A DNA stretch of 64,000 nucleotides from Pseudarthrobacter sp. BIM B-2242 (lineage in GTDB: Bacteria; Actinomycetota; Actinomycetes; Actinomycetales; Micrococcaceae), in NCBI RefSeq assembly GCF_014764445.1, contig NZ_CP061721.1, positions 3,286,001 to 3,350,000 of the forward strand, in the 5' to 3' direction. Shown piece after piece: positions 1 to 64,000 of the stretch. Under the pieces are notes generated by a model, which saw only the letters and a list, made by a program, of their open reading frames with translations, did not search any database and had not been told where the DNA came from. Both the position numbers and the translations under genes were made by a program. The stretch's first letter is position 1, and each line of letters starts with the position of its first letter.

Positions 1-33
1 TGAGCAGCGCCGCCGGGCATCGGAAAGAGGTCA

Positions 34-1131
34 ATGATGACTGTGCTTCAGTCCAGCAGTTCCACCACCAACAAGGTCCTCGGCCATCCCCTGAACGCCT
101 GGTACGTCGCCGCCTGGGACCACGAAGTCACCCGCAAACCCATGGCGCGCAAAATCGCTGACCGCCCGCTGGCGCTGTACCGCACCGAGGACGGCAAGGC
201 CGTCGCCCTTGCGGACGCGTGCTGGCACCGGCTTGCCCCGCTGTCCATGGGAAAGACCGTTGGCAAGGACGGCATCCAGTGCCCGTACCACGGCATCGTC
301 TACAACTCTGCGGGCCGCTGCGCGTCCATGCCGGCCCAGGAGAGCATCAACCCCTCGGCGACCGTCCCGTCCTTCCCGGTGGTGGAGCGTCATCGGTTCG
401 TGTGGGTCTGGCTTGGCGACCCCACCCAGGCGGATCCCGGCCTTGTCCCGGATATGCATCAGATGGACAGCCAGGACTGGGCAGGCGACGGTGAGACCAT
501 TTTCGCTCCGTGCAACTACCAGCTGGTCCTGGACAACCTGATGGACCTCACCCACGAGGAATTCGTCCACGCCTCCAGCATCGGCCAGGAAGAGCTGAGC
601 GAGTCCGAGTTCGTGGTCACGCACGATGACCGCACCGTGACCGTTTCGCGGTGGATGCTCAACATCGACGCCCCGCCGTTCTGGCTCAAGAACATGCGGG
701 ACAAGTTCCCCGGCTTCGAAGGCAAGGTGGACCGCTGGCAGATCATCCGCTTCGAGGCACCCTCCACGATCCGCATCGACGTCGGCGTTGCCAAGGCAGG
801 CACCGGAGCCCCCGACGGCGACCGCAGCCAGGGCGTCAACGGCTACGTCATGAACACCATCAGCCCGGAGACCGCCAAGTCCTGCCACTACTTCTGGGCA
901 TTCATGCGCAACTACTGCCTGGACAGCCAGCTCATCACCACCCAGCTCCGCAATGGCGTCCACGGCGTGTTCGGGGAGGACGAAGCGATGTTGAAGGCCC
1001 AGCAGGAAGCAATCGACGCCAACCCGGATTACGAGTTCTACAGCCTGAACATCGACGCCGGCGGAATGTGGGTCCGCAGGCTGATCGAGCGCATGCTCCA
1101 GGCAGAGGGCCGCCTCGCGGCGGCTCTCTAA
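34..1131 (+). CDS. vanA: Vanillate O-demethylase oxygenase subunit (Rieske)
   Basis: Ring-hydroxylating-type oxygenase of 365 aa that would demethylate vanillate to protocatechuate, using electrons from the reductase encoded next. The Rieske [2Fe-2S] ligands are visible as C63-x-H65 and C83-x2-H86, and the mononuclear-iron region is DLTHEEFVH near residues 171-179. Length fits VanA. Two consecutive ATGs follow an AGAGG ribosome site; the first was taken. It leads a three-gene operon with vanB and an aromatic-acid transporter. Related O-demethylases for other methoxybenzoates share this architecture, so the exact substrate is inferred from the family and the neighbours. Confidence 0.9.
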   Translation: MMTVLQSSSSTTNKVLGHPLNAWYVAAWDHEVTRKPMARKIADRPLALYRTEDGKAVALADACWHRLAPLSMGKTVGKDGIQCPYHGIVYNSAGRCASMPAQESINPSATVPSFPVVERHRFVWVWLGDPTQADPGLVPDMHQMDSQDWAGDGETIFAPCNYQLVLDNLMDLTHEEFVHASSIGQEELSESEFVVTHDDRTVTVSRWMLNIDAPPFWLKNMRDKFPGFEGKVDRWQIIRFEAPSTIRIDVGVAKAGTGAPDGDRSQGVNGYVMNTISPETAKSCHYFWAFMRNYCLDSQLITTQLRNGVHGVFGEDEAMLKAQQEAIDANPDYEFYSLNIDAGGMWVRRLIERMLQAEGRLAAAL

Positions 1132-1159
1132 ACCGGCCAAAGACCCAAGGAACAAGACA

Positions 1160-2167
1160 ATGGCAGCAACCAACAACGAAGTCTGGCAGTCCGCAACGGT
1201 CGTGGCCGTCACGGATGTGGCCGCAGGCATCCGGCGTATTGAACTGGAACCGTCAGCACCCAAGCATGCAGAGCCCGGCTCGCACATTGACCTGACCGTC
1301 ACCATCAACGGCGAGCAGGAGAAGCGCTCCTACTCGGTGGTGGAATCCCTCGACGGCGGAAACACCCTCGTCATCAGCGTCTTCAAGGCTCCCGTCTCCC
1401 GGGGCGGGTCCGTCTTTATGCACACGCTCAAGCCGGGTGACACACTCCGCATCACCCAGCCCCTGCAGAACTTCCCGCTGCGTGTCGGGGCAGAGCGGTA
1501 CGTCCTGCTGGCCGGTGGCATCGGCATTACCGCCATCGCGAACATGGCCGCGGTCCTTCGCAACGTCAAGGCCGACTACACCGTGGTGTACGCGGGCCGA
1601 AGCCGTGCCGCGATGGCCTATCTGACGGATCTGCAGGACCTGCACGGGGACCGGCTCCAGATCCATGTCGACGACGAGGGAAGCAGCCTGGACGTCAGCG
1701 CCCTCATCGGCGGCATCGATCCCGGAACCGAGCTCTACATGTGCGGACCCATCCGGCTGATGGATGCGGTCCGCCGGGGCTGGACCGAACGCGAACTGGC
1801 GCTGCCGGACCTTCGCTACGAAACGTTCGGAAACTCCGGCTGGTACGACCCCGAGGAATTCGTCGTCCGCATCCCACGGCTGGGCATCGAAGCCACAGTC
1901 GGGCAGGGCCGCTCCATGCTCGAGGCACTCGAGGACGCCGACGTGGACATGATGTTCGACTGCCGCAAGGGCGAGTGCGGTCTCTGCGAAGTCCGCATCC
2001 TGAACCTGGACGGCGCCGTGGACCACCGCGACGTTTTCTACAGCGAACGGCAGCAACATGCCCAGGAGAAGATGTGCTGCTGCGTCTCACGGGCCGTCAG
2101 CTCCGCCACAGGTTCCCGTGCCGACTCACCCGGCAGGCCCGCCGTCGTCACCATCGACGTGTCCTAG
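1160..2167 (+). CDS. vanB: Vanillate O-demethylase reductase subunit
   Basis: Cytosolic 335-aa reductase of the phthalate-dioxygenase-reductase type. In order it has an FMN-binding barrel (RSYSV near residue 55), an NAD-binding domain (LLAGGIGITAI near 118) and a C-terminal plant-type [2Fe-2S] domain with CRKGECGLC followed by a CCC cluster. It passes electrons from NADH to the Rieske oxygenase encoded 28 bp upstream. The C-terminus runs about 20 residues past the last iron-sulfur cysteine region, a modest extension. Family and operon position together make the call firm. Confidence 0.9.
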   Translation: MAATNNEVWQSATVVAVTDVAAGIRRIELEPSAPKHAEPGSHIDLTVTINGEQEKRSYSVVESLDGGNTLVISVFKAPVSRGGSVFMHTLKPGDTLRITQPLQNFPLRVGAERYVLLAGGIGITAIANMAAVLRNVKADYTVVYAGRSRAAMAYLTDLQDLHGDRLQIHVDDEGSSLDVSALIGGIDPGTELYMCGPIRLMDAVRRGWTERELALPDLRYETFGNSGWYDPEEFVVRIPRLGIEATVGQGRSMLEALEDADVDMMFDCRKGECGLCEVRILNLDGAVDHRDVFYSERQQHAQEKMCCCVSRAVSSATGSRADSPGRPAVVTIDVS

Positions 2168-2182
2168 CCCCACCTGAACTAG

Positions 2183-2205
2183 GGCTGCCCGCATCCCGGG
2201 CAGCC
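2183..2205. terminator. Hairpin between vanB and the transporter gene
   Basis: Perfect 9-bp inverted repeat GGCTGCCCG / CGGGCAGCC with a 5-nt loop and no T-run. It may attenuate or process the message between vanB and the transporter rather than end it. Confidence 0.45.
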
Positions 2206-2257
2206 GTCAACAGCTTTCGCTCCCGCCGGGGAGCCCCTAGGTTTCAAGGAAGATGCC

Positions 2258-3595
2258 ATGGATCTGCGTGAACGTATCAACACCTCGAAGATGTCGCCCT
2301 ATCAGTGGGCCATCATCGGCATGTGTGTCCTGCTGAATGCCCTCGACGGCTTCGACGTACTGGCGATGGCCTTCACCGCCAACGGCGTCACCAAGGAGTT
2401 TGGCCTGACCGGCTCCGAACTGGGCATCCTGCTCAGCGCGGGGCTGGTGGGCATGGCCATCGGCTCCCTATGCCTCGCCCCGCTGGCAGACATCATCGGA
2501 CGGCGCCCCATGATCATCGCATCGGTGGGCGCGGCCGGCGCCGGCATGCTGCTGGCAGCGACGGCCACCACCATGGAGCAGCTGGGCATCTGGCGCCTCC
2601 TGACAGGACTCGGAGTTGGCTGCATCCTTGCGTGCACCAACGTCATCGCCAGCGAATACTCCTCAAAAAAACGCCGCGGCCTGAGCATCAGCATCTACAC
2701 CGCCGGTTACGGCATCGGGGCAACCCTTGGCGGCGCCGCCGCCGTCTACCTCCAAAGCCAGTACGGCTGGCGTTCCGTCTTCGTTTTCGGCGGCGTCTCC
2801 ACCCTCAGCATCCTGCTGGTCCTGCTGTTCCTCCTGCCCGAATCCGTTGACTTCCTCGTCACCAAACGGCCCCGCAACGTCCTGGACCGCCTCAACCGGA
2901 TCGCCCGCAAGACGGGACACCCCGAGGTCACGGCGCTCCCGGACGTCCAGGCCGTCGCCAAGGCAAAAACCAACCCCGTTTCCGACCTGCTGTCCCCTGC
3001 CAACCGGCGTTCCACCCTGCTGCTCTGGCTGGCGTTCTTCACCACAATGTTCGGTTTCTACTTCGTCAACAGCTGGACCCCGCGGCTGCTGGTCACCGCG
3101 GGCATGACGGAAAGCCAGGGCATTACCGGCGGCCTTATGCTCACCCTGGGCGGGATCTTCGGCGCGGTCCTCTACGGCGTCCTGGCCACCAAATGGAACA
3201 GCAAGATTGTCCTTGTGGCCTTCACCGTGCTCTCGGCCGTCATGATCGTGGTGTTCATCTCGTCCGCCTCCATCATCGTGCTCGCCCTCGGTGCAGGCGT
3301 CCTCGTGGGCATGCTGATCAACGGCTGCATCGCCGGCCTCTACACGCTGGCCCCTTCCCTCTACCCGGCCTCGGTCCGCAGCACGGGCGTCGGGTGGGGC
3401 ATCGGCATCGGGCGGATCGGAGCCATCATTGCCCCGCTGATCACCGGTGCCCTGCTTGATGCATCCTGGTCCGCCGTGCAGCTCTATCTCGCTGTCGGTG
3501 CGGTGGTGCTGATCAGCGCCGTTGCGGTCGGCATGATCCGCTCCAAAGAGCCGGTCAAGAGCCCGGCATCCGCGGAGGAACTCACCGGAGTCTGA
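2258..3595 (+). CDS. MFS transporter, aromatic acid:H+ symporter type
   Basis: A 445-aa, 12-helix major-facilitator carrier. The N-terminal helix carries LDGFDVLAM, matching the D-G-x-D motif of the aromatic acid:H+ symporter family (PcaK/VanK/BenK), and the loop 2-3 has the MFS signature DIIGRRPMI. Placed third after vanA and vanB, it most likely imports vanillate or protocatechuate. A GGAAG ribosome site precedes the ATG. The 90-bp gap from vanB contains a small hairpin, so its expression may be partly uncoupled. A strong hairpin follows the stop. Confidence 0.85.
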   Translation: MDLRERINTSKMSPYQWAIIGMCVLLNALDGFDVLAMAFTANGVTKEFGLTGSELGILLSAGLVGMAIGSLCLAPLADIIGRRPMIIASVGAAGAGMLLAATATTMEQLGIWRLLTGLGVGCILACTNVIASEYSSKKRRGLSISIYTAGYGIGATLGGAAAVYLQSQYGWRSVFVFGGVSTLSILLVLLFLLPESVDFLVTKRPRNVLDRLNRIARKTGHPEVTALPDVQAVAKAKTNPVSDLLSPANRRSTLLLWLAFFTTMFGFYFVNSWTPRLLVTAGMTESQGITGGLMLTLGGIFGAVLYGVLATKWNSKIVLVAFTVLSAVMIVVFISSASIIVLALGAGVLVGMLINGCIAGLYTLAPSLYPASVRSTGVGWGIGIGRIGAIIAPLITGALLDASWSAVQLYLAVGAVVLISAVAVGMIRSKEPVKSPASAEELTGV

Positions 3596-3610
3596 TCAGA
3601 GAACCTTTTC

Positions 3611-3656
3611 GCCGGGCCCTCGACCGCATTTATGTGCGTCGGGGGCCTGGCTCTTT
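3611..3656 (+). terminator. Terminator after the vanillate operon
   Basis: Long hairpin with arms GCCGGGCCCTCGAC and GTCGGGGGCCTGGC (two G-T type mispairs), an additional GCA/TGC inner stem, and CTCTTTAAA after it. It lies 15 bp after the transporter stop, before a convergent gene. Confidence 0.75.
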
Positions 3657-3665
3657 AAACCGGCG

Positions 3666-4067
3666 TTACTCCACTCCGCCGAGGCGCACCGAAAGTCGCC
3701 GCGCCACCTCAAGGCCCCGCGACGCGGGGACCCCGGCGCCCGGTTCCCCGTCCTCGGCAGGTGCGGCAGCGCCGACGTCGGACGCTACCTGCTCCCACCG
3801 GTGCAGCTCCCGGACCACAAACCGCCACGCATCTTCCGGAAGCGCCACCGTGAGCTTGTCGTCCGTAGGCGGCCAGTCGCCCCAACCATCGTGGCGGCGC
3901 GGGTGCGCCCGGGTTGCCGCCCAGCCTGCTTCGCGGATGCTCCTCCCCTGCCGGACCACGGAATCGTTGCCGTCCGTGGCAGCAATCGAGACTGTGTTGT
4001 CGATGGTCGCGTCGATGAACAGCCAGTCGTCCACGCGCATGGTCAAGCTAAGCGGTTCGTTCCCCAT
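3666..4067 (-). CDS. Conserved hypothetical protein, 133 aa
   Basis: Unrecognised soluble protein, without signal peptide or membrane segment. It begins MGNEPLSLTMRVDDWLFIDAT, has an HDGWGDWPP segment in the middle, and a LPEDAWRFVVRELHRWE stretch that could be an amphipathic helix. It overlaps the 3' end of the CDF exporter gene by 20 bp on the same strand, suggesting translational coupling at the end of the arsR-cdf operon. A role in metal handling would be inference from position only. Confidence 0.65.
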   Translation of the reverse strand: MGNEPLSLTMRVDDWLFIDATIDNTVSIAATDGNDSVVRQGRSIREAGWAATRAHPRRHDGWGDWPPTDDKLTVALPEDAWRFVVRELHRWEQVASDVGAAAPAEDGEPGAGVPASRGLEVARRLSVRLGGVE

Positions 4068-5220
4068 GGCTCGAACCTAACCCACTACCGCCCTGTTGCG
4101 GGACGCCGTCCACGAGGGGGACCACGGTCACCGAACCGAGATTGCGCAGGGATCCGCGCGCTGCCGCTTCGAGGCGTTGGACGACGACGGCGAACTCCCC
4201 CAGGTGCGTACCGGCACCCGCCGGGACGGTTATCTCCGCGTGCAGCCGGTGCCCGCTCCACCGCAGCCGGGAGGAACTTCCCTCCGGCGCGTTCTCGGTG
4301 ACCAGTGCGGCCAGCCGGTCGGACAGGGCGGGGTCGACGCCGTCCAGGAGGCGGCGGCCGACGTCACGGACAGTGCCCCACAGCAGGACGAAGATGGCCG
4401 CCGAAATAAGCAGGCCCACGATGGGATCGGCCAGCGGGAAGCCAAGCCAGATACCGATGACACCAGCGACCACGGCCAGCGAGGTAAATCCGTCCGTCCG
4501 GGCGTGGACGCCGTCCGCCAGCAAAGCCGCTGAGCCGATCCGGCGGCCCACCCGGATCCGGTAGATGGCCACCAGCTCGTTGCCGGCGAAGCCCACGAGG
4601 CCGGCGGCCAGCACCCAGCCCAGGTTATGGACGGGCTGCGGCTCGAAGAAACGGCGGAAGGATTCCACGGCCGCCACCACCGCCGAGAGGGCGATCATGG
4701 CCACGATGAACAGGCCCGCGAGGTCCTCGGCCTTGCCCAGGCCGTAGGTGAACGTCCGGGAAGCCGGCCGGCGTCCCAGGACAAACGCGATCCAGAGCGG
4801 GACGGCGGTGAGGGCGTCGGAGAAGTTGTGGACGGTGTCGGCCAGCAGGGCCACCGACCCGCTGACCAGCACAATGGCCAGCTGGAACAGCGCCGTTGCG
4901 CCGAGTCCCAGCAGGGAGATTTTGACGGCCCGGATGCCCTGGGCGCTGCTCTCCAGGGCGTCATCCACCGAGTCTGCGGAGTCGTGGGAGTGGGGAACGA
5001 ATATCTCCTGGAGCCAGCCCTTGAATCCGGTCGCGTGGTGATGATCGGCGGGGTGGTTGTGATGCCCGTGCTCGTGGTGGTGGTCGGCGGGGTGGTTGTG
5101 ATGCCCGTGGTCGTGGTGGTGACCGTGCCCGTGCCCGTAGTGCGCGTCCCCGCTCTGGTGTGGGCCGCCGTCGGGCGTTTCCCCCTGCGCGTGATCCGAT
5201 TCCGCTGATTTGTGGCTCAC
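4048..5220 (-). CDS. Cation diffusion facilitator (Zn2+/Co2+/Ni2+ exporter)
   Basis: Membrane metal:H+ antiporter of 390 aa. The first 75 residues are a His-rich tail with a 13-residue unit (HHNHPADHHHEHG type) repeated twice. Transmembrane metal sites are visible as ADTVHNFSDA (TM2) and ADGVHARTDG (TM5), the paired H-x3-D motifs of zinc CDF proteins; a cytoplasmic C-terminal domain follows. Start is GTG: its first bases overlap the TGA of the ArsR gene (GTGA), so the two are co-translated. Substrate is probably zinc; cobalt or cadmium cannot be excluded. Confidence 0.9.
   Translation of the reverse strand: MSHKSAESDHAQGETPDGGPHQSGDAHYGHGHGHHHDHGHHNHPADHHHEHGHHNHPADHHHATGFKGWLQEIFVPHSHDSADSVDDALESSAQGIRAVKISLLGLGATALFQLAIVLVSGSVALLADTVHNFSDALTAVPLWIAFVLGRRPASRTFTYGLGKAEDLAGLFIVAMIALSAVVAAVESFRRFFEPQPVHNLGWVLAAGLVGFAGNELVAIYRIRVGRRIGSAALLADGVHARTDGFTSLAVVAGVIGIWLGFPLADPIVGLLISAAIFVLLWGTVRDVGRRLLDGVDPALSDRLAALVTENAPEGSSSRLRWSGHRLHAEITVPAGAGTHLGEFAVVVQRLEAAARGSLRNLGSVTVVPLVDGVPQQGGSGLGSSHGERTA
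5045..5109. repeat. 39-bp tandem duplication encoding the His-rich tail
   Basis: The block starting TCGGCGGGGTGGTTGTG at 5045 recurs at 5084, giving a 39-bp period that encodes 13 residues rich in His. It is in frame, so the length of the metal-binding tail can change by slippage. Confidence 0.8.
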
Positions 5221-5585
5221 TTTTCCTGCCCGCAGTGGGGTGCCATGCCATGGTTCGGGGCCGTCCCCAGGGAGTGCTCGGCCTGATGGATGGCGTCGGC
5301 CACCAGCTGCGAGGCGTGGCCGTTTTGCAGGCGGTAGAAGACCTTGGTGCCTTCCTGGCGGGTGGACACCATCCGGGCCAGCCGCATCTTGGCCAGGTGC
5401 TGGGACACGGCCGGGGCCGGCTTTCCGGCGATCGCGGCGAGCGCGTTGACGGGCAGCTCGCCGTCTCGGAGGGCCAGGATCAGGCGCACCCGCGTGGCGT
5501 CGGCCAGCATCGCGAAGACCTCCACTGCCAGTTCGACGTACTGGCTGTCAGGCGCATGCGCGGAGGCGTGCATATCTGCATTCAT
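5217..5585 (-). CDS. ArsR/SmtB-family metal-responsive repressor
   Basis: Winged-helix repressor. The region LADATRVRLILALRDGELPV followed by APAVSQHLAKMRLARMV is the ArsR recognition helix, and the C-terminal DAIHQAEH plus H-rich end (NHGMAPHCG) supplies candidate zinc ligands of the SmtB/CzrA alpha-5 type. It should repress the CDF gene with which it overlaps by 4 bp and release DNA on metal binding. The start is uncertain: the open frame extends to a TTG at 5615, but an operator-like palindrome covers 5573-5594, so an ATG at 5585 or 5573 is more likely, perhaps leaderless. Confidence 0.85.
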   Translation of the reverse strand: MNADMHASAHAPDSQYVELAVEVFAMLADATRVRLILALRDGELPVNALAAIAGKPAPAVSQHLAKMRLARMVSTRQEGTKVFYRLQNGHASQLVADAIHQAEHSLGTAPNHGMAPHCGQEK

Positions 5586-5594
5586 ACGCAGATA
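5573..5594. promoter_or_regulatory. Operator-like palindrome for the ArsR regulator
   Basis: Perfect inverted repeat TATCTGC-N8-GCAGATA spanning the start region of the ArsR gene. The 22-bp size and A/T-rich ends fit SmtB-type operators. Its overlap with candidate start codons suggests autorepression by blocking the promoter or a leaderless start. Confidence 0.6.
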
Positions 5595-5670
5595 CTTACA
5601 TAGGTTGGCACGCAATATCTACTGGCTCCCGGCACCGGGCCGCCTTACAGCCCGGGAGCGGCCGGTGCTG

Positions 5671-6366
5671 TCATATGGCGGAACGACGGCCGAGGTGTGT
5701 GCCCTTCCGCGTGCGCCGCCCCGAATTCGGGCGTACCCCCATTTCCCGGAGTGCGGCATCAAGCTCGGCGGGCCGTCCCGGCAGCTCTGCCAGGCGGACT
5801 ATCTCGGCCGCTACCGCCGCGAGCTTCACGTTGCGGTGACTGCTGTGGGTTACAAGCATCCGGAAGGCATCCTCGGAGCCAACCAGCAGCCTGCCCATCA
5901 GAATGCCGCGGGCTTGATCGATGATGCTGCGGGTGGCCGTGGCCGCAACAACGGCTTCCCGGGCTATCTGCTCCGTCTCCCGCCGCAGCGTGGACGACAG
6001 GTCCAGCAGAATGCCCTCCAGCGCCGTCACCGTGCCGTCCTTATCCTGGATCGCGTCGCCGGAGGTAAGGACATGGCGGATGTTTCCCTGAGCATCGATG
6101 ATCCGGTGGTACATGCAGAAATAGCCGCCGGTCTGCAAAACTTTGGTCACGATCTCCTGGCACCGCCGCCTGTCATCGGGATGTTTGTGGGAGTACAGAA
6201 GATCCAGGGTGGGCACCACCTCACCGCGCTCGTAGCCGTGAATCTGGAACATCGCGTCAGACCACTCCACGGTCTGCTCGGGAAACCTGGCCTTGAAGGT
6301 GCCGGCCAGGCACGGACCGTCTCCGAGGGCGCTGGAATAGGTCATGGGGCTGTTGAGCTTGGCCAT
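5671..6366 (-). CDS. PAS-ANTAR regulatory protein
   Basis: A 231-aa cytosolic protein. Residues about 25-120 are a PAS-3 domain (WSDAMFQIHGYERGEVVPTL, HPDDR, YHRIIDAQGNIRHVL). Residues about 130-190 are an ANTAR domain (ATRSIIDQARGILMGRL, then AFRMLVTHSSHRNVKLAAVA). ANTAR proteins bind paired stem-loops in mRNA leaders to prevent termination, so this may couple a small-molecule or redox signal to antitermination. The start at 6366 has GGAGG seven bases upstream; a longer frame to 6444 lacks this. It is divergent from the copper operon. Its RNA targets are unknown. Confidence 0.85.
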   Translation of the reverse strand: MAKLNSPMTYSSALGDGPCLAGTFKARFPEQTVEWSDAMFQIHGYERGEVVPTLDLLYSHKHPDDRRRCQEIVTKVLQTGGYFCMYHRIIDAQGNIRHVLTSGDAIQDKDGTVTALEGILLDLSSTLRRETEQIAREAVVAATATRSIIDQARGILMGRLLVGSEDAFRMLVTHSSHRNVKLAAVAAEIVRLAELPGRPAELDAALREMGVRPNSGRRTRKGTHLGRRSAI

Positions 6367-6504
6367 CAGGACGCCTCCAACCAGTATCCGGCTGCCGCCA
6401 TTGATGCCGGTGTGCCTTCCAGTATGGACACGAAGTCCGTCCAATCGGTAGCCAGCCGGGCCTCATTTGCGCCTTCCGGGGGCATCGGGAGAGGCTGGAG
6501 GTTC

Positions 6505-6534
6505 TTGACATCGCATACCCCCCGGGGGTATCTT
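6505..6534 (+). promoter_or_regulatory. Copper promoter with CsoR-type operator in the spacer
   Basis: TTGACA at 6505-6510 and TATCTT at 6529-6534 are 18 bp apart. Between them, and overlapping the -10, lies ATACCCCCCGGGGGTAT (6515-6531), an 8-1-8 perfect palindrome of the G/C-tract kind bound by CsoR copper repressors. Repressor binding would block RNA polymerase directly. No csoR gene is present in the window. Confidence 0.8.
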
Positions 6535-6642
6535 GTGAGTGTTGTCAGTGACATGGTATGTCCCGGCGGGCGCCAAGGCACCAGCTTTCACAGCCGTTCA
6601 ATCCCAGCACCAGTTGATCCTCTCCAACGGAATGGAACTCAC

Positions 6643-7050
6643 ATGTGTGGAACTGAACATCGCACCGACGCAGCCTCGGGACGGCTGCAGCTGCCACTGG
6701 TAGGGGCAGCCGCGGCAGGCTGCAGCTGCTGCTCACCCGCAACGGGCGCCAGTGCCTCCGCCGGCGCAGCGGGAAGGACCGACGCCGGGATCCCTGGTAA
6801 CGGAGGCACCGCCGTCGGGAAGACCCAATTCACGGTTGAAGGCCTGACCTGCGGGCATTGTGTTCAGGCGGTCGAGAAATCCGTCTCCGCCCTGCCGGGC
6901 GTTGAGGACGCTTCGGTCCACCTCGTCGCCGGCGGGCGCTCCCGCCTTGTGGTGGCCGGCGCCGTTGACGCTTCAGCGGTACAGAAGGCAGTCAGCTCAG
7001 CCGGCTACATCTTCATTCCTGCCGGCCCCGGCCTGGAGGAGGAGTCATGA
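6643..7050 (+). CDS. Heavy-metal-associated (CopZ-like) copper protein
   Basis: A 135-aa protein whose C-terminal 68 residues form a ferredoxin-like HMA domain with the metal motif GLTCGHCVQAV, as in copper chaperones. The N-terminal half is unusual for CopZ: it contains AAAAGCSCCSPA, a second cysteine cluster, and a Gly/Ala-rich linker. It is the first gene behind the CsoR-type operator and overlaps the ATPase gene by 4 bp (ATGA). It likely buffers copper and hands it to the ATPase. The frame is open far upstream, but that extension crosses the promoter, so ATG 6643 was chosen. Confidence 0.8.
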   Translation: MCGTEHRTDAASGRLQLPLVGAAAAGCSCCSPATGASASAGAAGRTDAGIPGNGGTAVGKTQFTVEGLTCGHCVQAVEKSVSALPGVEDASVHLVAGGRSRLVVAGAVDASAVQKAVSSAGYIFIPAGPGLEEES

Positions 7051-9278
7051 AAGATCACACAGGCCACACCGGCCACACCGGCCTTGCCGGGCACGGGGGC
7101 GACGCCCGCCATGGTGGCGACGCCGGCCATGCCGGGCGCATTAGCCATGCCGACCACGGAACCATGACGTCGGCTACTGCCGCAGGGGTCCCGGAAGGTT
7201 CGTCCCCTGCGGACATGCACGCACAGCACGGCGGGCACCCGCCGCAGCACGGGCACGGCCCGGACGACGACCATGCCGTGCACACTCACGGCCAGCACGC
7301 CGGACACAGCACGGCCATGTTCAAAAACAGGTTCTGGCTGACCCTGCTCCTGTCCGTTCCCGTGGTCTATTTCAGCCCCATGGTGGGTCACCTCCTGGGC
7401 TATATGCCGCCGATGTTCCCCGGCTCGGCCTGGATCCCGCCCGTGCTGGGAACCGTCATTTTCCTCTACGGCGGCCAGCCGTTCCTCAAGGGCGGTGTCC
7501 GCGAGCTGAAGGAACGCCAGCCCGGGATGATGCTGCTGATCGCCATGGCCATCACGGTGGCGTTTGCCGCGTCCTGGATCACGAGCCTGGGCATTGGCGG
7601 ATTTGATCTGGACTTCTGGTGGGAGCTGGCCCTGCTGGTGGCCATCATGCTGCTGGGGCACTGGATCGAGATGCGTGCCCTCGGCTCGGCCCAGGGTGCC
7701 CTGGACGCCCTCGCCGCCCTGCTTCCGGATGAGGCGGACCGCATCACCGACGACGGCACCGAGACCGTCCCCGTCTCCGAACTCCGCGAAGGGGACACCG
7801 TCCTGGTGCGCTCCGGGGCCAGGATGCCTGCCGACGGGACAGTGGTGGACGGCCAGGCCGAGTTCGATGAATCCATGATCACCGGCGAATCCAAGACCGT
7901 CCCGCGGACGGTGGGCGACGCTGTGGTGGCCGGGACAGTGGCCACGGACAACAGCGTCCGCGTCCGGGTCACCGCCGTCGGAGAGAACACCGCGCTGGCC
8001 GGGATCCAGCGCCTGGTGGCCGAAGCGCAGGCCTCGTCCTCGAAAGCCCAGGCCTTGGCCGACCGTGCCGCGGCCTTCCTCTTCTACTTCGCAGCCGGCG
8101 CCGGCGTCATCACGTTCATTGTGTGGACCCTGCTGGGCAGCGTGCCGGAGGCGGTCACCCGAACCGTCACCGTACTGGTGATCGCCTGCCCGCACGCCCT
8201 GGGCCTGGCCATTCCGCTGGTGATCGCCATTTCCACTGAACAGGCGGCCCGGGCCGGCGTCCTGATCAAGAACCGGATGGCGCTGGAACGCATGCGCACC
8301 ATCGACGTTGTGCTGTTCGACAAGACCGGCACCCTGACCACCGGCGCACCCGACCTCAAGGACGTCGCTGTCGCCCCGGGCGTCGACGCGGACACCCTGC
8401 TGGCCGTCGCTGCCGCCGTCGAATCCGACAGCGAACATCCCGTGGCCCGGGCCATCGTCCGCGCCGCCCGCCAGCGTGGCCTTGTCCTGCCGGCTGCCAG
8501 TGGTTTCAGTTCGCTGACCGGACGCGGCGTCCGCGCCGAGGTGGACGGACGCACTGTGCACGTCGGCGGACCCGCGCTACTGCGCGAGCTCGGCGTCGTC
8601 GAGCCTTCTGCCGTGGCGGCCACGACGCGCGGGTGGATGGACCGCGGCGCCGCGGTGCTGCATGTCATTGACGACGGCGGCCGCGTCCTGGGTGCCGTGA
8701 GCCTCGAGGATGCGGTGCGGGCGGAGTCGCGGCAGGCCGTGGCGGCGCTGCAGAACCGCGGCGTGAAGGTTGCCATGGTCACCGGCGACGCGCGTCAGGT
8801 GGCTGAGGCCGTGGCGGCGGACCTGCACATCGACGAGGTGTTTGCCGAGGTCCTGCCCGCGGACAAGGACAAAAAAGTGGCTGAGCTGCAGTCGCGCGGG
8901 CTGAAGGTGGCCATGGTGGGCGACGGCGTCAACGACTCCCCGGCCCTCGCCCGGGCCGAGGTGGGCATCGCCATTGGCGCCGGAACCGACGTCGCCATGG
9001 AATCGGCAGGCGTGGTCCTGGCCGGCAACGACCCGCGGGCGGTGCTGTCCATGGTGGATCTCTCCCGGGCCAGCTACCGGAAGATGTGGCAGAACCTGGT
9101 GTGGGCCACGGGCTACAACGTCCTGGCCGTGCCGCTTGCCGCAGGTGTCCTGGCGTTCGCCGGCGTGGTGCTCTCCCCCGCTGCCGGTGCGGTGCTGATG
9201 TCCGCCTCCACCATCGTGGTTGCGCTCAACGCCCAGCTGCTGCGGCGTGTGAAGCTGAACCCCTCGGCGGTCCGATGA
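7047..9278 (+). CDS. copB: Copper-translocating P-type ATPase, CopB type
   Basis: A 743-aa P1B-type ATPase. Residues 1-92 are a His/Gly-rich cytosolic tail (HTGHTGHTG and many GH pairs) instead of HMA domains. The transport helix carries CPH (VIACPHALG), typical of the P1B-3/CopB group rather than CPC. The phosphorylation site is DKTGTLTTG, the actuator loop TGES, and the hinge GDGVND. It should export copper (Cu+ or Cu2+; silver is possible). It overlaps the chaperone gene upstream, and its stop overlaps the ATG of the next frame. Confidence 0.92.
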   Translation: MKDHTGHTGHTGLAGHGGDARHGGDAGHAGRISHADHGTMTSATAAGVPEGSSPADMHAQHGGHPPQHGHGPDDDHAVHTHGQHAGHSTAMFKNRFWLTLLLSVPVVYFSPMVGHLLGYMPPMFPGSAWIPPVLGTVIFLYGGQPFLKGGVRELKERQPGMMLLIAMAITVAFAASWITSLGIGGFDLDFWWELALLVAIMLLGHWIEMRALGSAQGALDALAALLPDEADRITDDGTETVPVSELREGDTVLVRSGARMPADGTVVDGQAEFDESMITGESKTVPRTVGDAVVAGTVATDNSVRVRVTAVGENTALAGIQRLVAEAQASSSKAQALADRAAAFLFYFAAGAGVITFIVWTLLGSVPEAVTRTVTVLVIACPHALGLAIPLVIAISTEQAARAGVLIKNRMALERMRTIDVVLFDKTGTLTTGAPDLKDVAVAPGVDADTLLAVAAAVESDSEHPVARAIVRAARQRGLVLPAASGFSSLTGRGVRAEVDGRTVHVGGPALLRELGVVEPSAVAATTRGWMDRGAAVLHVIDDGGRVLGAVSLEDAVRAESRQAVAALQNRGVKVAMVTGDARQVAEAVAADLHIDEVFAEVLPADKDKKVAELQSRGLKVAMVGDGVNDSPALARAEVGIAIGAGTDVAMESAGVVLAGNDPRAVLSMVDLSRASYRKMWQNLVWATGYNVLAVPLAAGVLAFAGVVLSPAAGAVLMSASTIVVALNAQLLRRVKLNPSAVR

Positions 9279-9838
9279 AACGCTCTCTCACTTACCGTAG
9301 GTTTTTCCCGGACGCTCTCTCACTTAATGTGGGTTTTTTCCAAACGCTCCTGCAGCGTGGCGCCCTGCTAGCAGGGGTTCTGGCAGTCATCGCCGGAATC
9401 CTCGGCATGCATGTGCTGACCGCGAACCATGCCGCGCACGGAACCCACACCGCGGCGGTCCAGGCCGCCGGGGCACTGGTGGCTGAGGTGCATGAGTCCG
9501 GTACGCATGTCTCCGGTGCGCATGTCTCCGGCGTCCATGCGTCCGGTGCGCACACAGGGGCGGCGCATGCTGAACACAGCCACGCGGAGCCCGCGCAGGC
9601 GGACCAAGAGGACGCGGCCCCTGCCGGCGTCGTTTCCTGCGGGGGCTCGTGCCACGGTATGCAGGAATCCGGAACGTCCTGCATTCCCTCCGCCCAGGCG
9701 GGCACCCTGGCATTTTTCCCGCCGCACCAAACCGGTGCCGCCGTCCACCCACCCCGTGCACACAGCGGCCCGGCCATGGCCTACGCCTACACTCCCCGGA
9801 GCCCAACACCCTGCGACTTGTCCATCAGCCGGACGTAA
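9275..9838 (+). CDS. DUF6153-like exported His-rich protein with repeat-derived N-terminus
   Basis: A hydrophobic segment (RGALLAGVLAVIAGILGMHVLTANH) is followed by a His/Ala/Gly-rich domain with HVSGAHVSGVHASGAH repeats and a CGGSCHG motif, the pattern of DUF6153 proteins near copper genes. The annotated ATG overlaps the copB stop (ATGA). Residues 2 to about 25 are encoded by a half-copy of the 32-bp-period interspersed repeat, giving RSLTYRRFFPDALSLNVGFF. The ancestral start was probably replaced by the insertion; an internal start (Met at ILGMHV) would lose most of the membrane segment. Function is probably periplasmic copper binding (inference). Confidence 0.65.
   Translation: MKRSLTYRRFFPDALSLNVGFFQTLLQRGALLAGVLAVIAGILGMHVLTANHAAHGTHTAAVQAAGALVAEVHESGTHVSGAHVSGVHASGAHTGAAHAEHSHAEPAQADQEDAAPAGVVSCGGSCHGMQESGTSCIPSAQAGTLAFFPPHQTGAAVHPPRAHSGPAMAYAYTPRSPTPCDLSISRT
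9280..9349 (+). repeat. 32-bp-period repeat, half array (three forward units)
   Basis: Units start at 9280, 9312 and 9344, exactly 32 bp apart. Each begins ACGCTCTCTCACTTA and ends in a T-run; the third is cut after ACGCTC. The array lies inside the reading frame of the DUF6153-like gene. Confidence 0.85.
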
Positions 9839-9898
9839 ACCGGAACTGTGCCATACCAGCCCACCGCAGTTCCCCCCACGTTTTGAAGGACACTTTCG

Positions 9899-10522
9899 AT
9901 GAAGACCAAGATTCGCTTTACCGTGATCGCTGCTGCTTTGGCAGCCTCCCTGGGCCTGGCCGGCTGCTCGGCCCCGTCCCCCGCCGGCCCCATGCCCGGC
10001 ATGCCCCATGGCAGCTCCGGGCCGATGTCCAGCATGATGCCTGACGCCAACGCCGACCATAACCAGGCGGACATCATGTTCGCCCGGATGATGATTCCGC
10101 ACCATGCCCAGGCGGTGGAGATGAGCGACATCATCCTGGCAAAGCAGGACATCCCCGGCTCCGTGACAGCTTTGGCCACCAAAATCAAGGCAGCCCAGCA
10201 ACCCGAAATCGAGCTCATGACAGGCTGGCTGGAGTCCTGGAACCAGCCCACCGGCATGATGGGTGCCTCCGGCATGCCCGGCCATGGGATGGGCGGCATG
10301 GTGGATGCGGAGGGCATCCAGAGGCTCAAGTCGGCCGCCGGAACGGACGCCGTCCGGCTGTTCCTGGAGGACATGATCGGCCACCACGAAGGCGCCATCG
10401 ACATGGCTGAGCAGGAGATCCGCACTGGCAAGTACCCGGCCACCATCCAGCTCTGTCGGGACATCGTGGCCTCGCAGGGGGCGGAGATCAAGGAGATGCA
10501 GGCGCTGCTGGCCGCCCTCTGA
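9899..10522 (+). CDS. DUF305 lipoprotein, copper-associated
   Basis: A 207-aa lipoprotein: signal peptide ending ASLGLAGC (lipobox), then a Met/Gly-rich stretch (PMPGMPHGSSGPMSSMMPD) and a four-helix DUF305 domain. Two repeats each carry a His-His metal motif: FARMMIPHHAQAVEMSD near residue 60 and FLEDMIGHHEGAIDMAEQE near residue 160. Both motifs and the surrounding methionines suit copper binding at the outer face of the membrane. GAAGGA precedes the ATG. It is probably the last gene of the copper operon, after a 60-bp gap. Confidence 0.88.
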   Translation: MKTKIRFTVIAAALAASLGLAGCSAPSPAGPMPGMPHGSSGPMSSMMPDANADHNQADIMFARMMIPHHAQAVEMSDIILAKQDIPGSVTALATKIKAAQQPEIELMTGWLESWNQPTGMMGASGMPGHGMGGMVDAEGIQRLKSAAGTDAVRLFLEDMIGHHEGAIDMAEQEIRTGKYPATIQLCRDIVASQGAEIKEMQALLAAL

Positions 10523-10536
10523 CCCCCACCCCCAGG

Positions 10537-10684
10537 ACGCTCTCTCACTTAATGTGCGTTTTTGGCGGACCCTCTCTCACTCGATGCGGAGGGTCCGCTG
10601 CACGTTCAGTGATAGAGCGTTCGGGAAAAACCCACGTTAAGTGATAGAGCGTTTCGGAAAAACCCACATCAAGTGAGAGAGCGT
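10537..10684. repeat. 32-bp-period repeat, full inverted array
   Basis: Two forward units (starts 10537 and 10569) face three reverse units (ends 10620, 10652 and 10684), all on a 32-bp period. The core holds a perfect 10-bp stem GCGGACCCTC / GAGGGTCCGC (10565-10598). It occupies the gap between the DUF305 and phosphatase genes. Confidence 0.88.
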
Positions 10685-10772
10685 CGGGAGGGCGGGCCTG
10701 GGGCATGGCCGTGTTAAGTTGAAATAGCCCGGCCGTACCCGGTCCGGCGCCCCGGCTGGAAAGAGATGTTCC

Positions 10773-11414
10773 GTGGAATCCCCCGCACCTGCCCCTGCTC
10801 CCGTGAGGATCCTGACCGTCTGCACCGGCAACATCTGCCGGTCCCCCGTGGCCGAGCGGCTCCTGCAGGCGGGCCTCGACCAGGTGCTGCCGGGCGGATT
10901 TGAGGTGACCAGTGCCGGGACCCGCGCCATGGTGGGCGACCCCATGCAGCCGCTCTCCGGGGACATCGTGCGCATGTTCGGCGGAAACCCCAACGGCTTT
11001 GTCTCCCGGCAGCTGACCGGCAAGATCCTGCGCGGCGTGGACCTGGTGCTCACCATGACCTCCGGCCACCGCGGCGAAGTCCTCCAACAGGACGCGTCCC
11101 TGCTCAAGCGCACCTTTACCATCCGCGAGTTCGCCCGGATGCTCGACGTCCTGGACGACCGCGCGGATGGCTCCCCAACGCAGGCAGGAACGGCCGACGG
11201 CGGCTCTCCCCTCAGTGCCAACACCGCCTTCTGGCGGGGGCTTCCGGCGCGGGCAGCAGCTGTGCGGCACCTGTCACTGCCGGCGGACTCCGCCGACAAC
11301 GACATCATCGACCCCTACCGCCGCGGCCCCGAGGTCTACCGCCAGATGGAAGACGAACTGGCCCCGGCGATCGTCTCCGTGCTGCGTCACGCCCGCCTGA
11401 ACGCTCCCGCTTAA
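10773..11414 (+). CDS. Low-molecular-weight protein-tyrosine-phosphatase
   Basis: A 213-aa enzyme with the P-loop CTGNICRS at residues 17-24 (nucleophile C17, R23) and the general-acid loop DPYRRGPEVY near residue 175. It would remove phosphate from tyrosine residues; bacterial members often regulate cell-wall or polysaccharide export. Compared with ~160-aa relatives it has about 40 extra residues near 120-165 (VLDDRADGSPTQAGTADGG), a probable loop insertion. The start is GTG with GGAAAGAG upstream. The LCP gene nearby fits a cell-envelope context. Confidence 0.85.
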   Translation: MESPAPAPAPVRILTVCTGNICRSPVAERLLQAGLDQVLPGGFEVTSAGTRAMVGDPMQPLSGDIVRMFGGNPNGFVSRQLTGKILRGVDLVLTMTSGHRGEVLQQDASLLKRTFTIREFARMLDVLDDRADGSPTQAGTADGGSPLSANTAFWRGLPARAAAVRHLSLPADSADNDIIDPYRRGPEVYRQMEDELAPAIVSVLRHARLNAPA

Positions 11415-11546
11415 CCCGGCCCGCCGGCGTCGTACGCCTGCTGCCTCTGCCCTGAATCCGGCGCCGGCATCAGCCCCCGTCAACCGTTAGGAAATCGACA
11501 CACTACTGCCCATGGCGGAACCGCCCCCGCAGGCGGACACTAAGTC

Positions 11547-12656
11547 ATGGCTACCCCAAGCGGTCCAGAACGAATCGGCCCCGGCGCACCGGGCCAGGAA
11601 AATACTGCGCCAGCCGCGAGCAAACGACGCCGTTTGCTCGCGGCTCTTTTGTCCCTCTTTTTGGTGGCGATGGTGGTTGGATCCGCCCTCCTGTTCAGCC
11701 GGCCGGCCGCCCAGGTTGCGGCCCCGGAGCCGACAGCCACCGAAACCGTCACCCCTACTCCGTCCGAGACCACCCCGCCGCCCCCGCCGGCCCCCGCGCC
11801 TCCGCCGCCGCCCGAACCCATCGCCGAACTCCCGGCGGTGCCCATGAACATCCTGCTGATCGGCAGCGACAGCCGCGCCAACGCCAGGGACCAGGCGGCC
11901 CACACCCAGGCCACGGGCGAATGGCAGGATCACCGGGCCGACACGCTGATGCTGGTCCATGTCCCCGCCGACCGGCGGAGCGTCCACGTGGTCTCCCTCA
12001 TGCGGGACCTGTACGTCAACATCCCCGGCTACGGCGCCTCCAAGATCAACGACAGCCTGTCGGTGGGCGGCATGCCGCTGGCGGCGCAGACTGTGGGGCA
12101 GCTGATGGGCACCACGATTGACCACACCATCATGCTGGACTTCAACGGGTTCCGGGCCCTGACCGACGCTCTGGGTGGCATCGCGGTGGACGTGCCGCTG
12201 GCGTTCCAGTCCACCCACGACAGCCAGCACGTGTTCACCCAGGGCGTCAACCATCTCAACGGCCAGGCCGCCCTGGAATTTGTCCGCGAGCGCTACGCCT
12301 TCGTCGACGGCGACTTCCAGCGGGTCCGGAACCAGCAGACGTTCCTCCGCGCCATCCTCGCCAGGCTGACCAGTGACACCGTTCTCCACGACGTCACCGC
12401 CTTGCGGGGCCTGGTGAACTTCGCCGGTAGCTACCTCACGGTGGACCAGGGCTTTGATCCGGCGGGTGTGGCAGTCCTGGCCTACGCAATGCGCGGCATC
12501 GACCCCAACAGTTTCGTCTCCCTCACCCTGCCCACGGCCGGCGTGGGCTTTGCGCCGGGCGGGGCATCGGTGGTTTTCCCGGACTACGGCGGGATCGCCC
12601 AGGTGGCCGCGGCCATGCGCGAAGGCCGGCTGCCTGAGTACGCGGGGGTCCGCTAA
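11547..12656 (+). CDS. LytR-CpsA-Psr (LCP) family cell-wall glycopolymer transferase
   Basis: A 369-aa membrane-anchored enzyme. A cytosolic KRRRLL stretch is followed by one transmembrane helix (residues ~30-50), a Pro-rich linker (TPPPPPAPAPPPPP), then the LCP domain with NILLIGSDSR near residue 97, RADTLMLVHV, SLMRDLYVNIPGYG and the arginine motif FVRERYAFVDGDFQRVRNQQ. LCP enzymes attach undecaprenyl-linked polymers to peptidoglycan. A terminator-like hairpin lies inside codons 22-33 (separate entry). A perfect hairpin follows the stop. Confidence 0.9.
   Translation: MATPSGPERIGPGAPGQENTAPAASKRRRLLAALLSLFLVAMVVGSALLFSRPAAQVAAPEPTATETVTPTPSETTPPPPPAPAPPPPPEPIAELPAVPMNILLIGSDSRANARDQAAHTQATGEWQDHRADTLMLVHVPADRRSVHVVSLMRDLYVNIPGYGASKINDSLSVGGMPLAAQTVGQLMGTTIDHTIMLDFNGFRALTDALGGIAVDVPLAFQSTHDSQHVFTQGVNHLNGQAALEFVRERYAFVDGDFQRVRNQQTFLRAILARLTSDTVLHDVTALRGLVNFAGSYLTVDQGFDPAGVAVLAYAMRGIDPNSFVSLTLPTAGVGFAPGGASVVFPDYGGIAQVAAAMREGRLPEYAGVR
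11612..11645 (+). terminator. Intragenic terminator-like hairpin in the LCP gene
   Basis: Perfect 15-bp stem AGCCGCGAGCAAACG / CGTTTGCTCGCGGCT with a 4-nt loop, followed directly by CTTTTGTCCCTCTTTTT. It sits 65 bp into the LCP coding region, so it could act as an attenuator. Confidence 0.6.
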
Positions 12657-12692
12657 CGTCCGCGCCGCGGCGGGATCCTGCGTCAGGACACG

Positions 12693-12724
12693 GACTGGCC
12701 CCCGGCATCTGCCGGGGGCCAGTC
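12693..12724. terminator. Terminator after the LCP gene
   Basis: Perfect 14-bp stem GACTGGCCCCCGGC / GCCGGGGGCCAGTC with a 4-nt loop, between the LCP gene and a convergent small gene. The GGCCCCCGGC core recurs in hairpins at 15.72 and 17.03 kb. Confidence 0.75.
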
Positions 12725-12727
12725 GGG

Positions 12728-12925
12728 TTAACTCCGCGTCGGGTCAGGGTGCAGCGGCACCGGCCCTGGATCCGGGACGGGCAGCGGGCCGGGCGGCTCG
12801 GGCGTCGGGACGGGGCTGGGCCTCTCGGGTCCCGGATGGCCGGGATGCGTGGGATCCGGCGTTAACGGATCCGGCCCTGGCTCGGGCGGGAACGGCTCGG
12901 GTTCGTGCACTGGCGGGATGGTCAT
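12728..12925 (-). CDS. Small proline-rich protein, 65 aa
   Basis: About one third of the residues are proline, mostly as P-x-P with Glu, Asp and Gly (MTIPPVHEPEPFPPEPGPDP and on). There is no signal peptide or folded domain, so it is expected to be disordered. An AGGGGAAG ribosome site lies upstream of the ATG, which supports real translation. Short proline-rich acidic proteins of this type occur in Micrococcaceae, but I know no function. Confidence 0.55.
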   Translation of the reverse strand: MTIPPVHEPEPFPPEPGPDPLTPDPTHPGHPGPERPSPVPTPEPPGPLPVPDPGPVPLHPDPTRS

Positions 12926-13010
12926 TCAACTTCCCCTCTCACGCTGGGCGGATGCGCCTTGGCGTGATCAGGATACGCCCGACCGCGTCCCCCATCTACG
13001 GACGGCCCGG

Positions 13011-13185
13011 ACGCTCTCTCACTTAATGCGCATTTTCCTGGAACGCTCTATCACTTAATGCGGTAAATACCGGAACGCTCTATCAGTTCCCGACGGCGGC
13101 GCAACAGGAAGTGCGAGAGCGTCAGCAAAAACCCACATTAAGTGAGAGAGCGTCGGCCAAAAACCCACGTTAAGTGAGAGAGGGT
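13011..13185. repeat. 32-bp-period repeat, largest inverted array
   Basis: Three forward units (starts 13011, 13043, 13075) face three reverse units (ends 13122, 13153, 13185). The 48-bp core runs from the third forward start to the first reverse end. It fills the gap between the proline-rich gene and the 137-aa gene; nothing else was seen in 12926-13225. Confidence 0.9.
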
Positions 13186-13225
13186 TTGGCAAGGGCGGGC
13201 GGGGCGTGAGCCGGGAGCCCGGGTC

Positions 13226-13639
13226 CTAGGCCGGGCGGCGGAGGCCGTGCTGGGGGTACTCCGGCACCTGCTCCAGTTCGTCGGCGTCGTGCATCGCCGG
13301 GACGGCGAAGGACACCACATAACGGGCTTCAGCGGCGTCGGTAGAGCGGATGGTCAGGCTTCTGGTGCCGGGAGGTACTGATGGCCTGAACACTTGGATG
13401 TTCCGGGAACCCATGGTGATGGAATCCCGGAAGTGGTAGGCCGTGCCCCAATGGTCCTCCACAACAATTTTGGGGATTGCATTCCCCGCGGCGGACTCCA
13501 CATGGATATTCACCACCAAGCAGGTGCTCCAGACCTCCACGGAGAGCACTGTGAAGTCGGCGGCCCGGGTCAGATGCAGCCCGAAAGTGGGCGGCAGGAG
13601 CATCTGGCGGAGAGTGCCTTTCGGGATTATGTTTCTCAT
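13226..13639 (-). CDS. Hypothetical protein, 137 aa
   Basis: Not recognised. The sequence alternates hydrophobic and polar residues (LTRAADFTVLSVEVWSTCLVVNIHVES, KIVVEDHWGTAYHFRDS, TRSLTIRSTDAAEARYVVSFAV), which suggests a beta-sandwich of immunoglobulin-like type. No signal peptide is visible. The start at 13639 (MRNIIPKG) has GAGG five bases upstream; the frame stays open to 13702 without a ribosome site. The 237 bp upstream of it (13640-13876) contain nothing recognisable. Confidence 0.55.
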   Translation of the reverse strand: MRNIIPKGTLRQMLLPPTFGLHLTRAADFTVLSVEVWSTCLVVNIHVESAAGNAIPKIVVEDHWGTAYHFRDSITMGSRNIQVFRPSVPPGTRSLTIRSTDAAEARYVVSFAVPAMHDADELEQVPEYPQHGLRRPA

Positions 13640-13876
13640 TGTCCTCGACCCCAATGTGATAAGTGTGCTTACAATTACCGCGCGGTAAGGTCGCCATGTC
13701 AAGAGTTCTCTCTTGGTTCTGTGGAAAGCCGCACTGACCTGCGCTAACGCCGGTGGTTACAGCCGATTTCGGGCGTGCGGTGACGGGCAGCGGAACGCCA
13801 GCGCCGCCGTCGGACGTTAGCGCACGCAGATTATGGGTACGCCGCAAGTGACGCCCCTGCGCACGGCAGGCGGCAC

Positions 13877-14674
13877 ATGGCAGCGGGGTGGTCGAGGGTG
13901 GAAAACAGCGGGTTGACGCAGGCGGTGCGGGAAGCGGGAGCTGTGGAGCTCATCCTGGTGCGGCACGGCGAAAGCGAAGGCAACGTGGCGGCAACCCAGG
14001 CCAGCCGGGCCGGGGCGGACGTGATCGAGGTACCTGCCCGGGACGCCGACGTCACACTGTCCCGGACCGGGCAGGACCAGTCGCTCGCCCTGGGCAGAGC
14101 ATTGGCATCCATCCCGGAGGAGTTGAGGCCCGACGCCGTGGTGTCCTCCCCCTACCGTCGGGCATTCCAGACGGCGGAGATCGCCGTGGAAACCGCCGGC
14201 TGGCCGGTCAAGGTCCGCACTGACGAGCGCCTCCGCGACCGTGAACTCGGCATCCTGGACATGCTTACCCGTCAAGGCGTGGACCGGCGGCATCCCGACG
14301 AGGCCGAACGCCGGCTGTGGCTGGGCAAGTTCTACTACCGGCCGCCCGGCGGGGAGTCCTGGGCGGATGTTGTGCTGCGGCTGCGCTCCGTGCTCGCCGA
14401 ACTGAACAACCTGGGCAGCGGACACCGCGTGATGCTGGTCTGCCACGATGCCCTGATCCTGTTGGCACGGTACGTCCTGGAAGGGATGACCGAAGCGGAA
14501 GTCCTGGACCTGGCCGCCGGCACGTCCGTCCTGAACGCCTCCCTAACCCGCTACGTGCGCCCCGAAGGACAGGGGCCGTGGGCGCTGGAAAGCTTCAACG
14601 TGGCGGACCACCTCATCGCCGAGGGCGTGGAGGTTACCGAACACGCCGGGGATGCCAATGTCCACCCGCGGTAG
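13877..14674 (+). CDS. Histidine phosphatase family protein
   Basis: A 265-aa phosphoglycerate-mutase-fold phosphatase. LVRHGESEGN near residue 30 holds the phospho-accepting histidine; SSPYRRAFQTAE is the second arginine region; LVCHDALI near residue 195 holds the second histidine. Length and motifs suit a broad-specificity phosphatase rather than dPGM. It overlaps the NnrD gene by 23 bp, so the two are probably co-translated; this suggests a metabolite-repair or nucleotide-clearing role, which is inference. Confidence 0.8.
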   Translation: MAAGWSRVENSGLTQAVREAGAVELILVRHGESEGNVAATQASRAGADVIEVPARDADVTLSRTGQDQSLALGRALASIPEELRPDAVVSSPYRRAFQTAEIAVETAGWPVKVRTDERLRDRELGILDMLTRQGVDRRHPDEAERRLWLGKFYYRPPGGESWADVVLRLRSVLAELNNLGSGHRVMLVCHDALILLARYVLEGMTEAEVLDLAAGTSVLNASLTRYVRPEGQGPWALESFNVADHLIAEGVEVTEHAGDANVHPR

Positions 14675-15698
14675 TGCAGACGGAGCCAACGGGACGCGCT
14701 CCGGCGGCACTGGCTCCGGCGGGACGGGCTCGGGCGGCGGGGGCTCGGGCGGGACGGGCTCCGGCGGGACGGGCTCTGGCGGAGAGTCCGCCGACGCTTC
14801 ACGGGCGACGCCGGTCACCCCGTCGTTGCTGCGCGGCTGGCCGCTGCCGGCCGCCGGGGAGGACAAATACTCCCGCGGCACGGTGCTGGTGATCGGCGGC
14901 GCCCGCGCCACGCCCGGCGCCGCGCTGCTGGCCGGCACCGCCGCGCTCCGGGCGGGGGCCGGAAAAATCACCATGGCAGTCTCCGAATCGGTGGCCATGC
15001 AGCTGGCCGTCAGCTTCCCCGAGTCCGGCGTCATAGGCCTTCCCGAAACCCGGAACGGCTCCGTCCGGGGCACAGGGCTGGAAGCCATCGCTTCGGAGCT
15101 CGAGGGTGCGGACGCCTTGCTGATCGGGCCCGGGCTTGACGATCTGGACCGCAGCGAAGAGCTGCTTCGGCAACTGCTGGAAAGCGATTCCGACGGCGGA
15201 TCGGGCACCGGAGGTGCCACCATCATTCTGGACGCCTTCGCGCTGGGCTGCCTGCCCAGGCTGGGGGACGCACTGCAACCATGGATGGGGCGGCTGATCC
15301 TTACCCCCAATCCACAGGAGGCGGAGATCCTGCTGGAACGCGAGGCGGACCAGCTGGAATCCGCCGTGTGCGACATCGCACGCAAGTATCAGGCCGTGGT
15401 GAGCTGCCAGGGCTTCATCGCACGCCCGCCCGGCGGGGAAGCGCCGGAAGGCCCGGAGCTCTGGGCGATCACCACCGGCTACGGAGGGCTGGGCACATCC
15501 GGCAGCGGGGACGTTTTGGCCGGCGCCATCGCGGGACTTCGCGCGCGGGGCGCCAGTGATGCCCAGGCCGCGTGCTGGGGAACCCATCTCCACGCCGCCG
15601 CCGCCGACAGACTCGCCAGCAGGCTGGGCCCTCTGGGGTTCCTGGCCCGCGAGCTTGCGGACGAACTGCCCGCGCTCATGGTGGAACTGGCAACGTGA
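14652..15698 (+). CDS. nnrD: ADP-dependent (S)-NAD(P)H-hydrate dehydratase
   Basis: A 348-aa ribokinase-fold enzyme that repairs hydrated NADH/NADPH. Seen: SRGTVLVIGGARATPGAALLAG near residue 75, LLIGPGL, ILTPNPQEAEILL and the catalytic GTSGSGDVLAGAIAGL near residue 280. The first 45 residues are an unusual (GSGGT)n stretch from tandem DNA repeats at about 14699-14790, a disordered tail absent from typical NnrD. No epimerase domain is attached. Two ATGs (14652 and 14658) are close; the first was used. Confidence 0.88.
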   Translation: MPMSTRGSADGANGTRSGGTGSGGTGSGGGGSGGTGSGGTGSGGESADASRATPVTPSLLRGWPLPAAGEDKYSRGTVLVIGGARATPGAALLAGTAALRAGAGKITMAVSESVAMQLAVSFPESGVIGLPETRNGSVRGTGLEAIASELEGADALLIGPGLDDLDRSEELLRQLLESDSDGGSGTGGATIILDAFALGCLPRLGDALQPWMGRLILTPNPQEAEILLEREADQLESAVCDIARKYQAVVSCQGFIARPPGGEAPEGPELWAITTGYGGLGTSGSGDVLAGAIAGLRARGASDAQAACWGTHLHAAAADRLASRLGPLGFLARELADELPALMVELAT

Positions 15699-15718
15699 CC
15701 GTAGTAGATCTCAAAAGC

Positions 15719-15745
15719 GTGGCCCCCGGCGATGCCGGGGGCCAC
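15719..15745. terminator. Bidirectional hairpin between nnrD and hsp20
   Basis: 12-bp stem GTGGCCCCCGGC / GCCGGGGGCCAC with a GAT loop, between two convergent genes. A 31-bp block from 15720 is repeated identically at 17034. Confidence 0.7.
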
Positions 15746-15754
15746 CGTATGACG

Positions 15755-16177
15755 CTATGCGGAAATCTTGTGTTGCGCTTCCCTGGTCTCGATCTCGATC
15801 TTGCGCGGCTTGGCCTTCTCGGCGACAGGTATCCGCAACGTCAGGACACCGCCGTCGTACGTTGCCTTGACGTTGTCCGCGTCCAGCGTGTCACCGAGGA
15901 TCAGCTGCCGGCTAAAGGTTCCCCTCGGACGCTCGGAGGCGATCAGCTCAATGTCCTTGCCTGCCGGATCCGGCCGCTGGGCCTTGACCGTGAGCACGTT
16001 CCGCTCGATATCGAGGTCAACCGAATCGAGGTTCACCCCGGGCAAATCAAAAGCCACGACGAATTCCTGGTCCTCCCGCCACGCATCCATGGGCATCGCC
16101 GCAGGGTGCGCGGTGGTTCCGAGAACCTGCTGGGCCAGCCTGTCCAGTTCGCGGAACGGATCGGTTCGCATCAGCAT
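15755..16177 (-). CDS. Hsp20/alpha-crystallin small heat-shock protein
   Basis: A 140-aa holdase chaperone. The alpha-crystallin domain covers residues ~40-130, with [28 protein letters not shown] and the A-x-x-x-G-V-L signature ([13 protein letters not shown]). The N-terminal arm [18 protein letters not shown] is typical of actinobacterial Hsp18-type proteins. A good GAGGAGG ribosome site lies before the ATG. Its leader has two nested inverted repeats (16211-16244) likely to control it. It prevents aggregation during heat or envelope stress. Confidence 0.9.
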
Positions 16178-16210
16178 GACTTTCCTCCTCGTTGATGTTC
16201 AGCACCTTCA

Positions 16211-16244
16211 TGTCAGCAGATTATCTATGTTTGCTGACATAGAT
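16211..16244 (-). promoter_or_regulatory. Two nested inverted repeats upstream of hsp20
   Basis: Read on the + strand, TGTCAGCA (16211-16218) pairs with TGCTGACA (16232-16239), and ATCTATGT (16223-16230) pairs with ACATAGAT (16237-16244). The two overlap, so they cannot both form at once. They do not resemble the HAIR box of HspR. They lie 33-67 bp upstream of the hsp20 ATG. Confidence 0.55.
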
Positions 16245-16336
16245 TTTTTATAGCACCAAGGCCCAATTGGGCGCAAGCCCGCGTGAGCCCGCGTGAGCAG
16301 ATTTTTCGCCGTCACCCATTGGCCTCTTCCTTTTAG

Positions 16337-16348
16337 TAAGCATGCTTA
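16337..16348. promoter_or_regulatory. TAAGCATGCTTA palindrome upstream of the DUF4383 gene
   Basis: Perfect 12-bp palindrome inside AGTAAGCATGCTTAGC. A close relative (ACTAACCATGCTTACT) lies at 20370 before another small stress-type gene. It could be an operator or a sigma-factor promoter element. The rest of 16245-16507 shows no gene. Confidence 0.4.
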
Positions 16349-16507
16349 GCATAATTAACGGACTGGTTATGAACCCGGCACAAGGCCTGGCAACCAGGGC
16401 GCGCACGCCGGCTCAAAACCCGATCAGGCCGACGGCCCCAACGGTCGCCTGAACAGTTGAGAGAAGTTTTCCCACTGATCCAACAACTCATGACAGGAGC
16501 ACCCGAC

Positions 16508-16972
16508 ATGACCACCAACACCAGCGCAACCAGGACGAACCTCCAGAAGGCAGCCCTTGCGATGGGAGCAGTCTTCCTACTGGTGGGCGTTCTGGGCTTT
16601 ATCCCCGGCATCACCACAAACTATGGGTCGCTGGGCTTCGCCGGGCATGGCTCGGAAGCCCTCCTCCTGGGGATCTTCCAGGTCTCCGTCCTGCACAACA
16701 TCGTGCACTTGCTCTACGGGGCGGCCGGCATCGCGCTGGCGCGCACCCACGGCCAGGCCAAGCTGTACCTTCTCTATGGTGGCGTGGTCTACCTGGTCCT
16801 CTGGCTCTACGGACTGCTGATCGGCCACGACACACCGGCCAACTTCGTTCCGGTTAACACCGCGGACAACTGGCTGCATCTGGTCCTTGGCCTCGTCATG
16901 ATCGGACTTGCCGTACTCCTTGCCAGGAACACGGCCCCGGCCCGGGCTACTGTCCGCGGCGCAGGACGCTAA
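16508..16972 (+). CDS. DUF4383 four-helix membrane protein
   Basis: A 154-aa integral membrane protein with four predicted helices: KAALAMGAVFLLVGVLGFIPG, LGIFQVSVLHNIVHLLYGAAG, LYLLYGGVVYLVLWLYGLLIG and WLHLVLGLVMIGLAVLLA. The N-V-x-H-N-x-V-H-L motif (VLHNIVHLLYG) is characteristic of DUF4383. Function is unknown. ATG 16508 has AGGAG nine bases upstream; a longer frame from 16457 lacks a site. It stands alone behind a palindrome at 16337 and next to hsp20, suggesting stress expression. Confidence 0.8.
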   Translation: MTTNTSATRTNLQKAALAMGAVFLLVGVLGFIPGITTNYGSLGFAGHGSEALLLGIFQVSVLHNIVHLLYGAAGIALARTHGQAKLYLLYGGVVYLVLWLYGLLIGHDTPANFVPVNTADNWLHLVLGLVMIGLAVLLARNTAPARATVRGAGR

Positions 16973-17033
16973 TTACGCCGGGCGTTAGTCACGCGGGGCG
17001 CCATCACCAGGACTAGCCGGCACGGCATAGGGA

Positions 17034-17058
17034 TGGCCCCCGGCGATGCCGGGGGCCA
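17034..17058 (+). terminator. Terminator-like hairpin after DUF4383
   Basis: Stem TGGCCCCCGGC / GCCGGGGGCCA with a GAT loop, 62 bp after the stop. The sequence from 17034 is identical for 31 bp to the hairpin at 15720. The rest of 16973-17265 holds no recognisable gene; a short imperfect stem CTGAACT / AGTTCAG lies near 17240-17261. Confidence 0.6.
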
Positions 17059-17265
17059 CCGTATCGGGAGGGTCGCCCGCAACTGCCGACGCGCGGTCTG
17101 GCGCTGTGGCGTGCCGAAACGGCTAACCGCCCTCAAGAGGCAGATGATAAAGAACGCGTTCGGACTCTCCCGGTACTGCCGTTTTAGCACCACGCAGTGG
17201 ACCGTTCAAGGGCTCCTGGCCGGTAACTTTCAGGACGGACTGAACTGGTCCCGAAAAGTTCAGAC

Positions 17266-17340
17266 CGCGAGAGCGTCCGGGAAAAAGCCACATCAACTGA
17301 GAGAGGGTGTGCCAAAAATCCACATTAACTGAGAGAGCGT
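17266..17340 (-). repeat. 32-bp-period repeat, half array (reverse units)
   Basis: Reverse units end at 17276 (truncated), 17308 and 17340, again 32 bp apart. They are a sequence variant with CAACTGAGAGAG or TAACTGAGAGAG in place of TAAGTGAGAGAG. A G-run follows the outer end. Confidence 0.85.
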
Positions 17341-17442
17341 CCCGGGGGGGGCGGTGCGGGCGCCAAGGCCGAGGCCCTGGGGCGGCTACCCCGGTAGCGA
17401 ACGGGCGGGCCCTTTGTCGGCGGGGGTCTATATATTGAAGGA

Positions 17443-19698
17443 ATGACCCAGACGCCGTTGCAGGATTCCGCCAGCTCCTCCCCCGCTTCCGCAGGGCCGC
17501 AGTCGCCGCCCGCGCCGCCGCAGGCCAAAAAGGTCCGGCATGAGCGGACCCACCACGGCGACACCTTCGTGGACAATTACGAGTGGCTGCGCGAGAAGGA
17601 ATCGGACGAGGTGGTGGACCACCTGAAGGCCGAAAACGCCTACCAGGAGGCGGTCACCGCGCACCAGGAGCCGCTCCGCGAGGCCATCTTCCAGGAGATC
17701 AAGGGCCGAACGCAGGAGACAGACCTGTCTGTCCCGAACCGGAAGGACGGCTGGTGGTACTTCAGCCGCTCGGTGGAGGGCAAGGAGTACGGTATCCAGT
17801 GCCGCGTCCGCGCCCAGGACACCGGCAACCCCGTGGCCGACTGGACTCCCCCGGCGGTGGAGGCCGGCGTCGAGATCCCGGGCGAGGAAGTGCTGCTGGA
17901 CGGCAACGTTGAGGCCGAAGGCAAACCCTTCTTTTCCGTGGGCGGTTCCGCCGTCACCGTGGACGGAAACCTCTACGCCTACGCCGTGGATAACGCCGGC
18001 GACGAACGCTTCACCCTGCACATCAAGGACCTGCGCACGGGTGAGCTGCTGCCGGACGTCATCGAGAACATCTTCTACGGCGTCAGCTTCTCCCCCGACG
18101 GCACCCGCATCTTCTACACCGTGGTGGACGAGTCGTGGCGTCCCTACCAGGTCAAATCGCACGTCCTGGGCACGCCCGTCGCCGACGATGAGGTGATTTA
18201 CCAGGAGGACGACGCCGCCATGTGGCTGGGCTTTGAGCTCTCCTCTGACAGGCGTCACCTCGTGCTGGGGATCGGCTGCTCCGAGTACAGCGAAACGCGG
18301 CTGCTCCGCTTTGATGACCCGACGGCGGAGCTCACCACCGTCATTTCCCGCAACGAGCGCGTCCTCTACGAGGCGGAGCCGTTCCTCCTCGCGGGCCCTG
18401 ACGGCGAAAAGTCCGAGCGGATCCTCATCACGCACAACCGGAACGCCGTGAACTCCATGGTCTCCCTGGTTGACCCGGCCGAGCTCATCAAGCCGCTGGC
18501 CGGGCAGCACTGGAGCACCGTCGTCGAGCATTCCGACGACGTCCGCGTCAACGGTGCCGGCGTGACCTCCACGCACCTGATCGTCTCCGTCCGGAAGGAC
18601 ACCATCGAGCGGGTCCAGGTGATGGGGCTGTCCGGCCTGGGGACACCCACCCCGAAGCCACCCGTGGAGCCGGAGTTCGACGAGGAGCTGTACACGGCGG
18701 GCGTCGGCGGTTCGGACTATGAGGCGCCGGTGATCCGGCTGGGCTACACGTCCTACTTCACGCCGTCGCGCGTGTACGACTTTGTGCTGCCCACCCCGGC
18801 GCAGCCCGCCGGCGAGCTGCTGCTCCGCAAGGAAAGCCCGGTGCTCGGCGGCTACTCCGCCAGCGACTATGTGGCCACCCGGGAATGGGCGGACGCCGCG
18901 GACGGCACACGCATCCCCCTCTCCGTGCTGCGGCACAAGAGCGTCAAGCAGGACTCGACGGCGGCGGGCCTGGTGTACGGGTACGGCTCCTACGAGCTGA
19001 GCATGGACCCCGGTTTCGGCATCGCGCGGCTGTCCCTGCTGGACCGCGGCGTGGTGTTTGTGATTGCGCACATCCGCGGCGGCGGCGAGCTGGGCCGGCA
19101 CTGGTACGAGGACGGCAAGAAGCTGGCCAAGAAGAACACCTTCACCGACTTTGTGGACGCCACGGACTGGCTTGCGGGATCCGGCTGGGTTGATCCGTCC
19201 CGGATCGCCGCACTGGGCGGGTCCGCCGGCGGGCTGCTCATGGGCGCGGTGGCCAACCTGGCGCCGGAAAAGTACGCGGCGATCGTGGCTCAGGTCCCGT
19301 TCGTGGACCCGCTGACGAGCATCCTTGACCCGGAGCTGCCCCTGTCCGCTCTGGAGTGGGAGGAGTGGGGCAACCCCATCACGGACCCGGCCGTCTATGC
19401 CTACATGAAGTCCTACACGCCCTACGAGAACGTGCGCTCCGTTGCGTACCCGAAGATCGCCGCGGTGACCTCCTTCAACGACACGCGTGTCCTTTACGTG
19501 GAGCCCGCTAAGTGGGTACAGGCGCTGCGGTCCACGACGACCGGGACCGAGCCGATCGTGATGAAGATCGAAATGGACGGCGGCCACGGCGGAGCGTCCG
19601 GCCGGTATGTCCAGTGGCGCGAGCGGGCGTGGGACTACGCGTTCATCGCCGACTCCCTCGGCGCCACCGAACTGCTGCCGGGGGCGGGCCTGAAATAG
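17443..19698 (+). CDS. ptrB: Oligopeptidase B / prolyl-oligopeptidase family (S9A)
   Basis: A 751-aa serine peptidase. A seven-bladed beta-propeller (about residues 75-450) precedes an alpha/beta-hydrolase domain. Catalytic motifs are GGSAGGLLMG near residue 590 (Ser), FNDTRVLYVEPAKW (Asp) and GGHGGASGRYVQ near residue 707 (His). The IRGGGELGRHWYEDG and WEEWGNP segments are typical of oligopeptidase B, which cleaves short peptides after Arg or Lys in the cytosol. An Ala/Pro/Ser-rich N-terminus precedes the fold. GAAGGA lies upstream of the ATG. Prolyl oligopeptidase activity is the alternative. Confidence 0.87.
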   Translation: MTQTPLQDSASSSPASAGPQSPPAPPQAKKVRHERTHHGDTFVDNYEWLREKESDEVVDHLKAENAYQEAVTAHQEPLREAIFQEIKGRTQETDLSVPNRKDGWWYFSRSVEGKEYGIQCRVRAQDTGNPVADWTPPAVEAGVEIPGEEVLLDGNVEAEGKPFFSVGGSAVTVDGNLYAYAVDNAGDERFTLHIKDLRTGELLPDVIENIFYGVSFSPDGTRIFYTVVDESWRPYQVKSHVLGTPVADDEVIYQEDDAAMWLGFELSSDRRHLVLGIGCSEYSETRLLRFDDPTAELTTVISRNERVLYEAEPFLLAGPDGEKSERILITHNRNAVNSMVSLVDPAELIKPLAGQHWSTVVEHSDDVRVNGAGVTSTHLIVSVRKDTIERVQVMGLSGLGTPTPKPPVEPEFDEELYTAGVGGSDYEAPVIRLGYTSYFTPSRVYDFVLPTPAQPAGELLLRKESPVLGGYSASDYVATREWADAADGTRIPLSVLRHKSVKQDSTAAGLVYGYGSYELSMDPGFGIARLSLLDRGVVFVIAHIRGGGELGRHWYEDGKKLAKKNTFTDFVDATDWLAGSGWVDPSRIAALGGSAGGLLMGAVANLAPEKYAAIVAQVPFVDPLTSILDPELPLSALEWEEWGNPITDPAVYAYMKSYTPYENVRSVAYPKIAAVTSFNDTRVLYVEPAKWVQALRSTTTGTEPIVMKIEMDGGHGGASGRYVQWRERAWDYAFIADSLGATELLPGAGLK

Positions 19699-19760
19699 GC
19701 GATGACTGGAAAGCCAGCCGAGCCGGCTAGGGGCTGACGTAGGGCTGTCCGGTGGGGCCG

Positions 19761-19781
19761 GATCATCCGCACCGGATGATC
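19761..19781. terminator. Hairpin between convergent genes
   Basis: Perfect 9-bp stem GATCATCCG / CGGATGATC with a 3-nt loop, between the oligopeptidase gene and the convergent SRPBCC gene. Confidence 0.65.
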
Positions 19782-19782
19782 G

Positions 19783-20253
19783 TTAGCCGCCGTTCTGGCC
19801 GTGATCGGGATGCTCGGCCAGCAGGTCCGCGAGCGTCTCCAGGTTGGCCCGGACGGTCCTGCTGTGGGCTTTCTGAACAAACGAATCAGCCAGCTTTCCG
19901 AACACGCCGCCGAGGCCGGAGTCGGCGTCGATGCTGTAGGTCAGGCGTGTCCCCTCGGCGCCCTGTGGCTCCAGGCTGTACGAAATGGTGAAGGTCATGG
20001 GCCCTTCCACGCTCCGGATCACCGTTTTCGACGGCGGCTCGAACTGGATGTTTTCGGTGACCCAGTCGAAGCGCCTGCCCATGATTTTGCTGGTGCCTTT
20101 GAACCGCGTGCCCACTTGGACGGGCCCGTCCCCCACCTGTTCTGCCTGGATAACCGACGAGTCCCAGACGGGGATGTTTGAGGTCTTGGTCAGGAAATCG
20201 AACACTTCCTGAGGCGGGCGGGAGATGAGAACACTTTCCTCGATAACGGCCAC
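19783..20253 (-). CDS. SRPBCC (polyketide cyclase/START-like) family protein
   Basis: A 156-aa helix-grip protein that binds hydrophobic ligands in a cavity. It shows the opening beta strand and helix VLISRPPQEVFDFLTKTSNIPVWDSSV, the central GTRFKGTSKIMGRRFDWVTE, and a long C-terminal helix (ADSFVQKAHSRTVRANLETLADLLAEH). The start is GTG at 20253 with GAGGAG upstream; the frame extends to 20310 without support. Divergent from a small stress-type gene. The ligand is unknown. Confidence 0.78.
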   Translation of the reverse strand: MAVIEESVLISRPPQEVFDFLTKTSNIPVWDSSVIQAEQVGDGPVQVGTRFKGTSKIMGRRFDWVTENIQFEPPSKTVIRSVEGPMTFTISYSLEPQGAEGTRLTYSIDADSGLGGVFGKLADSFVQKAHSRTVRANLETLADLLAEHPDHGQNGG

Positions 20254-20369
20254 GGGATACTCCTCGGCATCGCCTGGTGACGGCACGGCGTGGCCGGCAG
20301 GTAGGCTCAAGCGCCAGTGTGATCGGACCCAACCGCACTGTCAACGGGGCAGGACCCGTGACCAGCGAT

Positions 20370-20385
20370 ACTAACCATGCTTACT
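20370..20385. promoter_or_regulatory. Imperfect AGTAAGCATGCTTACT-type palindrome
   Basis: ACTAACCATGCTTACT shares CATGCTTA with the palindrome at 16337. It lies 43 bp upstream of the DUF2945 gene. A weaker match, AGTAAGTATGCT, is at 35422. Confidence 0.4.
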
Positions 20386-20428
20386 ATTGGTAGCAGCTTG
20401 TTTCTCACCCCGGACCGAAGGAGCAGAC

Positions 20429-20635
20429 ATGTCGCTACGCAAGGGAACCTCCGTGGAATGGAACACGCCCCAGGGACCCACCCACGGGAAGATCGTGGAG
20501 AAGAAGACCAGCGATTTCGAACTGGACGGGAACCAGCACCGGGCCAGCGACGCAGAACCACAGTACGTTGTGGAGTCCGCCAAGACAGGGGCCCGGGCCG
20601 CCCACAAGGCGTCGGCCCTGACCGAGAAGGACTAG
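20429..20635 (+). CDS. DUF2945 (hypervirulence-associated TUDOR domain) protein
   Basis: A 68-aa basic small protein: MSLRKGTSVEWNTPQG, GKIVEKKTSDFELDG and QYVVESAKTGARAAHK match the DUF2945 fold, an SH3/TUDOR-like barrel. Function in bacteria is not established. An AAGGAG ribosome site precedes the ATG. Only 4 bp separate it from the flavoprotein gene, so the two form an operon. Confidence 0.8.
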   Translation: MSLRKGTSVEWNTPQGPTHGKIVEKKTSDFELDGNQHRASDAEPQYVVESAKTGARAAHKASALTEKD

Positions 20636-20639
20636 GGCA

Positions 20640-21842
20640 ATGACCGCCACGGCGCATCACGACGTCCTCGTTATCGGCGGCGGCAACGCCGGAATCTCCC
20701 TGGCGGCACGGCTCCACCGCTACGGCGTGACTGATATCGCCGTCGTCGAACCCAAAGACCACCACCTGTACCAGCCGCTCTTCTCGCACATCGCCGGCGG
20801 CCGGGCGAAAGCGTCCGAGGCGATCCGTTCGCAGGCTTCCGTCACCCCAAAAGGTGTCGAATGGATCCACGACGCAGCCCTGGTTGTCAACGCGGCAGCA
20901 GACACCGTCACGCTGGAGTCCGGCGAGCAGGTCACCTACAACCACCTGGTGGTCTGCCCTGGCATGCAGCTGGACTGGGACAAGATTCCGGGCCTGGCAG
21001 CCGCCGTCCACTCGCCCTTCGGCGCCTCGCATTACGACTTCGAGCTGGCCCCCAAAGCGTGGACCCTGCTCAGCAGCCTCAAGTCCGGCACCGCGGTGTT
21101 CACCATGCCCTCCGGTCCGGCCAAGTGCGCCGGGGCGGCCCAAAAACCCATGTATCTGGCCTGCGATTACTGGAAGGAACACGGAGTCCTCGACAAAATC
21201 CGTGTGGTCATGGTCCAGCCGTACCCGAGCATCTATGGGGTCCCCGGCGTGGACGAGGAACTCAACCGGAAGATCGCCGAATACGGCATCGAGCTGCGCC
21301 TCAACAGCGAACTGACAGCGGTGGACCCGCTCGGACGGACCGTGGTGATCAGCGACAACGCCGCGGGGACCACCGAGGAAATCCGCTATGACGTCCTGAA
21401 CGCTGTTCCCCCGCAGTCGGCACCGGACTGGCTCAAGGCCACGGATCTGCCGGCCCCGGGGAACGACGGCGGATTTGTACAGGTGAACCCGGAGACCCTC
21501 CGGCACGTCCGCTACCCCAACGTGTGGTCGCTGGGCGACGCCGCCGCAACCACTAATTCCAAGTGCGGCGGCGCGCTGCGCAAACAGACCAAGGTGCTGG
21601 CAAAAAACCTCATGGATGCCAGGAAAGGCGCGCCGCTGACAGCGAAGTACAACGGCTACGCGGTGTGCCCGTTCACGGTGTCCGGCTCAACCGTGGTGTT
21701 CGCCGAGTTCGACGCCGACTACCGGCCCATGCCCACCATCCCCAAGATCCCCACATGGAAAGAGAGCCGCGCGTCCTGGGTGGTGGACCGCGACGTCTTC
21801 CCGCAGGTCTACTGGAACCTGATCCTCAAGGGCCGGGCATAG
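20640..21842 (+). CDS. SQR-like FAD-dependent oxidoreductase
   Basis: A 400-aa flavoprotein of the sulfide:quinone oxidoreductase/FCSD group. An FAD Rossmann motif is at the N-terminus (VLVIGGGNAGISLAARL), with PLFSHIAGG as in type II/III SQR. Two cysteines in SQR-like positions are visible: GPAKCAGAAQK near residue 163 and TNSKCGGALRKQ near 305; the flavin-end motif is VWSLGDAA. It probably oxidises sulfide or persulfides and passes electrons to quinone at the membrane. No rhodanese or persulfide dioxygenase gene is nearby. Confidence 0.8.
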   Translation: MTATAHHDVLVIGGGNAGISLAARLHRYGVTDIAVVEPKDHHLYQPLFSHIAGGRAKASEAIRSQASVTPKGVEWIHDAALVVNAAADTVTLESGEQVTYNHLVVCPGMQLDWDKIPGLAAAVHSPFGASHYDFELAPKAWTLLSSLKSGTAVFTMPSGPAKCAGAAQKPMYLACDYWKEHGVLDKIRVVMVQPYPSIYGVPGVDEELNRKIAEYGIELRLNSELTAVDPLGRTVVISDNAAGTTEEIRYDVLNAVPPQSAPDWLKATDLPAPGNDGGFVQVNPETLRHVRYPNVWSLGDAAATTNSKCGGALRKQTKVLAKNLMDARKGAPLTAKYNGYAVCPFTVSGSTVVFAEFDADYRPMPTIPKIPTWKESRASWVVDRDVFPQVYWNLILKGRA

Positions 21843-21848
21843 ATTCCT

Positions 21849-21910
21849 CATCGATTGCTCCGTAAATGCCCTTTTGGACCCTCAAAACGGCGGTTACGGA
21901 GCAATCGATG
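21849..21910. terminator. Long bidirectional hairpin, relative of the one at 23275
   Basis: Perfect 17-bp arms CATCGATTGCTCCGTAA and TTACGGAGCAATCGATG around a 28-nt loop that itself contains CTTTTG / CAAAAC. It separates two convergent genes. Confidence 0.75.
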
Positions 21911-21972
21911 GGATTATCTGTCCCGCGCCCGCCATTCGTCCTCGAGGATCGCGTAGACCACTTCCGTTGAGG

Positions 21973-23157
21973 TCAGCTTTGGGCCGGGTCCAGCGGGACC
22001 GGAACGATCGGCTGATCGTTCGCCGTCAGGTCAATGCCAAAGTCTTTGGCGAAAACGAGCCGCGTGTCCTTGTAGACTCCGGGGTGGCCCTCGTCCAGTT
22101 CGAAGACGCGGGCGCCACGCAGCCGGTTCCGCTCGGCGCCGTCCAGCCCGTAGGCCCCAAATCCCGTTCCCGGACCGTAGCCAAGCTGCACGCCGTAATA
22201 GTCACCGACGTAGGTGTTGACGTGGTCGTGCCCCACGAAGTACCCCCGGACGTCCCCGCGCTCCAGGAAAGCGTTGAACAACCCGGAGTTGAAGGGTCCC
22301 GGGCACTCGTCCTCATTGCGCTCGCCGACGATGCTGTGCTTGGCGACGGCGCGGGCGTGATCTGCTTCAGTACGCGAGTCGATGCTGGCGAACCACATGT
22401 TGCGGTGCTCGTGCAGGGCGATGTGGCCCCACATCAGGGAGGGGATTTTCTTGCCGTACTTCTGCTCCGTGGCGATGGACTGGTTCCGGTACCAGGTGAC
22501 TTGGTCCATGCGTACCCAGTCCCAGTCGGGGTAACCTTCAAAGTCCTGGCCGTTGATGGCGTCCGGCGCGTACCGGCCGGTGTCAATGAGCCAGAGGCCG
22601 AAGACAGGATCCTTGGATCGCGAGGACTGGACCAGCAGCTGCGAGTTGGACGTACCGGTCAGGCCCGGCACCGAGTCGGCGTTGACGTTGTGGGCGTAAC
22701 TCTGCAGGAATTGAAGCATCCTGGCTTCGGTCGTCCCCGTCCGCTGCGCGGAATCCTCGTCATGGTTGCCGAACGTGATGGCCCACGGAATCCGGCGGCT
22801 TTCCATCGGTTTGACCACGTGGTTGAGCGCCTGTTTGACGTCCAGCTCCGAGTCGCATCCGCCGTTGATGACATCGCCATTGATCACCACGAAGTCCGGC
22901 TTCTCCGCATCCAGGGTCCGGTCCATGAGCTCTATGGTGCGGCGGTCCGTCTGTTCGTCATCCTGCGTGTCGTTGAACTGCACCACTTTGAACGTGCCGT
23001 CCGGGCGGAAGGCAAGCGTGGGTTTGGGCGCCTTCGCGCCGGGGGCAGCCTTGCCCGCGGCTGCAGCGGACACTGTGATTCCCAGCGCCCCGAGCGTTCC
23101 GGCTGCCGCCAGGGCCGCTCGCCTGCTGAGTGTGGGCTGGTTGATGCGTGAAGTCAC
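21973..23157 (-). CDS. Tat-exported metallophosphoesterase
   Basis: A 394-aa calcineurin-like phosphoesterase. The N-terminus has a twin-arginine signal (LSRRAALAAAGTLGALGITVSAAAA). Metal-binding motifs follow in order: FNDTQDDE, INGDVINGG, TFGNHDED, GHIALHEH and FVGHDHVN, the last being the GHxH block. It resembles secreted PhoD/purple-phosphatase-like enzymes that release phosphate from esters outside the cell. The GTG start at 23157 has GAGAGG five bases upstream; the frame extends to 23187 without support. Confidence 0.85.
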   Translation of the reverse strand: MTSRINQPTLSRRAALAAAGTLGALGITVSAAAAGKAAPGAKAPKPTLAFRPDGTFKVVQFNDTQDDEQTDRRTIELMDRTLDAEKPDFVVINGDVINGGCDSELDVKQALNHVVKPMESRRIPWAITFGNHDEDSAQRTGTTEARMLQFLQSYAHNVNADSVPGLTGTSNSQLLVQSSRSKDPVFGLWLIDTGRYAPDAINGQDFEGYPDWDWVRMDQVTWYRNQSIATEQKYGKKIPSLMWGHIALHEHRNMWFASIDSRTEADHARAVAKHSIVGERNEDECPGPFNSGLFNAFLERGDVRGYFVGHDHVNTYVGDYYGVQLGYGPGTGFGAYGLDGAERNRLRGARVFELDEGHPGVYKDTRLVFAKDFGIDLTANDQPIVPVPLDPAQS

Positions 23158-23274
23158 TGTTACCTCTCGTTGCGGTGACGGCCGCAATATCGTGCGGCCT
23201 TACTGCCGAGACGATAGAGAGGCCAAGCATCCAGCCCAGGAACTGACAGTGAACGAAAGGTGCCCGCGTAATCC

Positions 23275-23336
23275 CATCCACTGGTCCGTAAGCGCCGTTT
23301 TGGGCGGCCAAAACGGCAGTTACGGAGCAGCGGATG
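23275..23336 (-). terminator. ackA terminator hairpin, relative of the one at 21849
   Basis: Arms CATCCACTGGTCCGTAA and TTACGGAGCAGCGGATG (two mismatches), continued by GCCGTTTTGG / CCAAAACGGC around a 4-nt loop. The right arm includes the last ackA codons and its TAA. Confidence 0.75.
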
Positions 23337-24486
23337 AACGGACGACGGCGGCAGTCGCCTCTGCGATCGCCTGTTCTTCGTCGGTGGGAACCACCAGGAC
23401 AGGGATGGCGGACCCGGGCGTGGAAATCACCCTGGGTTCCTTGGACCGCTCACTGTTCAGGCCGGCGTCGAGCTCTATGCCCAAGGCACCCAGTTTGTCC
23501 GCCACGAGCGTGCGGAACTGGTGCGAGTTCTCCCCGATGCCCGCTGTGAACACCAGGGCCTTCGCTCCCCCGACGGCCACGTGGTAGCCGCCGATGTACT
23601 TGGCCAGCCGGTAGGACGTGACGGCGAGGGCCATGGATGCTTTGGCGTTCCCGGCTTCGGACGCCTCCACCACGGAGCGCATGTCGTTGTTGCCGGCGAG
23701 CCCCTTGAGGCCGGATTCGCGGTTGAGCATGGTGTCGATGTCCTCCGGGGTCCAGCCGGCCCGGCCAAGGAACACGAGGATGGAAGGGTCCACATCTCCC
23801 GAGCGGGTGCCCATTACCAGGCCTTCGAGCGGGGTGAAGCCCATGGACGTGTCCACGGATTTGCCGCCCCGGATGGCTGTGACGGAGGCGCCGTTCCCCA
23901 GGTGGGCGATGACGCCGTCGAACTCTTCCACCGGAAGGTCCAGCAGCGCGGCGGCGCGATGCGTTACGTACTCGTGCGAGGTGCCGTGGAAGCCGTAGCG
24001 GCGGATGCCGTGCTCCGTGTAAAGCGAGTCCGGGACGGCGTAGCGCCAGGCGTGCTCAGGGAGGCTGCGGTGGAAGGCGGTATCGAACACAGCAACCTGC
24101 GGCATGTCCGGCCATTTTTTGCTGATGGCGCGGATGCCCAACACGTTGGCGGGGTTGTGCAGCGGGGCCAGCGGGTTGAGGCGCTCGATGGCGCGGGTGA
24201 TCTCGTTATCGACCAGGACCGGTTCGGCGAACCGCTCCCCGCCGTGCACCACGCGGTGCCCCACCGCGGCCAGTTCGAGGTCGCCGAGCTCGGCGTGGAT
24301 GGCCGCGTCCACCTGTTCCAGCGCCTCCGCGTGGTCCCGCGGGCCCTCGATCTCGCCGTCGCCGTCGCCGCCGTTGCCCATGCCGATCTTCTCGATCAGC
24401 CCCTCGGTCAGCACACTGCCCGCGGCAACATCGCGGACCTGGTACTTGAGCGAGGACGAGCCGGAATTGATGACGAGCACAAGCAT
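23320..24486 (-). CDS. ackA: Acetate kinase
   Basis: A 388-aa ASKHA-fold kinase interconverting acetate + ATP and acetyl phosphate + ADP. Signatures: VLVINSGSSSLKYQ at the N-terminus, VGHRVVHGG, VFDTAFHRSLPEHAWRYA, YGFHGTSHEYV, IAHLGNGASV, DTSMGFTPLEGLVMGTRSGD and VFTAGIGENS. The start at 24486 has GGAGG upstream; the longer frame to 24714 is spurious. The partner gene pta is 6 kb away on the same strand instead of adjacent. It handles acetate overflow or acetate assimilation. Confidence 0.95.
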   Translation of the reverse strand: MLVLVINSGSSSLKYQVRDVAAGSVLTEGLIEKIGMGNGGDGDGEIEGPRDHAEALEQVDAAIHAELGDLELAAVGHRVVHGGERFAEPVLVDNEITRAIERLNPLAPLHNPANVLGIRAISKKWPDMPQVAVFDTAFHRSLPEHAWRYAVPDSLYTEHGIRRYGFHGTSHEYVTHRAAALLDLPVEEFDGVIAHLGNGASVTAIRGGKSVDTSMGFTPLEGLVMGTRSGDVDPSILVFLGRAGWTPEDIDTMLNRESGLKGLAGNNDMRSVVEASEAGNAKASMALAVTSYRLAKYIGGYHVAVGGAKALVFTAGIGENSHQFRTLVADKLGALGIELDAGLNSERSKEPRVISTPGSAIPVLVVPTDEEQAIAEATAAVVRSSAAP

Positions 24487-24611
24487 GGGGGCCTCCTGAG
24501 CCTTACTGGCATGGTTACAGCCACTATATGTACTGCCGGCGTGGCGGGACCGCCGCGCCGGGGGTGATCTTCGGTTCGTTCCCCGAACCCCAACCCCGCT
24601 GGACTTGTTTT

Positions 24612-24626
24612 TGAGAACCATTCTCA
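24612..24626 (+). promoter_or_regulatory. Zur-type box
   Basis: TGAGAACCATTCTCA is a perfect 6-3-6 palindrome of the Fur/Zur class, 14 bp before the ATG of the CobW-like gene. The downstream zinc-free L36 gene identifies it as a zinc rather than an iron box. Confidence 0.75.
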
Positions 24627-24640
24627 TTAGAGTGATCGGT

Positions 24641-25756
24641 ATGCAACTCACAGTGATCAGTTCCCTGGACGCCCTGTGCCGCCAGCAGGCGTGCCACGAG
24701 GCGGCCGAGGCCAATCCCGGTGCCGTGGTGGTGCTTCACGACCTGCTGGAGAACGGCGTGGTCATCCGGAGGATCGCCAGCCACTGCGGACTTGTGGAGC
24801 GCTCCGAGACGCAGCTGGAACATGGCTGCCTAAGCTGCACCGTGCGGCTGGACCTGGTGCCCGCTATCGAGCGGCTGCTGGACCGCGGGGAGGCCGAGGT
24901 GATCGTCGGACTCCCTCCCGCAGTGTCCGCGGAGGCCGCGATCGGGGCGCTGCGGAGGTGTCTTTCCCGCCCGGTGACAATTGTGTCCGCGGTCCTTGCC
25001 TGCACCGCTGACACGCTGGAGGACCATATTTGGGACCGCCACACCTTGTTTGAGTCCGGGTTCACGCCGGTCCCCGAGGACCAGCGCACGGCGGGTGAAT
25101 TCCTCATAGGCGAGCTGGCGTTCACTGACACCGTCCTGCTGGCGGACGTGGACCTGTTTCCGGCCGACCCCGCCCTGCGCGTTCGCGGCACCCAACTCGT
25201 CAGGGAACTGGCTCCGCACGCTGACGTCGTGGAACACGCCGCCCTTATCCGCCCGGGCCGCCACAACTACCAGGACGCCCTCGGCCGGACAGTGCCGGGC
25301 ACAGTCCGGATCCCGGCGTCGTCCTCCACCTCACCGTTCACCACCGTGACGCACCGCGCCCAGCGTCCGCTGCACCCTGAACGGTTCCGGCACGCCCTGA
25401 CCACTCTCGCGGAGGGATGCTGCTGGTTGCGCGGCCGCCTCTGGATCGCCGCCGCACCGAAGTGCCGGATCGCCATCCAAGGCATCGGCCCGCGTGTCTG
25501 GCTCGAAAATACCGGGCCGTGGCTGGCCGACCAGGACGCCGGCGCGGTGCCGGATCCCCTGAACCATGTGGACGCCCACCTGGACTGGCATGCGGAACAC
25601 GGGGACCGCGGCAGCGTGCTGGCCGCGACCGGCGAAGGCATCGACCCCGCGGAAATTGCCCGGCTGCTCTCCGCGTGCGAGCTCACCGACGCGGAGATGG
25701 AAGCCGGATTCGCCGGACTGGCCGATCCGTTCCGGCTCGACTCCGCTCCATCCTGA
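24641..25756 (+). CDS. CobW-like zinc-stress protein lacking the P-loop
   Basis: A 371-aa COG0523/CobW relative. The C-terminal CobW_C domain is clear ([37 protein letters not shown]). The N-terminal half keeps the metal motif region as HGCLSCTVR but has [17 protein letters not shown] where GxxGxGKT should be, so GTP binding through Walker A is lost. Members of this actinobacterial branch sit with Zur boxes and ribosomal-protein paralogues; a zinc-delivery or zinc-sensing role is inferred. Start ATG 24641 lies 14 bp after the box, so transcription may be leaderless. Confidence 0.75.
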
Positions 25757-25793
25757 ACCCGCTACTACCCGCCACCCGAACAAGGAGCAACCC

Positions 25794-25916
25794 ATGAAAG
25801 TCAGAAATTCCCTCCGAGCCCTGAAAAAGGTTCCCGGCGCCCAGATCGTCCGACGCCGGGGCCGCACCTTTGTGATCAACAAAAAGAATCCGAGGATGAA
25901 AGCCCGTCAGGGCTGA
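25794..25916 (+). CDS. rpmJ: Type B (zinc-independent) ribosomal protein L36
   Basis: A 40-aa protein: [20 protein letters not shown] then [20 protein letters not shown]. It is a full-length L36 without any of the Cys/His zinc ligands of the ordinary form. Such paralogues replace the zinc-bearing L36 in ribosomes during zinc starvation and free zinc. It follows the Zur-box CobW-like gene by 37 bp with an AAGGAG site, forming a zinc-starvation operon. Confidence 0.93.
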
Positions 25917-26011
25917 GCCGGCGGCCGACTCACCCGTGCCTGCCGTTGCGCCAGCGGCCGGGGCCTGCATAGAGTCGGCGGGCACGTTACATTCCGCAGA
26001 GAGGGACTTCC

Positions 26012-26275
26012 ATGCCGAACGACACCACTCAGCCCGACAACTCAGACAGCACCACGCAGGATCCGGCTTCAGGCTCGGGAACCAAGGACCCCACCGGCGT
26101 GGAGGGCGCCAACCCGGCCCTGGACGACACAGGCAAGCCCAAGGCCGAAGAAGTCGGTGACGCCCCCGAGCAGCCCGAGAACCCGGAAAACCTTGACCTC
26201 ACGCCCGAAGGCCTGTCCGACGAGCCGGCCACGCAGGAAGACCCGGAGAGCCTGGCCAAGCCCGAAAACAGCTAA
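26012..26275 (+). CDS. Small acidic disordered protein, 87 aa
   Basis: No recognised domain. The sequence is rich in Asp, Glu, Pro, Ser and Thr and has almost no hydrophobic or aromatic residues, so it is predicted to be unfolded. It begins MPNDTTQPDNSDSTTQDP. An AGAGAGGG site lies upstream of the ATG. It might be a stress-induced hydrophilic protein, but this is speculation from composition. Confidence 0.55.
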   Translation: MPNDTTQPDNSDSTTQDPASGSGTKDPTGVEGANPALDDTGKPKAEEVGDAPEQPENPENLDLTPEGLSDEPATQEDPESLAKPENS

Positions 26276-26298
26276 CGCCCCGAGTCCGGCCTGCGAGG

Positions 26299-26526
26299 TC
26301 AGTCCACCGCCTCAACCGAGATCAGGACAATTCCCAGGTCCCGGACCTTCATCAGTACCCCATACAGTGCTGCCTGATCCGGGACGAATCCACAGAGCGT
26401 CGTGGTGCCGTCGCCCTCATGGGTCAGTGTGAGGTCACCAAACCAGGCCGACCAGTGTTTTTCGAGGTGCCCGCCGATACGGATCTCGTACCGGGCGGGC
26501 ACCTCCTGCTTTGGGGACGCCGTCAT
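26299..26526 (-). CDS. Small conserved hypothetical protein, 75 aa
   Basis: Begins MTASPKQEVPARYEIRIGGH; further on are WSAWFGDLTLTHEGDGTTTLCGFV and DQAALYGVLMKVRDLGIVLISVE. The pattern (a beta hairpin, then a helix 'DQAALYGVL.KVRDLG') is common in small Arthrobacter and Streptomyces proteins of unknown function. It overlaps the membrane-protein gene by 4 bp (ATGA), so it is the second gene of that operon. Confidence 0.7.
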   Translation of the reverse strand: MTASPKQEVPARYEIRIGGHLEKHWSAWFGDLTLTHEGDGTTTLCGFVPDQAALYGVLMKVRDLGIVLISVEAVD

Positions 26527-27197
26527 GGTGCCTCCACCCCCACCGCCGTCGCGCTGTTACGTGCCGGCGCCGGGCGCAGTCCGCTCCACAGCGAATACCC
26601 CAGTCCCATCAGGGCAACGCCGAGGGGCAGGGCGAACAGCCTGTCGTTGACCTGCGGCAGCAGCGGGAGGAAGAGGGTTGCCACGGAGCCGGCGGCGAGC
26701 AGCGCGGCGGCCCAGCGGGCGAGCACCCCGGCGCGGAAGAGGGCGATACCGAAGAGGAGTCCGCCACCGAGGAATGTCACCGCCGACGCCAGATTGAGGA
26801 CGGACATCAGGCCGATGTCGCCGGTGACCGGGTCCCCCATGACTGTGGCGAACACGTCGTTAACGTAGCCGGGTGTGGTGCGGGCAATCGTGGGCAGGAC
26901 AGCCGCACCGATGATTTCGACGCTGAACATGATGAGGTAACCGGCGCCAAACACGAGGTAGCCGATCAGTCCCAGCACGCCGGCCTGGGCCACCTGGCGC
27001 AGGTACATGCCAGTGATGCCGATGAGTGCGAGGCCGGCCATCAGCGCCTTCAACGACTGGCGGACGGTGTACTCCGCGGTGGTGGCGAACCCGGCGTCCA
27101 GGTGGGGGTGGTTGATCTGGACGCCGATGAACAGCAGGCCCGCGGCGGCTGCGGACAGCCCTGCCCAGCGGGTGAGTTTGGTGGTGGTGATGGACAT
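26523..27197 (-). CDS. Multi-pass membrane protein, 224 aa
   Basis: Not assigned to a named family. About six hydrophobic segments are visible, e.g. WAGLSAAAAGLLFIGVQI, ALMAGLALIGITGMYL, VLGLIGYLVFGAGYLIMFSV, SVLNLASAVTFLGGGLLFGIAL and FALPLGVALMGLGYSLW. The start at 27197 has AAGGAG upstream. It lies downstream of the LAL regulator gene on the same strand (142-bp gap), so the regulator may control it. Confidence 0.7.
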   Translation of the reverse strand: MSITTTKLTRWAGLSAAAAGLLFIGVQINHPHLDAGFATTAEYTVRQSLKALMAGLALIGITGMYLRQVAQAGVLGLIGYLVFGAGYLIMFSVEIIGAAVLPTIARTTPGYVNDVFATVMGDPVTGDIGLMSVLNLASAVTFLGGGLLFGIALFRAGVLARWAAALLAAGSVATLFLPLLPQVNDRLFALPLGVALMGLGYSLWSGLRPAPARNSATAVGVEAP

Positions 27198-27339
27198 GTC
27201 CGGCTCCTTGAGTCTGCTTCCGGCGGCGGGCGCTGCCGGATAACTTAAAGGTAGGGACGGGTGGTGTGAGGCGGCATCACCCGATGATGTGACTTCGCAG
27301 GGTGAACCTGGCCATCGGAAAGTGCCGGGGCGGTCCCGG

Positions 27340-30213
27340 TCACAGCAGGCCTCGGTCGCGCGCACGGCTGACCGCCGCCCGGCGGCTGGTGACGCCCAGC
27401 TTGGTGAAGATGTGTTTGGTGTGCGTGCGCAGCGTATTGTGCGAAATGAACAGTGCGCGGGCGATCTCCGGGCCGCTCAGCTCGCTGTCGAGGAGCCTCA
27501 ACACCTGCAGCTCGCGCTCGCTGAGCGGGTCAACGTCCGACGGCGGCCGCTCGCCCGGGTGGGTCACCGCACTGTGGGCGGGGGTCGTCTGCGGAGGTGC
27601 TGAGTGCGGCGGCGCACCCAGGGTGAGGAGACGCTGCGCGCGGGCGGCAGCACCGACATCGTGCGTTGCTGCATCCGGTGCATCTCGCATGGCGTCACGC
27701 AGGAGCTTCATCATGGGCGGTCCTTCGTCCAGGAACAACCGCACGTACTCATCCGGTTCGGGCGATCCATCAAAGGCAGCGCCAAGGGCCTCAACGGCTT
27801 GGCTGCGCTGATCCAACACGTCATGGGCAAGGGCCTGCAGGATGCGGATCTCCACCACGCTGCCCGCACGGCCGGACTCCGTTGCGCGGGCCAGTAGCCG
27901 GTCCAGCAGGCCCAGCGCCCCCGCGACGGCACCGGTATCAGGCTGGGCGCGGTGCTGCGCAATCACAAGCCGGACCAGGGTGAGGTGGTTGTACTCCTGC
28001 ATGTAACCGGCGCTGTTGGCCACGGATAAGCCGCGGGCACGGGCCCAGCCGGCAGCCCCGGACAGGTTGCCGGCACGTATCCAAACCCGGGCTTTGATGG
28101 TCGGGATGGGGCGCACCTCCGGGAAGAACCCCGGCCGGAAAAGCTGCTCTGCCTGGTCCAGGTAGCCGATGGCGCCGCCCACGCCGCCCTCTTCCCGGGC
28201 CACCAGAGCACTCGCCACGAACCAGCGGTAGCGGCTCTCGGTGATGGGCCCATTGTGCACGAACGGCGCGGCAGCCTGGAGGTGGTCCTTGGCGCTGCCG
28301 AGGTCGCCTGCCTCCCGGCTGATCTCACTGAGTGCCACGTGTAGCTCGGCGCTGGCGCGCGCCATGGAATCCCCGCGTGCCTCGGCCTGCCGCAGCGCAG
28401 TCAGGCAAATCCGGCGCGCCTCACTTGGCCGGCCCGCCGCCAGCCACATGTCCGCGAGGATGACGGTGCTGCTGAGTTCGTCCAGCAGGTTTCCGGCCGC
28501 ACGCAGGCTCGCAACGGCCTGCGTGAACGTCTCCAACGCATCCTGCACATCGCCCTCCGCCCACGCCGCCAGCCCGAGGAAAGCGCCTGCTGCGCCGCGC
28601 GCAAAGTGATGGTCAGGCCCGGCCAGCTCCAGCGCATGCCGGGCGTGGGCCGACGTCCCGGCCACGTCGCCCCTGGCCTGCGCGAGCGAGGCGCGGTACA
28701 TCGCGATGGTGGCCGGCAGCATCTCAAGCTCCGCGGCTGCGGCCCCCTCCGGCCCGGAAGACGCCGTGGCCCGCTCCACGGCAACCATGTCCTCCCCCGC
28801 AGCCGCGCGGTCCGCAGCCGCAGGGTCCATTGCCGCTCGTTCCGCGAGCGCGCGGTCCGCGAGCGCGCGCTCGGCGTCGTCGAACCGCTGCTCCGCCCCG
28901 CCGAGGTCGCCGGACGCCATGAGCATTCCGCCGTAAAACACGCTCAGCAGCGGGCTGCGCCGGATGACCAGGTCCGGGAGTTCCTTCAGCCAGCCGAACA
29001 GCACAACGTCCTGGCGGCTGCGGCGGAGCACCGGTACGGCCCGTTCCACAAGGCGGGCAGCATGTTCAAAGTCCTGGCCGCTCAGGGCGTGCCGCACGGC
29101 GTCCTCGACGTGTCCGTGGGCCTCGTACCAGTGGCTGGCACGCCGGTGAAACAGCGGAATGTGCCCGGGTTCCTCGCTGAGCAGGCGGCCGCGCAGGACG
29201 TCGGCGAAGAGGTGGTGGTAGCGGTACCACTCGCGCCGGTCATCCAGCGGGACCACAAAGAGATTCGCGCGTTCCAGGGCCACGAGCATGGCGCTGCCGT
29301 CGTCGCGGCCGGTGACCGCATCGCACAGCGGCCCCGTCAGCCTGTCGAGGACCGCGGTGTGCAGCAGGAGACCCCGGACGGCTTCCGGCTGGTGTTCCAG
29401 GACCTCTTCCACCAGGTAGTCCACGATGTAGCGGTGGTCCCCGGCGAAGCGTTCGATGAATCCGGCGGCGTCTTCATGGTCCCGGAGCGAGAGCGCGGCG
29501 AGCTGGAGTGCGGCAATCCAGCCCTCCGTCCGCTGGTCCAGGGTGGTCACCTGCTCTGCGGGCAGGTCCAGTCCGGCCACGTCGTTGAGGTACGCCGCAG
29601 TCTCGTCCGGGGTAAACCGCAGGTCTGCTGCGCGGATCTCCACCAGCTCTCCCCGCGCACGCCATCGGGCCAGGGGCCAACCGGGGTCCGACCGGGTGCC
29701 CACCACAACGTGCACCTGCGGCGGAAGGTGCTCCAGGAAGTAGGTCATGCCCGTCCCGATGGCCTGGCTGTCCACCGTATGGTAATCGTCCAGCACGAAC
29801 CACACGTCGCGGGCCACGTCTCGGGTCACGTCCGCCAAGTCGTTCACAAGGTCGTTCACGAGTGTGGTGAGCACCAGCTCGGTAGCCAGTGGCTGTGACC
29901 CGATCAGCTCCAGCGCCGCCGAACCAACGCCGGGCATTGCGCTCTGGAGCGACGCAATAACGCTGCTCCAGAAAACGGCCGGCTCGCGGTCCCCCGGATC
30001 CAGCGAGAGCCAGGCAACGCGGCGCTCCGGCCCGGCGCCGGCAGCCAGCCAGTCCGCCAAGAGGGCGGTCTTCCCGAATCCGGCCGGTGCGGACACAAGG
30101 GTGAGGCCGGACTCCGCGCCGAGGCGCAGCTTCTCCAGCAGCCGCGGACGCACCACAAAACCCCGGCGCGGCGCGGGGACGTACAGCTTAGTGGCCATCA
30201 TCGAACGTTCCAT
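27340..30213 (-). CDS. LuxR-family regulator of the large ATP-binding (LAL/MalT-like) type
   Basis: About 957 aa. The N-terminal STAND NTPase has Walker A APAGFGKTALLADWLAAG near residue 50 and Walker B VWFVLDDYHTV. The middle, rich in Ala and Leu with repeated A-x-x-x-A patterns, is a tetratricopeptide-like ligand-sensing region. The last 65 residues are a LuxR helix-turn-helix (LSERELQVLRLLDSELSGPEIARALFISHNTLRTHTKHIFTKLGV). Such proteins activate transcription after binding an inducer and ATP. Candidate starts are ATG at 30213 or the MM pair 12 bp later. Targets may be the membrane-protein operon just downstream. Confidence 0.88.
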   Translation of the reverse strand: MERSMMATKLYVPAPRRGFVVRPRLLEKLRLGAESGLTLVSAPAGFGKTALLADWLAAGAGPERRVAWLSLDPGDREPAVFWSSVIASLQSAMPGVGSAALELIGSQPLATELVLTTLVNDLVNDLADVTRDVARDVWFVLDDYHTVDSQAIGTGMTYFLEHLPPQVHVVVGTRSDPGWPLARWRARGELVEIRAADLRFTPDETAAYLNDVAGLDLPAEQVTTLDQRTEGWIAALQLAALSLRDHEDAAGFIERFAGDHRYIVDYLVEEVLEHQPEAVRGLLLHTAVLDRLTGPLCDAVTGRDDGSAMLVALERANLFVVPLDDRREWYRYHHLFADVLRGRLLSEEPGHIPLFHRRASHWYEAHGHVEDAVRHALSGQDFEHAARLVERAVPVLRRSRQDVVLFGWLKELPDLVIRRSPLLSVFYGGMLMASGDLGGAEQRFDDAERALADRALAERAAMDPAAADRAAAGEDMVAVERATASSGPEGAAAAELEMLPATIAMYRASLAQARGDVAGTSAHARHALELAGPDHHFARGAAGAFLGLAAWAEGDVQDALETFTQAVASLRAAGNLLDELSSTVILADMWLAAGRPSEARRICLTALRQAEARGDSMARASAELHVALSEISREAGDLGSAKDHLQAAAPFVHNGPITESRYRWFVASALVAREEGGVGGAIGYLDQAEQLFRPGFFPEVRPIPTIKARVWIRAGNLSGAAGWARARGLSVANSAGYMQEYNHLTLVRLVIAQHRAQPDTGAVAGALGLLDRLLARATESGRAGSVVEIRILQALAHDVLDQRSQAVEALGAAFDGSPEPDEYVRLFLDEGPPMMKLLRDAMRDAPDAATHDVGAAARAQRLLTLGAPPHSAPPQTTPAHSAVTHPGERPPSDVDPLSERELQVLRLLDSELSGPEIARALFISHNTLRTHTKHIFTKLGVTSRRAAVSRARDRGLL

Positions 30214-30353
30214 ACGAATCCGTTCCAGCCTAGGCGACGGCGGTCGGGCAGGGTGCTGATCAGCCTCAAGTTGGACCCCGGCCTCGCAACCGCACTGTCT
30301 GCGTCTACGAGCAGTGACTGGCCGCAGCGGCGTTCGATCAGCGGGCACCCGGC

Positions 30354-30386
30354 GACGGCGGCACCCAACCAGGGTGCCCGCCGTCG
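30354..30386 (-). terminator. pta terminator hairpin
   Basis: Stem GACGGCGGCACCC pairing with GGGTGCCCGCCGTC (one bulged C), loop AACCA, 12 bp beyond the pta stop on the minus strand. A competing 10-bp stem GCGGGCACCC / GGGTGCCCGC (30341-30381) uses the same right arm. Confidence 0.65.
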
Positions 30387-30397
30387 GACGTTAACCG

Positions 30398-32485
30398 CTA
30401 TGCCTCCGCCGGAACCGGCACCTGCGCCTGGATGGCCGTGATGGCCACCGTGTTCACGATGTCCTCCACGGTGCAGCCGCGGGAGAGATCGTTGACCGGT
30501 TTGCGGAGGCCCTGCAGGACGGGCCCGACGGCGACCGCACCGGAGCTCTGCTGCACCGCCTTGTACGTGTTGTTGCCGGTGTTCAGGTCCGGGAAGATGA
30601 AAACTGTCGCCTGCCCGGCCACGGTCGAGCCCGGCATTTTGGACTCCGCGATGGAAGCGTCCACGGCGGCGTCGTACTGGATGGGGCCTTCGACGGCGAG
30701 ATCCGGGCGGCGTGCACGCACCAGTTCGGTGGCCTGCCGGACTTCGTCCACGGCCTCGCCGGAGCCGGAACCGCCGGTGGAGTACGAGAGCATGGCCACC
30801 CGCGGCTCCACCCCGAACTGCACGGCGGTTTCGGCCGAGGCCAGGGCGATGTCCGCCAGCTGTTCCACGTTGGGGTCCGGGTTCACGGCGCAGTCGCCGT
30901 AGACCAGAACACGGTCGGGCATGAGCATCAGGAACACCGAGGAGACGATCTTCACGCCCTCGCGCGTCTTCACGAATTCCAGCGCCGGACGGATGGTGTG
31001 GGCGGTGGTGTGCGCGGCGCCCGAAACCATCCCGTCCACCACACCCAGCTGGACCATCATGGTGCCGAAGTAGCTGCCGTCCTGCATGATCTCCAGGGCC
31101 TTGGGCAGGTCCACGCCCTTGTGCGCGCGCAGTTCGGCATACTTTTCGGCGAATTGTTGGCGCAGCTCCGAGGTGGCCGGGTCCACGATGTTGATGCCGG
31201 CGAGGTCGATGCCATTGGCCGCAGCCAGCTCGCGTACGTCCGATTCGGGCCCCAGCAGGGTCAGATCGCAGACGTCGCGGCGGTGCAGGATTTCGGCGGC
31301 ACGCAGGATCCGCACGTCTGTGCCCTCCGGCAGCACCACGTGCCGGCGCTGTCCGCGGGCCCGTTCAATGAGGTCGTGCAGGAAGCGGAGCGGGGTCATC
31401 CGTTCCAGGCGGGGCAGGTGGAGGCGTTCCACCAGCTCGGCTTCGTCCACCCGCTTGGACCACAGGCCCAGGGCTGAGGCCACCTTGCGGCGGTGCCCTG
31501 ACCAGATCTCACTCCGGACTTCGGAGACGCGCTTGGCCGTCATGTACGTGTCCTCGCTGGCGGCAAAAATGGGGAAGGGAGACTGTGCCAGCAGGGGCAG
31601 GATGTTGGCGTCCGGGGCCAGGCCGCCGGTGAGAATCAGCGCCGACGGTACGGGGAATTCCGGCGAGAACGACGACGCCAGGCAGGCCACCATCACATCC
31701 GCTCGGTCGCCCGGGACGATCACCAGGGCGCCCTCGTCCAGCACGTGCAGGAAGTTGCCCACATTCATGGCGGCAACCTTAATGTCCCGCACGTCGCGTT
31801 CCATGTCCGCACGGCCGGCGATCTGCCGTACCCCCAGCGCCGCGGCCACCTCACCGGTGGTGGGCCGCGCGATTTCCTCCAGCTCCGGCAGCACATACAC
31901 CGGCCGGCCGGATGCACCCACAGTGACTTCGGCGGCGATCCGGTCCACGAGCTCCGGGTCGGCGCGGTTCACCATGATGGCCAGCAGCGCGCACTTCTCG
32001 GCGATCAGCTCCTTGCGGGCAACCTCGACGGCGGCTGCCGCCTCCGCCACGCTGAGTCCCTTCGCGCCCACCACAGCGACCACCGGGGCGGCCAGGTTGT
32101 TGGCCAGCCTTGCGTTGAGGTCAAACTCGACGGCGGCGTCCTGGCCGGTCAGGTCCGTCCCCTCCACGATCACCACATCGCAGTCCTTGGCGATTTCGGC
32201 GAAGATCTCCACGCAGCGGGCATCGATCTCGGCGCGTTTTCCGTCTGCGAGGAGGGCACGCACCTCAGCGGACGTCAGGCCCCCACGGCAGCGGTCGTCG
32301 TCGAGCCCGAAGCGTGCCTTCATCAGCGCCACCATCGGGTCATCCGCGGCATCCGGGCCGTGGACCACCGGCTTGAAGAAACCGATCCGGTCCGCGTGCC
32401 GGTGAAGAGTGTCCGCGAGGCCCAGGGCTACAAGGGATTTGCCCGAGCCCGGAGTGGTTGCGCTGACGTAAATGCCTTTGGCCAT
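30398..32485 (-). CDS. pta: Phosphate acetyltransferase, long form
   Basis: A 695-aa enzyme interconverting acetyl-CoA and acetyl phosphate. Three parts are visible: an N-terminal dethiobiotin-synthetase-like P-loop domain (YVSATTPGSGKSLVALGL), a DRTGG-like middle region, and the catalytic C-terminal domain from about residue 370 (RRHVVLPEGTDVRILRAA, DGMVSGAAHTTAHTIRPALE, MLSYSTGGSGSGEAVDEV, NTGNNTYKAVQQSSGAVAVGPVLQGLRKPVNDLSRG). It pairs with ackA at 23320, though the two are not adjacent. Confidence 0.95.
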   Translation of the reverse strand: MAKGIYVSATTPGSGKSLVALGLADTLHRHADRIGFFKPVVHGPDAADDPMVALMKARFGLDDDRCRGGLTSAEVRALLADGKRAEIDARCVEIFAEIAKDCDVVIVEGTDLTGQDAAVEFDLNARLANNLAAPVVAVVGAKGLSVAEAAAAVEVARKELIAEKCALLAIMVNRADPELVDRIAAEVTVGASGRPVYVLPELEEIARPTTGEVAAALGVRQIAGRADMERDVRDIKVAAMNVGNFLHVLDEGALVIVPGDRADVMVACLASSFSPEFPVPSALILTGGLAPDANILPLLAQSPFPIFAASEDTYMTAKRVSEVRSEIWSGHRRKVASALGLWSKRVDEAELVERLHLPRLERMTPLRFLHDLIERARGQRRHVVLPEGTDVRILRAAEILHRRDVCDLTLLGPESDVRELAAANGIDLAGINIVDPATSELRQQFAEKYAELRAHKGVDLPKALEIMQDGSYFGTMMVQLGVVDGMVSGAAHTTAHTIRPALEFVKTREGVKIVSSVFLMLMPDRVLVYGDCAVNPDPNVEQLADIALASAETAVQFGVEPRVAMLSYSTGGSGSGEAVDEVRQATELVRARRPDLAVEGPIQYDAAVDASIAESKMPGSTVAGQATVFIFPDLNTGNNTYKAVQQSSGAVAVGPVLQGLRKPVNDLSRGCTVEDIVNTVAITAIQAQVPVPAEA

Positions 32486-32591
32486 GGTCCGCCCTTTGCT
32501 GTGCTGGTGCCGGTCCCAACCATCCTTTCACTTCCGGGGTGCGGCGTGCTGCACCGGCTCCGCCGTACCCCGCCCGCCCCCTCACCCCCGG

Positions 32592-32646
32592 ACGCTCTCT
32601 CACTTAACGTGGGTTTTTTCGGGACGCTCTCTCACTTAACGCAGGA
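32592..32646 (+). repeat. 32-bp-period repeat, half array (two forward units)
   Basis: Units start at 32592 and 32624, 32 bp apart, each ACGCTCTCTCACTTAACG; the second ends early. C-rich sequence precedes the outer end, as at the other copies. The rest of 32486-32784 has no recognisable gene. Confidence 0.85.
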
Positions 32647-32784
32647 AACCACAGACGGCCCAGCCGGGCGGGCGTTCCAGCCCGGTTGCCACTGGTTTCG
32701 CGGCCACCCGCGCGGCGTTTCACGGCGTGTCCCCGGTCCGAAGCAGGTCGCGAATCCGACTGACTGGGCTGGAACGTACGCCTC

Positions 32785-33954
32785 CTAGGCCTGCCTGCGC
32801 TTCCAGACCGCATGCCCCGCCGTGGCAGCCACCGTCAGGACGATGCTTATGCCAAAGCTGAGGGCGAATATAGTCTCGTACCGGCCATCTTCGGCGAGTC
32901 CTGCCGTGCCGTATGCAGCCACGGAGCTGCCCAGAAACAGTGCGCAGGCAAACAGGGAAACGGTGGTGGCGCGTGCCTGCGGGGCCACTTCAGTGACCCA
33001 GCCCTGCATGGATGAATGAAGGACGGCGTTCGACACCCCAATGAGCACCGCCGTCACCGTTAGGGTCGCGGGTAGCTGCCACAGGGATGAAGCTGCGAAG
33101 GCGCTGACGAGCACCATTCCCCCGATGGCAATAAGCCGTGTGTGGTTATAAAGCTGGACCAACAACCGCATCAGGCGGGCACCGGCAATAACGCCGACTC
33201 CATAGCCGGCTGCGAGGATACCGGCCAAGGAAACCCCACTCCCAGCCTGTTGCAATGCCGGGACGATGTAGGTCAAAGCCCCCATCAGCACCGCTCCTTC
33301 CATCACGGCGAGCCCATAAACGCCCAGAGGAGCGCCCGCGAAAGCGCTGCGAAAGTCCACGCGGCCGGTCCTCGAGGAACCCGGACCAACCCGGCGCAGG
33401 GCCACCAGCAAAACCAGACAGCCGACCGCGGGCAAAGCGAATACCAGTCGCCAGTCCAGCAGAGCTGCCAAAGTACCGGCTGCAAGGGTTGCGCCAGTGG
33501 TTCCCAGTGAGGAGTAGATCTGCAGATCGGACAGACCTTTAGCCCGCAGGATCCCGGTCCGCGTGTCGCCTAGGAGCGTCAACAGGGTTGGATACAACGC
33601 ACCGACCATAAGCCCCGTGAACGCCCTGGCCAGGAGGAGGGGAATATACGCACTGACCAACGTGCTTGCCACTGCTCCCAGCAACACTCCGACAAGCGCC
33701 GTCCGCAGTACCGTGATCCGTCCGAACCGGTCGCTGATGAGCCCCCACACTGGCTGTCCAACAGCGTAGAGCAGGGCATAGGCGGCGACGAGTTCGACGG
33801 CTTGGCCCAGCGAGAGGTCGGTCCGCTCGGCAAGCACGAGGAGCATAGGCGGGGTGGCGAATCGGTCGAAGAAGGACAGGAAGCCGACCGACCGCAGTAT
33901 GGAGTCGGGAACCTCGTCCCGCCGGCTGGCGGATCGTTTGCTGTGGCCCAGCAT
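32785..33954 (-). CDS. MFS transporter
   Basis: A 389-aa, 12-helix carrier. The loop 2-3 signature is GLISDRFGRITVLRTA, and helix 1 begins GFLSFFDRFATPPMLLVLAE. It has the compact size of drug- or metabolite-efflux MFS proteins, and no substrate family can be named. It ends an operon with the AMP-forming ligase just upstream (15-bp gap), under a TetR-type box at 35452, so it probably moves the pathway substrate or a product. Confidence 0.8.
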   Translation of the reverse strand: MLGHSKRSASRRDEVPDSILRSVGFLSFFDRFATPPMLLVLAERTDLSLGQAVELVAAYALLYAVGQPVWGLISDRFGRITVLRTALVGVLLGAVASTLVSAYIPLLLARAFTGLMVGALYPTLLTLLGDTRTGILRAKGLSDLQIYSSLGTTGATLAAGTLAALLDWRLVFALPAVGCLVLLVALRRVGPGSSRTGRVDFRSAFAGAPLGVYGLAVMEGAVLMGALTYIVPALQQAGSGVSLAGILAAGYGVGVIAGARLMRLLVQLYNHTRLIAIGGMVLVSAFAASSLWQLPATLTVTAVLIGVSNAVLHSSMQGWVTEVAPQARATTVSLFACALFLGSSVAAYGTAGLAEDGRYETIFALSFGISIVLTVAATAGHAVWKRRQA

Positions 33955-33969
33955 CTGGTCAGCTACTCC

Positions 33970-35370
33970 TCAGACAAGGCGCTCGGCGCGTCCGTCGTCG
34001 TTTTCGATCCACTGCAGAAAGATCCGTCGGTCTATTTTTCCTCTGTCGGTTAGGGGCAACTCACTGAGTGCGTAGTAGTGGACGGGCCTTTTGTCCCGGC
34101 TTAGGAGTTCATCCAGTCCCGCCGTAAGGGCGGTAGGGGTGAGGCCTCCACAGGAAGGAACGATTCCGGCCACAACACGATGACCACGCAGGTCATCGGG
34201 CAGACCGACTGCCACTGCAGTTTCGACGCCGGGAACGGAGGACAGCGCGAGTTCGACCTCGTGCGGGTAGACGTTCTTCCCCGCCGTGTTGATCATGTCC
34301 GAGCTCCGCCCCAGAATGTGCAAATCGCTGCCGCTGAGGTATCCCTGATCACCGACGGTCACGTAGCCGTTCAGACGGCGAAGGGCTTTCCCGTCGTCGC
34401 CCCAGACGTACCCCTGGCACAACATGGGGCTTTTGACGCCGATGTTGCCCGGGGTGCCGTCCGGCAGGGGTGTTCCGTGGTCGTCGAGGATCCGCACCTC
34501 CACACCAGGGAAGGCCGTGCCAATGGCGGTGCCGGCAGAGTCCAGCGGCTCCCTCGCGGCAAAGCCGCGACCGGACACGAAGCTTAGTTCCGCGGCGCCG
34601 TAATACTCGAAGATGGTGGCGTTCGGCGCCCAGCGCCGGGCTGCTTCCAACGTCCGGGCATCCAGCTTGGATCCGGCGCAGATGATGGTCCTTATCGCGG
34701 AGGCATCCACTGATGCCATGAGTCCGCGTTCACTGAGTAGGCGGAGCATTGTTGGGACAAGAACCAACCTAGTGATCCCGTCATGGGTGATTACTGCATG
34801 CGCTTCTCCAACATCGAAACTGCGCAGGGTGTGGAATTCAGTGCCGGCGTAGAGGCATTCGGAGAGTGCAAATAGGTTCAGGCTGGCCGAGAGCGGTCCG
34901 GGGGCAAGTGTCTTGTCGTCCGGCCGTAGGCCGAAAAACTCGATGGACGCTTCAAAAGAGGTCTGCCAGGACCGGCGGGAGCGTGTGAAAGCCTTGGGTG
35001 TCGAGGTGGTGCCGGCGGTAAAACCGATGAGGAAGGTCGAGTCTGGGTCGCCGTCTTCCAGCGCGGTTCCCGCTGCACGGGACGGGGCAGGCAGCTTCCG
35101 AATGATTTCCTCCCTGGCCTGCGGCGTCCAGGCCGGATCCAGTACGGCGATCTGCCGCCCTCCTGCAATTCCGGCACAGTAGAGCGCAGCAAACTCAGCC
35201 GTGTTGGGCTCGGACAGGATATACGTTTCCGGGGTAGAGGGGACGAGCTCCTCGGCAGCTCCGCGAAGCTCGGACCAGCTGAATCCACGGCCGCCGACGG
35301 CGATTGCAGTTTCTGCCGGGCGGAGATCCGCCCACATCTGGACTCGGTTCAGGAATGGCAAGGGGTTCAC
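33970..35370 (-). CDS. AMP-forming acyl-CoA/aryl acid ligase, divergent
   Basis: An ANL-superfamily adenylating enzyme of about 466 aa. The phosphate loop is modified: FTAGTTSTPKAFTRS instead of SGTTGxPKG. Other motifs are intact: YYGAAELSFV (A5), VGDQGYLSGSDLHILGRSSDMINTAGKNVYPHEVE (A7-A8) and LPLTDRGKIDRR with the catalytic lysine. It should activate a carboxylic acid as AMP ester and then CoA thioester. The start is uncertain: GTG 35370 is used; TTG 35454 or ATG 35445 would overlap or abut the TetR box. Confidence 0.8.
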   Translation of the reverse strand: MNPLPFLNRVQMWADLRPAETAIAVGGRGFSWSELRGAAEELVPSTPETYILSEPNTAEFAALYCAGIAGGRQIAVLDPAWTPQAREEIIRKLPAPSRAAGTALEDGDPDSTFLIGFTAGTTSTPKAFTRSRRSWQTSFEASIEFFGLRPDDKTLAPGPLSASLNLFALSECLYAGTEFHTLRSFDVGEAHAVITHDGITRLVLVPTMLRLLSERGLMASVDASAIRTIICAGSKLDARTLEAARRWAPNATIFEYYGAAELSFVSGRGFAAREPLDSAGTAIGTAFPGVEVRILDDHGTPLPDGTPGNIGVKSPMLCQGYVWGDDGKALRRLNGYVTVGDQGYLSGSDLHILGRSSDMINTAGKNVYPHEVELALSSVPGVETAVAVGLPDDLRGHRVVAGIVPSCGGLTPTALTAGLDELLSRDKRPVHYYALSELPLTDRGKIDRRIFLQWIENDDGRAERLV

Positions 35371-35451
35371 GTCCTGTGTTGGGTGCCGCTGTGCCGGCGT
35401 CCGGTCGGGCGAATACCCTTTAGTAAGTATGCTGGAGGGCCGCATCGAGAT

Positions 35452-35467
35452 CAAGACGAGCGTTTGT
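35452..35467. promoter_or_regulatory. TetR-type box a
   Basis: CAAGACGAGCGTTTGT, a 7-2-7 near-palindrome. Its left arm matches box h (59365) and its right arm matches box b (37474). It lies upstream of the ligase-MFS operon. Confidence 0.65.
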
Positions 35468-35537
35468 TCTTAGACTATCCGGACGCGACAGAAGGTGCGA
35501 TCCTCGATCGCTATACCTGAACCAGGGTCGCTGGCTG

Positions 35538-35822
35538 CTACTCCCTCAGCTGATGGGTCAGCACTTCAAATTCGTCCACGCCGAGGATTTCCATATGTTG
35601 TTCGGCCGTGGTTTCGGCGCGGATGCGGTCCACCACCGGACGGCTGGCATCAAGAGCGTCCTCGTCGTCCCACAGGGTGAGGGCAAGTGAGGTGTCTTCT
35701 TTGCCCAACAGGTAATAGATACCCCGGCACCCGGGCAATCCAAGCACTTGCTGGACGGTTTCCCCTGAGGGCTTTCCGGAACTGCCAGGTGCTGGGCGGT
35801 ACGTGCTGACGCGAGCAAACAT
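35538..35822 (-). CDS. Antibiotic-biosynthesis-monooxygenase-like small protein
   Basis: A 94-aa dimeric alpha+beta barrel type protein: MFARVSTYRPAPGSS at the start, GCRGIYYLLGKEDTSLALTLWDDEDAL in the middle. The pattern resembles ABM/Dabb domain proteins with cofactor-free oxygenase or stabilising roles. The start at 35822 has GGAGG upstream. Upstream of the ligase gene by 167 bp, with the TetR box between, so it may be transcribed separately. Exact function is unknown. Confidence 0.65.
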   Translation of the reverse strand: MFARVSTYRPAPGSSGKPSGETVQQVLGLPGCRGIYYLLGKEDTSLALTLWDDEDALDASRPVVDRIRAETTAEQHMEILGVDEFEVLTHQLRE

Positions 35823-35908
35823 TATCGATCCTCCAACAGTTGCTGGTGAAGCCTGCGCGCGGCTCAAGGTGGTGGCGGCAAGCTCAGAGGCATGGCCTCA
35901 TCCCACCA

Positions 35909-35972
35909 GTAAGGACCCGGGTTGCTCGAAGCGCAAGATGAGTGAAATCTACTGCCCCGCCCGGGTCCTTAC
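35909..35972 (-). terminator. Inverted repeat after the MHS transporter gene
   Basis: Perfect 13-bp arms GTAAGGACCCGGG (35909-35921) and CCCGGGTCCTTAC (35960-35972) separated by 38 bp, just downstream of the MHS stop on the minus strand. The long loop makes it a weak terminator; a protein-binding site is possible. Confidence 0.5.
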
Positions 35973-35994
35973 CCAGTCACTGTGGTGGCTGTGG

Positions 35995-37347
35995 TCAGTG
36001 TTCCTCGTCCAGCGAATGCTTGTACCGCTCCGGCAGGGTCAGCGTGGCAATGATGGAAATCATCACGATGCCCAGTGCGATTGCCGTCAGGGCGAACGTT
36101 CCGTTCTCCGTGTTCTGGAAGATCCATGCGGCGATGAACGGAATGGGCGCACCAAAGATCAGGCCCGCCAGGGTCATGCCAAGCGCGGATCCGGTGTAGC
36201 GCATGCTCGTGGGGAGCGATTCGGCGAAGAACGCGGCCTGCGTTCCGGCGGTGACCTGGATCCCGCACAGGGCCAGGGCGATGATCGCGACACTGGCAGG
36301 GTAGTTCATCGTGTTCATGACGGGGAACATGGTGCCGGCCGCGATGCCCTGCATGACCAGGCCCAAGAGGAAGGTCTTCTTTCGGCCGATGCGGTCACTG
36401 AGGCGGCCGCCCAGGACCGCCGCGGGAATCGACACGAGGTTGGCGACGAGCAGGAGCCCGAAGGTGATCGAGTTGTCGTAACCCAGTTCCTTGGTCAGGT
36501 AGTTCACGGCATAGGTAACGCTGATCCAGAAAAGGCCGGCAGATGCAGCCCAGGACAGAACCAGCTTGATGACCGTTCCCGGCTTCTTGAGAATCACTGC
36601 CAGAGCGCGTTCCTGCGGGATGGCCGATTCGGCTGCCTTCTTTTGGTTTTCCTTGAAAGCCGGCGTTTCTTCGATCCGCCGGCGGATGAATACGCCAACA
36701 ACCAGCAAGAACACGCCCATAAGGAAAGGAATCCTCCAGCCCCACGCTGCGAAGTCATCCTTGGACAGGAACATGGCCAGTCCGGTGAGGGTAATGGACG
36801 CGAAGGTCTGGGCGAGAGGCGAACCCGTAGCCAGGATGCCGCCATACAGGCCGCGGTGATTCGTCGGGGCATGTTCAACAACCAGCACCTGGACACCGGT
36901 GGCCTCGCCGCCGAGTGCGAAGCCTTGGAGGAACCGAAGAACCACCAGGAGTATCGGGGCGACAATCCCGGCCATAGCGTAAGTAGGCAGCAACCCGATG
37001 AGTATGGAAGCCGCGCCCATAAGGACCAGTGTGAACATCAGCACGTTGCGCCGGCCGATCCTGTCGCCCAGGGCACCGAAGACGATGCCGCCCAGCGGAC
37101 GGGCAACCATGCCTGCGCCGAAGGTGGCAAAGGAGGCAAGGATTGCAGTGTTTTCATCGAAGCCGGGGAAGAAGAGCTGGGGAAAGAGGGTTGCGGAAAG
37201 GGTGCCGTATACGGCGAAATCGAACCACTCGAGGGCGGTGCCGAAAGTCCCGCTCACAACGGCCCGCCGCGACGTCTTCGGATCGAACGTGGGTGCTTCG
37301 CCCGCCTGGGGCGGAAAATGCTCTACAGGCTTGGTCAATTCCGACAT
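35995..37347 (-). CDS. MFS transporter, metabolite:H+ symporter (MHS) family
   Basis: A 450-aa carrier of the ShiA/KgtP/ProP group. It shows the family's N-terminal helix (GTFGTALEWFDFAVYGTLSATLF), loop PLGGIVFGALGDRIGRRNVLM, FLQGFALGGEATGVQVLVVEHAP and GGRLSDRIGRKKTF. MHS proteins import organic acids, often dicarboxylates or aromatic acids, with protons. With its own TetR box 127 bp upstream it is a single-gene unit in the catabolic island and probably a substrate importer. Confidence 0.88.
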   Translation of the reverse strand: MSELTKPVEHFPPQAGEAPTFDPKTSRRAVVSGTFGTALEWFDFAVYGTLSATLFPQLFFPGFDENTAILASFATFGAGMVARPLGGIVFGALGDRIGRRNVLMFTLVLMGAASILIGLLPTYAMAGIVAPILLVVLRFLQGFALGGEATGVQVLVVEHAPTNHRGLYGGILATGSPLAQTFASITLTGLAMFLSKDDFAAWGWRIPFLMGVFLLVVGVFIRRRIEETPAFKENQKKAAESAIPQERALAVILKKPGTVIKLVLSWAASAGLFWISVTYAVNYLTKELGYDNSITFGLLLVANLVSIPAAVLGGRLSDRIGRKKTFLLGLVMQGIAAGTMFPVMNTMNYPASVAIIALALCGIQVTAGTQAAFFAESLPTSMRYTGSALGMTLAGLIFGAPIPFIAAWIFQNTENGTFALTAIALGIVMISIIATLTLPERYKHSLDEEH

Positions 37348-37473
37348 TGGAACTCACTCCTAAATCGATGGAAAGTCAGCGGCATCAGCCGGTCTACCGT
37401 GCGGCAAACTGCACCGGAGTTCGGATACGCCTTCAGACGAGGGTCCTGCACCGCGAGGGATCTGCAATAAAAA

Positions 37474-37489
37474 ACAAGCGTTCGTTTGT
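37474..37489. promoter_or_regulatory. TetR-type box b
   Basis: ACAAGCGTTCGTTTGT, arms ACAAgCG / CGtTTGT around TT, the most symmetric copy. It lies upstream of the MHS transporter gene. Confidence 0.75.
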
Positions 37490-37536
37490 AAGTGTACGCT
37501 GTGACATGTATCGCATACAACGGCTTTGGAAGAAAA

Positions 37537-37563
37537 GGTCTCCGTCGTTTCCAGACGGAGACC
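37537..37563. terminator. Hairpin in the MHS-MaoC gap
   Basis: Perfect 10-bp stem GGTCTCCGTC / GACGGAGACC with a 7-nt loop. Confidence 0.5.
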
Positions 37564-37584
37564 AAAGTGCTTAGGGTAAGGCGG

Positions 37585-37612
37585 CGAGGGCCCGGTTGCC
37601 ACCGGGCCCTCG
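37585..37612 (-). terminator. Terminator of the ligase-to-MaoC operon
   Basis: Perfect 12-bp stem CGAGGGCCCGGT / ACCGGGCCCTCG with loop TGCC, 15 bp beyond the MaoC stop on the minus strand. Confidence 0.65.
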
Positions 37613-37626
37613 CCCATAACCAGCGG

Positions 37627-38112
37627 CTATGCAGAGGCTGTGGCAGGGGCTCCCGCGGCGACCTCTGCGCGGCGCTTCATCAGGGCGGTCCGGCGGACAA
37701 CGCAAACCAGTTCGTCGTTCTGGTTGTAGCCGCGGTGCTCGATGCCCACGATGCCCGTCTCCGGGCGGGACTTTGATTCGCGCTTGTCCAGGGCCTGGGT
37801 CTCCACGCGCAGGGTATCGCCGAAGAAAACCGGCTTGGGGAACTCGATGTCACGGAAGCCGAGGTTACCGAGGGTGGTGCCGAGCGTGGTGTCCTGCACG
37901 GGAACGCCGGTGACCACGCCGAGGGTGAAGATGCTGTTGACGATCTGGCGCCCATAGATGCTGTTCTTTGAGAACTCGGCATCCAGGTGCAGCGGCTGGA
38001 CGTTCATGGTCAGCGTGGTGATCAGCAGGTTGTCCGTCTCCGTGACGGTACGGGTCACTTCATGCTTGATGACGTCGCCAACAATGAAATCCTCGTAGTA
38101 CATTCCGGCCAT
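37627..38112 (-). CDS. MaoC-family (R)-enoyl-CoA hydratase
   Basis: A 161-aa hot-dog-fold hydratase. It begins MYYEDFIVGDVIKHEVTRTVTETDN and has the active-site region LHLDAEFSKNSIYGRQIVNSIFTLGV, in which Asp and a following region replace the usual D-x4-H arrangement of MaoC. It is last in a five-gene operon after the CitE-like lyase gene. In M. tuberculosis the equivalent pair (Rv2499c, Rv2498c) hydrates an unsaturated dicarboxyl-CoA and then cleaves it; I infer the same order here. GAAGGAGG precedes the ATG. Confidence 0.82.
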   Translation of the reverse strand: MAGMYYEDFIVGDVIKHEVTRTVTETDNLLITTLTMNVQPLHLDAEFSKNSIYGRQIVNSIFTLGVVTGVPVQDTTLGTTLGNLGFRDIEFPKPVFFGDTLRVETQALDKRESKSRPETGIVGIEHRGYNQNDELVCVVRRTALMKRRAEVAAGAPATASA

Positions 38113-38169
38113 GACTGGCCTCCTTCTCGCGTTTAGTTCTGCTGGTTTTCTTGGGGGGCAGGGCAGGTC

Positions 38170-39036
38170 TTACGTTTTCGCGAGGGCAAGGGCCTCGCGG
38201 GCGTGGTTCGCGTGTGCCAGGTCGATATGGTCGCCCCGGAAGGAGACAGCCCCGTGCCCGTTGCGCTGGCCTTCTTCAAATGCCTCGATCAGGCCTTGGT
38301 AGTAGTCCTGAAGAGTCGCTGTTAGTCCGTATTCCTCGTTGGCGATAGGTGCGTGTGAGGGGTGGATAAGGACCTGGCCTGTGTAGCCGAGCCCGCTGTT
38401 GTCCTGCGCGAAGACGCGCAAACCGTCAAGGTTTCGGACCTCCTGCCAGAGGCCCAACACGATCGTGCGGATACCCGCGGCACGAGCGGCCACAACCACC
38501 TTGGAACGCAGGTAGAGGGTCTCCACCCCCGCGGCTGTCCAGCGGAAGCCGACTTCCCTTGAGACGTCCGCGTCCTTGGCGGCTGCCGCCATGACGCCGC
38601 CCACCCGCGGGCCGGCCAGGATTTCGTCCACCTTGCTGATGGACGCCGCAGTCTCCAGTGACGGGACGAGCTCAACGGTGCCGCGATCAATCCCGTGCTC
38701 CAGCTCCGCGGCGGTGACCAGGGCATCGAACCGGACCACGTCGTCGCGTGAGAACAGCTTGGGCAGCAGGAACGCAGTCAGGTTCCGGTGCGTCACGGTG
38801 GCCACGTCCCGGCCGAAGAACTCAGTGTCCAGGGCGTTTGGACGGACCAGGATCCCCTTGGAACCGTCATGGGCTTCGAGGGCTTCACGGGCGTTGGCGC
38901 GGGCCAGTTCCTTGTCCTGTGAGGGGACGGAATCCTCGAGGTCGATGATCACGGCGTCGGCTTCGGAGTTCAAGGCTTTGTCGATCCAGTCCCTCTTGTG
39001 GCCGGGGACAAAGAGCAGGGAGCGGTAGGGCTTCAT
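38170..39036 (-). CDS. CitE-like beta-hydroxyacyl-CoA lyase (HpcH/HpaI family)
   Basis: A 288-aa TIM-barrel lyase. Motifs: SLLFVPGHKRDWIDKAL, the Mg-binding ADAVIIDLEDSVP near residue 35, LVRPNALDTEFF with the CoA/substrate arginine, ELVPSLETAASI (catalytic Glu), and GYTGQVLIHPSH. It should cleave 3-hydroxydicarboxyl-CoA such as HMG-CoA, citramalyl-CoA or malyl-CoA to acetyl-CoA plus a keto acid. No alpha or gamma citrate-lyase subunits are nearby, so it acts on CoA esters. It overlaps the carboxylase gene by 4 bp (ATGA). Confidence 0.87.
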   Translation of the reverse strand: MKPYRSLLFVPGHKRDWIDKALNSEADAVIIDLEDSVPSQDKELARANAREALEAHDGSKGILVRPNALDTEFFGRDVATVTHRNLTAFLLPKLFSRDDVVRFDALVTAAELEHGIDRGTVELVPSLETAASISKVDEILAGPRVGGVMAAAAKDADVSREVGFRWTAAGVETLYLRSKVVVAARAAGIRTIVLGLWQEVRNLDGLRVFAQDNSGLGYTGQVLIHPSHAPIANEEYGLTATLQDYYQGLIEAFEEGQRNGHGAVSFRGDHIDLAHANHAREALALAKT

Positions 39037-40796
39037 GCTGCAGCCTCCTCGGTCACCTTGGTCAGCAGCGTGCCGGCTGCGAGGGATTCACCGATACTTG
39101 CAGTGATGTCACCGACGACGCCGGCCACCGGGGCAGCGATGGGGTTCTCCATCTTCATGGCCTCGAGAACGAACATCACGTCACCCTTGGCTACCTTTTG
39201 GCCTGGCGTCACATTGATTTTAATGATGGTGCCCTGCATCGGAGCCTTGACCGTGCCATCGCTGACAACCTCGCGCCTGGCCCGTGCCTGGCGGGTCTTC
39301 CCGACGGCGGCAGCGGGATCGCCGGGCGCGGTGTCCGCACCCCCTGCAGCAACAGCACTGCCGTAGCCGCCGGCGGTGCCGTAATCGCTGAAAGTGGGGA
39401 TGATGTAGAAGCGTCCGCCCACTTCCACGTTGGCGCGGTCAACGGGTTCCGGCTCGGTGAAGTCAACCGATTCCTCGAGCCACAGCGTGCTGAAGCGCAG
39501 TTCCTGGAAGTCCGGGTGCGACACAATGATCTTCGCGGCCGGGGCCGTGGTGGGAACCCCCTCTACCTGCAGCCTGTCCAGGCCATCAAGCAGGCGCTTC
39601 ATGGCCGTGGCACGGTCAGGACCGTACGCGATCAGCTTGCCGATGAGGCTGTCGTAGAACGGCAGCACGGTGTCACCGGACTCGTAGCCGGCATCAAAAC
39701 GCAGGCCTTCACCGTCAGGCGCATTCAGCACCTGCACCGGTCCAGGTGCTGGAAGGAAACGGCCCTCGGCGACGTCCTCAGCGTTGATTCGGGCTTCGAT
39801 GGCTGCACCCTGGGGCTTCAGGTTGTTGAGGATTGAAAGCTTCTCCCCTGCCGCGACGCGGATCTGTTCCGCGATGAGGTCCACCCCGTGGACCATTTCC
39901 GTGACCGGGTGCTCCACCTGGATGCGGGTGTTCATTTCCAGGAAGTAGAACTTTTCGTCTTCCACAAGGAACTCCACGGTTCCGGCACCGACGTATCCCA
40001 CTTCGCGGGCCAGCCGCACCGCGGACTCGCCCATGGCCGCACGCAGTGCATCCGACAGGCCTGGGGCCGGGGACTCTTCGATCAGCTTCTGGTGCCGGCG
40101 CTGCACGGAGCAGTCGCGGTCCCCGACGTAAACGGCGTTGCCATGGGTATCGGCGAAAACCTGGACCTCAACGTGGCGTGCATGCGTGAGGTACCGTTCC
40201 AGGTACACCTCGCCATTGCCGAACGCGGCAGTGGCTTCACGGACGGCGGCGTCGAAAGCTTCCCTGGCCTGGGGTTCGGAGTCGATGCGGCGCATGCCAC
40301 GTCCCCCGCCACCGGCTGAAGCCTTGACCAGCACGGGGTAGCCGTGCTCGGCGCCGAACGCTTCAACTTCAGCAGCGCTGGCGATCGCACCATCAGTGCC
40401 CGGCGCCAGAGGCACCTGGACGCGGATGGCCACATCCCGGGCCGCGACCTTGCCGCCCATGGTGGTGATGGCGTGCGGGGAAGGACCAATGAAGGTCAGG
40501 CCGGCGGCCGCGACCGCTTCGGCGAACTCCGGGTTTTCCGAGAGGAACCCATAGCCCGGGTGGATCGCCTGGGCACCGGATTCAAGGGCGGCTGCGATGA
40601 TCTTGGGGATATTCAAGTAGTTCTCGCTGGCGGGCCCGTCACCGAGGTTGATGGCGGCATCCGCCACTCGCACGTGCAATGAGCCGGCGTCGGCGGCTGA
40701 ATACACTGCCACGGACTCGATGCCCATAGCACGGCAGCTGCGGGACACCCGGACAGAAATTTCGCCACGGTTGGCGATGAGGATCTTGGTAAACAT
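39033..40796 (-). CDS. Acyl-CoA carboxylase alpha subunit (biotin carboxylase + BCCP)
   Basis: A 587-aa protein with biotin carboxylase (TKILIANRGEISVRVSRSCR at the N-terminus, ATP-grasp GGGGRGMRR, FYFLEMNTRIQVEHPVTE), a linker barrel and a C-terminal biotinyl domain with VLEAMKMENPI (biotin on the Lys). It carboxylates biotin with ATP and bicarbonate for the beta subunit at 55288, which is 14 kb away but under the same kind of box. Size and layout match AccA1/methylcrotonyl-CoA carboxylase alpha. The start at 40796 drops 23 residues of the longer frame. Confidence 0.92.
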   Translation of the reverse strand: MFTKILIANRGEISVRVSRSCRAMGIESVAVYSAADAGSLHVRVADAAINLGDGPASENYLNIPKIIAAALESGAQAIHPGYGFLSENPEFAEAVAAAGLTFIGPSPHAITTMGGKVAARDVAIRVQVPLAPGTDGAIASAAEVEAFGAEHGYPVLVKASAGGGGRGMRRIDSEPQAREAFDAAVREATAAFGNGEVYLERYLTHARHVEVQVFADTHGNAVYVGDRDCSVQRRHQKLIEESPAPGLSDALRAAMGESAVRLAREVGYVGAGTVEFLVEDEKFYFLEMNTRIQVEHPVTEMVHGVDLIAEQIRVAAGEKLSILNNLKPQGAAIEARINAEDVAEGRFLPAPGPVQVLNAPDGEGLRFDAGYESGDTVLPFYDSLIGKLIAYGPDRATAMKRLLDGLDRLQVEGVPTTAPAAKIIVSHPDFQELRFSTLWLEESVDFTEPEPVDRANVEVGGRFYIIPTFSDYGTAGGYGSAVAAGGADTAPGDPAAAVGKTRQARARREVVSDGTVKAPMQGTIIKINVTPGQKVAKGDVMFVLEAMKMENPIAAPVAGVVGDITASIGESLAAGTLLTKVTEEAAA

Positions 40797-40837
40797 GATG
40801 GTCCTTAGTGCTAGGGCGCAGGAATCAGGGGCCGGAT

Positions 40838-41659
40838 TCAGCGCAGGATGCAGGCGTTGCGGCATTCGCCGATGCCGGAGATCGAGGTGGTGACGACGCT
40901 GCCGTCAGCCAGGAATTCCTTGGGATTAAGGCCGTCGCCCACTCCCCCGGGGGTTCCGGTGAGGATTACATCACCGGGGTTGAGCGTGGTCACCGCGGAG
41001 ATGTAGCGGACCAGCTCAACTGGACCGAACACCAAATCACCGGTGTCCGCCTTTTGCTTAGTGGCGCCGTCCACGGTGCAGGAAATCTCCAGCGCGGGTG
41101 CACTGCCGGCCTCATCGGCCGTCAGCAGGAACGGACCCAGAGGCGTGGTTGCATCGAAGGTTTTGCCCTGCAGCCACTCCGTGGTGCGGCGCTGGAAGTC
41201 GCGGGCTGAAATGTCGTTGGCAACCGTGAACCCGGCGATCGCGGCCGCGGCTTCCTCCTCCGTGGCCCGTGAGACCCGGCTGCCGATCACCACGGCCAGT
41301 TCGGCTTCCCAGTCCACTGCTTCCGATCCCGGCGGCAACACGATGGGATCGTTCGCCCCGATCAGGGCGTCGGCGAACTTCGCAAAAAGCGTGGGATGGG
41401 TCGGCAGTTCCCGGCCCATCTCCAGGATGTGCTCACGGTAGTTCAGCCCTACGCACACAATTTTTCCGGGTGCGGTGACCAACGGCGCAAAGTCCGCCTC
41501 TGACAACACCAGTCGTGCGCCGCCGTCGTACGCTTCAACCGCGGGCGAACCGGCACGCAGCCACTCCCCGACGTCGGAAAACGGCAACAGGGTCAAAGCA
41601 CCTTCTGCCTCGACGGCGGCCGACGTGCCTCCTTCAATGCGTACAGTTGCGAGTTTCAT
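40838..41659 (-). CDS. Fumarylacetoacetate hydrolase (FAH) family protein
   Basis: A 273-aa enzyme with the FAH fold. CVGLNYREHILEMG, the metal triad region AVDWEAELAVVIG and NDISARDFQRRTTEW are typical, as is DVILTGTPGGVG. Family members hydrolyse C-C bonds of acylpyruvates or decarboxylate/hydrate oxo-acids (e.g. 2-oxo-hept-3-ene-1,7-dioate hydratase). It overlaps the ligase gene by 4 bp (ATGA). Its presence hints at a keto-diacid intermediate from ring or chain cleavage. Confidence 0.83.
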   Translation of the reverse strand: MKLATVRIEGGTSAAVEAEGALTLLPFSDVGEWLRAGSPAVEAYDGGARLVLSEADFAPLVTAPGKIVCVGLNYREHILEMGRELPTHPTLFAKFADALIGANDPIVLPPGSEAVDWEAELAVVIGSRVSRATEEEAAAAIAGFTVANDISARDFQRRTTEWLQGKTFDATTPLGPFLLTADEAGSAPALEISCTVDGATKQKADTGDLVFGPVELVRYISAVTTLNPGDVILTGTPGGVGDGLNPKEFLADGSVVTTSISGIGECRNACILR

Positions 41660-43191
41660 GCTCCCCATCCAAGGTTTGTCTTGAGCTGCGATTTCACGAG
41701 CTTCCCGGCGGCAGACCTCGGCAGCTGGTCCGCGCCCATAAAGACGATCTTCTTCGGGATCTTGTACCCGGCCAGGTGGGAGCGCAGAAAGGTGGAGAGC
41801 TCCTCACCGTTGGCGCTGACTCCGTGACGGAGTACGACGACGGCGCGCACCTCCTCGTCCCAGCGAGGGTCAGGGACACCCACCACAGCCGCTTCCAGGA
41901 CTGCGGGGTGAAGGTGCAGCGCCTGTTCGATTTCCGCGCAATAGACGTTTTCGCCACCGGTCTTGATCATTTCCTTGAGACGGTCGCGGAAGAAGTAGTA
42001 GCCGCGCTCATCCTGTACCGCGAGGTCGCCGGTGTGCAGCCAGCCGCCACGGAATGCCTCGGCGGTGGCATCCGTCCGGCCGTAGTAGCCAGTCATCAAC
42101 GAGGGACCCTTGACGCAGATCTCGCCGAGCTCGCCGGGTGCAACCGGCTGGCCGAGCGGATCCTGGAGTTGGGCCTCGGCCAATAGGTATTCGGTTCCGA
42201 TCGAACCGTCCACGGCCGGGTCCAGCATGTCCCGTGGCTTGAGCCTGGTGACCATGGGCCCGGCTTCGGTCAGTCCGTAGCGGAAGTACAGTTCGGCGCC
42301 GGGCAGCAGATCCGTAAACAGCTGCTTGTCCGGCATCCGCAGCAGGCCCGCACCGGTATGAACGGCTTTAAGATGGGTCCTGATGGCCTGATCCGCGAAA
42401 ACCCCGCTCTCCATAAGGCGGCGCATCATGTTGGGAATGAGGAACGTGTTGGTGATCCGTTCCCGTCCCACGAGGTCCACGATGAGTTCGTCGTTGAACT
42501 TCTCCGCGATGACGCTGGTGGCGCCGGCGATGAAGTGGGGAACCAGCCAGCACAGCAAAGCAGCCGAGTGGAACAACGGCGTGACAATCAGGCCGCGTTC
42601 GTCCTGCCGGTTGCCGACTCCGCAGTCGTACATTTCGTTGAAGGCGTTGGCCGCTGCCGCGCCGTGCGACATGACCACCCCCTTGGGAGTGCCGGTGCTG
42701 CCGCCGGTATATATGATGCACAGCGGGCTGTCCAATGTGGTGACGTCCTCAAGCGGACCCGCGCCGGTGTGCAGGCCCTCAAACTCCGCACCCTGGCGGA
42801 CCAGGTGCGGAACTTCCCCTTCAGTACGGCCAAGGATTTCAAGGGCTTCCTCGGCATTGGGAAGCATGCGTTCCTCGACCAGGATGATCTTCGCGCCCGT
42901 TTCCTTCATGCCCGCGGCAAGTTCCGCCGGGGCCCAGCGCCAGTTGTACGCCACGTAGGTGCCGCCGGCCGCGGCGACACCAAAGAATGCTTCAGCATTA
43001 AAGACCGAATTGCCGGCAAGGACGCCCACATTGTCGCCTGCGCGGACGCCGGCGTCCCGCAGGCCACGGCCCAGGCCCCAAGCGCGCTCCGCGAGTTGAC
43101 CGAAGGTCAGCCGGCTGGTGCCGTCCACCAAGGCCTCACGCGTGGGGTAGCGCCGGTGGTTGAGCCTGATCCACTCACCAATCGTTCGCAA
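41656..43191 (-). CDS. Acyl-CoA ligase (FadD-like)
   Basis: A 511-aa ANL enzyme with canonical motifs: IIYTGGSTGTPKGVVMSH (phosphate loop), YRYGLTEAGPMVT-type A5 (FRYGLTEAGP), GWLHTGDLAVQDERGYYFFRDRLKEMIKTGGENVYCAEIE and PRSAAGKLVKSQL with the catalytic Lys. It activates a carboxylic acid to its CoA ester and is the first gene of the ligase-FAH-carboxylase-CitE-MaoC operon. It would feed the pathway; FadD35 holds this place at the mycobacterial locus I recall. Confidence 0.9.
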   Translation of the reverse strand: MRTIGEWIRLNHRRYPTREALVDGTSRLTFGQLAERAWGLGRGLRDAGVRAGDNVGVLAGNSVFNAEAFFGVAAAGGTYVAYNWRWAPAELAAGMKETGAKIILVEERMLPNAEEALEILGRTEGEVPHLVRQGAEFEGLHTGAGPLEDVTTLDSPLCIIYTGGSTGTPKGVVMSHGAAAANAFNEMYDCGVGNRQDERGLIVTPLFHSAALLCWLVPHFIAGATSVIAEKFNDELIVDLVGRERITNTFLIPNMMRRLMESGVFADQAIRTHLKAVHTGAGLLRMPDKQLFTDLLPGAELYFRYGLTEAGPMVTRLKPRDMLDPAVDGSIGTEYLLAEAQLQDPLGQPVAPGELGEICVKGPSLMTGYYGRTDATAEAFRGGWLHTGDLAVQDERGYYFFRDRLKEMIKTGGENVYCAEIEQALHLHPAVLEAAVVGVPDPRWDEEVRAVVVLRHGVSANGEELSTFLRSHLAGYKIPKKIVFMGADQLPRSAAGKLVKSQLKTNLGWGA

Positions 43192-43260
43192 TGTTTACTC
43201 CTCGGTCGGGCTGAAGTGGGCCGTTGTGTCGCGGACTCCACGACACTTGTTCATCAACGA

Positions 43261-43276
43261 ACAAGCGTACGTTCGA
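43261..43276. promoter_or_regulatory. TetR-type box c
   Basis: ACAAGCGTACGTTCGA, 70 bp upstream of the ligase operon. A second inverted repeat CTTGTTC / GAACAAG overlaps its left side. Confidence 0.7.
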
Positions 43277-43376
43277 TAGCTTAGTCCGAGATGGTTCCTG
43301 CCGCAAGAGGCTGGGATAATTAGGACCGCCTATGCCTTATTTTGTCCGCAAAACGGCAGGTTTGAGCACGGAAAAA

Positions 43377-43411
43377 CCGGCTCCGCAACGCTGGGTGCGC
43401 AGCGGAGCCGG
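43377..43411 (-). terminator. Terminator of the ABC transporter/USP operon
   Basis: Perfect 10-bp stem CCGGCTCCGC / GCGGAGCCGG with a 15-nt loop, 30 bp beyond the USP stop on the minus strand. Confidence 0.6.
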
Positions 43412-43440
43412 CCGGTATTCCTTAAATTTCCCGGGGGAAT

Positions 43441-43830
43441 CTAGCGCTTCACCGCCAGGACGGGACATTCAACGCCCATGAGGAGATCGTGCGCCACGCT
43501 GCCCAGCACCAGTTTGCCCACGGGGCTGCGGCGCCGAAGACCGATGACCAGCATTGACGCCGGAAGTTGCTCGGCCAGGTCTTCGATTTCCTCCGCGGCC
43601 GTCCGGCCGCGGACAAATTGTTTCAGTTCATAGGTCACGCCGGAGGCGGCCAGCTCCTGGTCCACCTCGTCCATGTCCGCGGTATCAGAGAAGGCTTTGC
43701 TCATGTGGTCACCCCCCGGCCCGGCGTTCACCACATAGAGCGGCTGGCCGGTCAGCCTGGCCATCTCGATGCCACGCATGACGGCGGCGCGCCCCTCGGG
43801 GCGGGGGACGTAGGCTACAAGGACGGTCAT
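43441..43830 (-). CDS. Universal stress protein (UspA) domain
   Basis: A 129-aa single USP domain: MTVLVAYVPRPEGRAAVMRG, ADMDEVDQELAASGVTYEL, ASMLVIGLRRRSPVGKLVLGSVAHDLLMGVECPVLAV. The C-terminal G-x2-G-x9-G-(S) ATP-binding pattern is modified to GLRRRSPVGKLVLGS. It overlaps livF by 4 bp (ATGA) and is the last gene of the importer operon. Its role there is unknown; USPs in catabolic clusters often accompany uptake systems. Confidence 0.85.
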   Translation of the reverse strand: MTVLVAYVPRPEGRAAVMRGIEMARLTGQPLYVVNAGPGGDHMSKAFSDTADMDEVDQELAASGVTYELKQFVRGRTAAEEIEDLAEQLPASMLVIGLRRRSPVGKLVLGSVAHDLLMGVECPVLAVKR

Positions 43831-44630
43831 TTCGCCTCCGCGGAGAGGGCAGCAGCAGGCTGCCCGGTAGCGGATCGCTGAGTAGGGTCCTGCCGGGTGG
43901 CATCGGGATCCGCCGCCGCGCCCAGGTACACCTGCTGGACCATCCTGTCCGCCTTGAGTTCCGCGGAAGTCCCGGAGGTCAGGACGCGGCCGCCGCTCAT
44001 GAGGTAGCCGCGGTCGGCCAGGCCCAGGGCCGCGTGCGCGTTCTGCTCCACCAGGACGATGGTCAGTCCGGATTCCCGGCGCAGTTCACCCAGCACCTCC
44101 ATGATCCGCGCGGTCATCTGCGGTGCGAGCCCCAGGCTGGGTTCATCCAGCAGCATCACTTTCGGACGGCTGAGCATGGCCCGGCCGATCGCCAGCATCT
44201 GCTGTTCGCCGCCGCTGAGTGTGCCGGCGAGCTGGTTGGACCGCTCGGACAGCCGCGGGAAGATATCGAACACCCGCTCAATGGTGGCTTTGGCGGTGCC
44301 TGCGCGGCGGGACACATAGCCGCCGAGGACCAGATTGTCGTGGACTGTCAGTGAGGAGAACACCTGGCGGCCCTCGGGAACCAGGACGCAGCCCAGCTTC
44401 ACCACGCCGGCCTGCGAGAGCCTTTCGGTCCCGTGGCCAGCCATCCTGATATTCCCGCGCCGCAGCTTGTGGGACCGGGCCACGACGTTGAGCAGGGTGC
44501 TTTTCCCCGCGCCGTTGGGCCCGATGATCGTGACGATCTCGCCTTCCGCGGCTTCGAAGGAAACGTCGTAGAGGACCTGGGCGCGGCCGTAAGAGTAACT
44601 GACATTTGAGACTTCGAGCATGGCGCTCAT
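43827..44630 (-). CDS. livF: Branched-chain-type ABC transporter ATP-binding protein
   Basis: A 267-aa LivF-type ATPase. Walker A IGPNGAGKST, signature LSGGEQQMLAIGRAM, Walker B VMLLDEPSLGLAP and H-loop region VEQNAHAAL are all present. The C-terminus has about 30 extra Ala/Gln/Asp residues. It powers the importer with the fused permease-ATPase (44627) and LivH (46578). In this island the substrate is likely a carboxylic or aromatic compound rather than an amino acid. Confidence 0.92.
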   Translation of the reverse strand: MSAMLEVSNVSYSYGRAQVLYDVSFEAAEGEIVTIIGPNGAGKSTLLNVVARSHKLRRGNIRMAGHGTERLSQAGVVKLGCVLVPEGRQVFSSLTVHDNLVLGGYVSRRAGTAKATIERVFDIFPRLSERSNQLAGTLSGGEQQMLAIGRAMLSRPKVMLLDEPSLGLAPQMTARIMEVLGELRRESGLTIVLVEQNAHAALGLADRGYLMSGGRVLTSGTSAELKADRMVQQVYLGAAADPDATRQDPTQRSATGQPAAALSAEAK

Positions 44631-46585
44631 CGAATGACCTCCGGTTCAAGGGGCTGGTCCGTGGCATCTACGGAGTCACTGGGGACGCCCAGGTAGGCAT
44701 CGATTACGGCCTGGTCGCCCTGCACCTCGGCAGGGCTACCGATCTTGAGGGTGGCACCGAAGTTGACCACATGGACCCTGTCGGCCGAAGCCATAACAAA
44801 CTCCATATCGTGTTCGATCACCAGGACGGCAATTCCTTCGCGGCCCAGCTGTCGAAGGAGCACCAGCAGTGATTTCTTCTCCGCCTTGTTGAGGCCGGCG
44901 CAGGGCTCATCGAGCAGCAGCACCTTCGGATTGGCCACCAGTGCGCGGGCAATCTCGATCTTTTTCTGCTGGCCCAAGGACAGGTTTTTGGCATCCTCAG
45001 CCGCAAAGGCGGCCAGTCCCAGACGGTCCAGGACCTCGTGTGCCAGCCTGTCCAGCTCCCGCTCCTCGCGGAGAGCCCCGGGAGTGGGGAGAGACGAGCG
45101 GAGCATACCGATATTCCCGCGCAGATGCGCTCCCACCTTGACGGTGGACAGCACATCCATGCCTTCGAAGAGGCACGGCGTCTGAAACGAACGGCTCAGT
45201 CCGTGCTGCGCCACGACGTGGGCGGGTTTGCCGGTGATTTCCTCGTCAAGGATGGAGACTGTTCCCGCCGTCGGCAGCAGGTTTCCGGAGAGAAGGTTCA
45301 CCAAGGTGGACTTGCCGGCGCCGTTCGGTCCGATCACCGCGAGCACCTCACCGGCGTGGATGTCCAGGGAGATATGGTCGACGGCAGTGACGCCGCCGAA
45401 GCGCTTCACCAGCCCACGGGCCTGCAGGACTACCTCGCCTAGGGCATGGCCTTCGCGTTCCCGGACGGCGTCATCCGCTGACCGGGCCTGCGCCATGGTC
45501 ACGTACTCTTCCTGGTCTGCTTCGGCGGCGGTCTCCCGAGCGGCCGCCTTCCGCTTGAACTTCCGGACGATGCTTGCTGCAACCCCCACGATCCCGTCCG
45601 GTCGCAGGATCAGAATGACCACAAGCAGTGCGCCCAGAACCAGCGTCTGGCCCGCACCAACGGCGGCAGAGCCCAACAGCTGCGTCAGGACGCCTTCGAT
45701 GCTCTGGTGCAGGAATTCCAGGACCACCGCACCAATCACCGCACCCCACGGGGAGCGCATGCCGCCAAGGACGGCAATGACCAGCACATCGATGGCGGTG
45801 GCCACGCCAAAGGGCGGCGGATTCACGTACATGACCTGGTGCGCGTACAGCGATCCGGCCAGGCTGCTGATCACGGCGGATGCCACAAACACCCGCGTCT
45901 TGGAGGCGGCAATATTAATGCCGGCGGAGGCGGCGGCGGCCTCATGGCCGCGGATGGCTTTGAGGGCGCGCCCTTCGCGGCCCACAGCAAGCCGCAGGCA
46001 ACCCCAGAGGACCAGGCCAACGATGAGCCAGTTCAGGATGAAGTGCTGGCCGGTGTCAAAGAGTTCAAATCCGAAGACGTCCAGGGCGGAAAGGGGAAGG
46101 CCGGAGGAACCGCCGGTGATTTCAAGGTTGTTGACCAGCAGGAAGAAGACTTCACTGAGGGCGAGGGTTCCCATGGCGAGAAAGTGTCCACGAAGCCGGA
46201 AGATGGGCCGTCCCAACATGTACGCGGCACCCCCCGCCAAAGCGGCGCTCACGATGATGGCGAGGATACCCAGCCAGCCAAAGTTCATGGTCAGCAGTGC
46301 GCTGCCGTAGGCACCGATTCCGTAGAAGGCGCCGACGGCGAGCGAGAACTGGCCTGCGTAGCCGGTCACCAGAATCATGCCGAGTGCGAGGAGGGCCATC
46401 AGGCCAACGCTTGCACCAATGCCCTGCCAGTAGTCGCTGAGCCCAAGTCCGGCAGCGGCAACCACCACGACCCACATCAGGGCGGCAGCACCGTGGGACC
46501 ATTTCAGGCCGTTTCCGCTCAGGCTGACGGGCAGTGCTGCCCTTGCATTCTTGCGATCGTTCTCGGTGAGGGAGGACCTAGACAC
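44627..46585 (-). CDS. Fused permease-ATPase of the branched-chain-type ABC importer (LivM-LivG)
   Basis: A 652-aa fusion. Residues 30-345 are a LivM permease (about nine helices, with GYAGQFSLAVGAFYGIGAYGSALL and the EAA-like GREGRALKAIRGHEAAAASAGIN). A charged linker (~345-395) joins a LivG ATPase: Walker A IGPNGAGKSTLVNLLSG, LSLGQQKKIEIARAL signature, Walker B VLLLDEPCAGLN, and H-loop VIEHDMEFVM. LivM and LivG are usually separate; such fusions occur in actinobacteria and in aromatic-acid importers. It overlaps livF by 4 bp and livH by 8 bp. Confidence 0.92.
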   Translation of the reverse strand: MSRSSLTENDRKNARAALPVSLSGNGLKWSHGAAALMWVVVVAAAGLGLSDYWQGIGASVGLMALLALGMILVTGYAGQFSLAVGAFYGIGAYGSALLTMNFGWLGILAIIVSAALAGGAAYMLGRPIFRLRGHFLAMGTLALSEVFFLLVNNLEITGGSSGLPLSALDVFGFELFDTGQHFILNWLIVGLVLWGCLRLAVGREGRALKAIRGHEAAAASAGINIAASKTRVFVASAVISSLAGSLYAHQVMYVNPPPFGVATAIDVLVIAVLGGMRSPWGAVIGAVVLEFLHQSIEGVLTQLLGSAAVGAGQTLVLGALLVVILILRPDGIVGVAASIVRKFKRKAAARETAAEADQEEYVTMAQARSADDAVREREGHALGEVVLQARGLVKRFGGVTAVDHISLDIHAGEVLAVIGPNGAGKSTLVNLLSGNLLPTAGTVSILDEEITGKPAHVVAQHGLSRSFQTPCLFEGMDVLSTVKVGAHLRGNIGMLRSSLPTPGALREERELDRLAHEVLDRLGLAAFAAEDAKNLSLGQQKKIEIARALVANPKVLLLDEPCAGLNKAEKKSLLVLLRQLGREGIAVLVIEHDMEFVMASADRVHVVNFGATLKIGSPAEVQGDQAVIDAYLGVPSDSVDATDQPLEPEVIR

Positions 46586-47447
46586 GTTCGACCACCAACT
46601 TTCGGGTCAGGCCTTGCGGACGCAGGATCAGGAGGGCAATAAGGAGCACGAACAGGATGGTCTCCGAGTGCGCCGTGGAAATGCTCCGGGACGCCACGTT
46701 TTCCACCAGGGCAATGAGGAAGCCGCCCGCCAGGGTGAGCCCGATCTTGTCGAAGCCGCCCAGGATGGCGGCTATGAAGCCTTTGAGTCCGAGGGCGAAC
46801 CCGGCACCGACGGTGATGAACGACGTCGGGACCTGGGTTGCCAGGACAGCGCCGGCAACGGCGCCCGACAGGGCAAACGCTATGGTGGCCATGACCGTGA
46901 GATTGATGCCCACCACGCCGGCGGCATAGCTGTTGACCGCACAGGCGCTGAGAGCCTTGCCGGTGAGTGTCCGTTCGAAGAACATGGCGAGGGCGACGTA
47001 GGCCACCAGGGTGATGCCGATAACCCAGAACGCCTGCTGGGGCAGCGATGCGCCGGCAATGTTCACGGGGCCGCCGGCGGTGATCGGATCAAATTGGCGC
47101 GGGCCGGTTCCGAAGACCAGCTGCAGGACAGACCGGATAACAATGCCAACCCCGAGGGTCACGATCGTCTGTACCAGCAGGCCCTGCTTGCGGAGCGGGA
47201 AAATGGCCAGGTGGTACATCAGGACGCTCGCTACGGCTCCCGTCAGCGCGCCGACACCGATGGCGGCAAGCGGGGGAAGGACAGCCGAAGCGACAACCGC
47301 CCCGAATGCGCCAGCGACAGCGATGTCGCCCTGGGCAAAGTTGACCATTCCTGTCATGCGATGGATCACCACGTAGCCGATGCCCATCGAACCGTAAATG
47401 GCGCCCACGGCTAGCGCGGAAAGCACTAGTTGCAACGCAACTTCCAT
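46578..47447 (-). CDS. livH: Branched-chain-type ABC transporter permease
   Basis: A 289-aa inner-membrane permease with about eight helices. LVLSALAVGAIYGSMGIGYVVIHRMTGMVNFAQGDIAVAGAF is the classic LivH start, and the G-K-A-L-S-A-C-A-V-N-x-x-A-A-x-x-x-G-I-N segment is the cytosolic EAA-like loop. It is first in the four-gene importer operon, divergent from the binding-protein gene, with TetR box d between them. Confidence 0.92.
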   Translation of the reverse strand: MEVALQLVLSALAVGAIYGSMGIGYVVIHRMTGMVNFAQGDIAVAGAFGAVVASAVLPPLAAIGVGALTGAVASVLMYHLAIFPLRKQGLLVQTIVTLGVGIVIRSVLQLVFGTGPRQFDPITAGGPVNIAGASLPQQAFWVIGITLVAYVALAMFFERTLTGKALSACAVNSYAAGVVGINLTVMATIAFALSGAVAGAVLATQVPTSFITVGAGFALGLKGFIAAILGGFDKIGLTLAGGFLIALVENVASRSISTAHSETILFVLLIALLILRPQGLTRKLVVERV

Positions 47448-47499
47448 GAGAAGCCTCTCTCAAAAACAGTGGAGCCCGGAACCGATTGGTTTACGAGCA

Positions 47500-47528
47500 T
47501 TGACATACAAGCGTTCGTTCGTTTTGAT
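47500..47528 (+). promoter_or_regulatory. Promoter with TetR-type box d in the spacer
   Basis: TTGACA (47500-47505) and TTTGAT (47523-47528) are 17 bp apart. The box ACAAGCGTTCGTTCGT (47507-47522) fills the spacer. It is between livH and the binding-protein gene and could repress both directions. Confidence 0.65.
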
Positions 47529-47613
47529 GGAGTCTACGAGCGTGACGCAGATCATGTCAACGCTCGCCCCAACTCTCCGCACCGGCAATGTTGCCGGGAT
47601 GAAAGGCAGACCC

Positions 47614-48834
47614 ATGCGTCGTAATTTGAGTTCCACATTCAACCGGAGGACCTTCGGCGCCATTGCCGCAGCGGGCGTTCTGGCCGCGTCCCTGACGGCC
47701 TGCGGGGCCAACGCCGCAGGCGGCGGGACCGAGGCATACAAGGTTGGCGTCCTGGTCGGCTTGACAGGCAGCTATGCCGCCCTGGGCGAGCCCGAGCGCA
47801 AGGCAATCGAGCTGTACTTCGAGGACGTCAACGCGTCCGGCGGTGTCAACGGCAAGAAGGTTGAACTTGTGGTCCTGGACAGCACCAGCGATGAGGGCAA
47901 CGCCGTCAACCAGCTCCGCAAGCTGGCCACCCAGGAGCAGGTCCATGCTGTTCTTGGCCCCAGCTCCAGTGGGGAATCGATTGCCCTGAAGTCCTTCGCC
48001 AAGTCCCTGAAGCTGCCCGTCATCTCGCTGGCTTCATCTTCCGCGATCGTTTCGCCGGCGGCAGAGGCGACCTACATGTTCAAGGAATACACAGACACCA
48101 AACTCTCCCTCCAGGCACAGCTCGCGCTGGCCAAAGACAAGGGTTGGACCAAGATCGCACTGCTGGCCACGAATGACGGCTACGGCCAGGATGCGGTCAA
48201 GACCATCGAACCGCTGGTCAAGGAGGCGGGCGTGGAGCTCGTTGCCAACGAAGTGTTCAACGCAACCTCCACGGACGTCACCGCCCAGCTTTCCAAGATC
48301 GCGTCGGCTGCGCCCGATGTGGTTCTGGTGTGGGCCGTGAACCCGGCCAACGCGATCGTTGCCAAGAGCGCTGCGTCCATCAACTTCAAACCGATACTCT
48401 TCCACTCCCCCGGCGCGGGCTCACCCGCCTATATAGACAACGCTGGCGCCGCAGGCGAGAACACCCTGCTGCAGGGTTCCAAGGTGCTCGCGGCGGCCGA
48501 CGTGAAGGAAAGCGATCCCCAGTACAAGGTGGTGCGCAACCTCGTGGACAAATACACAGCAAAGTACAACGAGGCCCCCGGCCAGTACTCCGCGAACGGC
48601 TGGGATGGAGCCATGCTCCTGGAGAACGCGCTCAAGAACCTCAAGAGTGAACCCTCCGGCCTCCAGGACACGCGTGACGCCATCAGGGATTCCCTGGAAA
48701 ACAACACCAAAGACCTGACCGCCGTCAACGCCATCTACACGTTTACACCCGAATACCACGGCCCCACAGGGCTCACCGGGTTGACCGTGCTGGCGGTCAA
48801 GGACGGAAAGTTCGTCGTCGAAAAGACGTACTGA
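47614..48834 (+). CDS. ABC transporter substrate-binding lipoprotein (Leu/Ile/Val-type)
   Basis: A 406-aa type-1 periplasmic-binding-fold protein. The signal peptide ends AAGVLAASLTAC (lipobox). Mature-protein features: YKVGVLVGLTGSYAALGEPERKAIELYFEDVNASGGVNGKKVELVVLDSTSDEGNAVNQ, AVLGPSSSGESIA and ATNDGYGQDAVKTIEPL. It delivers the substrate to LivH/LivMG/LivF. Start ATG 47614 was preferred over 47599 because it gives a typical RRNL...RRTF signal. A perfect terminator follows. Confidence 0.9.
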   Translation: MRRNLSSTFNRRTFGAIAAAGVLAASLTACGANAAGGGTEAYKVGVLVGLTGSYAALGEPERKAIELYFEDVNASGGVNGKKVELVVLDSTSDEGNAVNQLRKLATQEQVHAVLGPSSSGESIALKSFAKSLKLPVISLASSSAIVSPAAEATYMFKEYTDTKLSLQAQLALAKDKGWTKIALLATNDGYGQDAVKTIEPLVKEAGVELVANEVFNATSTDVTAQLSKIASAAPDVVLVWAVNPANAIVAKSAASINFKPILFHSPGAGSPAYIDNAGAAGENTLLQGSKVLAAADVKESDPQYKVVRNLVDKYTAKYNEAPGQYSANGWDGAMLLENALKNLKSEPSGLQDTRDAIRDSLENNTKDLTAVNAIYTFTPEYHGPTGLTGLTVLAVKDGKFVVEKTY

Positions 48835-48852
48835 CCACTACGAACAAAGCGC

Positions 48853-48885
48853 GAACGCCCGGCTGGAATCTCCAGCCGGGCGTTC
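48853..48885 (+). terminator. Terminator after the binding-protein gene
   Basis: Perfect 15-bp stem GAACGCCCGGCTGGA / TCCAGCCGGGCGTTC with loop ATC. Confidence 0.8.
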
Positions 48886-48969
48886 TGGCGTGCACTCCGC
48901 CGTCGGGTGGCGGCATCTCTGCGCCAAGAGCCGGCTTTAGCGCCGGGATCCCACGCCTCGATTAGGGAA

Positions 48970-49593
48970 CTAGGCAGCACCCCGCCGGACGCGCTCGTCA
49001 GCGTCCTTGACGTTCAGCTCACGCAGGGCAAGCCGCGTGTAGATGCGGACAATTTCCTCGAGCGAGAACCGGCCACCGGGCTTGAACCAGCTGGCAATGT
49101 GCGTCGCCTGCGCCACGAAGCTGTACACATGGATTTTGGGGTCGATGACGTCAGCGAGGCCGTCCTTGCCTGCAGCACGAACCAGCTTTTCAAGGATCAG
49201 CTCATAGTCCGCACGCTTCTTGATGACTACTTCACGGGCCTCCTGGGGCAGCGAGCGCAGCTCGGCGTTGCCGATGAAGACTTCCTGGGCCCGCTCGGCG
49301 TGGAAGGTGATGTGCTCGGCGAGCGCAGCCTGGAGCAGGTCCACACTGTCGCCACCCTCCGCTCCGGCAATGGCTTCCTCAACGCGTTCGAGCAGATCAT
49401 CGATGATCCCGCCCATGATCTGCAGGAGGAGGTGTTCTTTGCTGTCGATATGGTTATAGAGGCTGCCGACCTTTAGCCCGGCAGCGGAGGCAACCTGGCG
49501 CAGTGTGGTGGCGTCGTAGCCGCGCTCGAAGAAGAGCTTGGCCGCGCCCTCCCTAATGGTGTGGGCCGTGTTTCGTTCAGCTCGTACAGTCAT
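48970..49593 (-). CDS. TetR-family regulator of the catabolic island
   Basis: A 207-aa repressor. The N-terminal HTH is TIREGAAKLFFERGYDATTLRQVASAAGLKVGSLYNHIDSKEHLL. The all-helical C-terminal half would bind an inducer, plausibly an acyl-CoA as in FadR/KstR-type TetRs. It is the only transcription factor in the island and is divergent from the OYE gene, with a TetR-type box 49 bp upstream of its own start (autoregulation). The same box is found at seven other promoters between 35.4 and 59.4 kb. Confidence 0.88.
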   Translation of the reverse strand: MTVRAERNTAHTIREGAAKLFFERGYDATTLRQVASAAGLKVGSLYNHIDSKEHLLLQIMGGIIDDLLERVEEAIAGAEGGDSVDLLQAALAEHITFHAERAQEVFIGNAELRSLPQEAREVVIKKRADYELILEKLVRAAGKDGLADVIDPKIHVYSFVAQATHIASWFKPGGRFSLEEIVRIYTRLALRELNVKDADERVRRGAA

Positions 49594-49641
49594 GCTGGCC
49601 GCCTCCTTTCAACGTCGTGTTCGTGGTGGTCCCTATCCTAA

Positions 49642-49657
49642 CAAGCGTCCGCTTCTG
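49642..49657. promoter_or_regulatory. TetR-type box e (autoregulatory)
   Basis: ACAAGCGTCCGCTTCT, upstream of the tetR gene; left arm is canonical, right arm weaker. Confidence 0.65.
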
Positions 49658-49709
49658 GTGATCAGGCATTGACATCGCCAAGAACATCCGCAAAACTCAG
49701 CTTAACGTA

Positions 49710-49725
49710 CAAACGCTCGTAAGTC
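49710..49725. promoter_or_regulatory. TetR-type box f
   Basis: ACAAACGCTCGTAAGT, 14 bp before the TTG start of the OYE gene. Together with box e it controls the divergent tetR-OYE region. Confidence 0.6.
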
Positions 49726-49739
49726 ATGAGGAGAAGACC

Positions 49740-50849
49740 TTGGAACGTCCCAGCCGCTTGTTCCACAGTGTGGTCGTGGGAGGCCAGTCGCTTCGGAACC
49801 GCATTGTCCTGCCGCCCCTGACGCGCAGCCGTGCAACTGATGACGGCGTCCCAACGCCGCTGATGGAGGAGTACTACCACCAGCGCGCAGGTGCCGGCCT
49901 GGTGATCAGCGAGGGAGTGGTGATCGCTCCGCAGGCCACAGCATACGCGCGGGTGCCCGGGCTCTACTCCGCTGAACAGGTGGCGGCGTGGCGCCCGGTG
50001 GTTGCCGCGGCCAAGCGCGATGGCGCAGCAGTGTACGCCCAGCTGTGGCATGTCGGCCGGCAGTCCCATTCCAGCGTCCAGCCCGATGGCCTGCCGCCAA
50101 AGGCGCCCTCAGCCATCCCCATCACCGGCTACCAGTACCGCAGCCCCCAGGGCCGGATTCCGTATGAGGTTCCGCGGGAACTGACGACGGCGGACATCGC
50201 CGGCATCATTCACGCGTACGGTGCAGCGGCCCGCAACGCTGTCCGGGCAGAGTTCGATGGCGTCGAACTTCACGCTGCCAACGGTTACCTGGTGGACCAG
50301 TTCCTGAACGACGGCTCCAACCGCCGAACCGACCAATACGGGGGGTCGCTCGAAAACCGCACGCGGTTCCTCCGCGAGGTGATCGGGGAAATGTCCCGGC
50401 ACCTCCCGGCGGACCGGATCGGCGTCCGGCTCTCGCCGTCGTCAGACTGGATGGACGCCCACGATTCAGACAAGCGGACGCTTTATTCCACGGTGATCCG
50501 CCAGCTCAATGACCTTGGAATCGCCTACCTCCACCTTGTGGAGCCCGAAATCGCCGGATCCACCACTGTGGAGAGTCCGGCCGATTCCATCCCCACTGCA
50601 GAGCTCGCGGCCTTGTTCGACGGCGTGGTGATTGTCACCGGCGGACACGACCAGGCGTCCGCCGAACGGCTCCTCGCCGATGGGACTGCGGACCTCGTGG
50701 GCTTTGGCAGGTTGTTCATCGCCAACCCCGACCTCCCCCAGCGTTTCCGGGCCGGGGCGCCGCTGGAGCCGCTGCGTCCTGCCGGCATCTATGGCGGAGG
50801 CCATGAGGGCTACACCGACTACCCGTCGCTGGCCATCAGCGGGATCTGA
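49740..50849 (+). CDS. Old Yellow Enzyme-family FMN ene-reductase
   Basis: A 369-aa (beta/alpha)8 flavoenzyme. FMN and active-site features of classical OYEs are present: RNRIVLPPLTRSRATDDGVP, YAQLWHVGRQSH, GVELHAANGYLVDQFL with the H-x2-N carbonyl-binding pair, and NRRTDQYGGSLENRTRF. It would reduce the C=C bond of an enone or enal with NAD(P)H. The start is TTG with GAGGAG seven bases upstream. It begins the OYE-SDR-MBL operon, pointing to a cyclic or unsaturated carbonyl substrate. Confidence 0.88.
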   Translation: MERPSRLFHSVVVGGQSLRNRIVLPPLTRSRATDDGVPTPLMEEYYHQRAGAGLVISEGVVIAPQATAYARVPGLYSAEQVAAWRPVVAAAKRDGAAVYAQLWHVGRQSHSSVQPDGLPPKAPSAIPITGYQYRSPQGRIPYEVPRELTTADIAGIIHAYGAAARNAVRAEFDGVELHAANGYLVDQFLNDGSNRRTDQYGGSLENRTRFLREVIGEMSRHLPADRIGVRLSPSSDWMDAHDSDKRTLYSTVIRQLNDLGIAYLHLVEPEIAGSTTVESPADSIPTAELAALFDGVVIVTGGHDQASAERLLADGTADLVGFGRLFIANPDLPQRFRAGAPLEPLRPAGIYGGGHEGYTDYPSLAISGI

Positions 50850-50912
50850 CCGCGGGCTGTCCCCTCCTCTGAACCACCGCCGCAACCGACTTCCTGAAAG
50901 AGACGCAACGCT

Positions 50913-51668
50913 ATGAGCACTCCCCTAAACATCCTGGTGACTGGCGCTGGCGGCGGTATGTGCCGCGGCATCAACGCCCGCCTCGCCGGAGCCGGCCACA
51001 CCATCGTCTGCGTTGACCTGAACGCCGAAGCCAGCGAGGCGGCCGCCCAAACCATCCGGGACTCGGGCGGGAATGCAAGTGCCTTTGCCGCAGACGTGGC
51101 CGATGAAGCCGCCGTCGCCCGCCTCCTTGCCGAGGTGACCTCGGCAGTAGGTCCCGTGCAGGCGCTGGTCAATGCCGCGGGCATCCTGGACCGCAAGTAC
51201 CTCGCGGATAGCACCGCCGAATCCTTCCGCCGCGCGCTGGACGTAAACCTGGTTGGCCCGTTCAACCTCATCAGGGCGTTCTCCCCCGCCATGATCGAAG
51301 CCGGCTGGGGGCGGATCATCAACATCGCCTCCATCGCCGGCGTTACGGGCTACCCGTACCCGAGCTATGCGGCGTCGAAAGCCGGCCTCGCCAACCTCAC
51401 GCGTTCGCTCCTCGAAGATTTCTGGGGCACGGGGGTCACCGTCAATTCAGTGTGCCCAGGGGTGGTGGACACCCCCATGGTCATCCAGGAGGTCCGGGAC
51501 CAGGTCCGACGGCGTGTCCCCACGCAGAACGTCATCGAACCTGCTGAGATCGGAGCCATGATTGCCTTCCTCCTCACCGACGACGCGCGCAATATCAACG
51601 GTGCGGACCTTCTGATCGACGGCGGCGCCACCCGCCTCTTCTCGCTGTTCAACAACCATGAGGGCTGA
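50913..51668 (+). CDS. Short-chain dehydrogenase/reductase
   Basis: A 251-aa Rossmann enzyme. The cofactor motif is TGAGGGMCRG (classical TGxxxGxG with Cys in place of the last conserved position), NAAG is present, and the catalytic Tyr-Lys pair is YPSYAASKAG. It ends in GGATRLFSLF. It would interconvert an alcohol and a ketone, probably after the OYE step. It overlaps the metallo-beta-lactamase-fold gene by 11 bp. Confidence 0.87.
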   Translation: MSTPLNILVTGAGGGMCRGINARLAGAGHTIVCVDLNAEASEAAAQTIRDSGGNASAFAADVADEAAVARLLAEVTSAVGPVQALVNAAGILDRKYLADSTAESFRRALDVNLVGPFNLIRAFSPAMIEAGWGRIINIASIAGVTGYPYPSYAASKAGLANLTRSLLEDFWGTGVTVNSVCPGVVDTPMVIQEVRDQVRRRVPTQNVIEPAEIGAMIAFLLTDDARNINGADLLIDGGATRLFSLFNNHEG

Positions 51669-52701
51669 GACCGCGGGCATCACCATCACCGGCACCGCCC
51701 AGCGTGAAGCCTGGCACAGCAAGGTCCTGCCCCCGGTGGAGCTGGTCGCGGCGGGCGTGCACAGCGTTCCGGTGGTCTTTCCCGGGAACCCCATGCGTTA
51801 CACGCTCAGCTACGTGCTGCTCGACGGCGACGAATGCGTCGTGGTGGATCCCGGCTTCGATTCCGACGAAGGCCACGGCCAGCTGATTGCCGCCCTTGCC
51901 AGCCTGGACGTTGGCCCCCGGGAAATCACCGGCATTGTTGCCACCCACTTCCACACCGACCACCTGGGCATGGCAGCACGCCTGGCGAGCGGCTCCGGGG
52001 CATGGATCGCCCTGGGCAATAACGAGCGACGTCATATCAGCGCCTTCGAGGACGCCCACGAGGAATCGGCCCTGGACCAGACCCGTATGCGGGCCTGGGG
52101 CGTGCCTGAAGAACGGGTGCCAGAGGCGGCCATGACCCCGGAGTCACTTCTGGACATGCGCCGCCTGGCCGACCCCGACCGGCGCCTCGGCGACAACGAT
52201 ATCCTGTCCGTTGCCGGCCGCAACTGGCGCATCATGGACACCCCCGGCCACACCCCGGGCCACATCTGCCTGTGGGACGACGCCGGCGAATTGGTCCTGT
52301 CCGGCGACCACGTCCTTCCCCGCATCTCCCCCAACGTGTCCCTCGAAATCCGCGGCGACACCGATCCGCTGCGCCGCAACATCGAGTCGTTGCAGAAGAT
52401 CGCCGGGAACGACCACTACGAAGTCTGCCCGGCACACGAATACCGCTTCCGGGGCGTGGGCCACAGGGCCCGTGTCCTGGAAGAGCACATTACCGAACGT
52501 TCACGCGAGGTGCTGGCCGTCCTGAGCGCGGGCGCTTCGACGGTCCATGACGTGGCCAGGCAGCTCACTTGGTCCAGGGGCTGGGCCTCGCTGGGGCAGC
52601 TGCAGTTCAGACTGGCCCTCAGCGAGACAGCCGCCCACATCCGCTACTTGGCGACCTCAGGAATCCACCCCGGCGTCCCGGGACTGGTCGCGGCGCCGTA
52701 A
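51658..52701 (+). CDS. Metallo-beta-lactamase-fold hydrolase
   Basis: A 347-aa MBL-fold enzyme. Zinc motifs: ATHFHTDHLG (H-x-H-x-D-H), DTPGHTPGHICLW, LSGDHVL and PAHEYRF. The C-terminal ~60 residues (TVHDVARQLTWSRGWASLGQLQFRLALSETAAHIRYL) form a small winged-helix-like region as in hydroxyacylglutathione-hydrolase relatives and thioesterases. It could open a lactone or hydrolyse a thioester in the pathway. ATG 51658 is inside the SDR end. Confidence 0.82.
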   Translation: MRAETAGITITGTAQREAWHSKVLPPVELVAAGVHSVPVVFPGNPMRYTLSYVLLDGDECVVVDPGFDSDEGHGQLIAALASLDVGPREITGIVATHFHTDHLGMAARLASGSGAWIALGNNERRHISAFEDAHEESALDQTRMRAWGVPEERVPEAAMTPESLLDMRRLADPDRRLGDNDILSVAGRNWRIMDTPGHTPGHICLWDDAGELVLSGDHVLPRISPNVSLEIRGDTDPLRRNIESLQKIAGNDHYEVCPAHEYRFRGVGHRARVLEEHITERSREVLAVLSAGASTVHDVARQLTWSRGWASLGQLQFRLALSETAAHIRYLATSGIHPGVPGLVAAP

Positions 52702-52718
52702 CCGCCGGTTTCCAGTCA

Positions 52719-53222
52719 TTACGCGTCAGGAATCCAGTCCGGGGTAGGTTCAATCAGGCTCGACATGGGTGGGCGCACCTGATCCCCGGTGAGCAGGTCG
52801 ATCCGGGTCCGGAGGAGCCGCATGACAGAAATGCGCCATCGTCCGTTGAGGCGGCGGTATTCCTCTTCGTAAAAGCCGTACCCCCGGATTCCATACAGTC
52901 CGGGGACACAGGCCCCGCGGTAGTCCCTGCTGTCACGGGGCCACAGCAGGTAATCGTGCATTGACCAGAGTCCATGGATAGCGCTGTCGGCGGTAGCTGC
53001 CAACCGGGGCATAAAGCCCTGGTGCACAGAGTCCACACCATGCAGGAACCCCGATACGCTCCGGACGAAGTCATCTGCGTCCTCCGTATCGAAAGGAAAG
53101 CCGCCGAAAGTGGCATCGGCATGGAACAGGGACCTCAGGCCAGACCAATTCTTGGCGTCAAGGTGCCGAAAATAGTCGGCCTTGAGATTCCTGATCTCTT
53201 CAAAGTCTTCGGGTCCGGTCAC
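52719..53222 (-). CDS. SnoaL/NTF2-like protein
   Basis: A 167-aa cone-fold protein: EIRNLKADYFRHLDAKNWSGLRSLFHADATFGG at the start, DSAIHGLWSMHDYLLWPR and GFYEEEYRRLNGRWRISVMRLLRTRID later. The YFRHLD and FHADAT positions match the active-site Tyr and Asp of the dehydratase/isomerase-like 'SnoaL_4' group. It may isomerise or dehydrate a steroid- or terpenoid-like intermediate. GTG start 53222 overlaps the DMT stop (GTGA) and has GGAGG upstream. Confidence 0.78.
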   Translation of the reverse strand: MTGPEDFEEIRNLKADYFRHLDAKNWSGLRSLFHADATFGGFPFDTEDADDFVRSVSGFLHGVDSVHQGFMPRLAATADSAIHGLWSMHDYLLWPRDSRDYRGACVPGLYGIRGYGFYEEEYRRLNGRWRISVMRLLRTRIDLLTGDQVRPPMSSLIEPTPDWIPDA

Positions 53223-54187
53223 TTTGTTTCCTCCATCTCCCCGTCCGGGGACTCCAGGGTTCGGTTCGAGCCTGCTTGCGCCAGGCCGGTCCGGGCGTCG
53301 CCGGCCGGCACGGCGCCCGCTTGGGCCAGGACAATCCCGGCAATGACGATCGCAGCTCCGGCGAGCTGATTCCAGGTGATTTCCTCGTGGAGTACCAGCG
53401 CACCGAGGGCCACCCCCACCAGCGGAGTGATGTAGGCAACCGTGGATGCTGCCGTGGCACCCCACTGGCCGATGAGGCGGAAATTCCAGATGTAAGCCAG
53501 GCCGGTACTAACCACGCCGAGCAGCAACATGCCAACCACCACCGGTACGGTCAGCGTCACCGGGCCCACGGCAATGAAGGGCGCCATGACCAGCACCAGC
53601 AGGCATGCCGCTGCCATCTGGACAGCGGCCACGCCGACGGGATCCGCTGAGTGCGGCGAAACGTATTTCTTCGTGTACGCAAAGACAACGCCGAAGCAGA
53701 GCACTGCTCCGAGGCAGGCGAACTGCCCCCACAAATCGACTGCGTCCGCGGCGTAGAAGCGCCAGGGCGATAACACCAGGAGGATTCCGACGGCGCCCGT
53801 GAGGATGCCGGCCAGCTTCCACCGCGTTACTTTTTCCTGCCGCAAGGCCAGGGCTGTGACCGCAGCAGTGGCAAGCGGCACCGCCGAGTTCAGGACGCTG
53901 GAGACGCCACTCGGGATCCGTTCCGCCGCCCAGGCGAACAGCAGGAACGGAATGACGCAGCCGACGGCGGCGGTCACCGCCAGATGAAGCCAGAGTTGGC
54001 GTTGCCGGGGCCACGGGCGCCGCGCCAGGACCAACAGCAGGCTCAACGCCAGCGCACCGAGGACCAGCCTCCCCAGGACCACCTGTCCCGGTGACAGCCC
54101 GGCCACCGCCAGTTTCATCATCAGGAAACTGGAACCCCAAGCTCCTCCGAGCAGGATGAAACGGACCACCGCACCGGCAGGAGTCAT
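53219..54187 (-). CDS. EamA/DMT-family transporter
   Basis: A 322-aa membrane protein with ten helices in two EamA repeats; the first begins FILLGGAWGSSFLMMKLAVAGLSPGQVVLGRL and the second GLAYIWNFRLIGQWGATAASTVAYITPLVGVALGALVLHEEI. DMT proteins usually export metabolites. A C-terminal cytosolic tail of about 35 residues follows the last helix. Coupled by overlap to the SnoaL-like gene, in the carboxylase-beta operon. Confidence 0.85.
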   Translation of the reverse strand: MTPAGAVVRFILLGGAWGSSFLMMKLAVAGLSPGQVVLGRLVLGALALSLLLVLARRPWPRQRQLWLHLAVTAAVGCVIPFLLFAWAAERIPSGVSSVLNSAVPLATAAVTALALRQEKVTRWKLAGILTGAVGILLVLSPWRFYAADAVDLWGQFACLGAVLCFGVVFAYTKKYVSPHSADPVGVAAVQMAAACLLVLVMAPFIAVGPVTLTVPVVVGMLLLGVVSTGLAYIWNFRLIGQWGATAASTVAYITPLVGVALGALVLHEEITWNQLAGAAIVIAGIVLAQAGAVPAGDARTGLAQAGSNRTLESPDGEMEETK

Positions 54188-54243
54188 GCTTGTTCCTTTC
54201 CTGGCCCGCTTCCCGTGGCCGTCGGTTCAATCAACGCGGGCAG

Positions 54244-54951
54244 TCAGATGATGACAATTTCCTCGGCCAGGCAGGCATGCAACCGGGTCAGGACGCCTTG
54301 GAGTCCGTCCATTCCCTGAGCCAGCTGCTGGTCCAGCTCATCAGCAGCCGCCTGGGCGGCGGCCTGGGTAGCAAAGCCGATGGAGACAGCCACTTCTGGA
54401 ATCGGTTCTTCGCGGCGCAACGCCTCGCGGACTAACAGCTCGGCCCCCGGGACCAGGACGTTCACGCCCCAGCCGAGGGCGCCGTCGTGCGTTGCGGACA
54501 GCTGCTCCGCCCAGAACTCGAGGGCATCCCGTGCCGGTTCTGCCCCGTCCGCCCAGCGGGCCAGCACCCAGACCTTGAACGGCCAGTGAGCGTTCGGCGT
54601 GCCGGCCGTGACCGGTCCACCGGTCAGGCCGCTGAGGAAGTTCGGTTCGTCCACAATCAGCCGGGCGGCGACGTCGGACGCGAATCCCGCTCCCACGACC
54701 TTCTCATCGGCGAACCACAACTCCACGATGCCGTCGACGCGGTACGCCAAGCCCTCCGCCGACTCCTCGACGGCGGATGCGGCAGCGGGCGCGGACGATT
54801 GGCCGGCGGGCGGCAGAACGTGGTTCTGCCGGTAGGCCGTCACGCCAGGCAGATCCCGGGCTATCTCGGCGTGCGTGGTTGACCAGTGGGTCCGGAACGC
54901 TTCCCGGTCCTTGTCCGGCCGGGCTTCCAGATACGTGATCCGCTTGGGCAT
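54244..54951 (-). CDS. EthD-domain protein, two-domain form
   Basis: A 235-aa protein. Residues 1-110 are an EthD domain (ARPDKDREAFRTHWSTTHAEIARDLPGVTAYRQNHV, DGIVELWFADEK). Residues ~125-235 look like a second, degenerate ferredoxin-like barrel (KVWVLARWADGAEPARDALEFWAEQL, VAVSIGFATQAAAQAAADEL). EthD proteins are small partners in ring or ether degradation; some catalyse cyclisation or dehydration. It is 3 bp from a second EthD gene. Confidence 0.75.
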   Translation of the reverse strand: MPKRITYLEARPDKDREAFRTHWSTTHAEIARDLPGVTAYRQNHVLPPAGQSSAPAAASAVEESAEGLAYRVDGIVELWFADEKVVGAGFASDVAARLIVDEPNFLSGLTGGPVTAGTPNAHWPFKVWVLARWADGAEPARDALEFWAEQLSATHDGALGWGVNVLVPGAELLVREALRREEPIPEVAVSIGFATQAAAQAAADELDQQLAQGMDGLQGVLTRLHACLAEEIVII

Positions 54952-54954
54952 TCG

Positions 54955-55278
54955 TCAGGCACCTGCCGTCAGCGGCACGTCGATTTCCTCGGCCAGGAAC
55001 CATTCAACGCTTTCAAGGAAGTGGTGCTCATGGTCGAACAGTTCCTTGCCTTCGGGCCCTGCGTAGGCCACCTTGACGTCCTCCACCGACGCGAACCAAA
55101 GCTCAGCCATGCCGCTGTAGGGCCAGGGCTTCCGGTGCTCAATGGCGGGGTTCTGGCGGTATCGGATAATCCCCGGCAGCTTCCGCACGTAGTCCGGATG
55201 TTCCGCGTTCCAGAAGTGCAGGAACTCCTCTCTTGTGAGTTCCGGCTTTGCCTTGATCACTGCCACTACTTTGATCAC
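54955..55278 (-). CDS. EthD-domain protein, single domain
   Basis: A 107-aa dimeric alpha+beta barrel: VVAVIKAKPELTREEFLHFWNAEHPDYVRKLPGIIRYRQNP and GMAELWFASVEDVKVAYAGPEGKELFDHEHHFL. The H-P-D and R-Y-x-Q-N positions match those of EthD and methylmuconolactone-isomerase-like proteins. It is next to the carboxylase beta gene (9 bp). The tandem of single and double forms suggests a heteromer or two successive steps. Confidence 0.82.
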   Translation of the reverse strand: MIKVVAVIKAKPELTREEFLHFWNAEHPDYVRKLPGIIRYRQNPAIEHRKPWPYSGMAELWFASVEDVKVAYAGPEGKELFDHEHHFLESVEWFLAEEIDVPLTAGA

Positions 55279-55287
55279 GGGTTCCGC

Positions 55288-56871
55288 CTAGGCCGGGGTG
55301 ACGGCCTGGCGCCGCTCAACGGGGACCATCTTGCGCTTGGAGTACAGTCCAAGCCGCCTGGTCAGGTCAGCACGAAGCTCGTTGGCGGGAACCACGGCCT
55401 CCACAGCGTTCGCGTTGGCGATCTTGAACACGTCGATGCCTTCGGCGTACTCGTTGTGCTTTTCCAGGATGAAGGCCTTGCGTGCAACGGGGTCCTCAAT
55501 CTCGTGGATCTGGTTGTAGTAGATGCCGTTGACGGCAGCGTCGGGACCCATGAGTGCGGGGCGGGCCGTGGGCAACGCAATGACCGCGTCCGGGTTCATG
55601 GGGGCACCCGACATGGCGAGGTAGCCGCCGCCGTAGGCCTTGCGGACAAGGACGGTGATGCGCGGGACCCTGCACTCCGAGACTGCGAAGATCATCTTGG
55701 CCCCGTGCCGGATGATGCCCTGGCGCTCCACAGCCGAACCGATCATGTAGCCCGCGATGTCCACGAGGAAAACAATCGGGATGTTGTAGGCGTTGCAGAT
55801 CCAGATGAAGCGGGCAGCCTTGTCCGAGGAGTCGGGGAAGATGGACCCGCCCATGTGCTTGGGCTGGTTGCCTACCAGCCCAACGGGGCGGCCGTTGATC
55901 CGGGCGAACCCTGTCAGCATTTCCGGGGCGAACAGTTCCTTGTACGGGAACCAGGATCCTTCGTCCACGAGGGATTCGACGAATTCCTCCATGTCGAAGA
56001 CTTCAGCTTCGCGGAGGGGCACAATGTCCTGCAGTGACCGGCCCGGGCGGGGTTCAATCGCAGGAGCAAGCGGCGCGGGGGTCTCCCAGTTGGCGGGAAG
56101 GAAGGAAAGCCAGACTCGGATAGCGTTGAGCGCTTCCTCGTCGTCTTCAACCAGTACGTCACCGAGGCCGGAGACGGTGCAGTGCATTTCGGCGCCACCC
56201 ATTTCCTCCAGCGTGACTACTTCACCGGTGACCATTTCGGCCAGGCGGGGTGATCCGAGGTACGCCGTCGCGTGGCCACGGACCATGATGGTCATGTCGC
56301 ACAGCGCGGGAACGTAGGCCGAACCGGCGGGTGAGGGACCGAAGAGTGCGCAGACCTGCGGGACGCGGCCGGAGATCTGGACCTGGTTGTAGAAGATGTT
56401 GCCCCACGCGTGGCGGCCGGCGAAGCTTTCAAACTGCTCGTCGATACGTGCTCCGGCGGAATCGAACAGGTAGACGATGGGGATGCCTGCGGCATCTGCC
56501 TTCGTCTGTGCCTGGATGATTTTTTCAAAGGTACGGTTGCCCCAGGTGCCGGCCTTGACGGAGAAGTCGTTGGCAATAACGCAGACTTCGCGTCCGTCGA
56601 CCCGGCCGAACGCGATGACTACGGCGTCACCTGGCAGGCCTTCTTCATAGCGGGCCAGCAGGCCGTCTTCGATGTAGTTTTCGTCGTCGAAAAGGATCGC
56701 GAGGCGCTGGCGGACCAGGAGCTTGCCGGATTCGATGATTTTCCTGCGGTTCTTTTCGGAACCACCGAGGCGGGCCGAAGCGAGCTTCTCGGTCAGTTGT
56801 TCATGCACCGTGGGTGCCGGAACTTCGATGTCCGACGCCGGCGCGGGGGCGACGATCGTAGCTTCACTCAT
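55288..56871 (-). CDS. Acyl-CoA carboxylase beta subunit (carboxyltransferase)
   Basis: A 527-aa carboxyltransferase with both crotonase-like halves: DAAGIPIVYLFDSAGARIDEQFESFAGRHAWGNIFYNQVQISG in the N half, and IPIVFLVDIAGYMIGSAVERQGIIRHGAKMIFAVSE in the C half, where oxyanion holes form. Length equals methylcrotonyl-/AccD1-type subunits. It would transfer CO2 from biotin on the alpha subunit (39033) to an enoyl- or acyl-CoA. First of a five-gene operon behind box g; GGAGG precedes the ATG. Confidence 0.9.
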   Translation of the reverse strand: MSEATIVAPAPASDIEVPAPTVHEQLTEKLASARLGGSEKNRRKIIESGKLLVRQRLAILFDDENYIEDGLLARYEEGLPGDAVVIAFGRVDGREVCVIANDFSVKAGTWGNRTFEKIIQAQTKADAAGIPIVYLFDSAGARIDEQFESFAGRHAWGNIFYNQVQISGRVPQVCALFGPSPAGSAYVPALCDMTIMVRGHATAYLGSPRLAEMVTGEVVTLEEMGGAEMHCTVSGLGDVLVEDDEEALNAIRVWLSFLPANWETPAPLAPAIEPRPGRSLQDIVPLREAEVFDMEEFVESLVDEGSWFPYKELFAPEMLTGFARINGRPVGLVGNQPKHMGGSIFPDSSDKAARFIWICNAYNIPIVFLVDIAGYMIGSAVERQGIIRHGAKMIFAVSECRVPRITVLVRKAYGGGYLAMSGAPMNPDAVIALPTARPALMGPDAAVNGIYYNQIHEIEDPVARKAFILEKHNEYAEGIDVFKIANANAVEAVVPANELRADLTRRLGLYSKRKMVPVERRQAVTPA

Positions 56872-56918
56872 GTTGAGCCTCCAGAAAATTAGAGTTGGTG
56901 TCCTCTATTAGTATACGA

Positions 56919-56934
56919 ACAAGCGTTCGCTCGT
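56919..56934. promoter_or_regulatory. TetR-type box g
   Basis: ACAAGCGTTCGCTCGT, 48 bp from the carboxylase-beta start and 72 bp from the divergent MaoC start, so it can control both operons. Confidence 0.75.
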
Positions 56935-57005
56935 CTAGTCTTATTCAAGAGGGACTTACGATTCCCCTAGGGACCCGTCCTCATTTGACCGAACAGGAGA
57001 GAGAC

Positions 57006-57500
57006 ATGCACGGCACTAATCCCCAAGCGGCCGGCACCACACTGCCGCTTCCCAAGGGCCGCCCCGACCACTTCTGGGAAGACCTGGTGGCCGGTGACGT
57101 GATCCATACGGCCGGAATGACCATCACGGATGCGCACCTGGTCCAATGGGCAGGGCTCACCGGCGACCTTGTCTCGTTGCACCTTGACGAGACCTACGCG
57201 GCAACGACGCCGTTCGGCCAGCGCATTGCCCACGGCCCCCTCACGCTGTCACTGGCACTGGGACTGATGACCCAGACCGGTTACTTCAGCAACGTGGTGG
57301 CCTGGCTGGGACTGGACGAGGTCCGCGCGTCAGCGCCGGTGTTCATCGGCGACACCATCCGCGTCATCGCCACCGTTGATATGGCCCGCGAGACCAAAAA
57401 GCCCGGACAGGGCATCTGGAAAATCAACTACTCGGTCCTGAAACAGGACCACACCACCGTCATGACATTCAGCAGCAGCTTCATCATCAAGAGGAAATAG
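57006..57500 (+). CDS. MaoC-family hydratase/dehydratase
   Basis: A 164-aa hot-dog hydratase distinct from the one at 37627. It has VAGDVIHTAGMTITDAHLVQWAGLTGDLVSLHLDETYAATTPFGQRIAHGPLTLSLALGL, which contains the D-x-x-x-x-H type pair (Asp in GDLVSLHLD, His in IAHGP). It is 3 bp upstream of the acyl-CoA dehydrogenase gene. It probably hydrates the enoyl-CoA formed by that enzyme, or a later unsaturated CoA ester. ATG 57006 follows CAGGAGAGA. Confidence 0.87.
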   Translation: MHGTNPQAAGTTLPLPKGRPDHFWEDLVAGDVIHTAGMTITDAHLVQWAGLTGDLVSLHLDETYAATTPFGQRIAHGPLTLSLALGLMTQTGYFSNVVAWLGLDEVRASAPVFIGDTIRVIATVDMARETKKPGQGIWKINYSVLKQDHTTVMTFSSSFIIKRK

Positions 57501-57503
57501 GCA

Positions 57504-58700
57504 ATGAGCATTCAAGACGATTTCAAACCCGCGCCGCCGGCCGACATCGCCGAGCCCGCCGAATTCGCTGCGCTGCGTCAGCGGGTCCGGGCCGTCCTGG
57601 CCGAACACGTCACCCCGGAACGGCTGAACAAATTCGATGAAGCCGAAGAGTACGACGTCGAACTCTTCCGCGAGATAGCGGCCGCCGGCCTGCTCAAGCT
57701 CGACGGCGAGCTCCACGGCCCTGGCCCGAAGCACCAGGCGCAGGCCGTGGTCCTAGAGGAACTCGGTGCCGGACCCACCTCGGTGGGCGTCAGCATGGTG
57801 GTCCAGTACATGGGTGTCCAACTGCTACACTCGTACGGCAACCGCGAGCAGCAGGAGGAGTTCCTGGCACCCCTGCACGCCGGAGCGGCCAAGATGTCCT
57901 TCGGGCTGAGCGAGCCCGACGGCGGCACTGACGTTGCGCGGGCGATGAAGACTATTGCAACCCGGCTGGAAGACGGCAGCTACTCGATTACCGGGCAGAA
58001 ACGTTGGATCGGTGGTGCGATGGATGCGGACTACCTCATCCTTCTGGCCCGGACCAGTGAAATATCCCGCTCCGCAATCGACGGCATCACCATGTTCCTG
58101 ATCCCGCGGTCCACCCCGGGGATCCGCACCGAAGTCATCGACACCATGGGCATCCGCGGGCTGGCGCAGTGCGATGTCTACCTGGACGACGTCCGCGTCC
58201 CGGCCTCGAACGTCCTCGGAGAACTCGACCGGGGGTTCCGGCAGGTGCTGGACACCCTCAACGGGGAACGGCTCAATGGCGCCGCAGTGGCCCTGGGGAT
58301 CGCGCGCGGAGCCATGGAAACCGCCGTCGGCTGGGCCCGGCAGCGGCACGCCTTCGGCAAGCCGGTAGGTTCGTTCCAGGGCCTGCAGCACAGCCTGGTG
58401 GATGCGAGCGTGAAGATTGAATCGGCGCGGCTCCTGCTGCGTCAGGCCGCAGAAGCGTCCGACGCCGGCCCGGTTACCAATGAGACCTGGTCGGCCATGG
58501 CGAAGCTCGCCGCCTCCGACGCTGCCACCACCACCACGGACATCGGCATGCGCGTCATGGCCGGTTGGGGCTTCTTCCGCGGACTGCCCATGCAGCGCTA
58601 CTTCCGCGACGCCAGGCTGTACACGTTTGCCCCGCTGACGGATGAGATGACCCGAAACTACATCGGTGAGAAGCACCTCGGACTGCCGCGGTCCTTCTGA
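57504..58700 (+). CDS. Acyl-CoA dehydrogenase, isovaleryl/FadE19-like
   Basis: A 398-aa FAD enzyme. Signatures: MSFGLSEPDGGTDVARAMKT near residue 131, GQKRWIGGAMDADYLILLART and MRVMAGWGFFRGLPMQRYFRDARLY. The usual catalytic Glu near the C-terminus (yEGT) is absent (YTFAPLTDEM). Instead Glu255 lies in TLNGERLNG, the helix position used by isovaleryl-CoA and long-chain dehydrogenases. This favours a branched acyl-CoA substrate. Electrons go to ETF. It is the second gene of the MaoC-ACAD operon and ends at a strong terminator. Confidence 0.88.
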   Translation: MSIQDDFKPAPPADIAEPAEFAALRQRVRAVLAEHVTPERLNKFDEAEEYDVELFREIAAAGLLKLDGELHGPGPKHQAQAVVLEELGAGPTSVGVSMVVQYMGVQLLHSYGNREQQEEFLAPLHAGAAKMSFGLSEPDGGTDVARAMKTIATRLEDGSYSITGQKRWIGGAMDADYLILLARTSEISRSAIDGITMFLIPRSTPGIRTEVIDTMGIRGLAQCDVYLDDVRVPASNVLGELDRGFRQVLDTLNGERLNGAAVALGIARGAMETAVGWARQRHAFGKPVGSFQGLQHSLVDASVKIESARLLLRQAAEASDAGPVTNETWSAMAKLAASDAATTTTDIGMRVMAGWGFFRGLPMQRYFRDARLYTFAPLTDEMTRNYIGEKHLGLPRSF

Positions 58701-58718
58701 ACCTGACCAAACGGGAAA

Positions 58719-58750
58719 GAACGACGGCGGGCGCGCACCCGCCGTCGTTC
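58719..58750 (+). terminator. Terminator after the acyl-CoA dehydrogenase gene
   Basis: Perfect 13-bp stem GAACGACGGCGGG / CCCGCCGTCGTTC followed by TTTTGTT. Confidence 0.9.
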
Positions 58751-58782
58751 TTTTGTTCCCTACAACCTCCCGCGCACGAAAA

Positions 58783-58814
58783 ACAGGGTGGCCACCTTCC
58801 GGCAGCCACCCTGT
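58783..58814 (-). terminator. Terminator of the cupin gene
   Basis: Perfect 10-bp stem ACAGGGTGGC / GCCACCCTGT with a 12-nt loop; on the minus strand it is followed by TTTTTCG. Confidence 0.75.
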
Positions 58815-58825
58815 ATTTCCCTCAC

Positions 58826-59275
58826 TCAGGAACGGTAGTCGATCTTCAGGTCCACAATCTCCTGGTCGTGCAGGTTCACTACGATGTTGTCCGGCGTCCG
58901 GGTGGTCATCCAAATCAGTTCTTCGGTCTTGCTGGCGTTGCCTTCGATGTGCGGCATGAACGGCGGCACAAACACGAAGTCCCCCTCTTCCAGGTAGACG
59001 ATCTGGCTATACGCCTCGCCGTAGCGAATAAAGCCACGCCCCTGGAGGACGTAGCCTCCCGTGTTCGCTTCGCCATGGTGGTGGGCGTCCGAGATTTCGC
59101 CCGGACCGGTGTACACCTTGCCAAACCACAGTTGCTCGACAGGGCTGTTTTCCTTGCTGACACCGGAGATGCGGCGGGCATTCAGCGTCTGGCCGGGGGC
59201 GGCCGCTAGCTCGTCGGCACGGTTGACCCGGAACAAATCCACGTTGCGGTTGATATCAAAAGCCACTTCGGTCAT
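58826..59275 (-). CDS. Cupin-domain protein
   Basis: A 149-aa single-cupin protein. Metal-ligand motif 1 is GEISDAHHHGEANTGGYVLQGRGFI near residue 65 (G-x5-H-x-H) and motif 2 is GDFVFVPPFMPHIEGN near 105. It may be a dioxygenase, isomerase or sensor; the substrate cannot be told. Start 59275 has GAGGA upstream; the longer frame to 59431 runs through TetR box h. It is a single-gene unit at the right edge of the island. Confidence 0.82.
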   Translation of the reverse strand: MTEVAFDINRNVDLFRVNRADELAAAPGQTLNARRISGVSKENSPVEQLWFGKVYTGPGEISDAHHHGEANTGGYVLQGRGFIRYGEAYSQIVYLEEGDFVFVPPFMPHIEGNASKTEELIWMTTRTPDNIVVNLHDQEIVDLKIDYRS

Positions 59276-59364
59276 GGCAATCCTCCTGAGGTTTCGAGTT
59301 GCCGCCGGTTTCGTCGTTGCAGCCGGGGGTCCTGATTCAGTATGTCGGCTGCGCCTACAGTAGT

Positions 59365-59380
59365 CAAGACGTACGCTCGT
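59365..59380. promoter_or_regulatory. TetR-type box h
   Basis: CAAGACGTACGCTCGT. Left arm equals that of box a; right arm equals that of box g. It is 90 bp upstream of the cupin gene and marks the right limit of the regulon. Confidence 0.65.
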
Positions 59381-59509
59381 TCGTATCTTTTCAACGCCGG
59401 ATTTCCTGATTTCGGCAGGCCCATGGCTCACTCCCCCCGGACACTGGCGGCGTCTTGCACCCGGCGCTACGGTGGAGGGACAGAGCCGACGTCCAAGTGG
59501 AGGTTGTCG

Positions 59510-60610
59510 ATGAAGCCACCATCCAGCTCAGCGCGCGGCCGTCGGGGCGCGTTCCTGGCAACGGTGTTTAGCGCAGTCCTGGCGCTTTCCGCCTGCACGA
59601 ACTCACCGACGCCCGGCCCTTCGCCCGTCACCACGGGGAGCACATCGCCCGGCTCCGCCGCCACCACGGGCGCTGCTCCTGCTCCGGCCGATCCGGGCAC
59701 AGCCTTGTCGATCACCCAAATCGTGGAGAACTTAGCCCCGTCGGTGGTTACCATCTTCACCGACGGCGGGCTGGGCAGCGGTGTGGTCTACTCAGCGGAC
59801 GGGCTGATCCTGACCAATGAGCACGTGGTCCGCGGCAACACAGAAGTGGAAGTGGGTTTTGCTGACGGCCAGCGTGTGGCCGGCACCGTCAAGGCCACCG
59901 ATCCCGTGACGGACCTTGCCCTGGTCCAGGCGTCACGGACCGGCCTGCCCCAACCGACATACCAGCCGGCCCTGCCCAAGGTTGGTGAGGGCGTGGTCGT
60001 GCTGGGTTCGCCGCTGGGCTTCGAGAACACTGCCACAGCCGGCATCATTTCAGGCCTCCACCGGTCTATTCCCGGATCGGCGCAGGACAGCCTGTCCCTG
60101 GTGGACCTTATCCAGACAGATGCGCCGATCAGCCCCGGCAACTCCGGCGGGGCCGTGATCAACATGCGCGGTGAGGTGGTGGGCATCAGCGAGGCCTACA
60201 TTCCGCCGTCGTCCGGTGCTGTGGCGCTGGGCTTCGCGATCCCGGCAGCCACCGCCGTCGAAGTGGCCGAGGAGCTGTTGGCAGACGGCACGGCGGAACA
60301 CGCTTATCTGGGACTGACACCGGGCGAACTGACGCGGCCCATTGCCGAGCAGCTGGGCGTCGACGTCAGTACCGGCGTCGTTGTTCTCTCTGTTGACGGG
60401 GACGGCCCGGCAGGGCGCGCGGGCATTCGCCCGGGGGACGTCCTCGAATCCATGGAAGGCGTGGCGCTCACCGCCCCGGAGAAACTGCTGGCCGAACTCC
60501 GGAGCCGCAATCCGGGCGACACCGTTGGCTTCCAGGTCAAGCGGGGCGGCGAGAGCCTGGACATCAAAGTCGGGCTCAGCGAACGGCCGGCCAGCAACGC
60601 CGGCCGGTAG
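59510..60610 (+). CDS. HtrA/DegP-like trypsin-PDZ serine protease, lipoprotein
   Basis: A 366-aa protein. The signal peptide ends SAVLALSAC (lipobox, Cys29), and a Ser/Thr/Gly/Pro linker leads to a trypsin-like domain with LTNEHVV (His), TDLALVQ (Asp) and PGNSGGAVINM (Ser). The last ~90 residues are a PDZ domain (GVVVLSVDGDGPAGRAGIRPGDVLESMEG). It likely degrades misfolded proteins at the outer face of the membrane. The start at 59510 has GGAGG upstream; the longer frame crosses box h. Confidence 0.9.
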   Translation: MKPPSSSARGRRGAFLATVFSAVLALSACTNSPTPGPSPVTTGSTSPGSAATTGAAPAPADPGTALSITQIVENLAPSVVTIFTDGGLGSGVVYSADGLILTNEHVVRGNTEVEVGFADGQRVAGTVKATDPVTDLALVQASRTGLPQPTYQPALPKVGEGVVVLGSPLGFENTATAGIISGLHRSIPGSAQDSLSLVDLIQTDAPISPGNSGGAVINMRGEVVGISEAYIPPSSGAVALGFAIPAATAVEVAEELLADGTAEHAYLGLTPGELTRPIAEQLGVDVSTGVVVLSVDGDGPAGRAGIRPGDVLESMEGVALTAPEKLLAELRSRNPGDTVGFQVKRGGESLDIKVGLSERPASNAGR

Positions 60611-60672
60611 CCGTCCGTTCAGCGCCGTCCGCCGGCCGGGCCTGGTCGCGTGCCGGGTTGGCCGCGTGCCGG

Positions 60673-61083
60673 TCAGAGCTGGTATTCAGGCTCGCTGCCG
60701 CCCAGAGTCTCGTGGACGCACAGGATGTTGTGTTCGGTATCCATGAACCAGGCACACTTCTCTGAGTCCGTGGTACAGATGTGGTTTTCGGTCCTCAAGT
60801 TGGGCAGGTCGTAGTCCTGGAACCGGACACCCTTGGCCTCCATGTCCTGCACGATCCGCTCAATATCGTGCACCTCGAAGCTGAGGGCGGTGTGCTCGGA
60901 ATGCTTGCCGTCCGAGACCGGCTTCAACTGCAGCATCGGGCCGCCGTCGGTACCGAGCAATTCGCTTCCATCCTCTGTCATCCCGCGGTGCGGAAGGCCC
61001 AGTTTCTCGGTGTAGAAACTGTGGGCCCGCGCGGGATCGTCGACGGGCAGAATGGTTCTGGCTGTGGTCATCGCTAGGGTCAT
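60673..61083 (-). CDS. VOC (glyoxalase/bleomycin-resistance) family protein
   Basis: A 136-aa vicinal-oxygen-chelate protein: TILPVDDPARAHSFYTEKLGLPHRG, EHTALSFEVHDIERIVQDMEAKGVRFQDYDLP and CAWFMDTEHNILCVHE. Metal ligands would be His and Glu of the paired beta-alpha-beta-beta-beta modules. Substrate unknown. Start ATG 61083 has GGAGG upstream; an alternative Met is four codons later. Confidence 0.82.
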   Translation of the reverse strand: MTLAMTTARTILPVDDPARAHSFYTEKLGLPHRGMTEDGSELLGTDGGPMLQLKPVSDGKHSEHTALSFEVHDIERIVQDMEAKGVRFQDYDLPNLRTENHICTTDSEKCAWFMDTEHNILCVHETLGGSEPEYQL

Positions 61084-61168
61084 TTCGCCACCTCCTACGG
61101 TGCAAATTTTACGCCCGGGCGGCCGGGAAAGATCCGCCGGGTACCCCCGCCCTTGCCCCCTCAATCGG

Positions 61169-61311
61169 ACCTCTCTCACTTAATGTGGGTTTCTGGCCAA
61201 CGCTCTCTCACTCGATCAAACTGCCGAGGCCGTCAGTGCGAGAGGGTTCCGGAAAAACCCGCATTAAATGATAGAGCGTTTGGAGAAAACCCACGGTAAG
61301 TGAGAGAGCGT
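61169..61311. repeat. 32-bp-period repeat, full inverted array
   Basis: Two forward units (starts ~61169 and 61200) face three reverse units (ends 61247, 61279, 61311). The core from 61200 to 61247 is 48 bp, the same as at 13075-13122. It fills the gap between the VOC gene and the convergent end of the protease gene. Confidence 0.88.
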
Positions 61312-61321
61312 CCCAGGGGGG

Positions 61322-63475
61322 CTACTCCGCCGGGGTTGCGCGCTGCCGCCTCCGCCGCTGTGCCAGCAGCAGCAGGACACCGCCGACGGCGAGCGCAGCG
61401 GCCGCAAGACCGGCGGCCAGGAGCAGGCCGGAGACACCGGTGTTGGCAAGCGCGGCGGGCCGGTCAGCCACGAGCGGACGGACGACGGCGGCGCTGTTAC
61501 TGAGGGCGGTTGGCGCACCGCCCGCCGCGGTCACCGCCGCCGGGGTTTCGACCACCGGTGCGGGAACCGGAGGCGCCGGAGCGAACTCGAACTGCCTGAC
61601 GCCCGACGCGCTGAACCCGTTGACCGTTTCAGCTGTAAAGCGCAGCGGTCCTGCCACAGCCGGAGCCGTAAACGACCATGCACCGGCCGTATCCACAGGC
61701 ACCTCAAACGGCGCCTCGCCGGCGACCGTGACCCTGACCTTCGAACCCGCCGCGACTGCCGATGCCGGAGCGGCGGCCACCTGGCCGCTGATGGTCTGCC
61801 CGGCGTCGAACATTGCACCGGGGGCCGGCGAGGCGACCGTGGGCCTGTTGAGGAAGAGTTCCAGCTGGTACCCGGGGAGCACCGCGAGCGCATCCTCCAG
61901 CGTGGCGGCCACAGCGAAGTTCGCTGGCGCAGCTTCACCGGGCCTGGGTGCTTCTTCGCCTGCCGCGTGGGTGCCCACCGCGTAGTTCCCGCTCAGCCAC
62001 GGCCCGCCCGAGTCGCCGCCGCCGGACTGGACATCGAAGGACAAGAACCCGTTGAACGCCCTGAGATCCAGGGGGTCGGCCGGGTAGCCGTGCCCCGGCA
62101 CAACGAAGATCCCCACCGCGTCGATGGTTCCGCAGGACCAGGCGGACGTCCGGCCCGAGCGGCAGACGGGCATGCCCACTACAGGGGCCGAGGTCCCGAC
62201 GACCTTCACATCCGGGTCCGGTTCCGACGGGTTGCCCCAGGTGCTGGCCGCCGGCGAGGGGTCCACATCGGGCCGGAGGTCATCGATCACGGCGATGTCC
62301 GTCCCCACGTTGCCGGGGTCGGTGGAATTGCCGGGCCGCAGTACCGTGGTGTTTCCCGGCCCGCCGAACTGGCTGAAGCCAAAGTCTCCGAGCCGCCCGG
62401 CCGGAGTTCCAAGGAACTGCAGCGTGGCCGACCGTGCCGAGCCGTCGTTGGTGCAGTGGCCGGCAGTAAGGACGGCGGGCAGCCCCGCCGGATCAAAGGC
62501 GGCGAAGCCCGTGGAGCAGACATAGCCGGTGTCGGCGGCATAGCCCAGGCCCCCGGGGACGTCCGCTTCGGGGGCGAGCCGGGCGCCGGCGTCGAGCTCC
62601 ACGTTGGCGAAGCGCGCCACGAACTCCTCGGCGGAAATCTTGCCCGCGGCGGCAGCGGCCTCCGGGCCCGCGACGTCCGTGCCCGCACTTTCGGGTGCGC
62701 CCATGCCTTCCTGTGATGCTTCGGAGGTGTTCACTCCCCCGGTGCGGATGACGAACCCGCTGCCGGTGTGGGCCACTGCCTGGAGCCCTGCCGGTCCCAC
62801 CTCGCGAAGGTAAGCCTGGTACAGCTGCTGCGTGCTGTGCGCGAGCTCGCTGCCCGTCGCGGCTTCTGTCCGGGACGTGGCCGGGGTGCCGGCGGCGTCA
62901 CCCGAACCAGCCGCCGTCGGAGCGGACCCAGCCGGCGCGGACCCATCCGGAAGGGACTCTCCCGGAACGTCCGACGGCGGCGTGGTCCGTACCGCTTCAA
63001 GGGTCACCGCCGGGATGGTCACCCTAAGTTTGGCTACCGCGGATTGCAGTTCCTTCCCGCTGCCGGCAACGAGAATACTGCCGTCCTCAAGCCGCGTTCC
63101 GAGGTATCCGGGGACGTCCCGCAGCGCCGCGGCAACATCAGCGGCCTGCTTACCCAGCTGGCCGGCGGCGGCGAATTCCGCGGGCGTCAGGCCGAGGTCC
63201 CGGAGGGCGGCCTCGGCCAGGCCGGCCTCCGAAAGGCCACCACCCGCCGTCGGGCTTTCCCCTGCATCCGGCGATGGAACCTCTGCCGACGGATCTGAGG
63301 ACGGAGCCTCCGACGGCGCCACCGGCGCCGGAACAGCCGGGGGCGTTGACCCCGGCACCGCCGCCACCGCAGACGCCGGAACGCCGCCCAATCCCACGGC
63401 AAGTGCCATCCCCGCTGCCGATGCTGCTCCCCATACGCGCTTCAAACCGGCCGCCTTCGCTCTTGTTCTAGTCAT
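61322..63475 (-). CDS. Sortase-anchored S1-family serine protease
   Basis: A 717-aa secreted protein. A signal peptide (MALAVGLGGVPASAVA) and Pro/Ser/Ala-rich propeptide are followed by a chymotrypsin-fold domain of the alpha-lytic/streptogrisin type: VLTAGHCTND (His), TDIAVIDD (Asp) and QSGGGDSGGPWLSG (Ser). An Ig-like domain (~530-640) and a wall-sorting end follow: LANTG, a hydrophobic helix and RRRRQR. LAxTG is recognised by class E sortases. It should be a cell-wall-bound protease. Confidence 0.88.
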   Translation of the reverse strand: MTRTRAKAAGLKRVWGAASAAGMALAVGLGGVPASAVAAVPGSTPPAVPAPVAPSEAPSSDPSAEVPSPDAGESPTAGGGLSEAGLAEAALRDLGLTPAEFAAAGQLGKQAADVAAALRDVPGYLGTRLEDGSILVAGSGKELQSAVAKLRVTIPAVTLEAVRTTPPSDVPGESLPDGSAPAGSAPTAAGSGDAAGTPATSRTEAATGSELAHSTQQLYQAYLREVGPAGLQAVAHTGSGFVIRTGGVNTSEASQEGMGAPESAGTDVAGPEAAAAAGKISAEEFVARFANVELDAGARLAPEADVPGGLGYAADTGYVCSTGFAAFDPAGLPAVLTAGHCTNDGSARSATLQFLGTPAGRLGDFGFSQFGGPGNTTVLRPGNSTDPGNVGTDIAVIDDLRPDVDPSPAASTWGNPSEPDPDVKVVGTSAPVVGMPVCRSGRTSAWSCGTIDAVGIFVVPGHGYPADPLDLRAFNGFLSFDVQSGGGDSGGPWLSGNYAVGTHAAGEEAPRPGEAAPANFAVAATLEDALAVLPGYQLELFLNRPTVASPAPGAMFDAGQTISGQVAAAPASAVAAGSKVRVTVAGEAPFEVPVDTAGAWSFTAPAVAGPLRFTAETVNGFSASGVRQFEFAPAPPVPAPVVETPAAVTAAGGAPTALSNSAAVVRPLVADRPAALANTGVSGLLLAAGLAAAALAVGGVLLLLAQRRRRQRATPAE

Positions 63476-63729
63476 CTGCTCTGGTCATCTGCATCGCTCC
63501 GCCGTGACAGGTAGGCGGTGATCACTGCGGCCACGCACAGCACGGCCCCTGCCACCATCAGGAAGACCTGACCGGGAAGCCACTCGCCGTGGACGGTCCC
63601 GTCGCCGAGGCCGAAATTTTCGTCCGTCTGCCCAACATCCGAGGTCAGGACGGCCCAGAGAGGCCCGGCCACGAGCATCACCACACCCGCCACGGCAAGG
63701 CCGGCTGCCACATATCGGAGCGTATTCAT
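63472..63729 (-). CDS. Small membrane protein, 85 aa
   Basis: Two transmembrane helices (VAAGLAVAGVVMLVAGPLWAVLT and GQVFLMVAGAVLCVAAVITAYL) with an extracytoplasmic loop GQTDENFGLGDGTVHGEW between them. No family recognised. It overlaps the protease gene by 4 bp (ATGA) and the upstream gene by 4 bp (TGA within ATGA), so three genes form one operon; a role in export or anchoring of the protease is only a guess. Confidence 0.7.
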   Translation of the reverse strand: MNTLRYVAAGLAVAGVVMLVAGPLWAVLTSDVGQTDENFGLGDGTVHGEWLPGQVFLMVAGAVLCVAAVITAYLSRRSDADDQSR

Positions 63730-64000
63730 GGCCCCTCCGGACGTTCGAGCAGTCGAAGGATGGCGGCGAGTTCGGTGTCCCTTAGCCCGTTCTGCAGCAG
63801 GAAGGCCCGCGTATCCAGCTCGCGGACGAACGTCACCACGGTCCGGGAGCGTTCCTCCAGAAGAGGCGTCAGCTCGGCGTCGGGGAGGTAGCGTTCCCGC
63901 GTGTGCGGAGGCCCGTGCGTCCGGTAGCGCTCGTTGATGCCGCGGCCCGCCTTCGCGTAGCCGTCGGCGATGAGGTTATCCGCGTGGCCGGCCAGATCCT
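63726..64000 (-). CDS. Partial hypothetical gene cut by the window edge
   Basis: The C-terminal 91 codons are visible; the 5' end lies outside. The translated end includes GYAKAGRGINERYRTHG, RERYLPDAELTPLLEERSRT and RAFLLQNGLRDTELAAILRL, and it stops at ERPEGP. It is a helical, charged region with no domain I recognise. It overlaps the 85-aa membrane protein gene by 4 bp and shares its operon. Confidence 0.6.
   Translation of the reverse strand, partial: DLAGHADNLIADGYAKAGRGINERYRTHGPPHTRERYLPDAELTPLLEERSRTVVTFVRELDTRAFLLQNGLRDTELAAILRLLERPEGP

Follow-up and report, generated by a model that had tools for sequence, protein, structure and literature searches.

The island analyzed here makes up 0.5% of the 4.78-Mb genome of a soil bacterium and lies in a 64-kb stretch of DNA (the window). 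On the minus strand, a predicted operon (32785–35454) encodes the AMP-binding CoA ligase FadDa (33970–35454, true start uncertain) and an MFS transporter (32785–33954). It is followed on the same strand (35538–37347) by a small ORF, g5 (35538–35822), for which no family match was found, and MFS2, a transporter of the metabolite/H+ symporter type (35995–37347). A third minus-strand unit (37627–43191) comprises a second CoA ligase, FadDb (41656–43191), a FAH-family hydrolase (40838–41668), the biotin carboxylase AccA (39033–40865), a CitE-like lyase (38170–39036), and the hydratase MaoC1 (37627–38112). LivH, a fused LivM-LivG, LivF, and a Usp-family protein of an ABC uptake system occupy 43441–47447 (minus), and the substrate-binding protein of this system (SBP, 47614–48834) is on the plus strand. 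Also on the plus strand is an operon (49740–52701) for an old yellow enzyme (OYE, 49740–50849), an SDR (50913–51668), and a metallo-β-lactamase-fold hydrolase (51658–52701). The carboxyltransferase AccD (55288–56871) and the EthD, EamA, and SnoaL genes (52719–54951) form a minus-strand block (52719–56871), in which the 336-bp intergenic region following AccD may contain a further promoter. AccD gives its higher scores with methylmalonyl-/propionyl-CoA-type subunits and lower ones with methylcrotonyl- or geranyl-CoA types. The hydratase MaoC2 (57006–57500) and an acyl-CoA dehydrogenase (57504–58700) follow on the plus strand (57006–58700), and a cupin protein (58826–59275) on the minus strand.

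The proposed repressor of the island is a 207-residue TetR-family protein encoded on the minus strand (48970–49593). Its TetR_N helix-turn-helix (PF00440) scores 53.7 bits against a cut-off of 24, and its TetR_C_24 ligand domain (PF17932) 88.7 bits against a cut-off of 26.4. The recognition-helix stretch SLYNHIDSKE, or a near variant, was found in 16 of 16 aligned homologs, with few changes down to 28% identity. The predicted structure has a pLDDT of 93.5 and is closest to 3him, AibR with isovaleryl-CoA, PfmR, and KstR2.

A reading of the sequence alone (hereafter, the sequence-only reading) had proposed eight copies of a 16-bp palindrome at the promoters of this island, and all eight are present, all of them inside the window. 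Its coordinates were exact at 37474, 43261, 47507, and 56919 and one base too high for 49641 and 49709 (given as 49642 and 49710); those given as 35452 and 59365 were 4 bp out of register, since the palindromes begin at 35456 and 59369. The predicted operators lie upstream of FadDa (ACGAGCGTTTGTTCTT, 35456–35471); upstream of MFS2 (37470–37489, with overlapping registers at 37470 and 37474); upstream of the FadDb-FAH-AccA-CitE-MaoC1 operon (43257–43276, with registers at 43257, 23.4 bits, and 43261, 9.1 bits); between LivH and SBP (47503–47522, two overlapping registers); in front of the TetR gene (49641–49656, the weakest site, ACAAGCGTCCGCTTCT); just upstream of the start of OYE, which is divergent from TetR (49705–49724, two overlapping registers); between AccD and MaoC2 (56915–56934, two overlapping registers); and upstream of the cupin gene (ACGTACGCTCGTTCGT, 59369–59384). 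The palindrome family thus occupies the promoter gaps of ten transcription units with about 25 genes, where about 24 genes had been counted before, and three of the gaps are divergent. Bearing on autoregulation, the TetR-OYE gap holds a strong palindrome (49705/49709) and a weak one (49641).

All eight sites are intergenic provided that translation of SBP begins at 47614 and that of the neighboring trypsin-like gene begins after the last site; longer frames (SBP from 47398, trypsin-like from 59342) would overlap 47507 and 59369. Intergenic gaps account for 2,129 of the 23,929 bp (8.9%), and the probability of eight intergenic sites by chance is approximately 4e-9. In six relatives, the match to the trypsin-like protein begins no earlier than residue 45, past site 59369. 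The SBP start at 47614 yields what we take to be a lipoprotein signal peptide; its choice is a judgement, because four relatives likewise have the longer frame open, with alignable sequence upstream.

Enrichment P values calculated from a pattern taken off the sites themselves are circular, so a matrix was learned de novo to lessen this problem. Palindromic expectation maximization (EM) was applied to upstream stretches from genomes having a TetR relative; the input used neither the pattern nor window DNA, and its ten gene classes were those adjoining the sites noted before. After removal of near-duplicate DNA (107 stretches reduced to 77), the procedure returned ACGAACGATCGTTCGT, in short form ACGAACG-NN-CGTTCGT, with a log-likelihood of 516.7. 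Three shuffled inputs gave 18.8, 21.0, and 27.0, and 106 upstream stretches of 13 other genes, mostly from within operons, gave 204.3 and a different motif. A second matrix, from 54 sites in relatives, is not independent, as those sites were picked with the window pattern; overlaps of 4 bp were merged (70 to 59), duplicates were removed (59 to 54), and three matches (two far ones in locus L026 and one in genome G064) were dropped by hand. With the matrix built from other genomes only, all 11 window positions scoring at least 14 bits fall at seven of the eight sites. In 60 simulated sequences of 64 kb, positions at this level averaged 0.35 per sequence; the best score per sequence had a mean of 12.7 and reached 22.3 at most. 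For site 49641 the scores are −0.4 bits (own register) and 9.25 bits (next register), and the independent matrix does not set it apart from background in the 64-kb window. The best place outside the sites (23363, unrelated) scores 8.99 bits, hence the 14-bit threshold and the description of 49641 as weak. Seven of the eight predicted operators are strongly supported and 49641 weakly.

Across the whole genome, ACAAGCGNNCGTTCGT occurs with at most one mismatch at five places, four of them inside the island. The corresponding search with ACNARCGNNCGYTNGT found 41 places, with seven in the island and 34 outside; 35456, with two mismatches to ACNARCGNNCGYTNGT, is absent from the 41. These searches used consensus patterns only, so weaker remote sites could escape the counts. 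By a coding score trained and calibrated on window genes, 30 of the 34 outside places are coding and four are ambiguous. The same score led us to reject chance palindromes in coding DNA as an explanation for the island sites, all eight of which fall below the 5th percentile.

The positions of the sites relative to promoter elements corrected another detail. At FadDa and the cupin gene, the −35 box (TTGACT-17-CATACT and TTGATC-17-CATACT for the two promoters; both minus strand) begins one base beyond the operator. An "altered left arm" CAAGACG had been described at 35452 and 59365 and taken to suggest a separate site class. This class was rejected because CAAG is complementary to the CTTG of CTTGAC/CTTGAT; the supposed arm is the neighboring −35 box and not part of the operator. 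The operator at 47503–47522 sits in the −35/−10 spacer of the SBP promoter, and 49641 is directly upstream of a −10-like TAGGAT. Overall, the operators at SBP, AccD, TetR, LivH, and OYE are in or after the core promoter; inspection of the sites at MFS2, FadDb, and MaoC2 gave no convincing promoter boxes.

In orthologous islands with a rearranged gene order, the motif is again present at the corresponding promoters. It was found at 12 bits or more in 65 of the 77 upstream stretches from relatives, including those of TetR itself (22/25), FadDa (1/2, in G392), MFS2 (9/11), FadDb (11/11), LivH/SBP (3/3, plus G682), AccD (9/10, plus G525), and the cupin gene (9/11). A site is also kept at the place of 49641 in L003, L004, and G231. 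Two held-out genomes from other families, which were not used in training, carry the motif at FadDb, TetR, and AccD/MaoC2 (G525) and at LivH/SBP and between TetR and FadDb (G682); in G525 the motif is absent from cupin, MFS2, and OYE. The 12 stretches of the 77 without the motif include cupin and MFS2 of G064 and G088, AccD of L016, and the TetR upstream regions of L014 and G207, and some of these absences reflect a different gene order.

At five of the eight sites, a second 16-bp palindrome overlaps the first, displaced 4 bp leftward. This count allows up to one mismatch per half-site, and shifting the motif by 4 bp leaves it partly similar to itself; an exact flank rule finds the second register at two of the eight window sites and 15 of the 54 sites in relatives. 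Double operators would thus be part of the set at most. QacR is a TetR protein that binds as two dimers on overlapping palindromes. DarR is described as a dimer of dimers on a 20-bp operator with overlapping palindromes (PMC10636190). The second register 4 bp away may be a counterpart of these arrangements, and the island TetR differs from both proteins in operator sequence and ligand; two dimers may bind at some island sites.

We conclude, with a probability of roughly 85%, that the island TetR is a repressor subject to autoregulation, that it controls about 25 genes in an accessory acid-degradation island, and that an acyl-CoA from the pathway probably relieves the repression. The single local TetR regulon of the sequence-only reading is supported by the motif at the same promoters in rearranged islands, the retained recognition helix, and the presence of the motif in 22 of 25 TetR upstream regions. 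In the proposed mechanism, a TetR dimer would bind one 16-bp site, and two dimers may occupy the longer ones. Because operators lie within or against core promoter elements (in the −35/−10 spacer, next to the −10 box, close to the start, or abutting the −35 box), bound TetR is expected to block RNA polymerase. An organic acid would be imported and then activated with CoA by an island ligase. The resulting acyl-CoA intermediate would bind the C-terminal domain and release TetR, switching on uptake systems and enzymes together. The acyl-CoA dehydrogenase, biotin carboxylase/carboxyltransferase, two MaoC hydratases, and CitE-like lyase would then cut the acid to central metabolites. Such logic is ordinary for TetR-controlled catabolic loci.

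An acyl-CoA effector is probable from the fold and the gene neighborhood. KstR2, PfmR, and Bacillus FadR, which regulate lipid or steroid catabolism, have the same fold as the island TetR but low identity to it (17–30%) and different gene content. An acyl-CoA role is known for PfmR. The ligand of KstR2 is given as HIP-CoA (PMC8700777), and the title of structure 3whc names an acyl-CoA ligand for Bacillus FadR. AibR from Myxococcus xanthus (5k7f, 5k7h, 5k7z) is alike in sequence and fold, a similarity only, at about 30% identity. It is described as controlling a biosynthetic operon (PMC6018408), whereas the island TetR is associated with a catabolic island with eight sites.

AibR is also described as repressing in its ligand-bound form (PMC6018408), so the direction of the ligand effect cannot be read from homology. 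Together with the operators one base upstream of the −35 boxes of the cupin and FadDa promoters, this precedent would suit a TetR that is partly an activator, or that needs its ligand for binding, at some promoters. We regard this as improbable; the operators at SBP, AccD, TetR, LivH, and OYE are placed as repression would have them, and an operator touching a −35 box can block polymerase too. About as improbable is that the operators are real but bound by, or shared with, a regulator encoded elsewhere. The genome does encode seven other, weaker TetR relatives (E up to 0.001), and in other genomes of the genus the stretch beside Pta holds a TetR gene (26–29% identical) in 9 of 12. However, the next-best relative in the same genome is just 27% identical, the motif accompanies the island TetR gene from genome to genome, between families, and through island rearrangements, and a core regulator would pair oddly with an island whose TetR gene is present in 11 of 395 family genomes.

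A still smaller chance is given to a BkaR regulon for leucine degradation, as in mycobacteria. BkaR (Rv2506) is reported to be an autoregulated TetR repressor adjoining carboxylase and CitE genes, with the operator GTTA-N-T-N4-A-N-TAAC (PMC3920632). The gene neighborhood is alike but the operator differs: GTTANTNNNNANTAAC has no match in the window (0 at one mismatch or fewer), and a separate TetR/carboxylase locus of the same genome has two BkaR-type operators, one exact and one mismatched. This wrong operator and separate locus led us to reject the BkaR/leucine identity of the island, and the score preference of AccD also points away from it.

Returning to local repression by the island TetR, the proposed regulator-operator pair covers a whole accessory island, and the regulator's inducer could reveal the pathway substrate. 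The operator set marks pathway genes even in genomes with a shuffled gene order, and the overlapping registers offer a direct test of two-dimer binding. Nothing relevant to the substrate or operator was found among openly licensed PubMed Central papers, so publication elsewhere is possible. More tentatively, and at slightly less than even odds, the protein may represent an undescribed TetR clade with an ACGAACG-type operator code, some operators having four half-sites for two cooperating dimers. The clade would be carried between bacterial families (probably also to Salinisphaera, a proteobacterium) along with a mobile CoA-dependent catabolic island, and would switch an unrecognized acid-degradation pathway as one unit. 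The reach of this code was assessed from the best match to the site pattern upstream of 38 TetR loci; random 300-bp stretches reach two or fewer mismatches in 5.9% of cases. Loci L001–L013 (70–93% identity) had best matches of at most one mismatch in four cases, two in eight, and three in one, whereas all 18 remaining distant loci (L020–L038 without L026) had 3–5 mismatches; the code thus applies within the near clade and does not extend to TetR proteins at large. Among the other loci, no site was found upstream of TetR in L014 or within 300 bp in L018, L016 and L017 have sites downstream of TetR only, L015 has a two-mismatch site upstream and an exact site downstream, and L019 and L026 each carry a one-mismatch site upstream.

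All eight palindromes proposed as TetR operators in the sequence-only reading were found by direct reading and pattern search of the window, starting at 35456, 37474, 43261, 47507, 49641, 49709, 56919, and 59369; the coordinates 35452 and 59365 given earlier for two of them were 4 bp out of register. All eight lie in intergenic DNA, which makes up 8.9% of the island, a placement that depends on the start codons chosen for the substrate-binding-protein unit leader SBP and the trypsin-like flanking gene, and the coding score at all eight was below the 5th percentile of known genes. The 4.78-Mb genome (two contigs) was searched by patterns only. ACAAGCGNNCGTTCGT with at most one mismatch gave five matches, four of them within the island, and a degenerate palindrome form gave 41 matches, seven in the island, where 0.17 would be expected for 23.9 kb from the density outside; these counts are partly circular, as the search pattern was derived from the sites themselves. 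Among the 34 degenerate-form places outside the island, 30 lay above the 5th percentile of the coding score and four did not.

De novo motif learning in relatives is less circular than these counts. For the ten genes that lead the units, 250-bp upstream stretches were gathered from other genomes by homology, with the window excluded, reduced from 107 to 77 by removal of near-duplicates, and searched for a 16-bp palindrome by expectation-maximisation from 120 random starts. The six best starts recovered ACGAACGATCGTTCGT, with a log-likelihood of 516.7 versus 18.8, 21.0, and 27.0 for shuffled input; 106 control stretches 5' of 13 other genes, mostly intra-operon, reached 204.3 with a different motif. 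With the independent matrix, all 11 window positions scoring at least 14 bits lay at seven of the eight sites, versus a mean of 0.35 such positions in 60 simulations (best score 12.7 on average, 22.3 at the highest). The motif reached at least 12 bits in 65 of the 77 stretches: FadDb 11/11, LivH 3/3, MFS2 9/11, AccD 9/10, cupin 9/11, TetR 22/25, FadDa 1/2, MaoC2 1/2, and OYE 0/2. Before deduplication there were 15 stretches for OYE, 11 for MaoC2, and 2 for SBP, most of them overlapping the TetR, AccD, and LivH gap DNA. The remaining window site, 49641, scored at best 9.25 bits, in a shifted register, versus 8.99 at an unrelated place (23363); it was kept as a weak site because L003, L004, and G231 (two loci and a genome with TetR relatives) hold a site at the corresponding place before TetR.

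When 396 genomes of the order were searched with FadDb, two genomes from families other than the window's own were returned, G525 and G682, both outside the motif training set. In G525 the motif scores 22-25 bits at FadDb, TetR, and AccD/MaoC2, and in G682 it scores 21-24 bits at LivH/SBP and in the TetR-FadDb gap. Cupin, MFS2, and OYE are preceded by other genes in G525, and no site was found at any of the three; G525 has one additional strong place that is unassigned (4700/4704) and another at 9062, within a gene-like stretch.

Promoter boxes were assigned as consensus matches rather than mapped transcription starts. The candidate operator lies within the spacer of the SBP promoter (TTGACA-17-TTTGAT), across the -35 edge and spacer at AccD (TAGACG-16-TATACT), immediately downstream at LivH (TTGACA-18-TAGACT), and downstream at OYE (TTGACA-17-AAAACT). 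At TetR, which lacks a good -35, a -10-like TAGGAT directly follows the operator, and consensus matching gave no convincing boxes for MFS2, FadDb, or MaoC2. The operators of cupin (TTGACT-17-CATACT) and FadDa (TTGATC-17-CATACT) end one base before the -35 box. The altered left arm at 35452 and 59365 had been read as suggesting a real site class; the CAAG common to both is instead accounted for by these adjoining -35 boxes.

At five sites, a second register lies 4 bp to the left (37470, 43257, 47503, 49705, and 56915), with at most one mismatch per half-site, and outscores the original register at four of the five with the independent matrix. Each of the five may be a 20-bp element containing four half-sites, a reading to be taken with caution as the motif is partly self-similar when shifted by 4; under an exact flank rule, only 2/8 sites in the window and 15/54 in relatives are double. 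DarR is described as a dimer of dimers on a 20-bp operator of overlapping palindromes (PMC10636190), and two-dimer binding is described for QacR-like proteins (PMC6018408). Two dimers may also occupy the candidate double sites here.

A BkaR identity for the island regulon was considered and rejected. The BkaR operator, GTTA-N-T-N4-A-N-TAAC (PMC3920632), had no match within the 64-kb window, yet it occurs elsewhere in the same genome. A second TetR-carboxylase pair lies near C1:1,405,000 (locus L112, C1:1404000-1412000), and the gap between its genes (1711-1752) holds two BkaR-type operators, GTTANTNNNNANTAAC, with 0 and 1 mismatch, versus 0.01 in shuffles. L112 is perhaps the genome's leucine-type locus.

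About 25 genes in ten units, with membership taken from gene order rather than transcripts, lie under the candidate sites. They encode two MFS carriers and a Liv-type ABC system; two CoA ligases, an acyl-CoA dehydrogenase, AccA/AccD, two MaoC hydratases, and a CitE-like lyase; an FAH-family hydrolase, an old yellow enzyme, an SDR, and a metallo-beta-lactamase-fold hydrolase; and EthD, SnoaL, EamA, Usp, and cupin proteins, TetR, and a small ORF. The nearest solved structure to MaoC1 is beta-methylmalyl-CoA dehydratase, CitE is nearest to citrate lyase beta and malyl-CoA lyases, and AccD to carboxyltransferases of the methylmalonyl-CoA/propionyl-CoA-carboxylase type. These relationships suggest that an organic acid would be broken down in CoA-ester form to an intermediate resembling malyl-CoA, which the lyase would then cut.

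The TetR gene was detected (E ≤ 1e-30) in 11 of 395 family genomes, the window's own included, and 5 of 32 genera; six of the 11 carriers have two copies. Among the named relatives are Pseudarthrobacter, Arthrobacter, a Corynebacterium MAG, and Salinisphaera, in which a MaoC1-CitE-AccA-FAH-FadDb block (69-79% identity) has a site before FadDb. The island is accessory and occupies a variable interval, since among 12 genus genomes read 5' of Pta only G401 holds it there and the other 11 have no AccD, AccA, FadDb, or CitE at that position; in six of those 11, the trypsin-like flanking gene begins at most 5.5 kb away. In G392, the Pta match (C1:437677-439755) holds one TAA and the island is on another contig. 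L004, a contig whose label names a Ramlibacter MAG, holds a portion of the island in which most genes are 82-96% identical to the window's, perhaps through a binning error rather than transfer. Paired TetR copies lie near each other in several relatives (L007/L011 and L008/L010, each pair on one contig; G296, G362, G366, G231, G207, and G235). For the L008 and L009 copies, the surrounding genes mostly differ from the island's, which suggests a sister cluster under the same TetR clade.

The window also contains a dispersed, roughly 32-bp repeat around AGTGAGAGAGCGT...AAAAC, with two to three head-to-tail copies per place (9278-9349, 10601-10689, 13007-13182, 17269-17342, and 61235-61311). With at most two mismatches, its core pattern occurs at 42 places in the genome, versus 0 for the reversed control.
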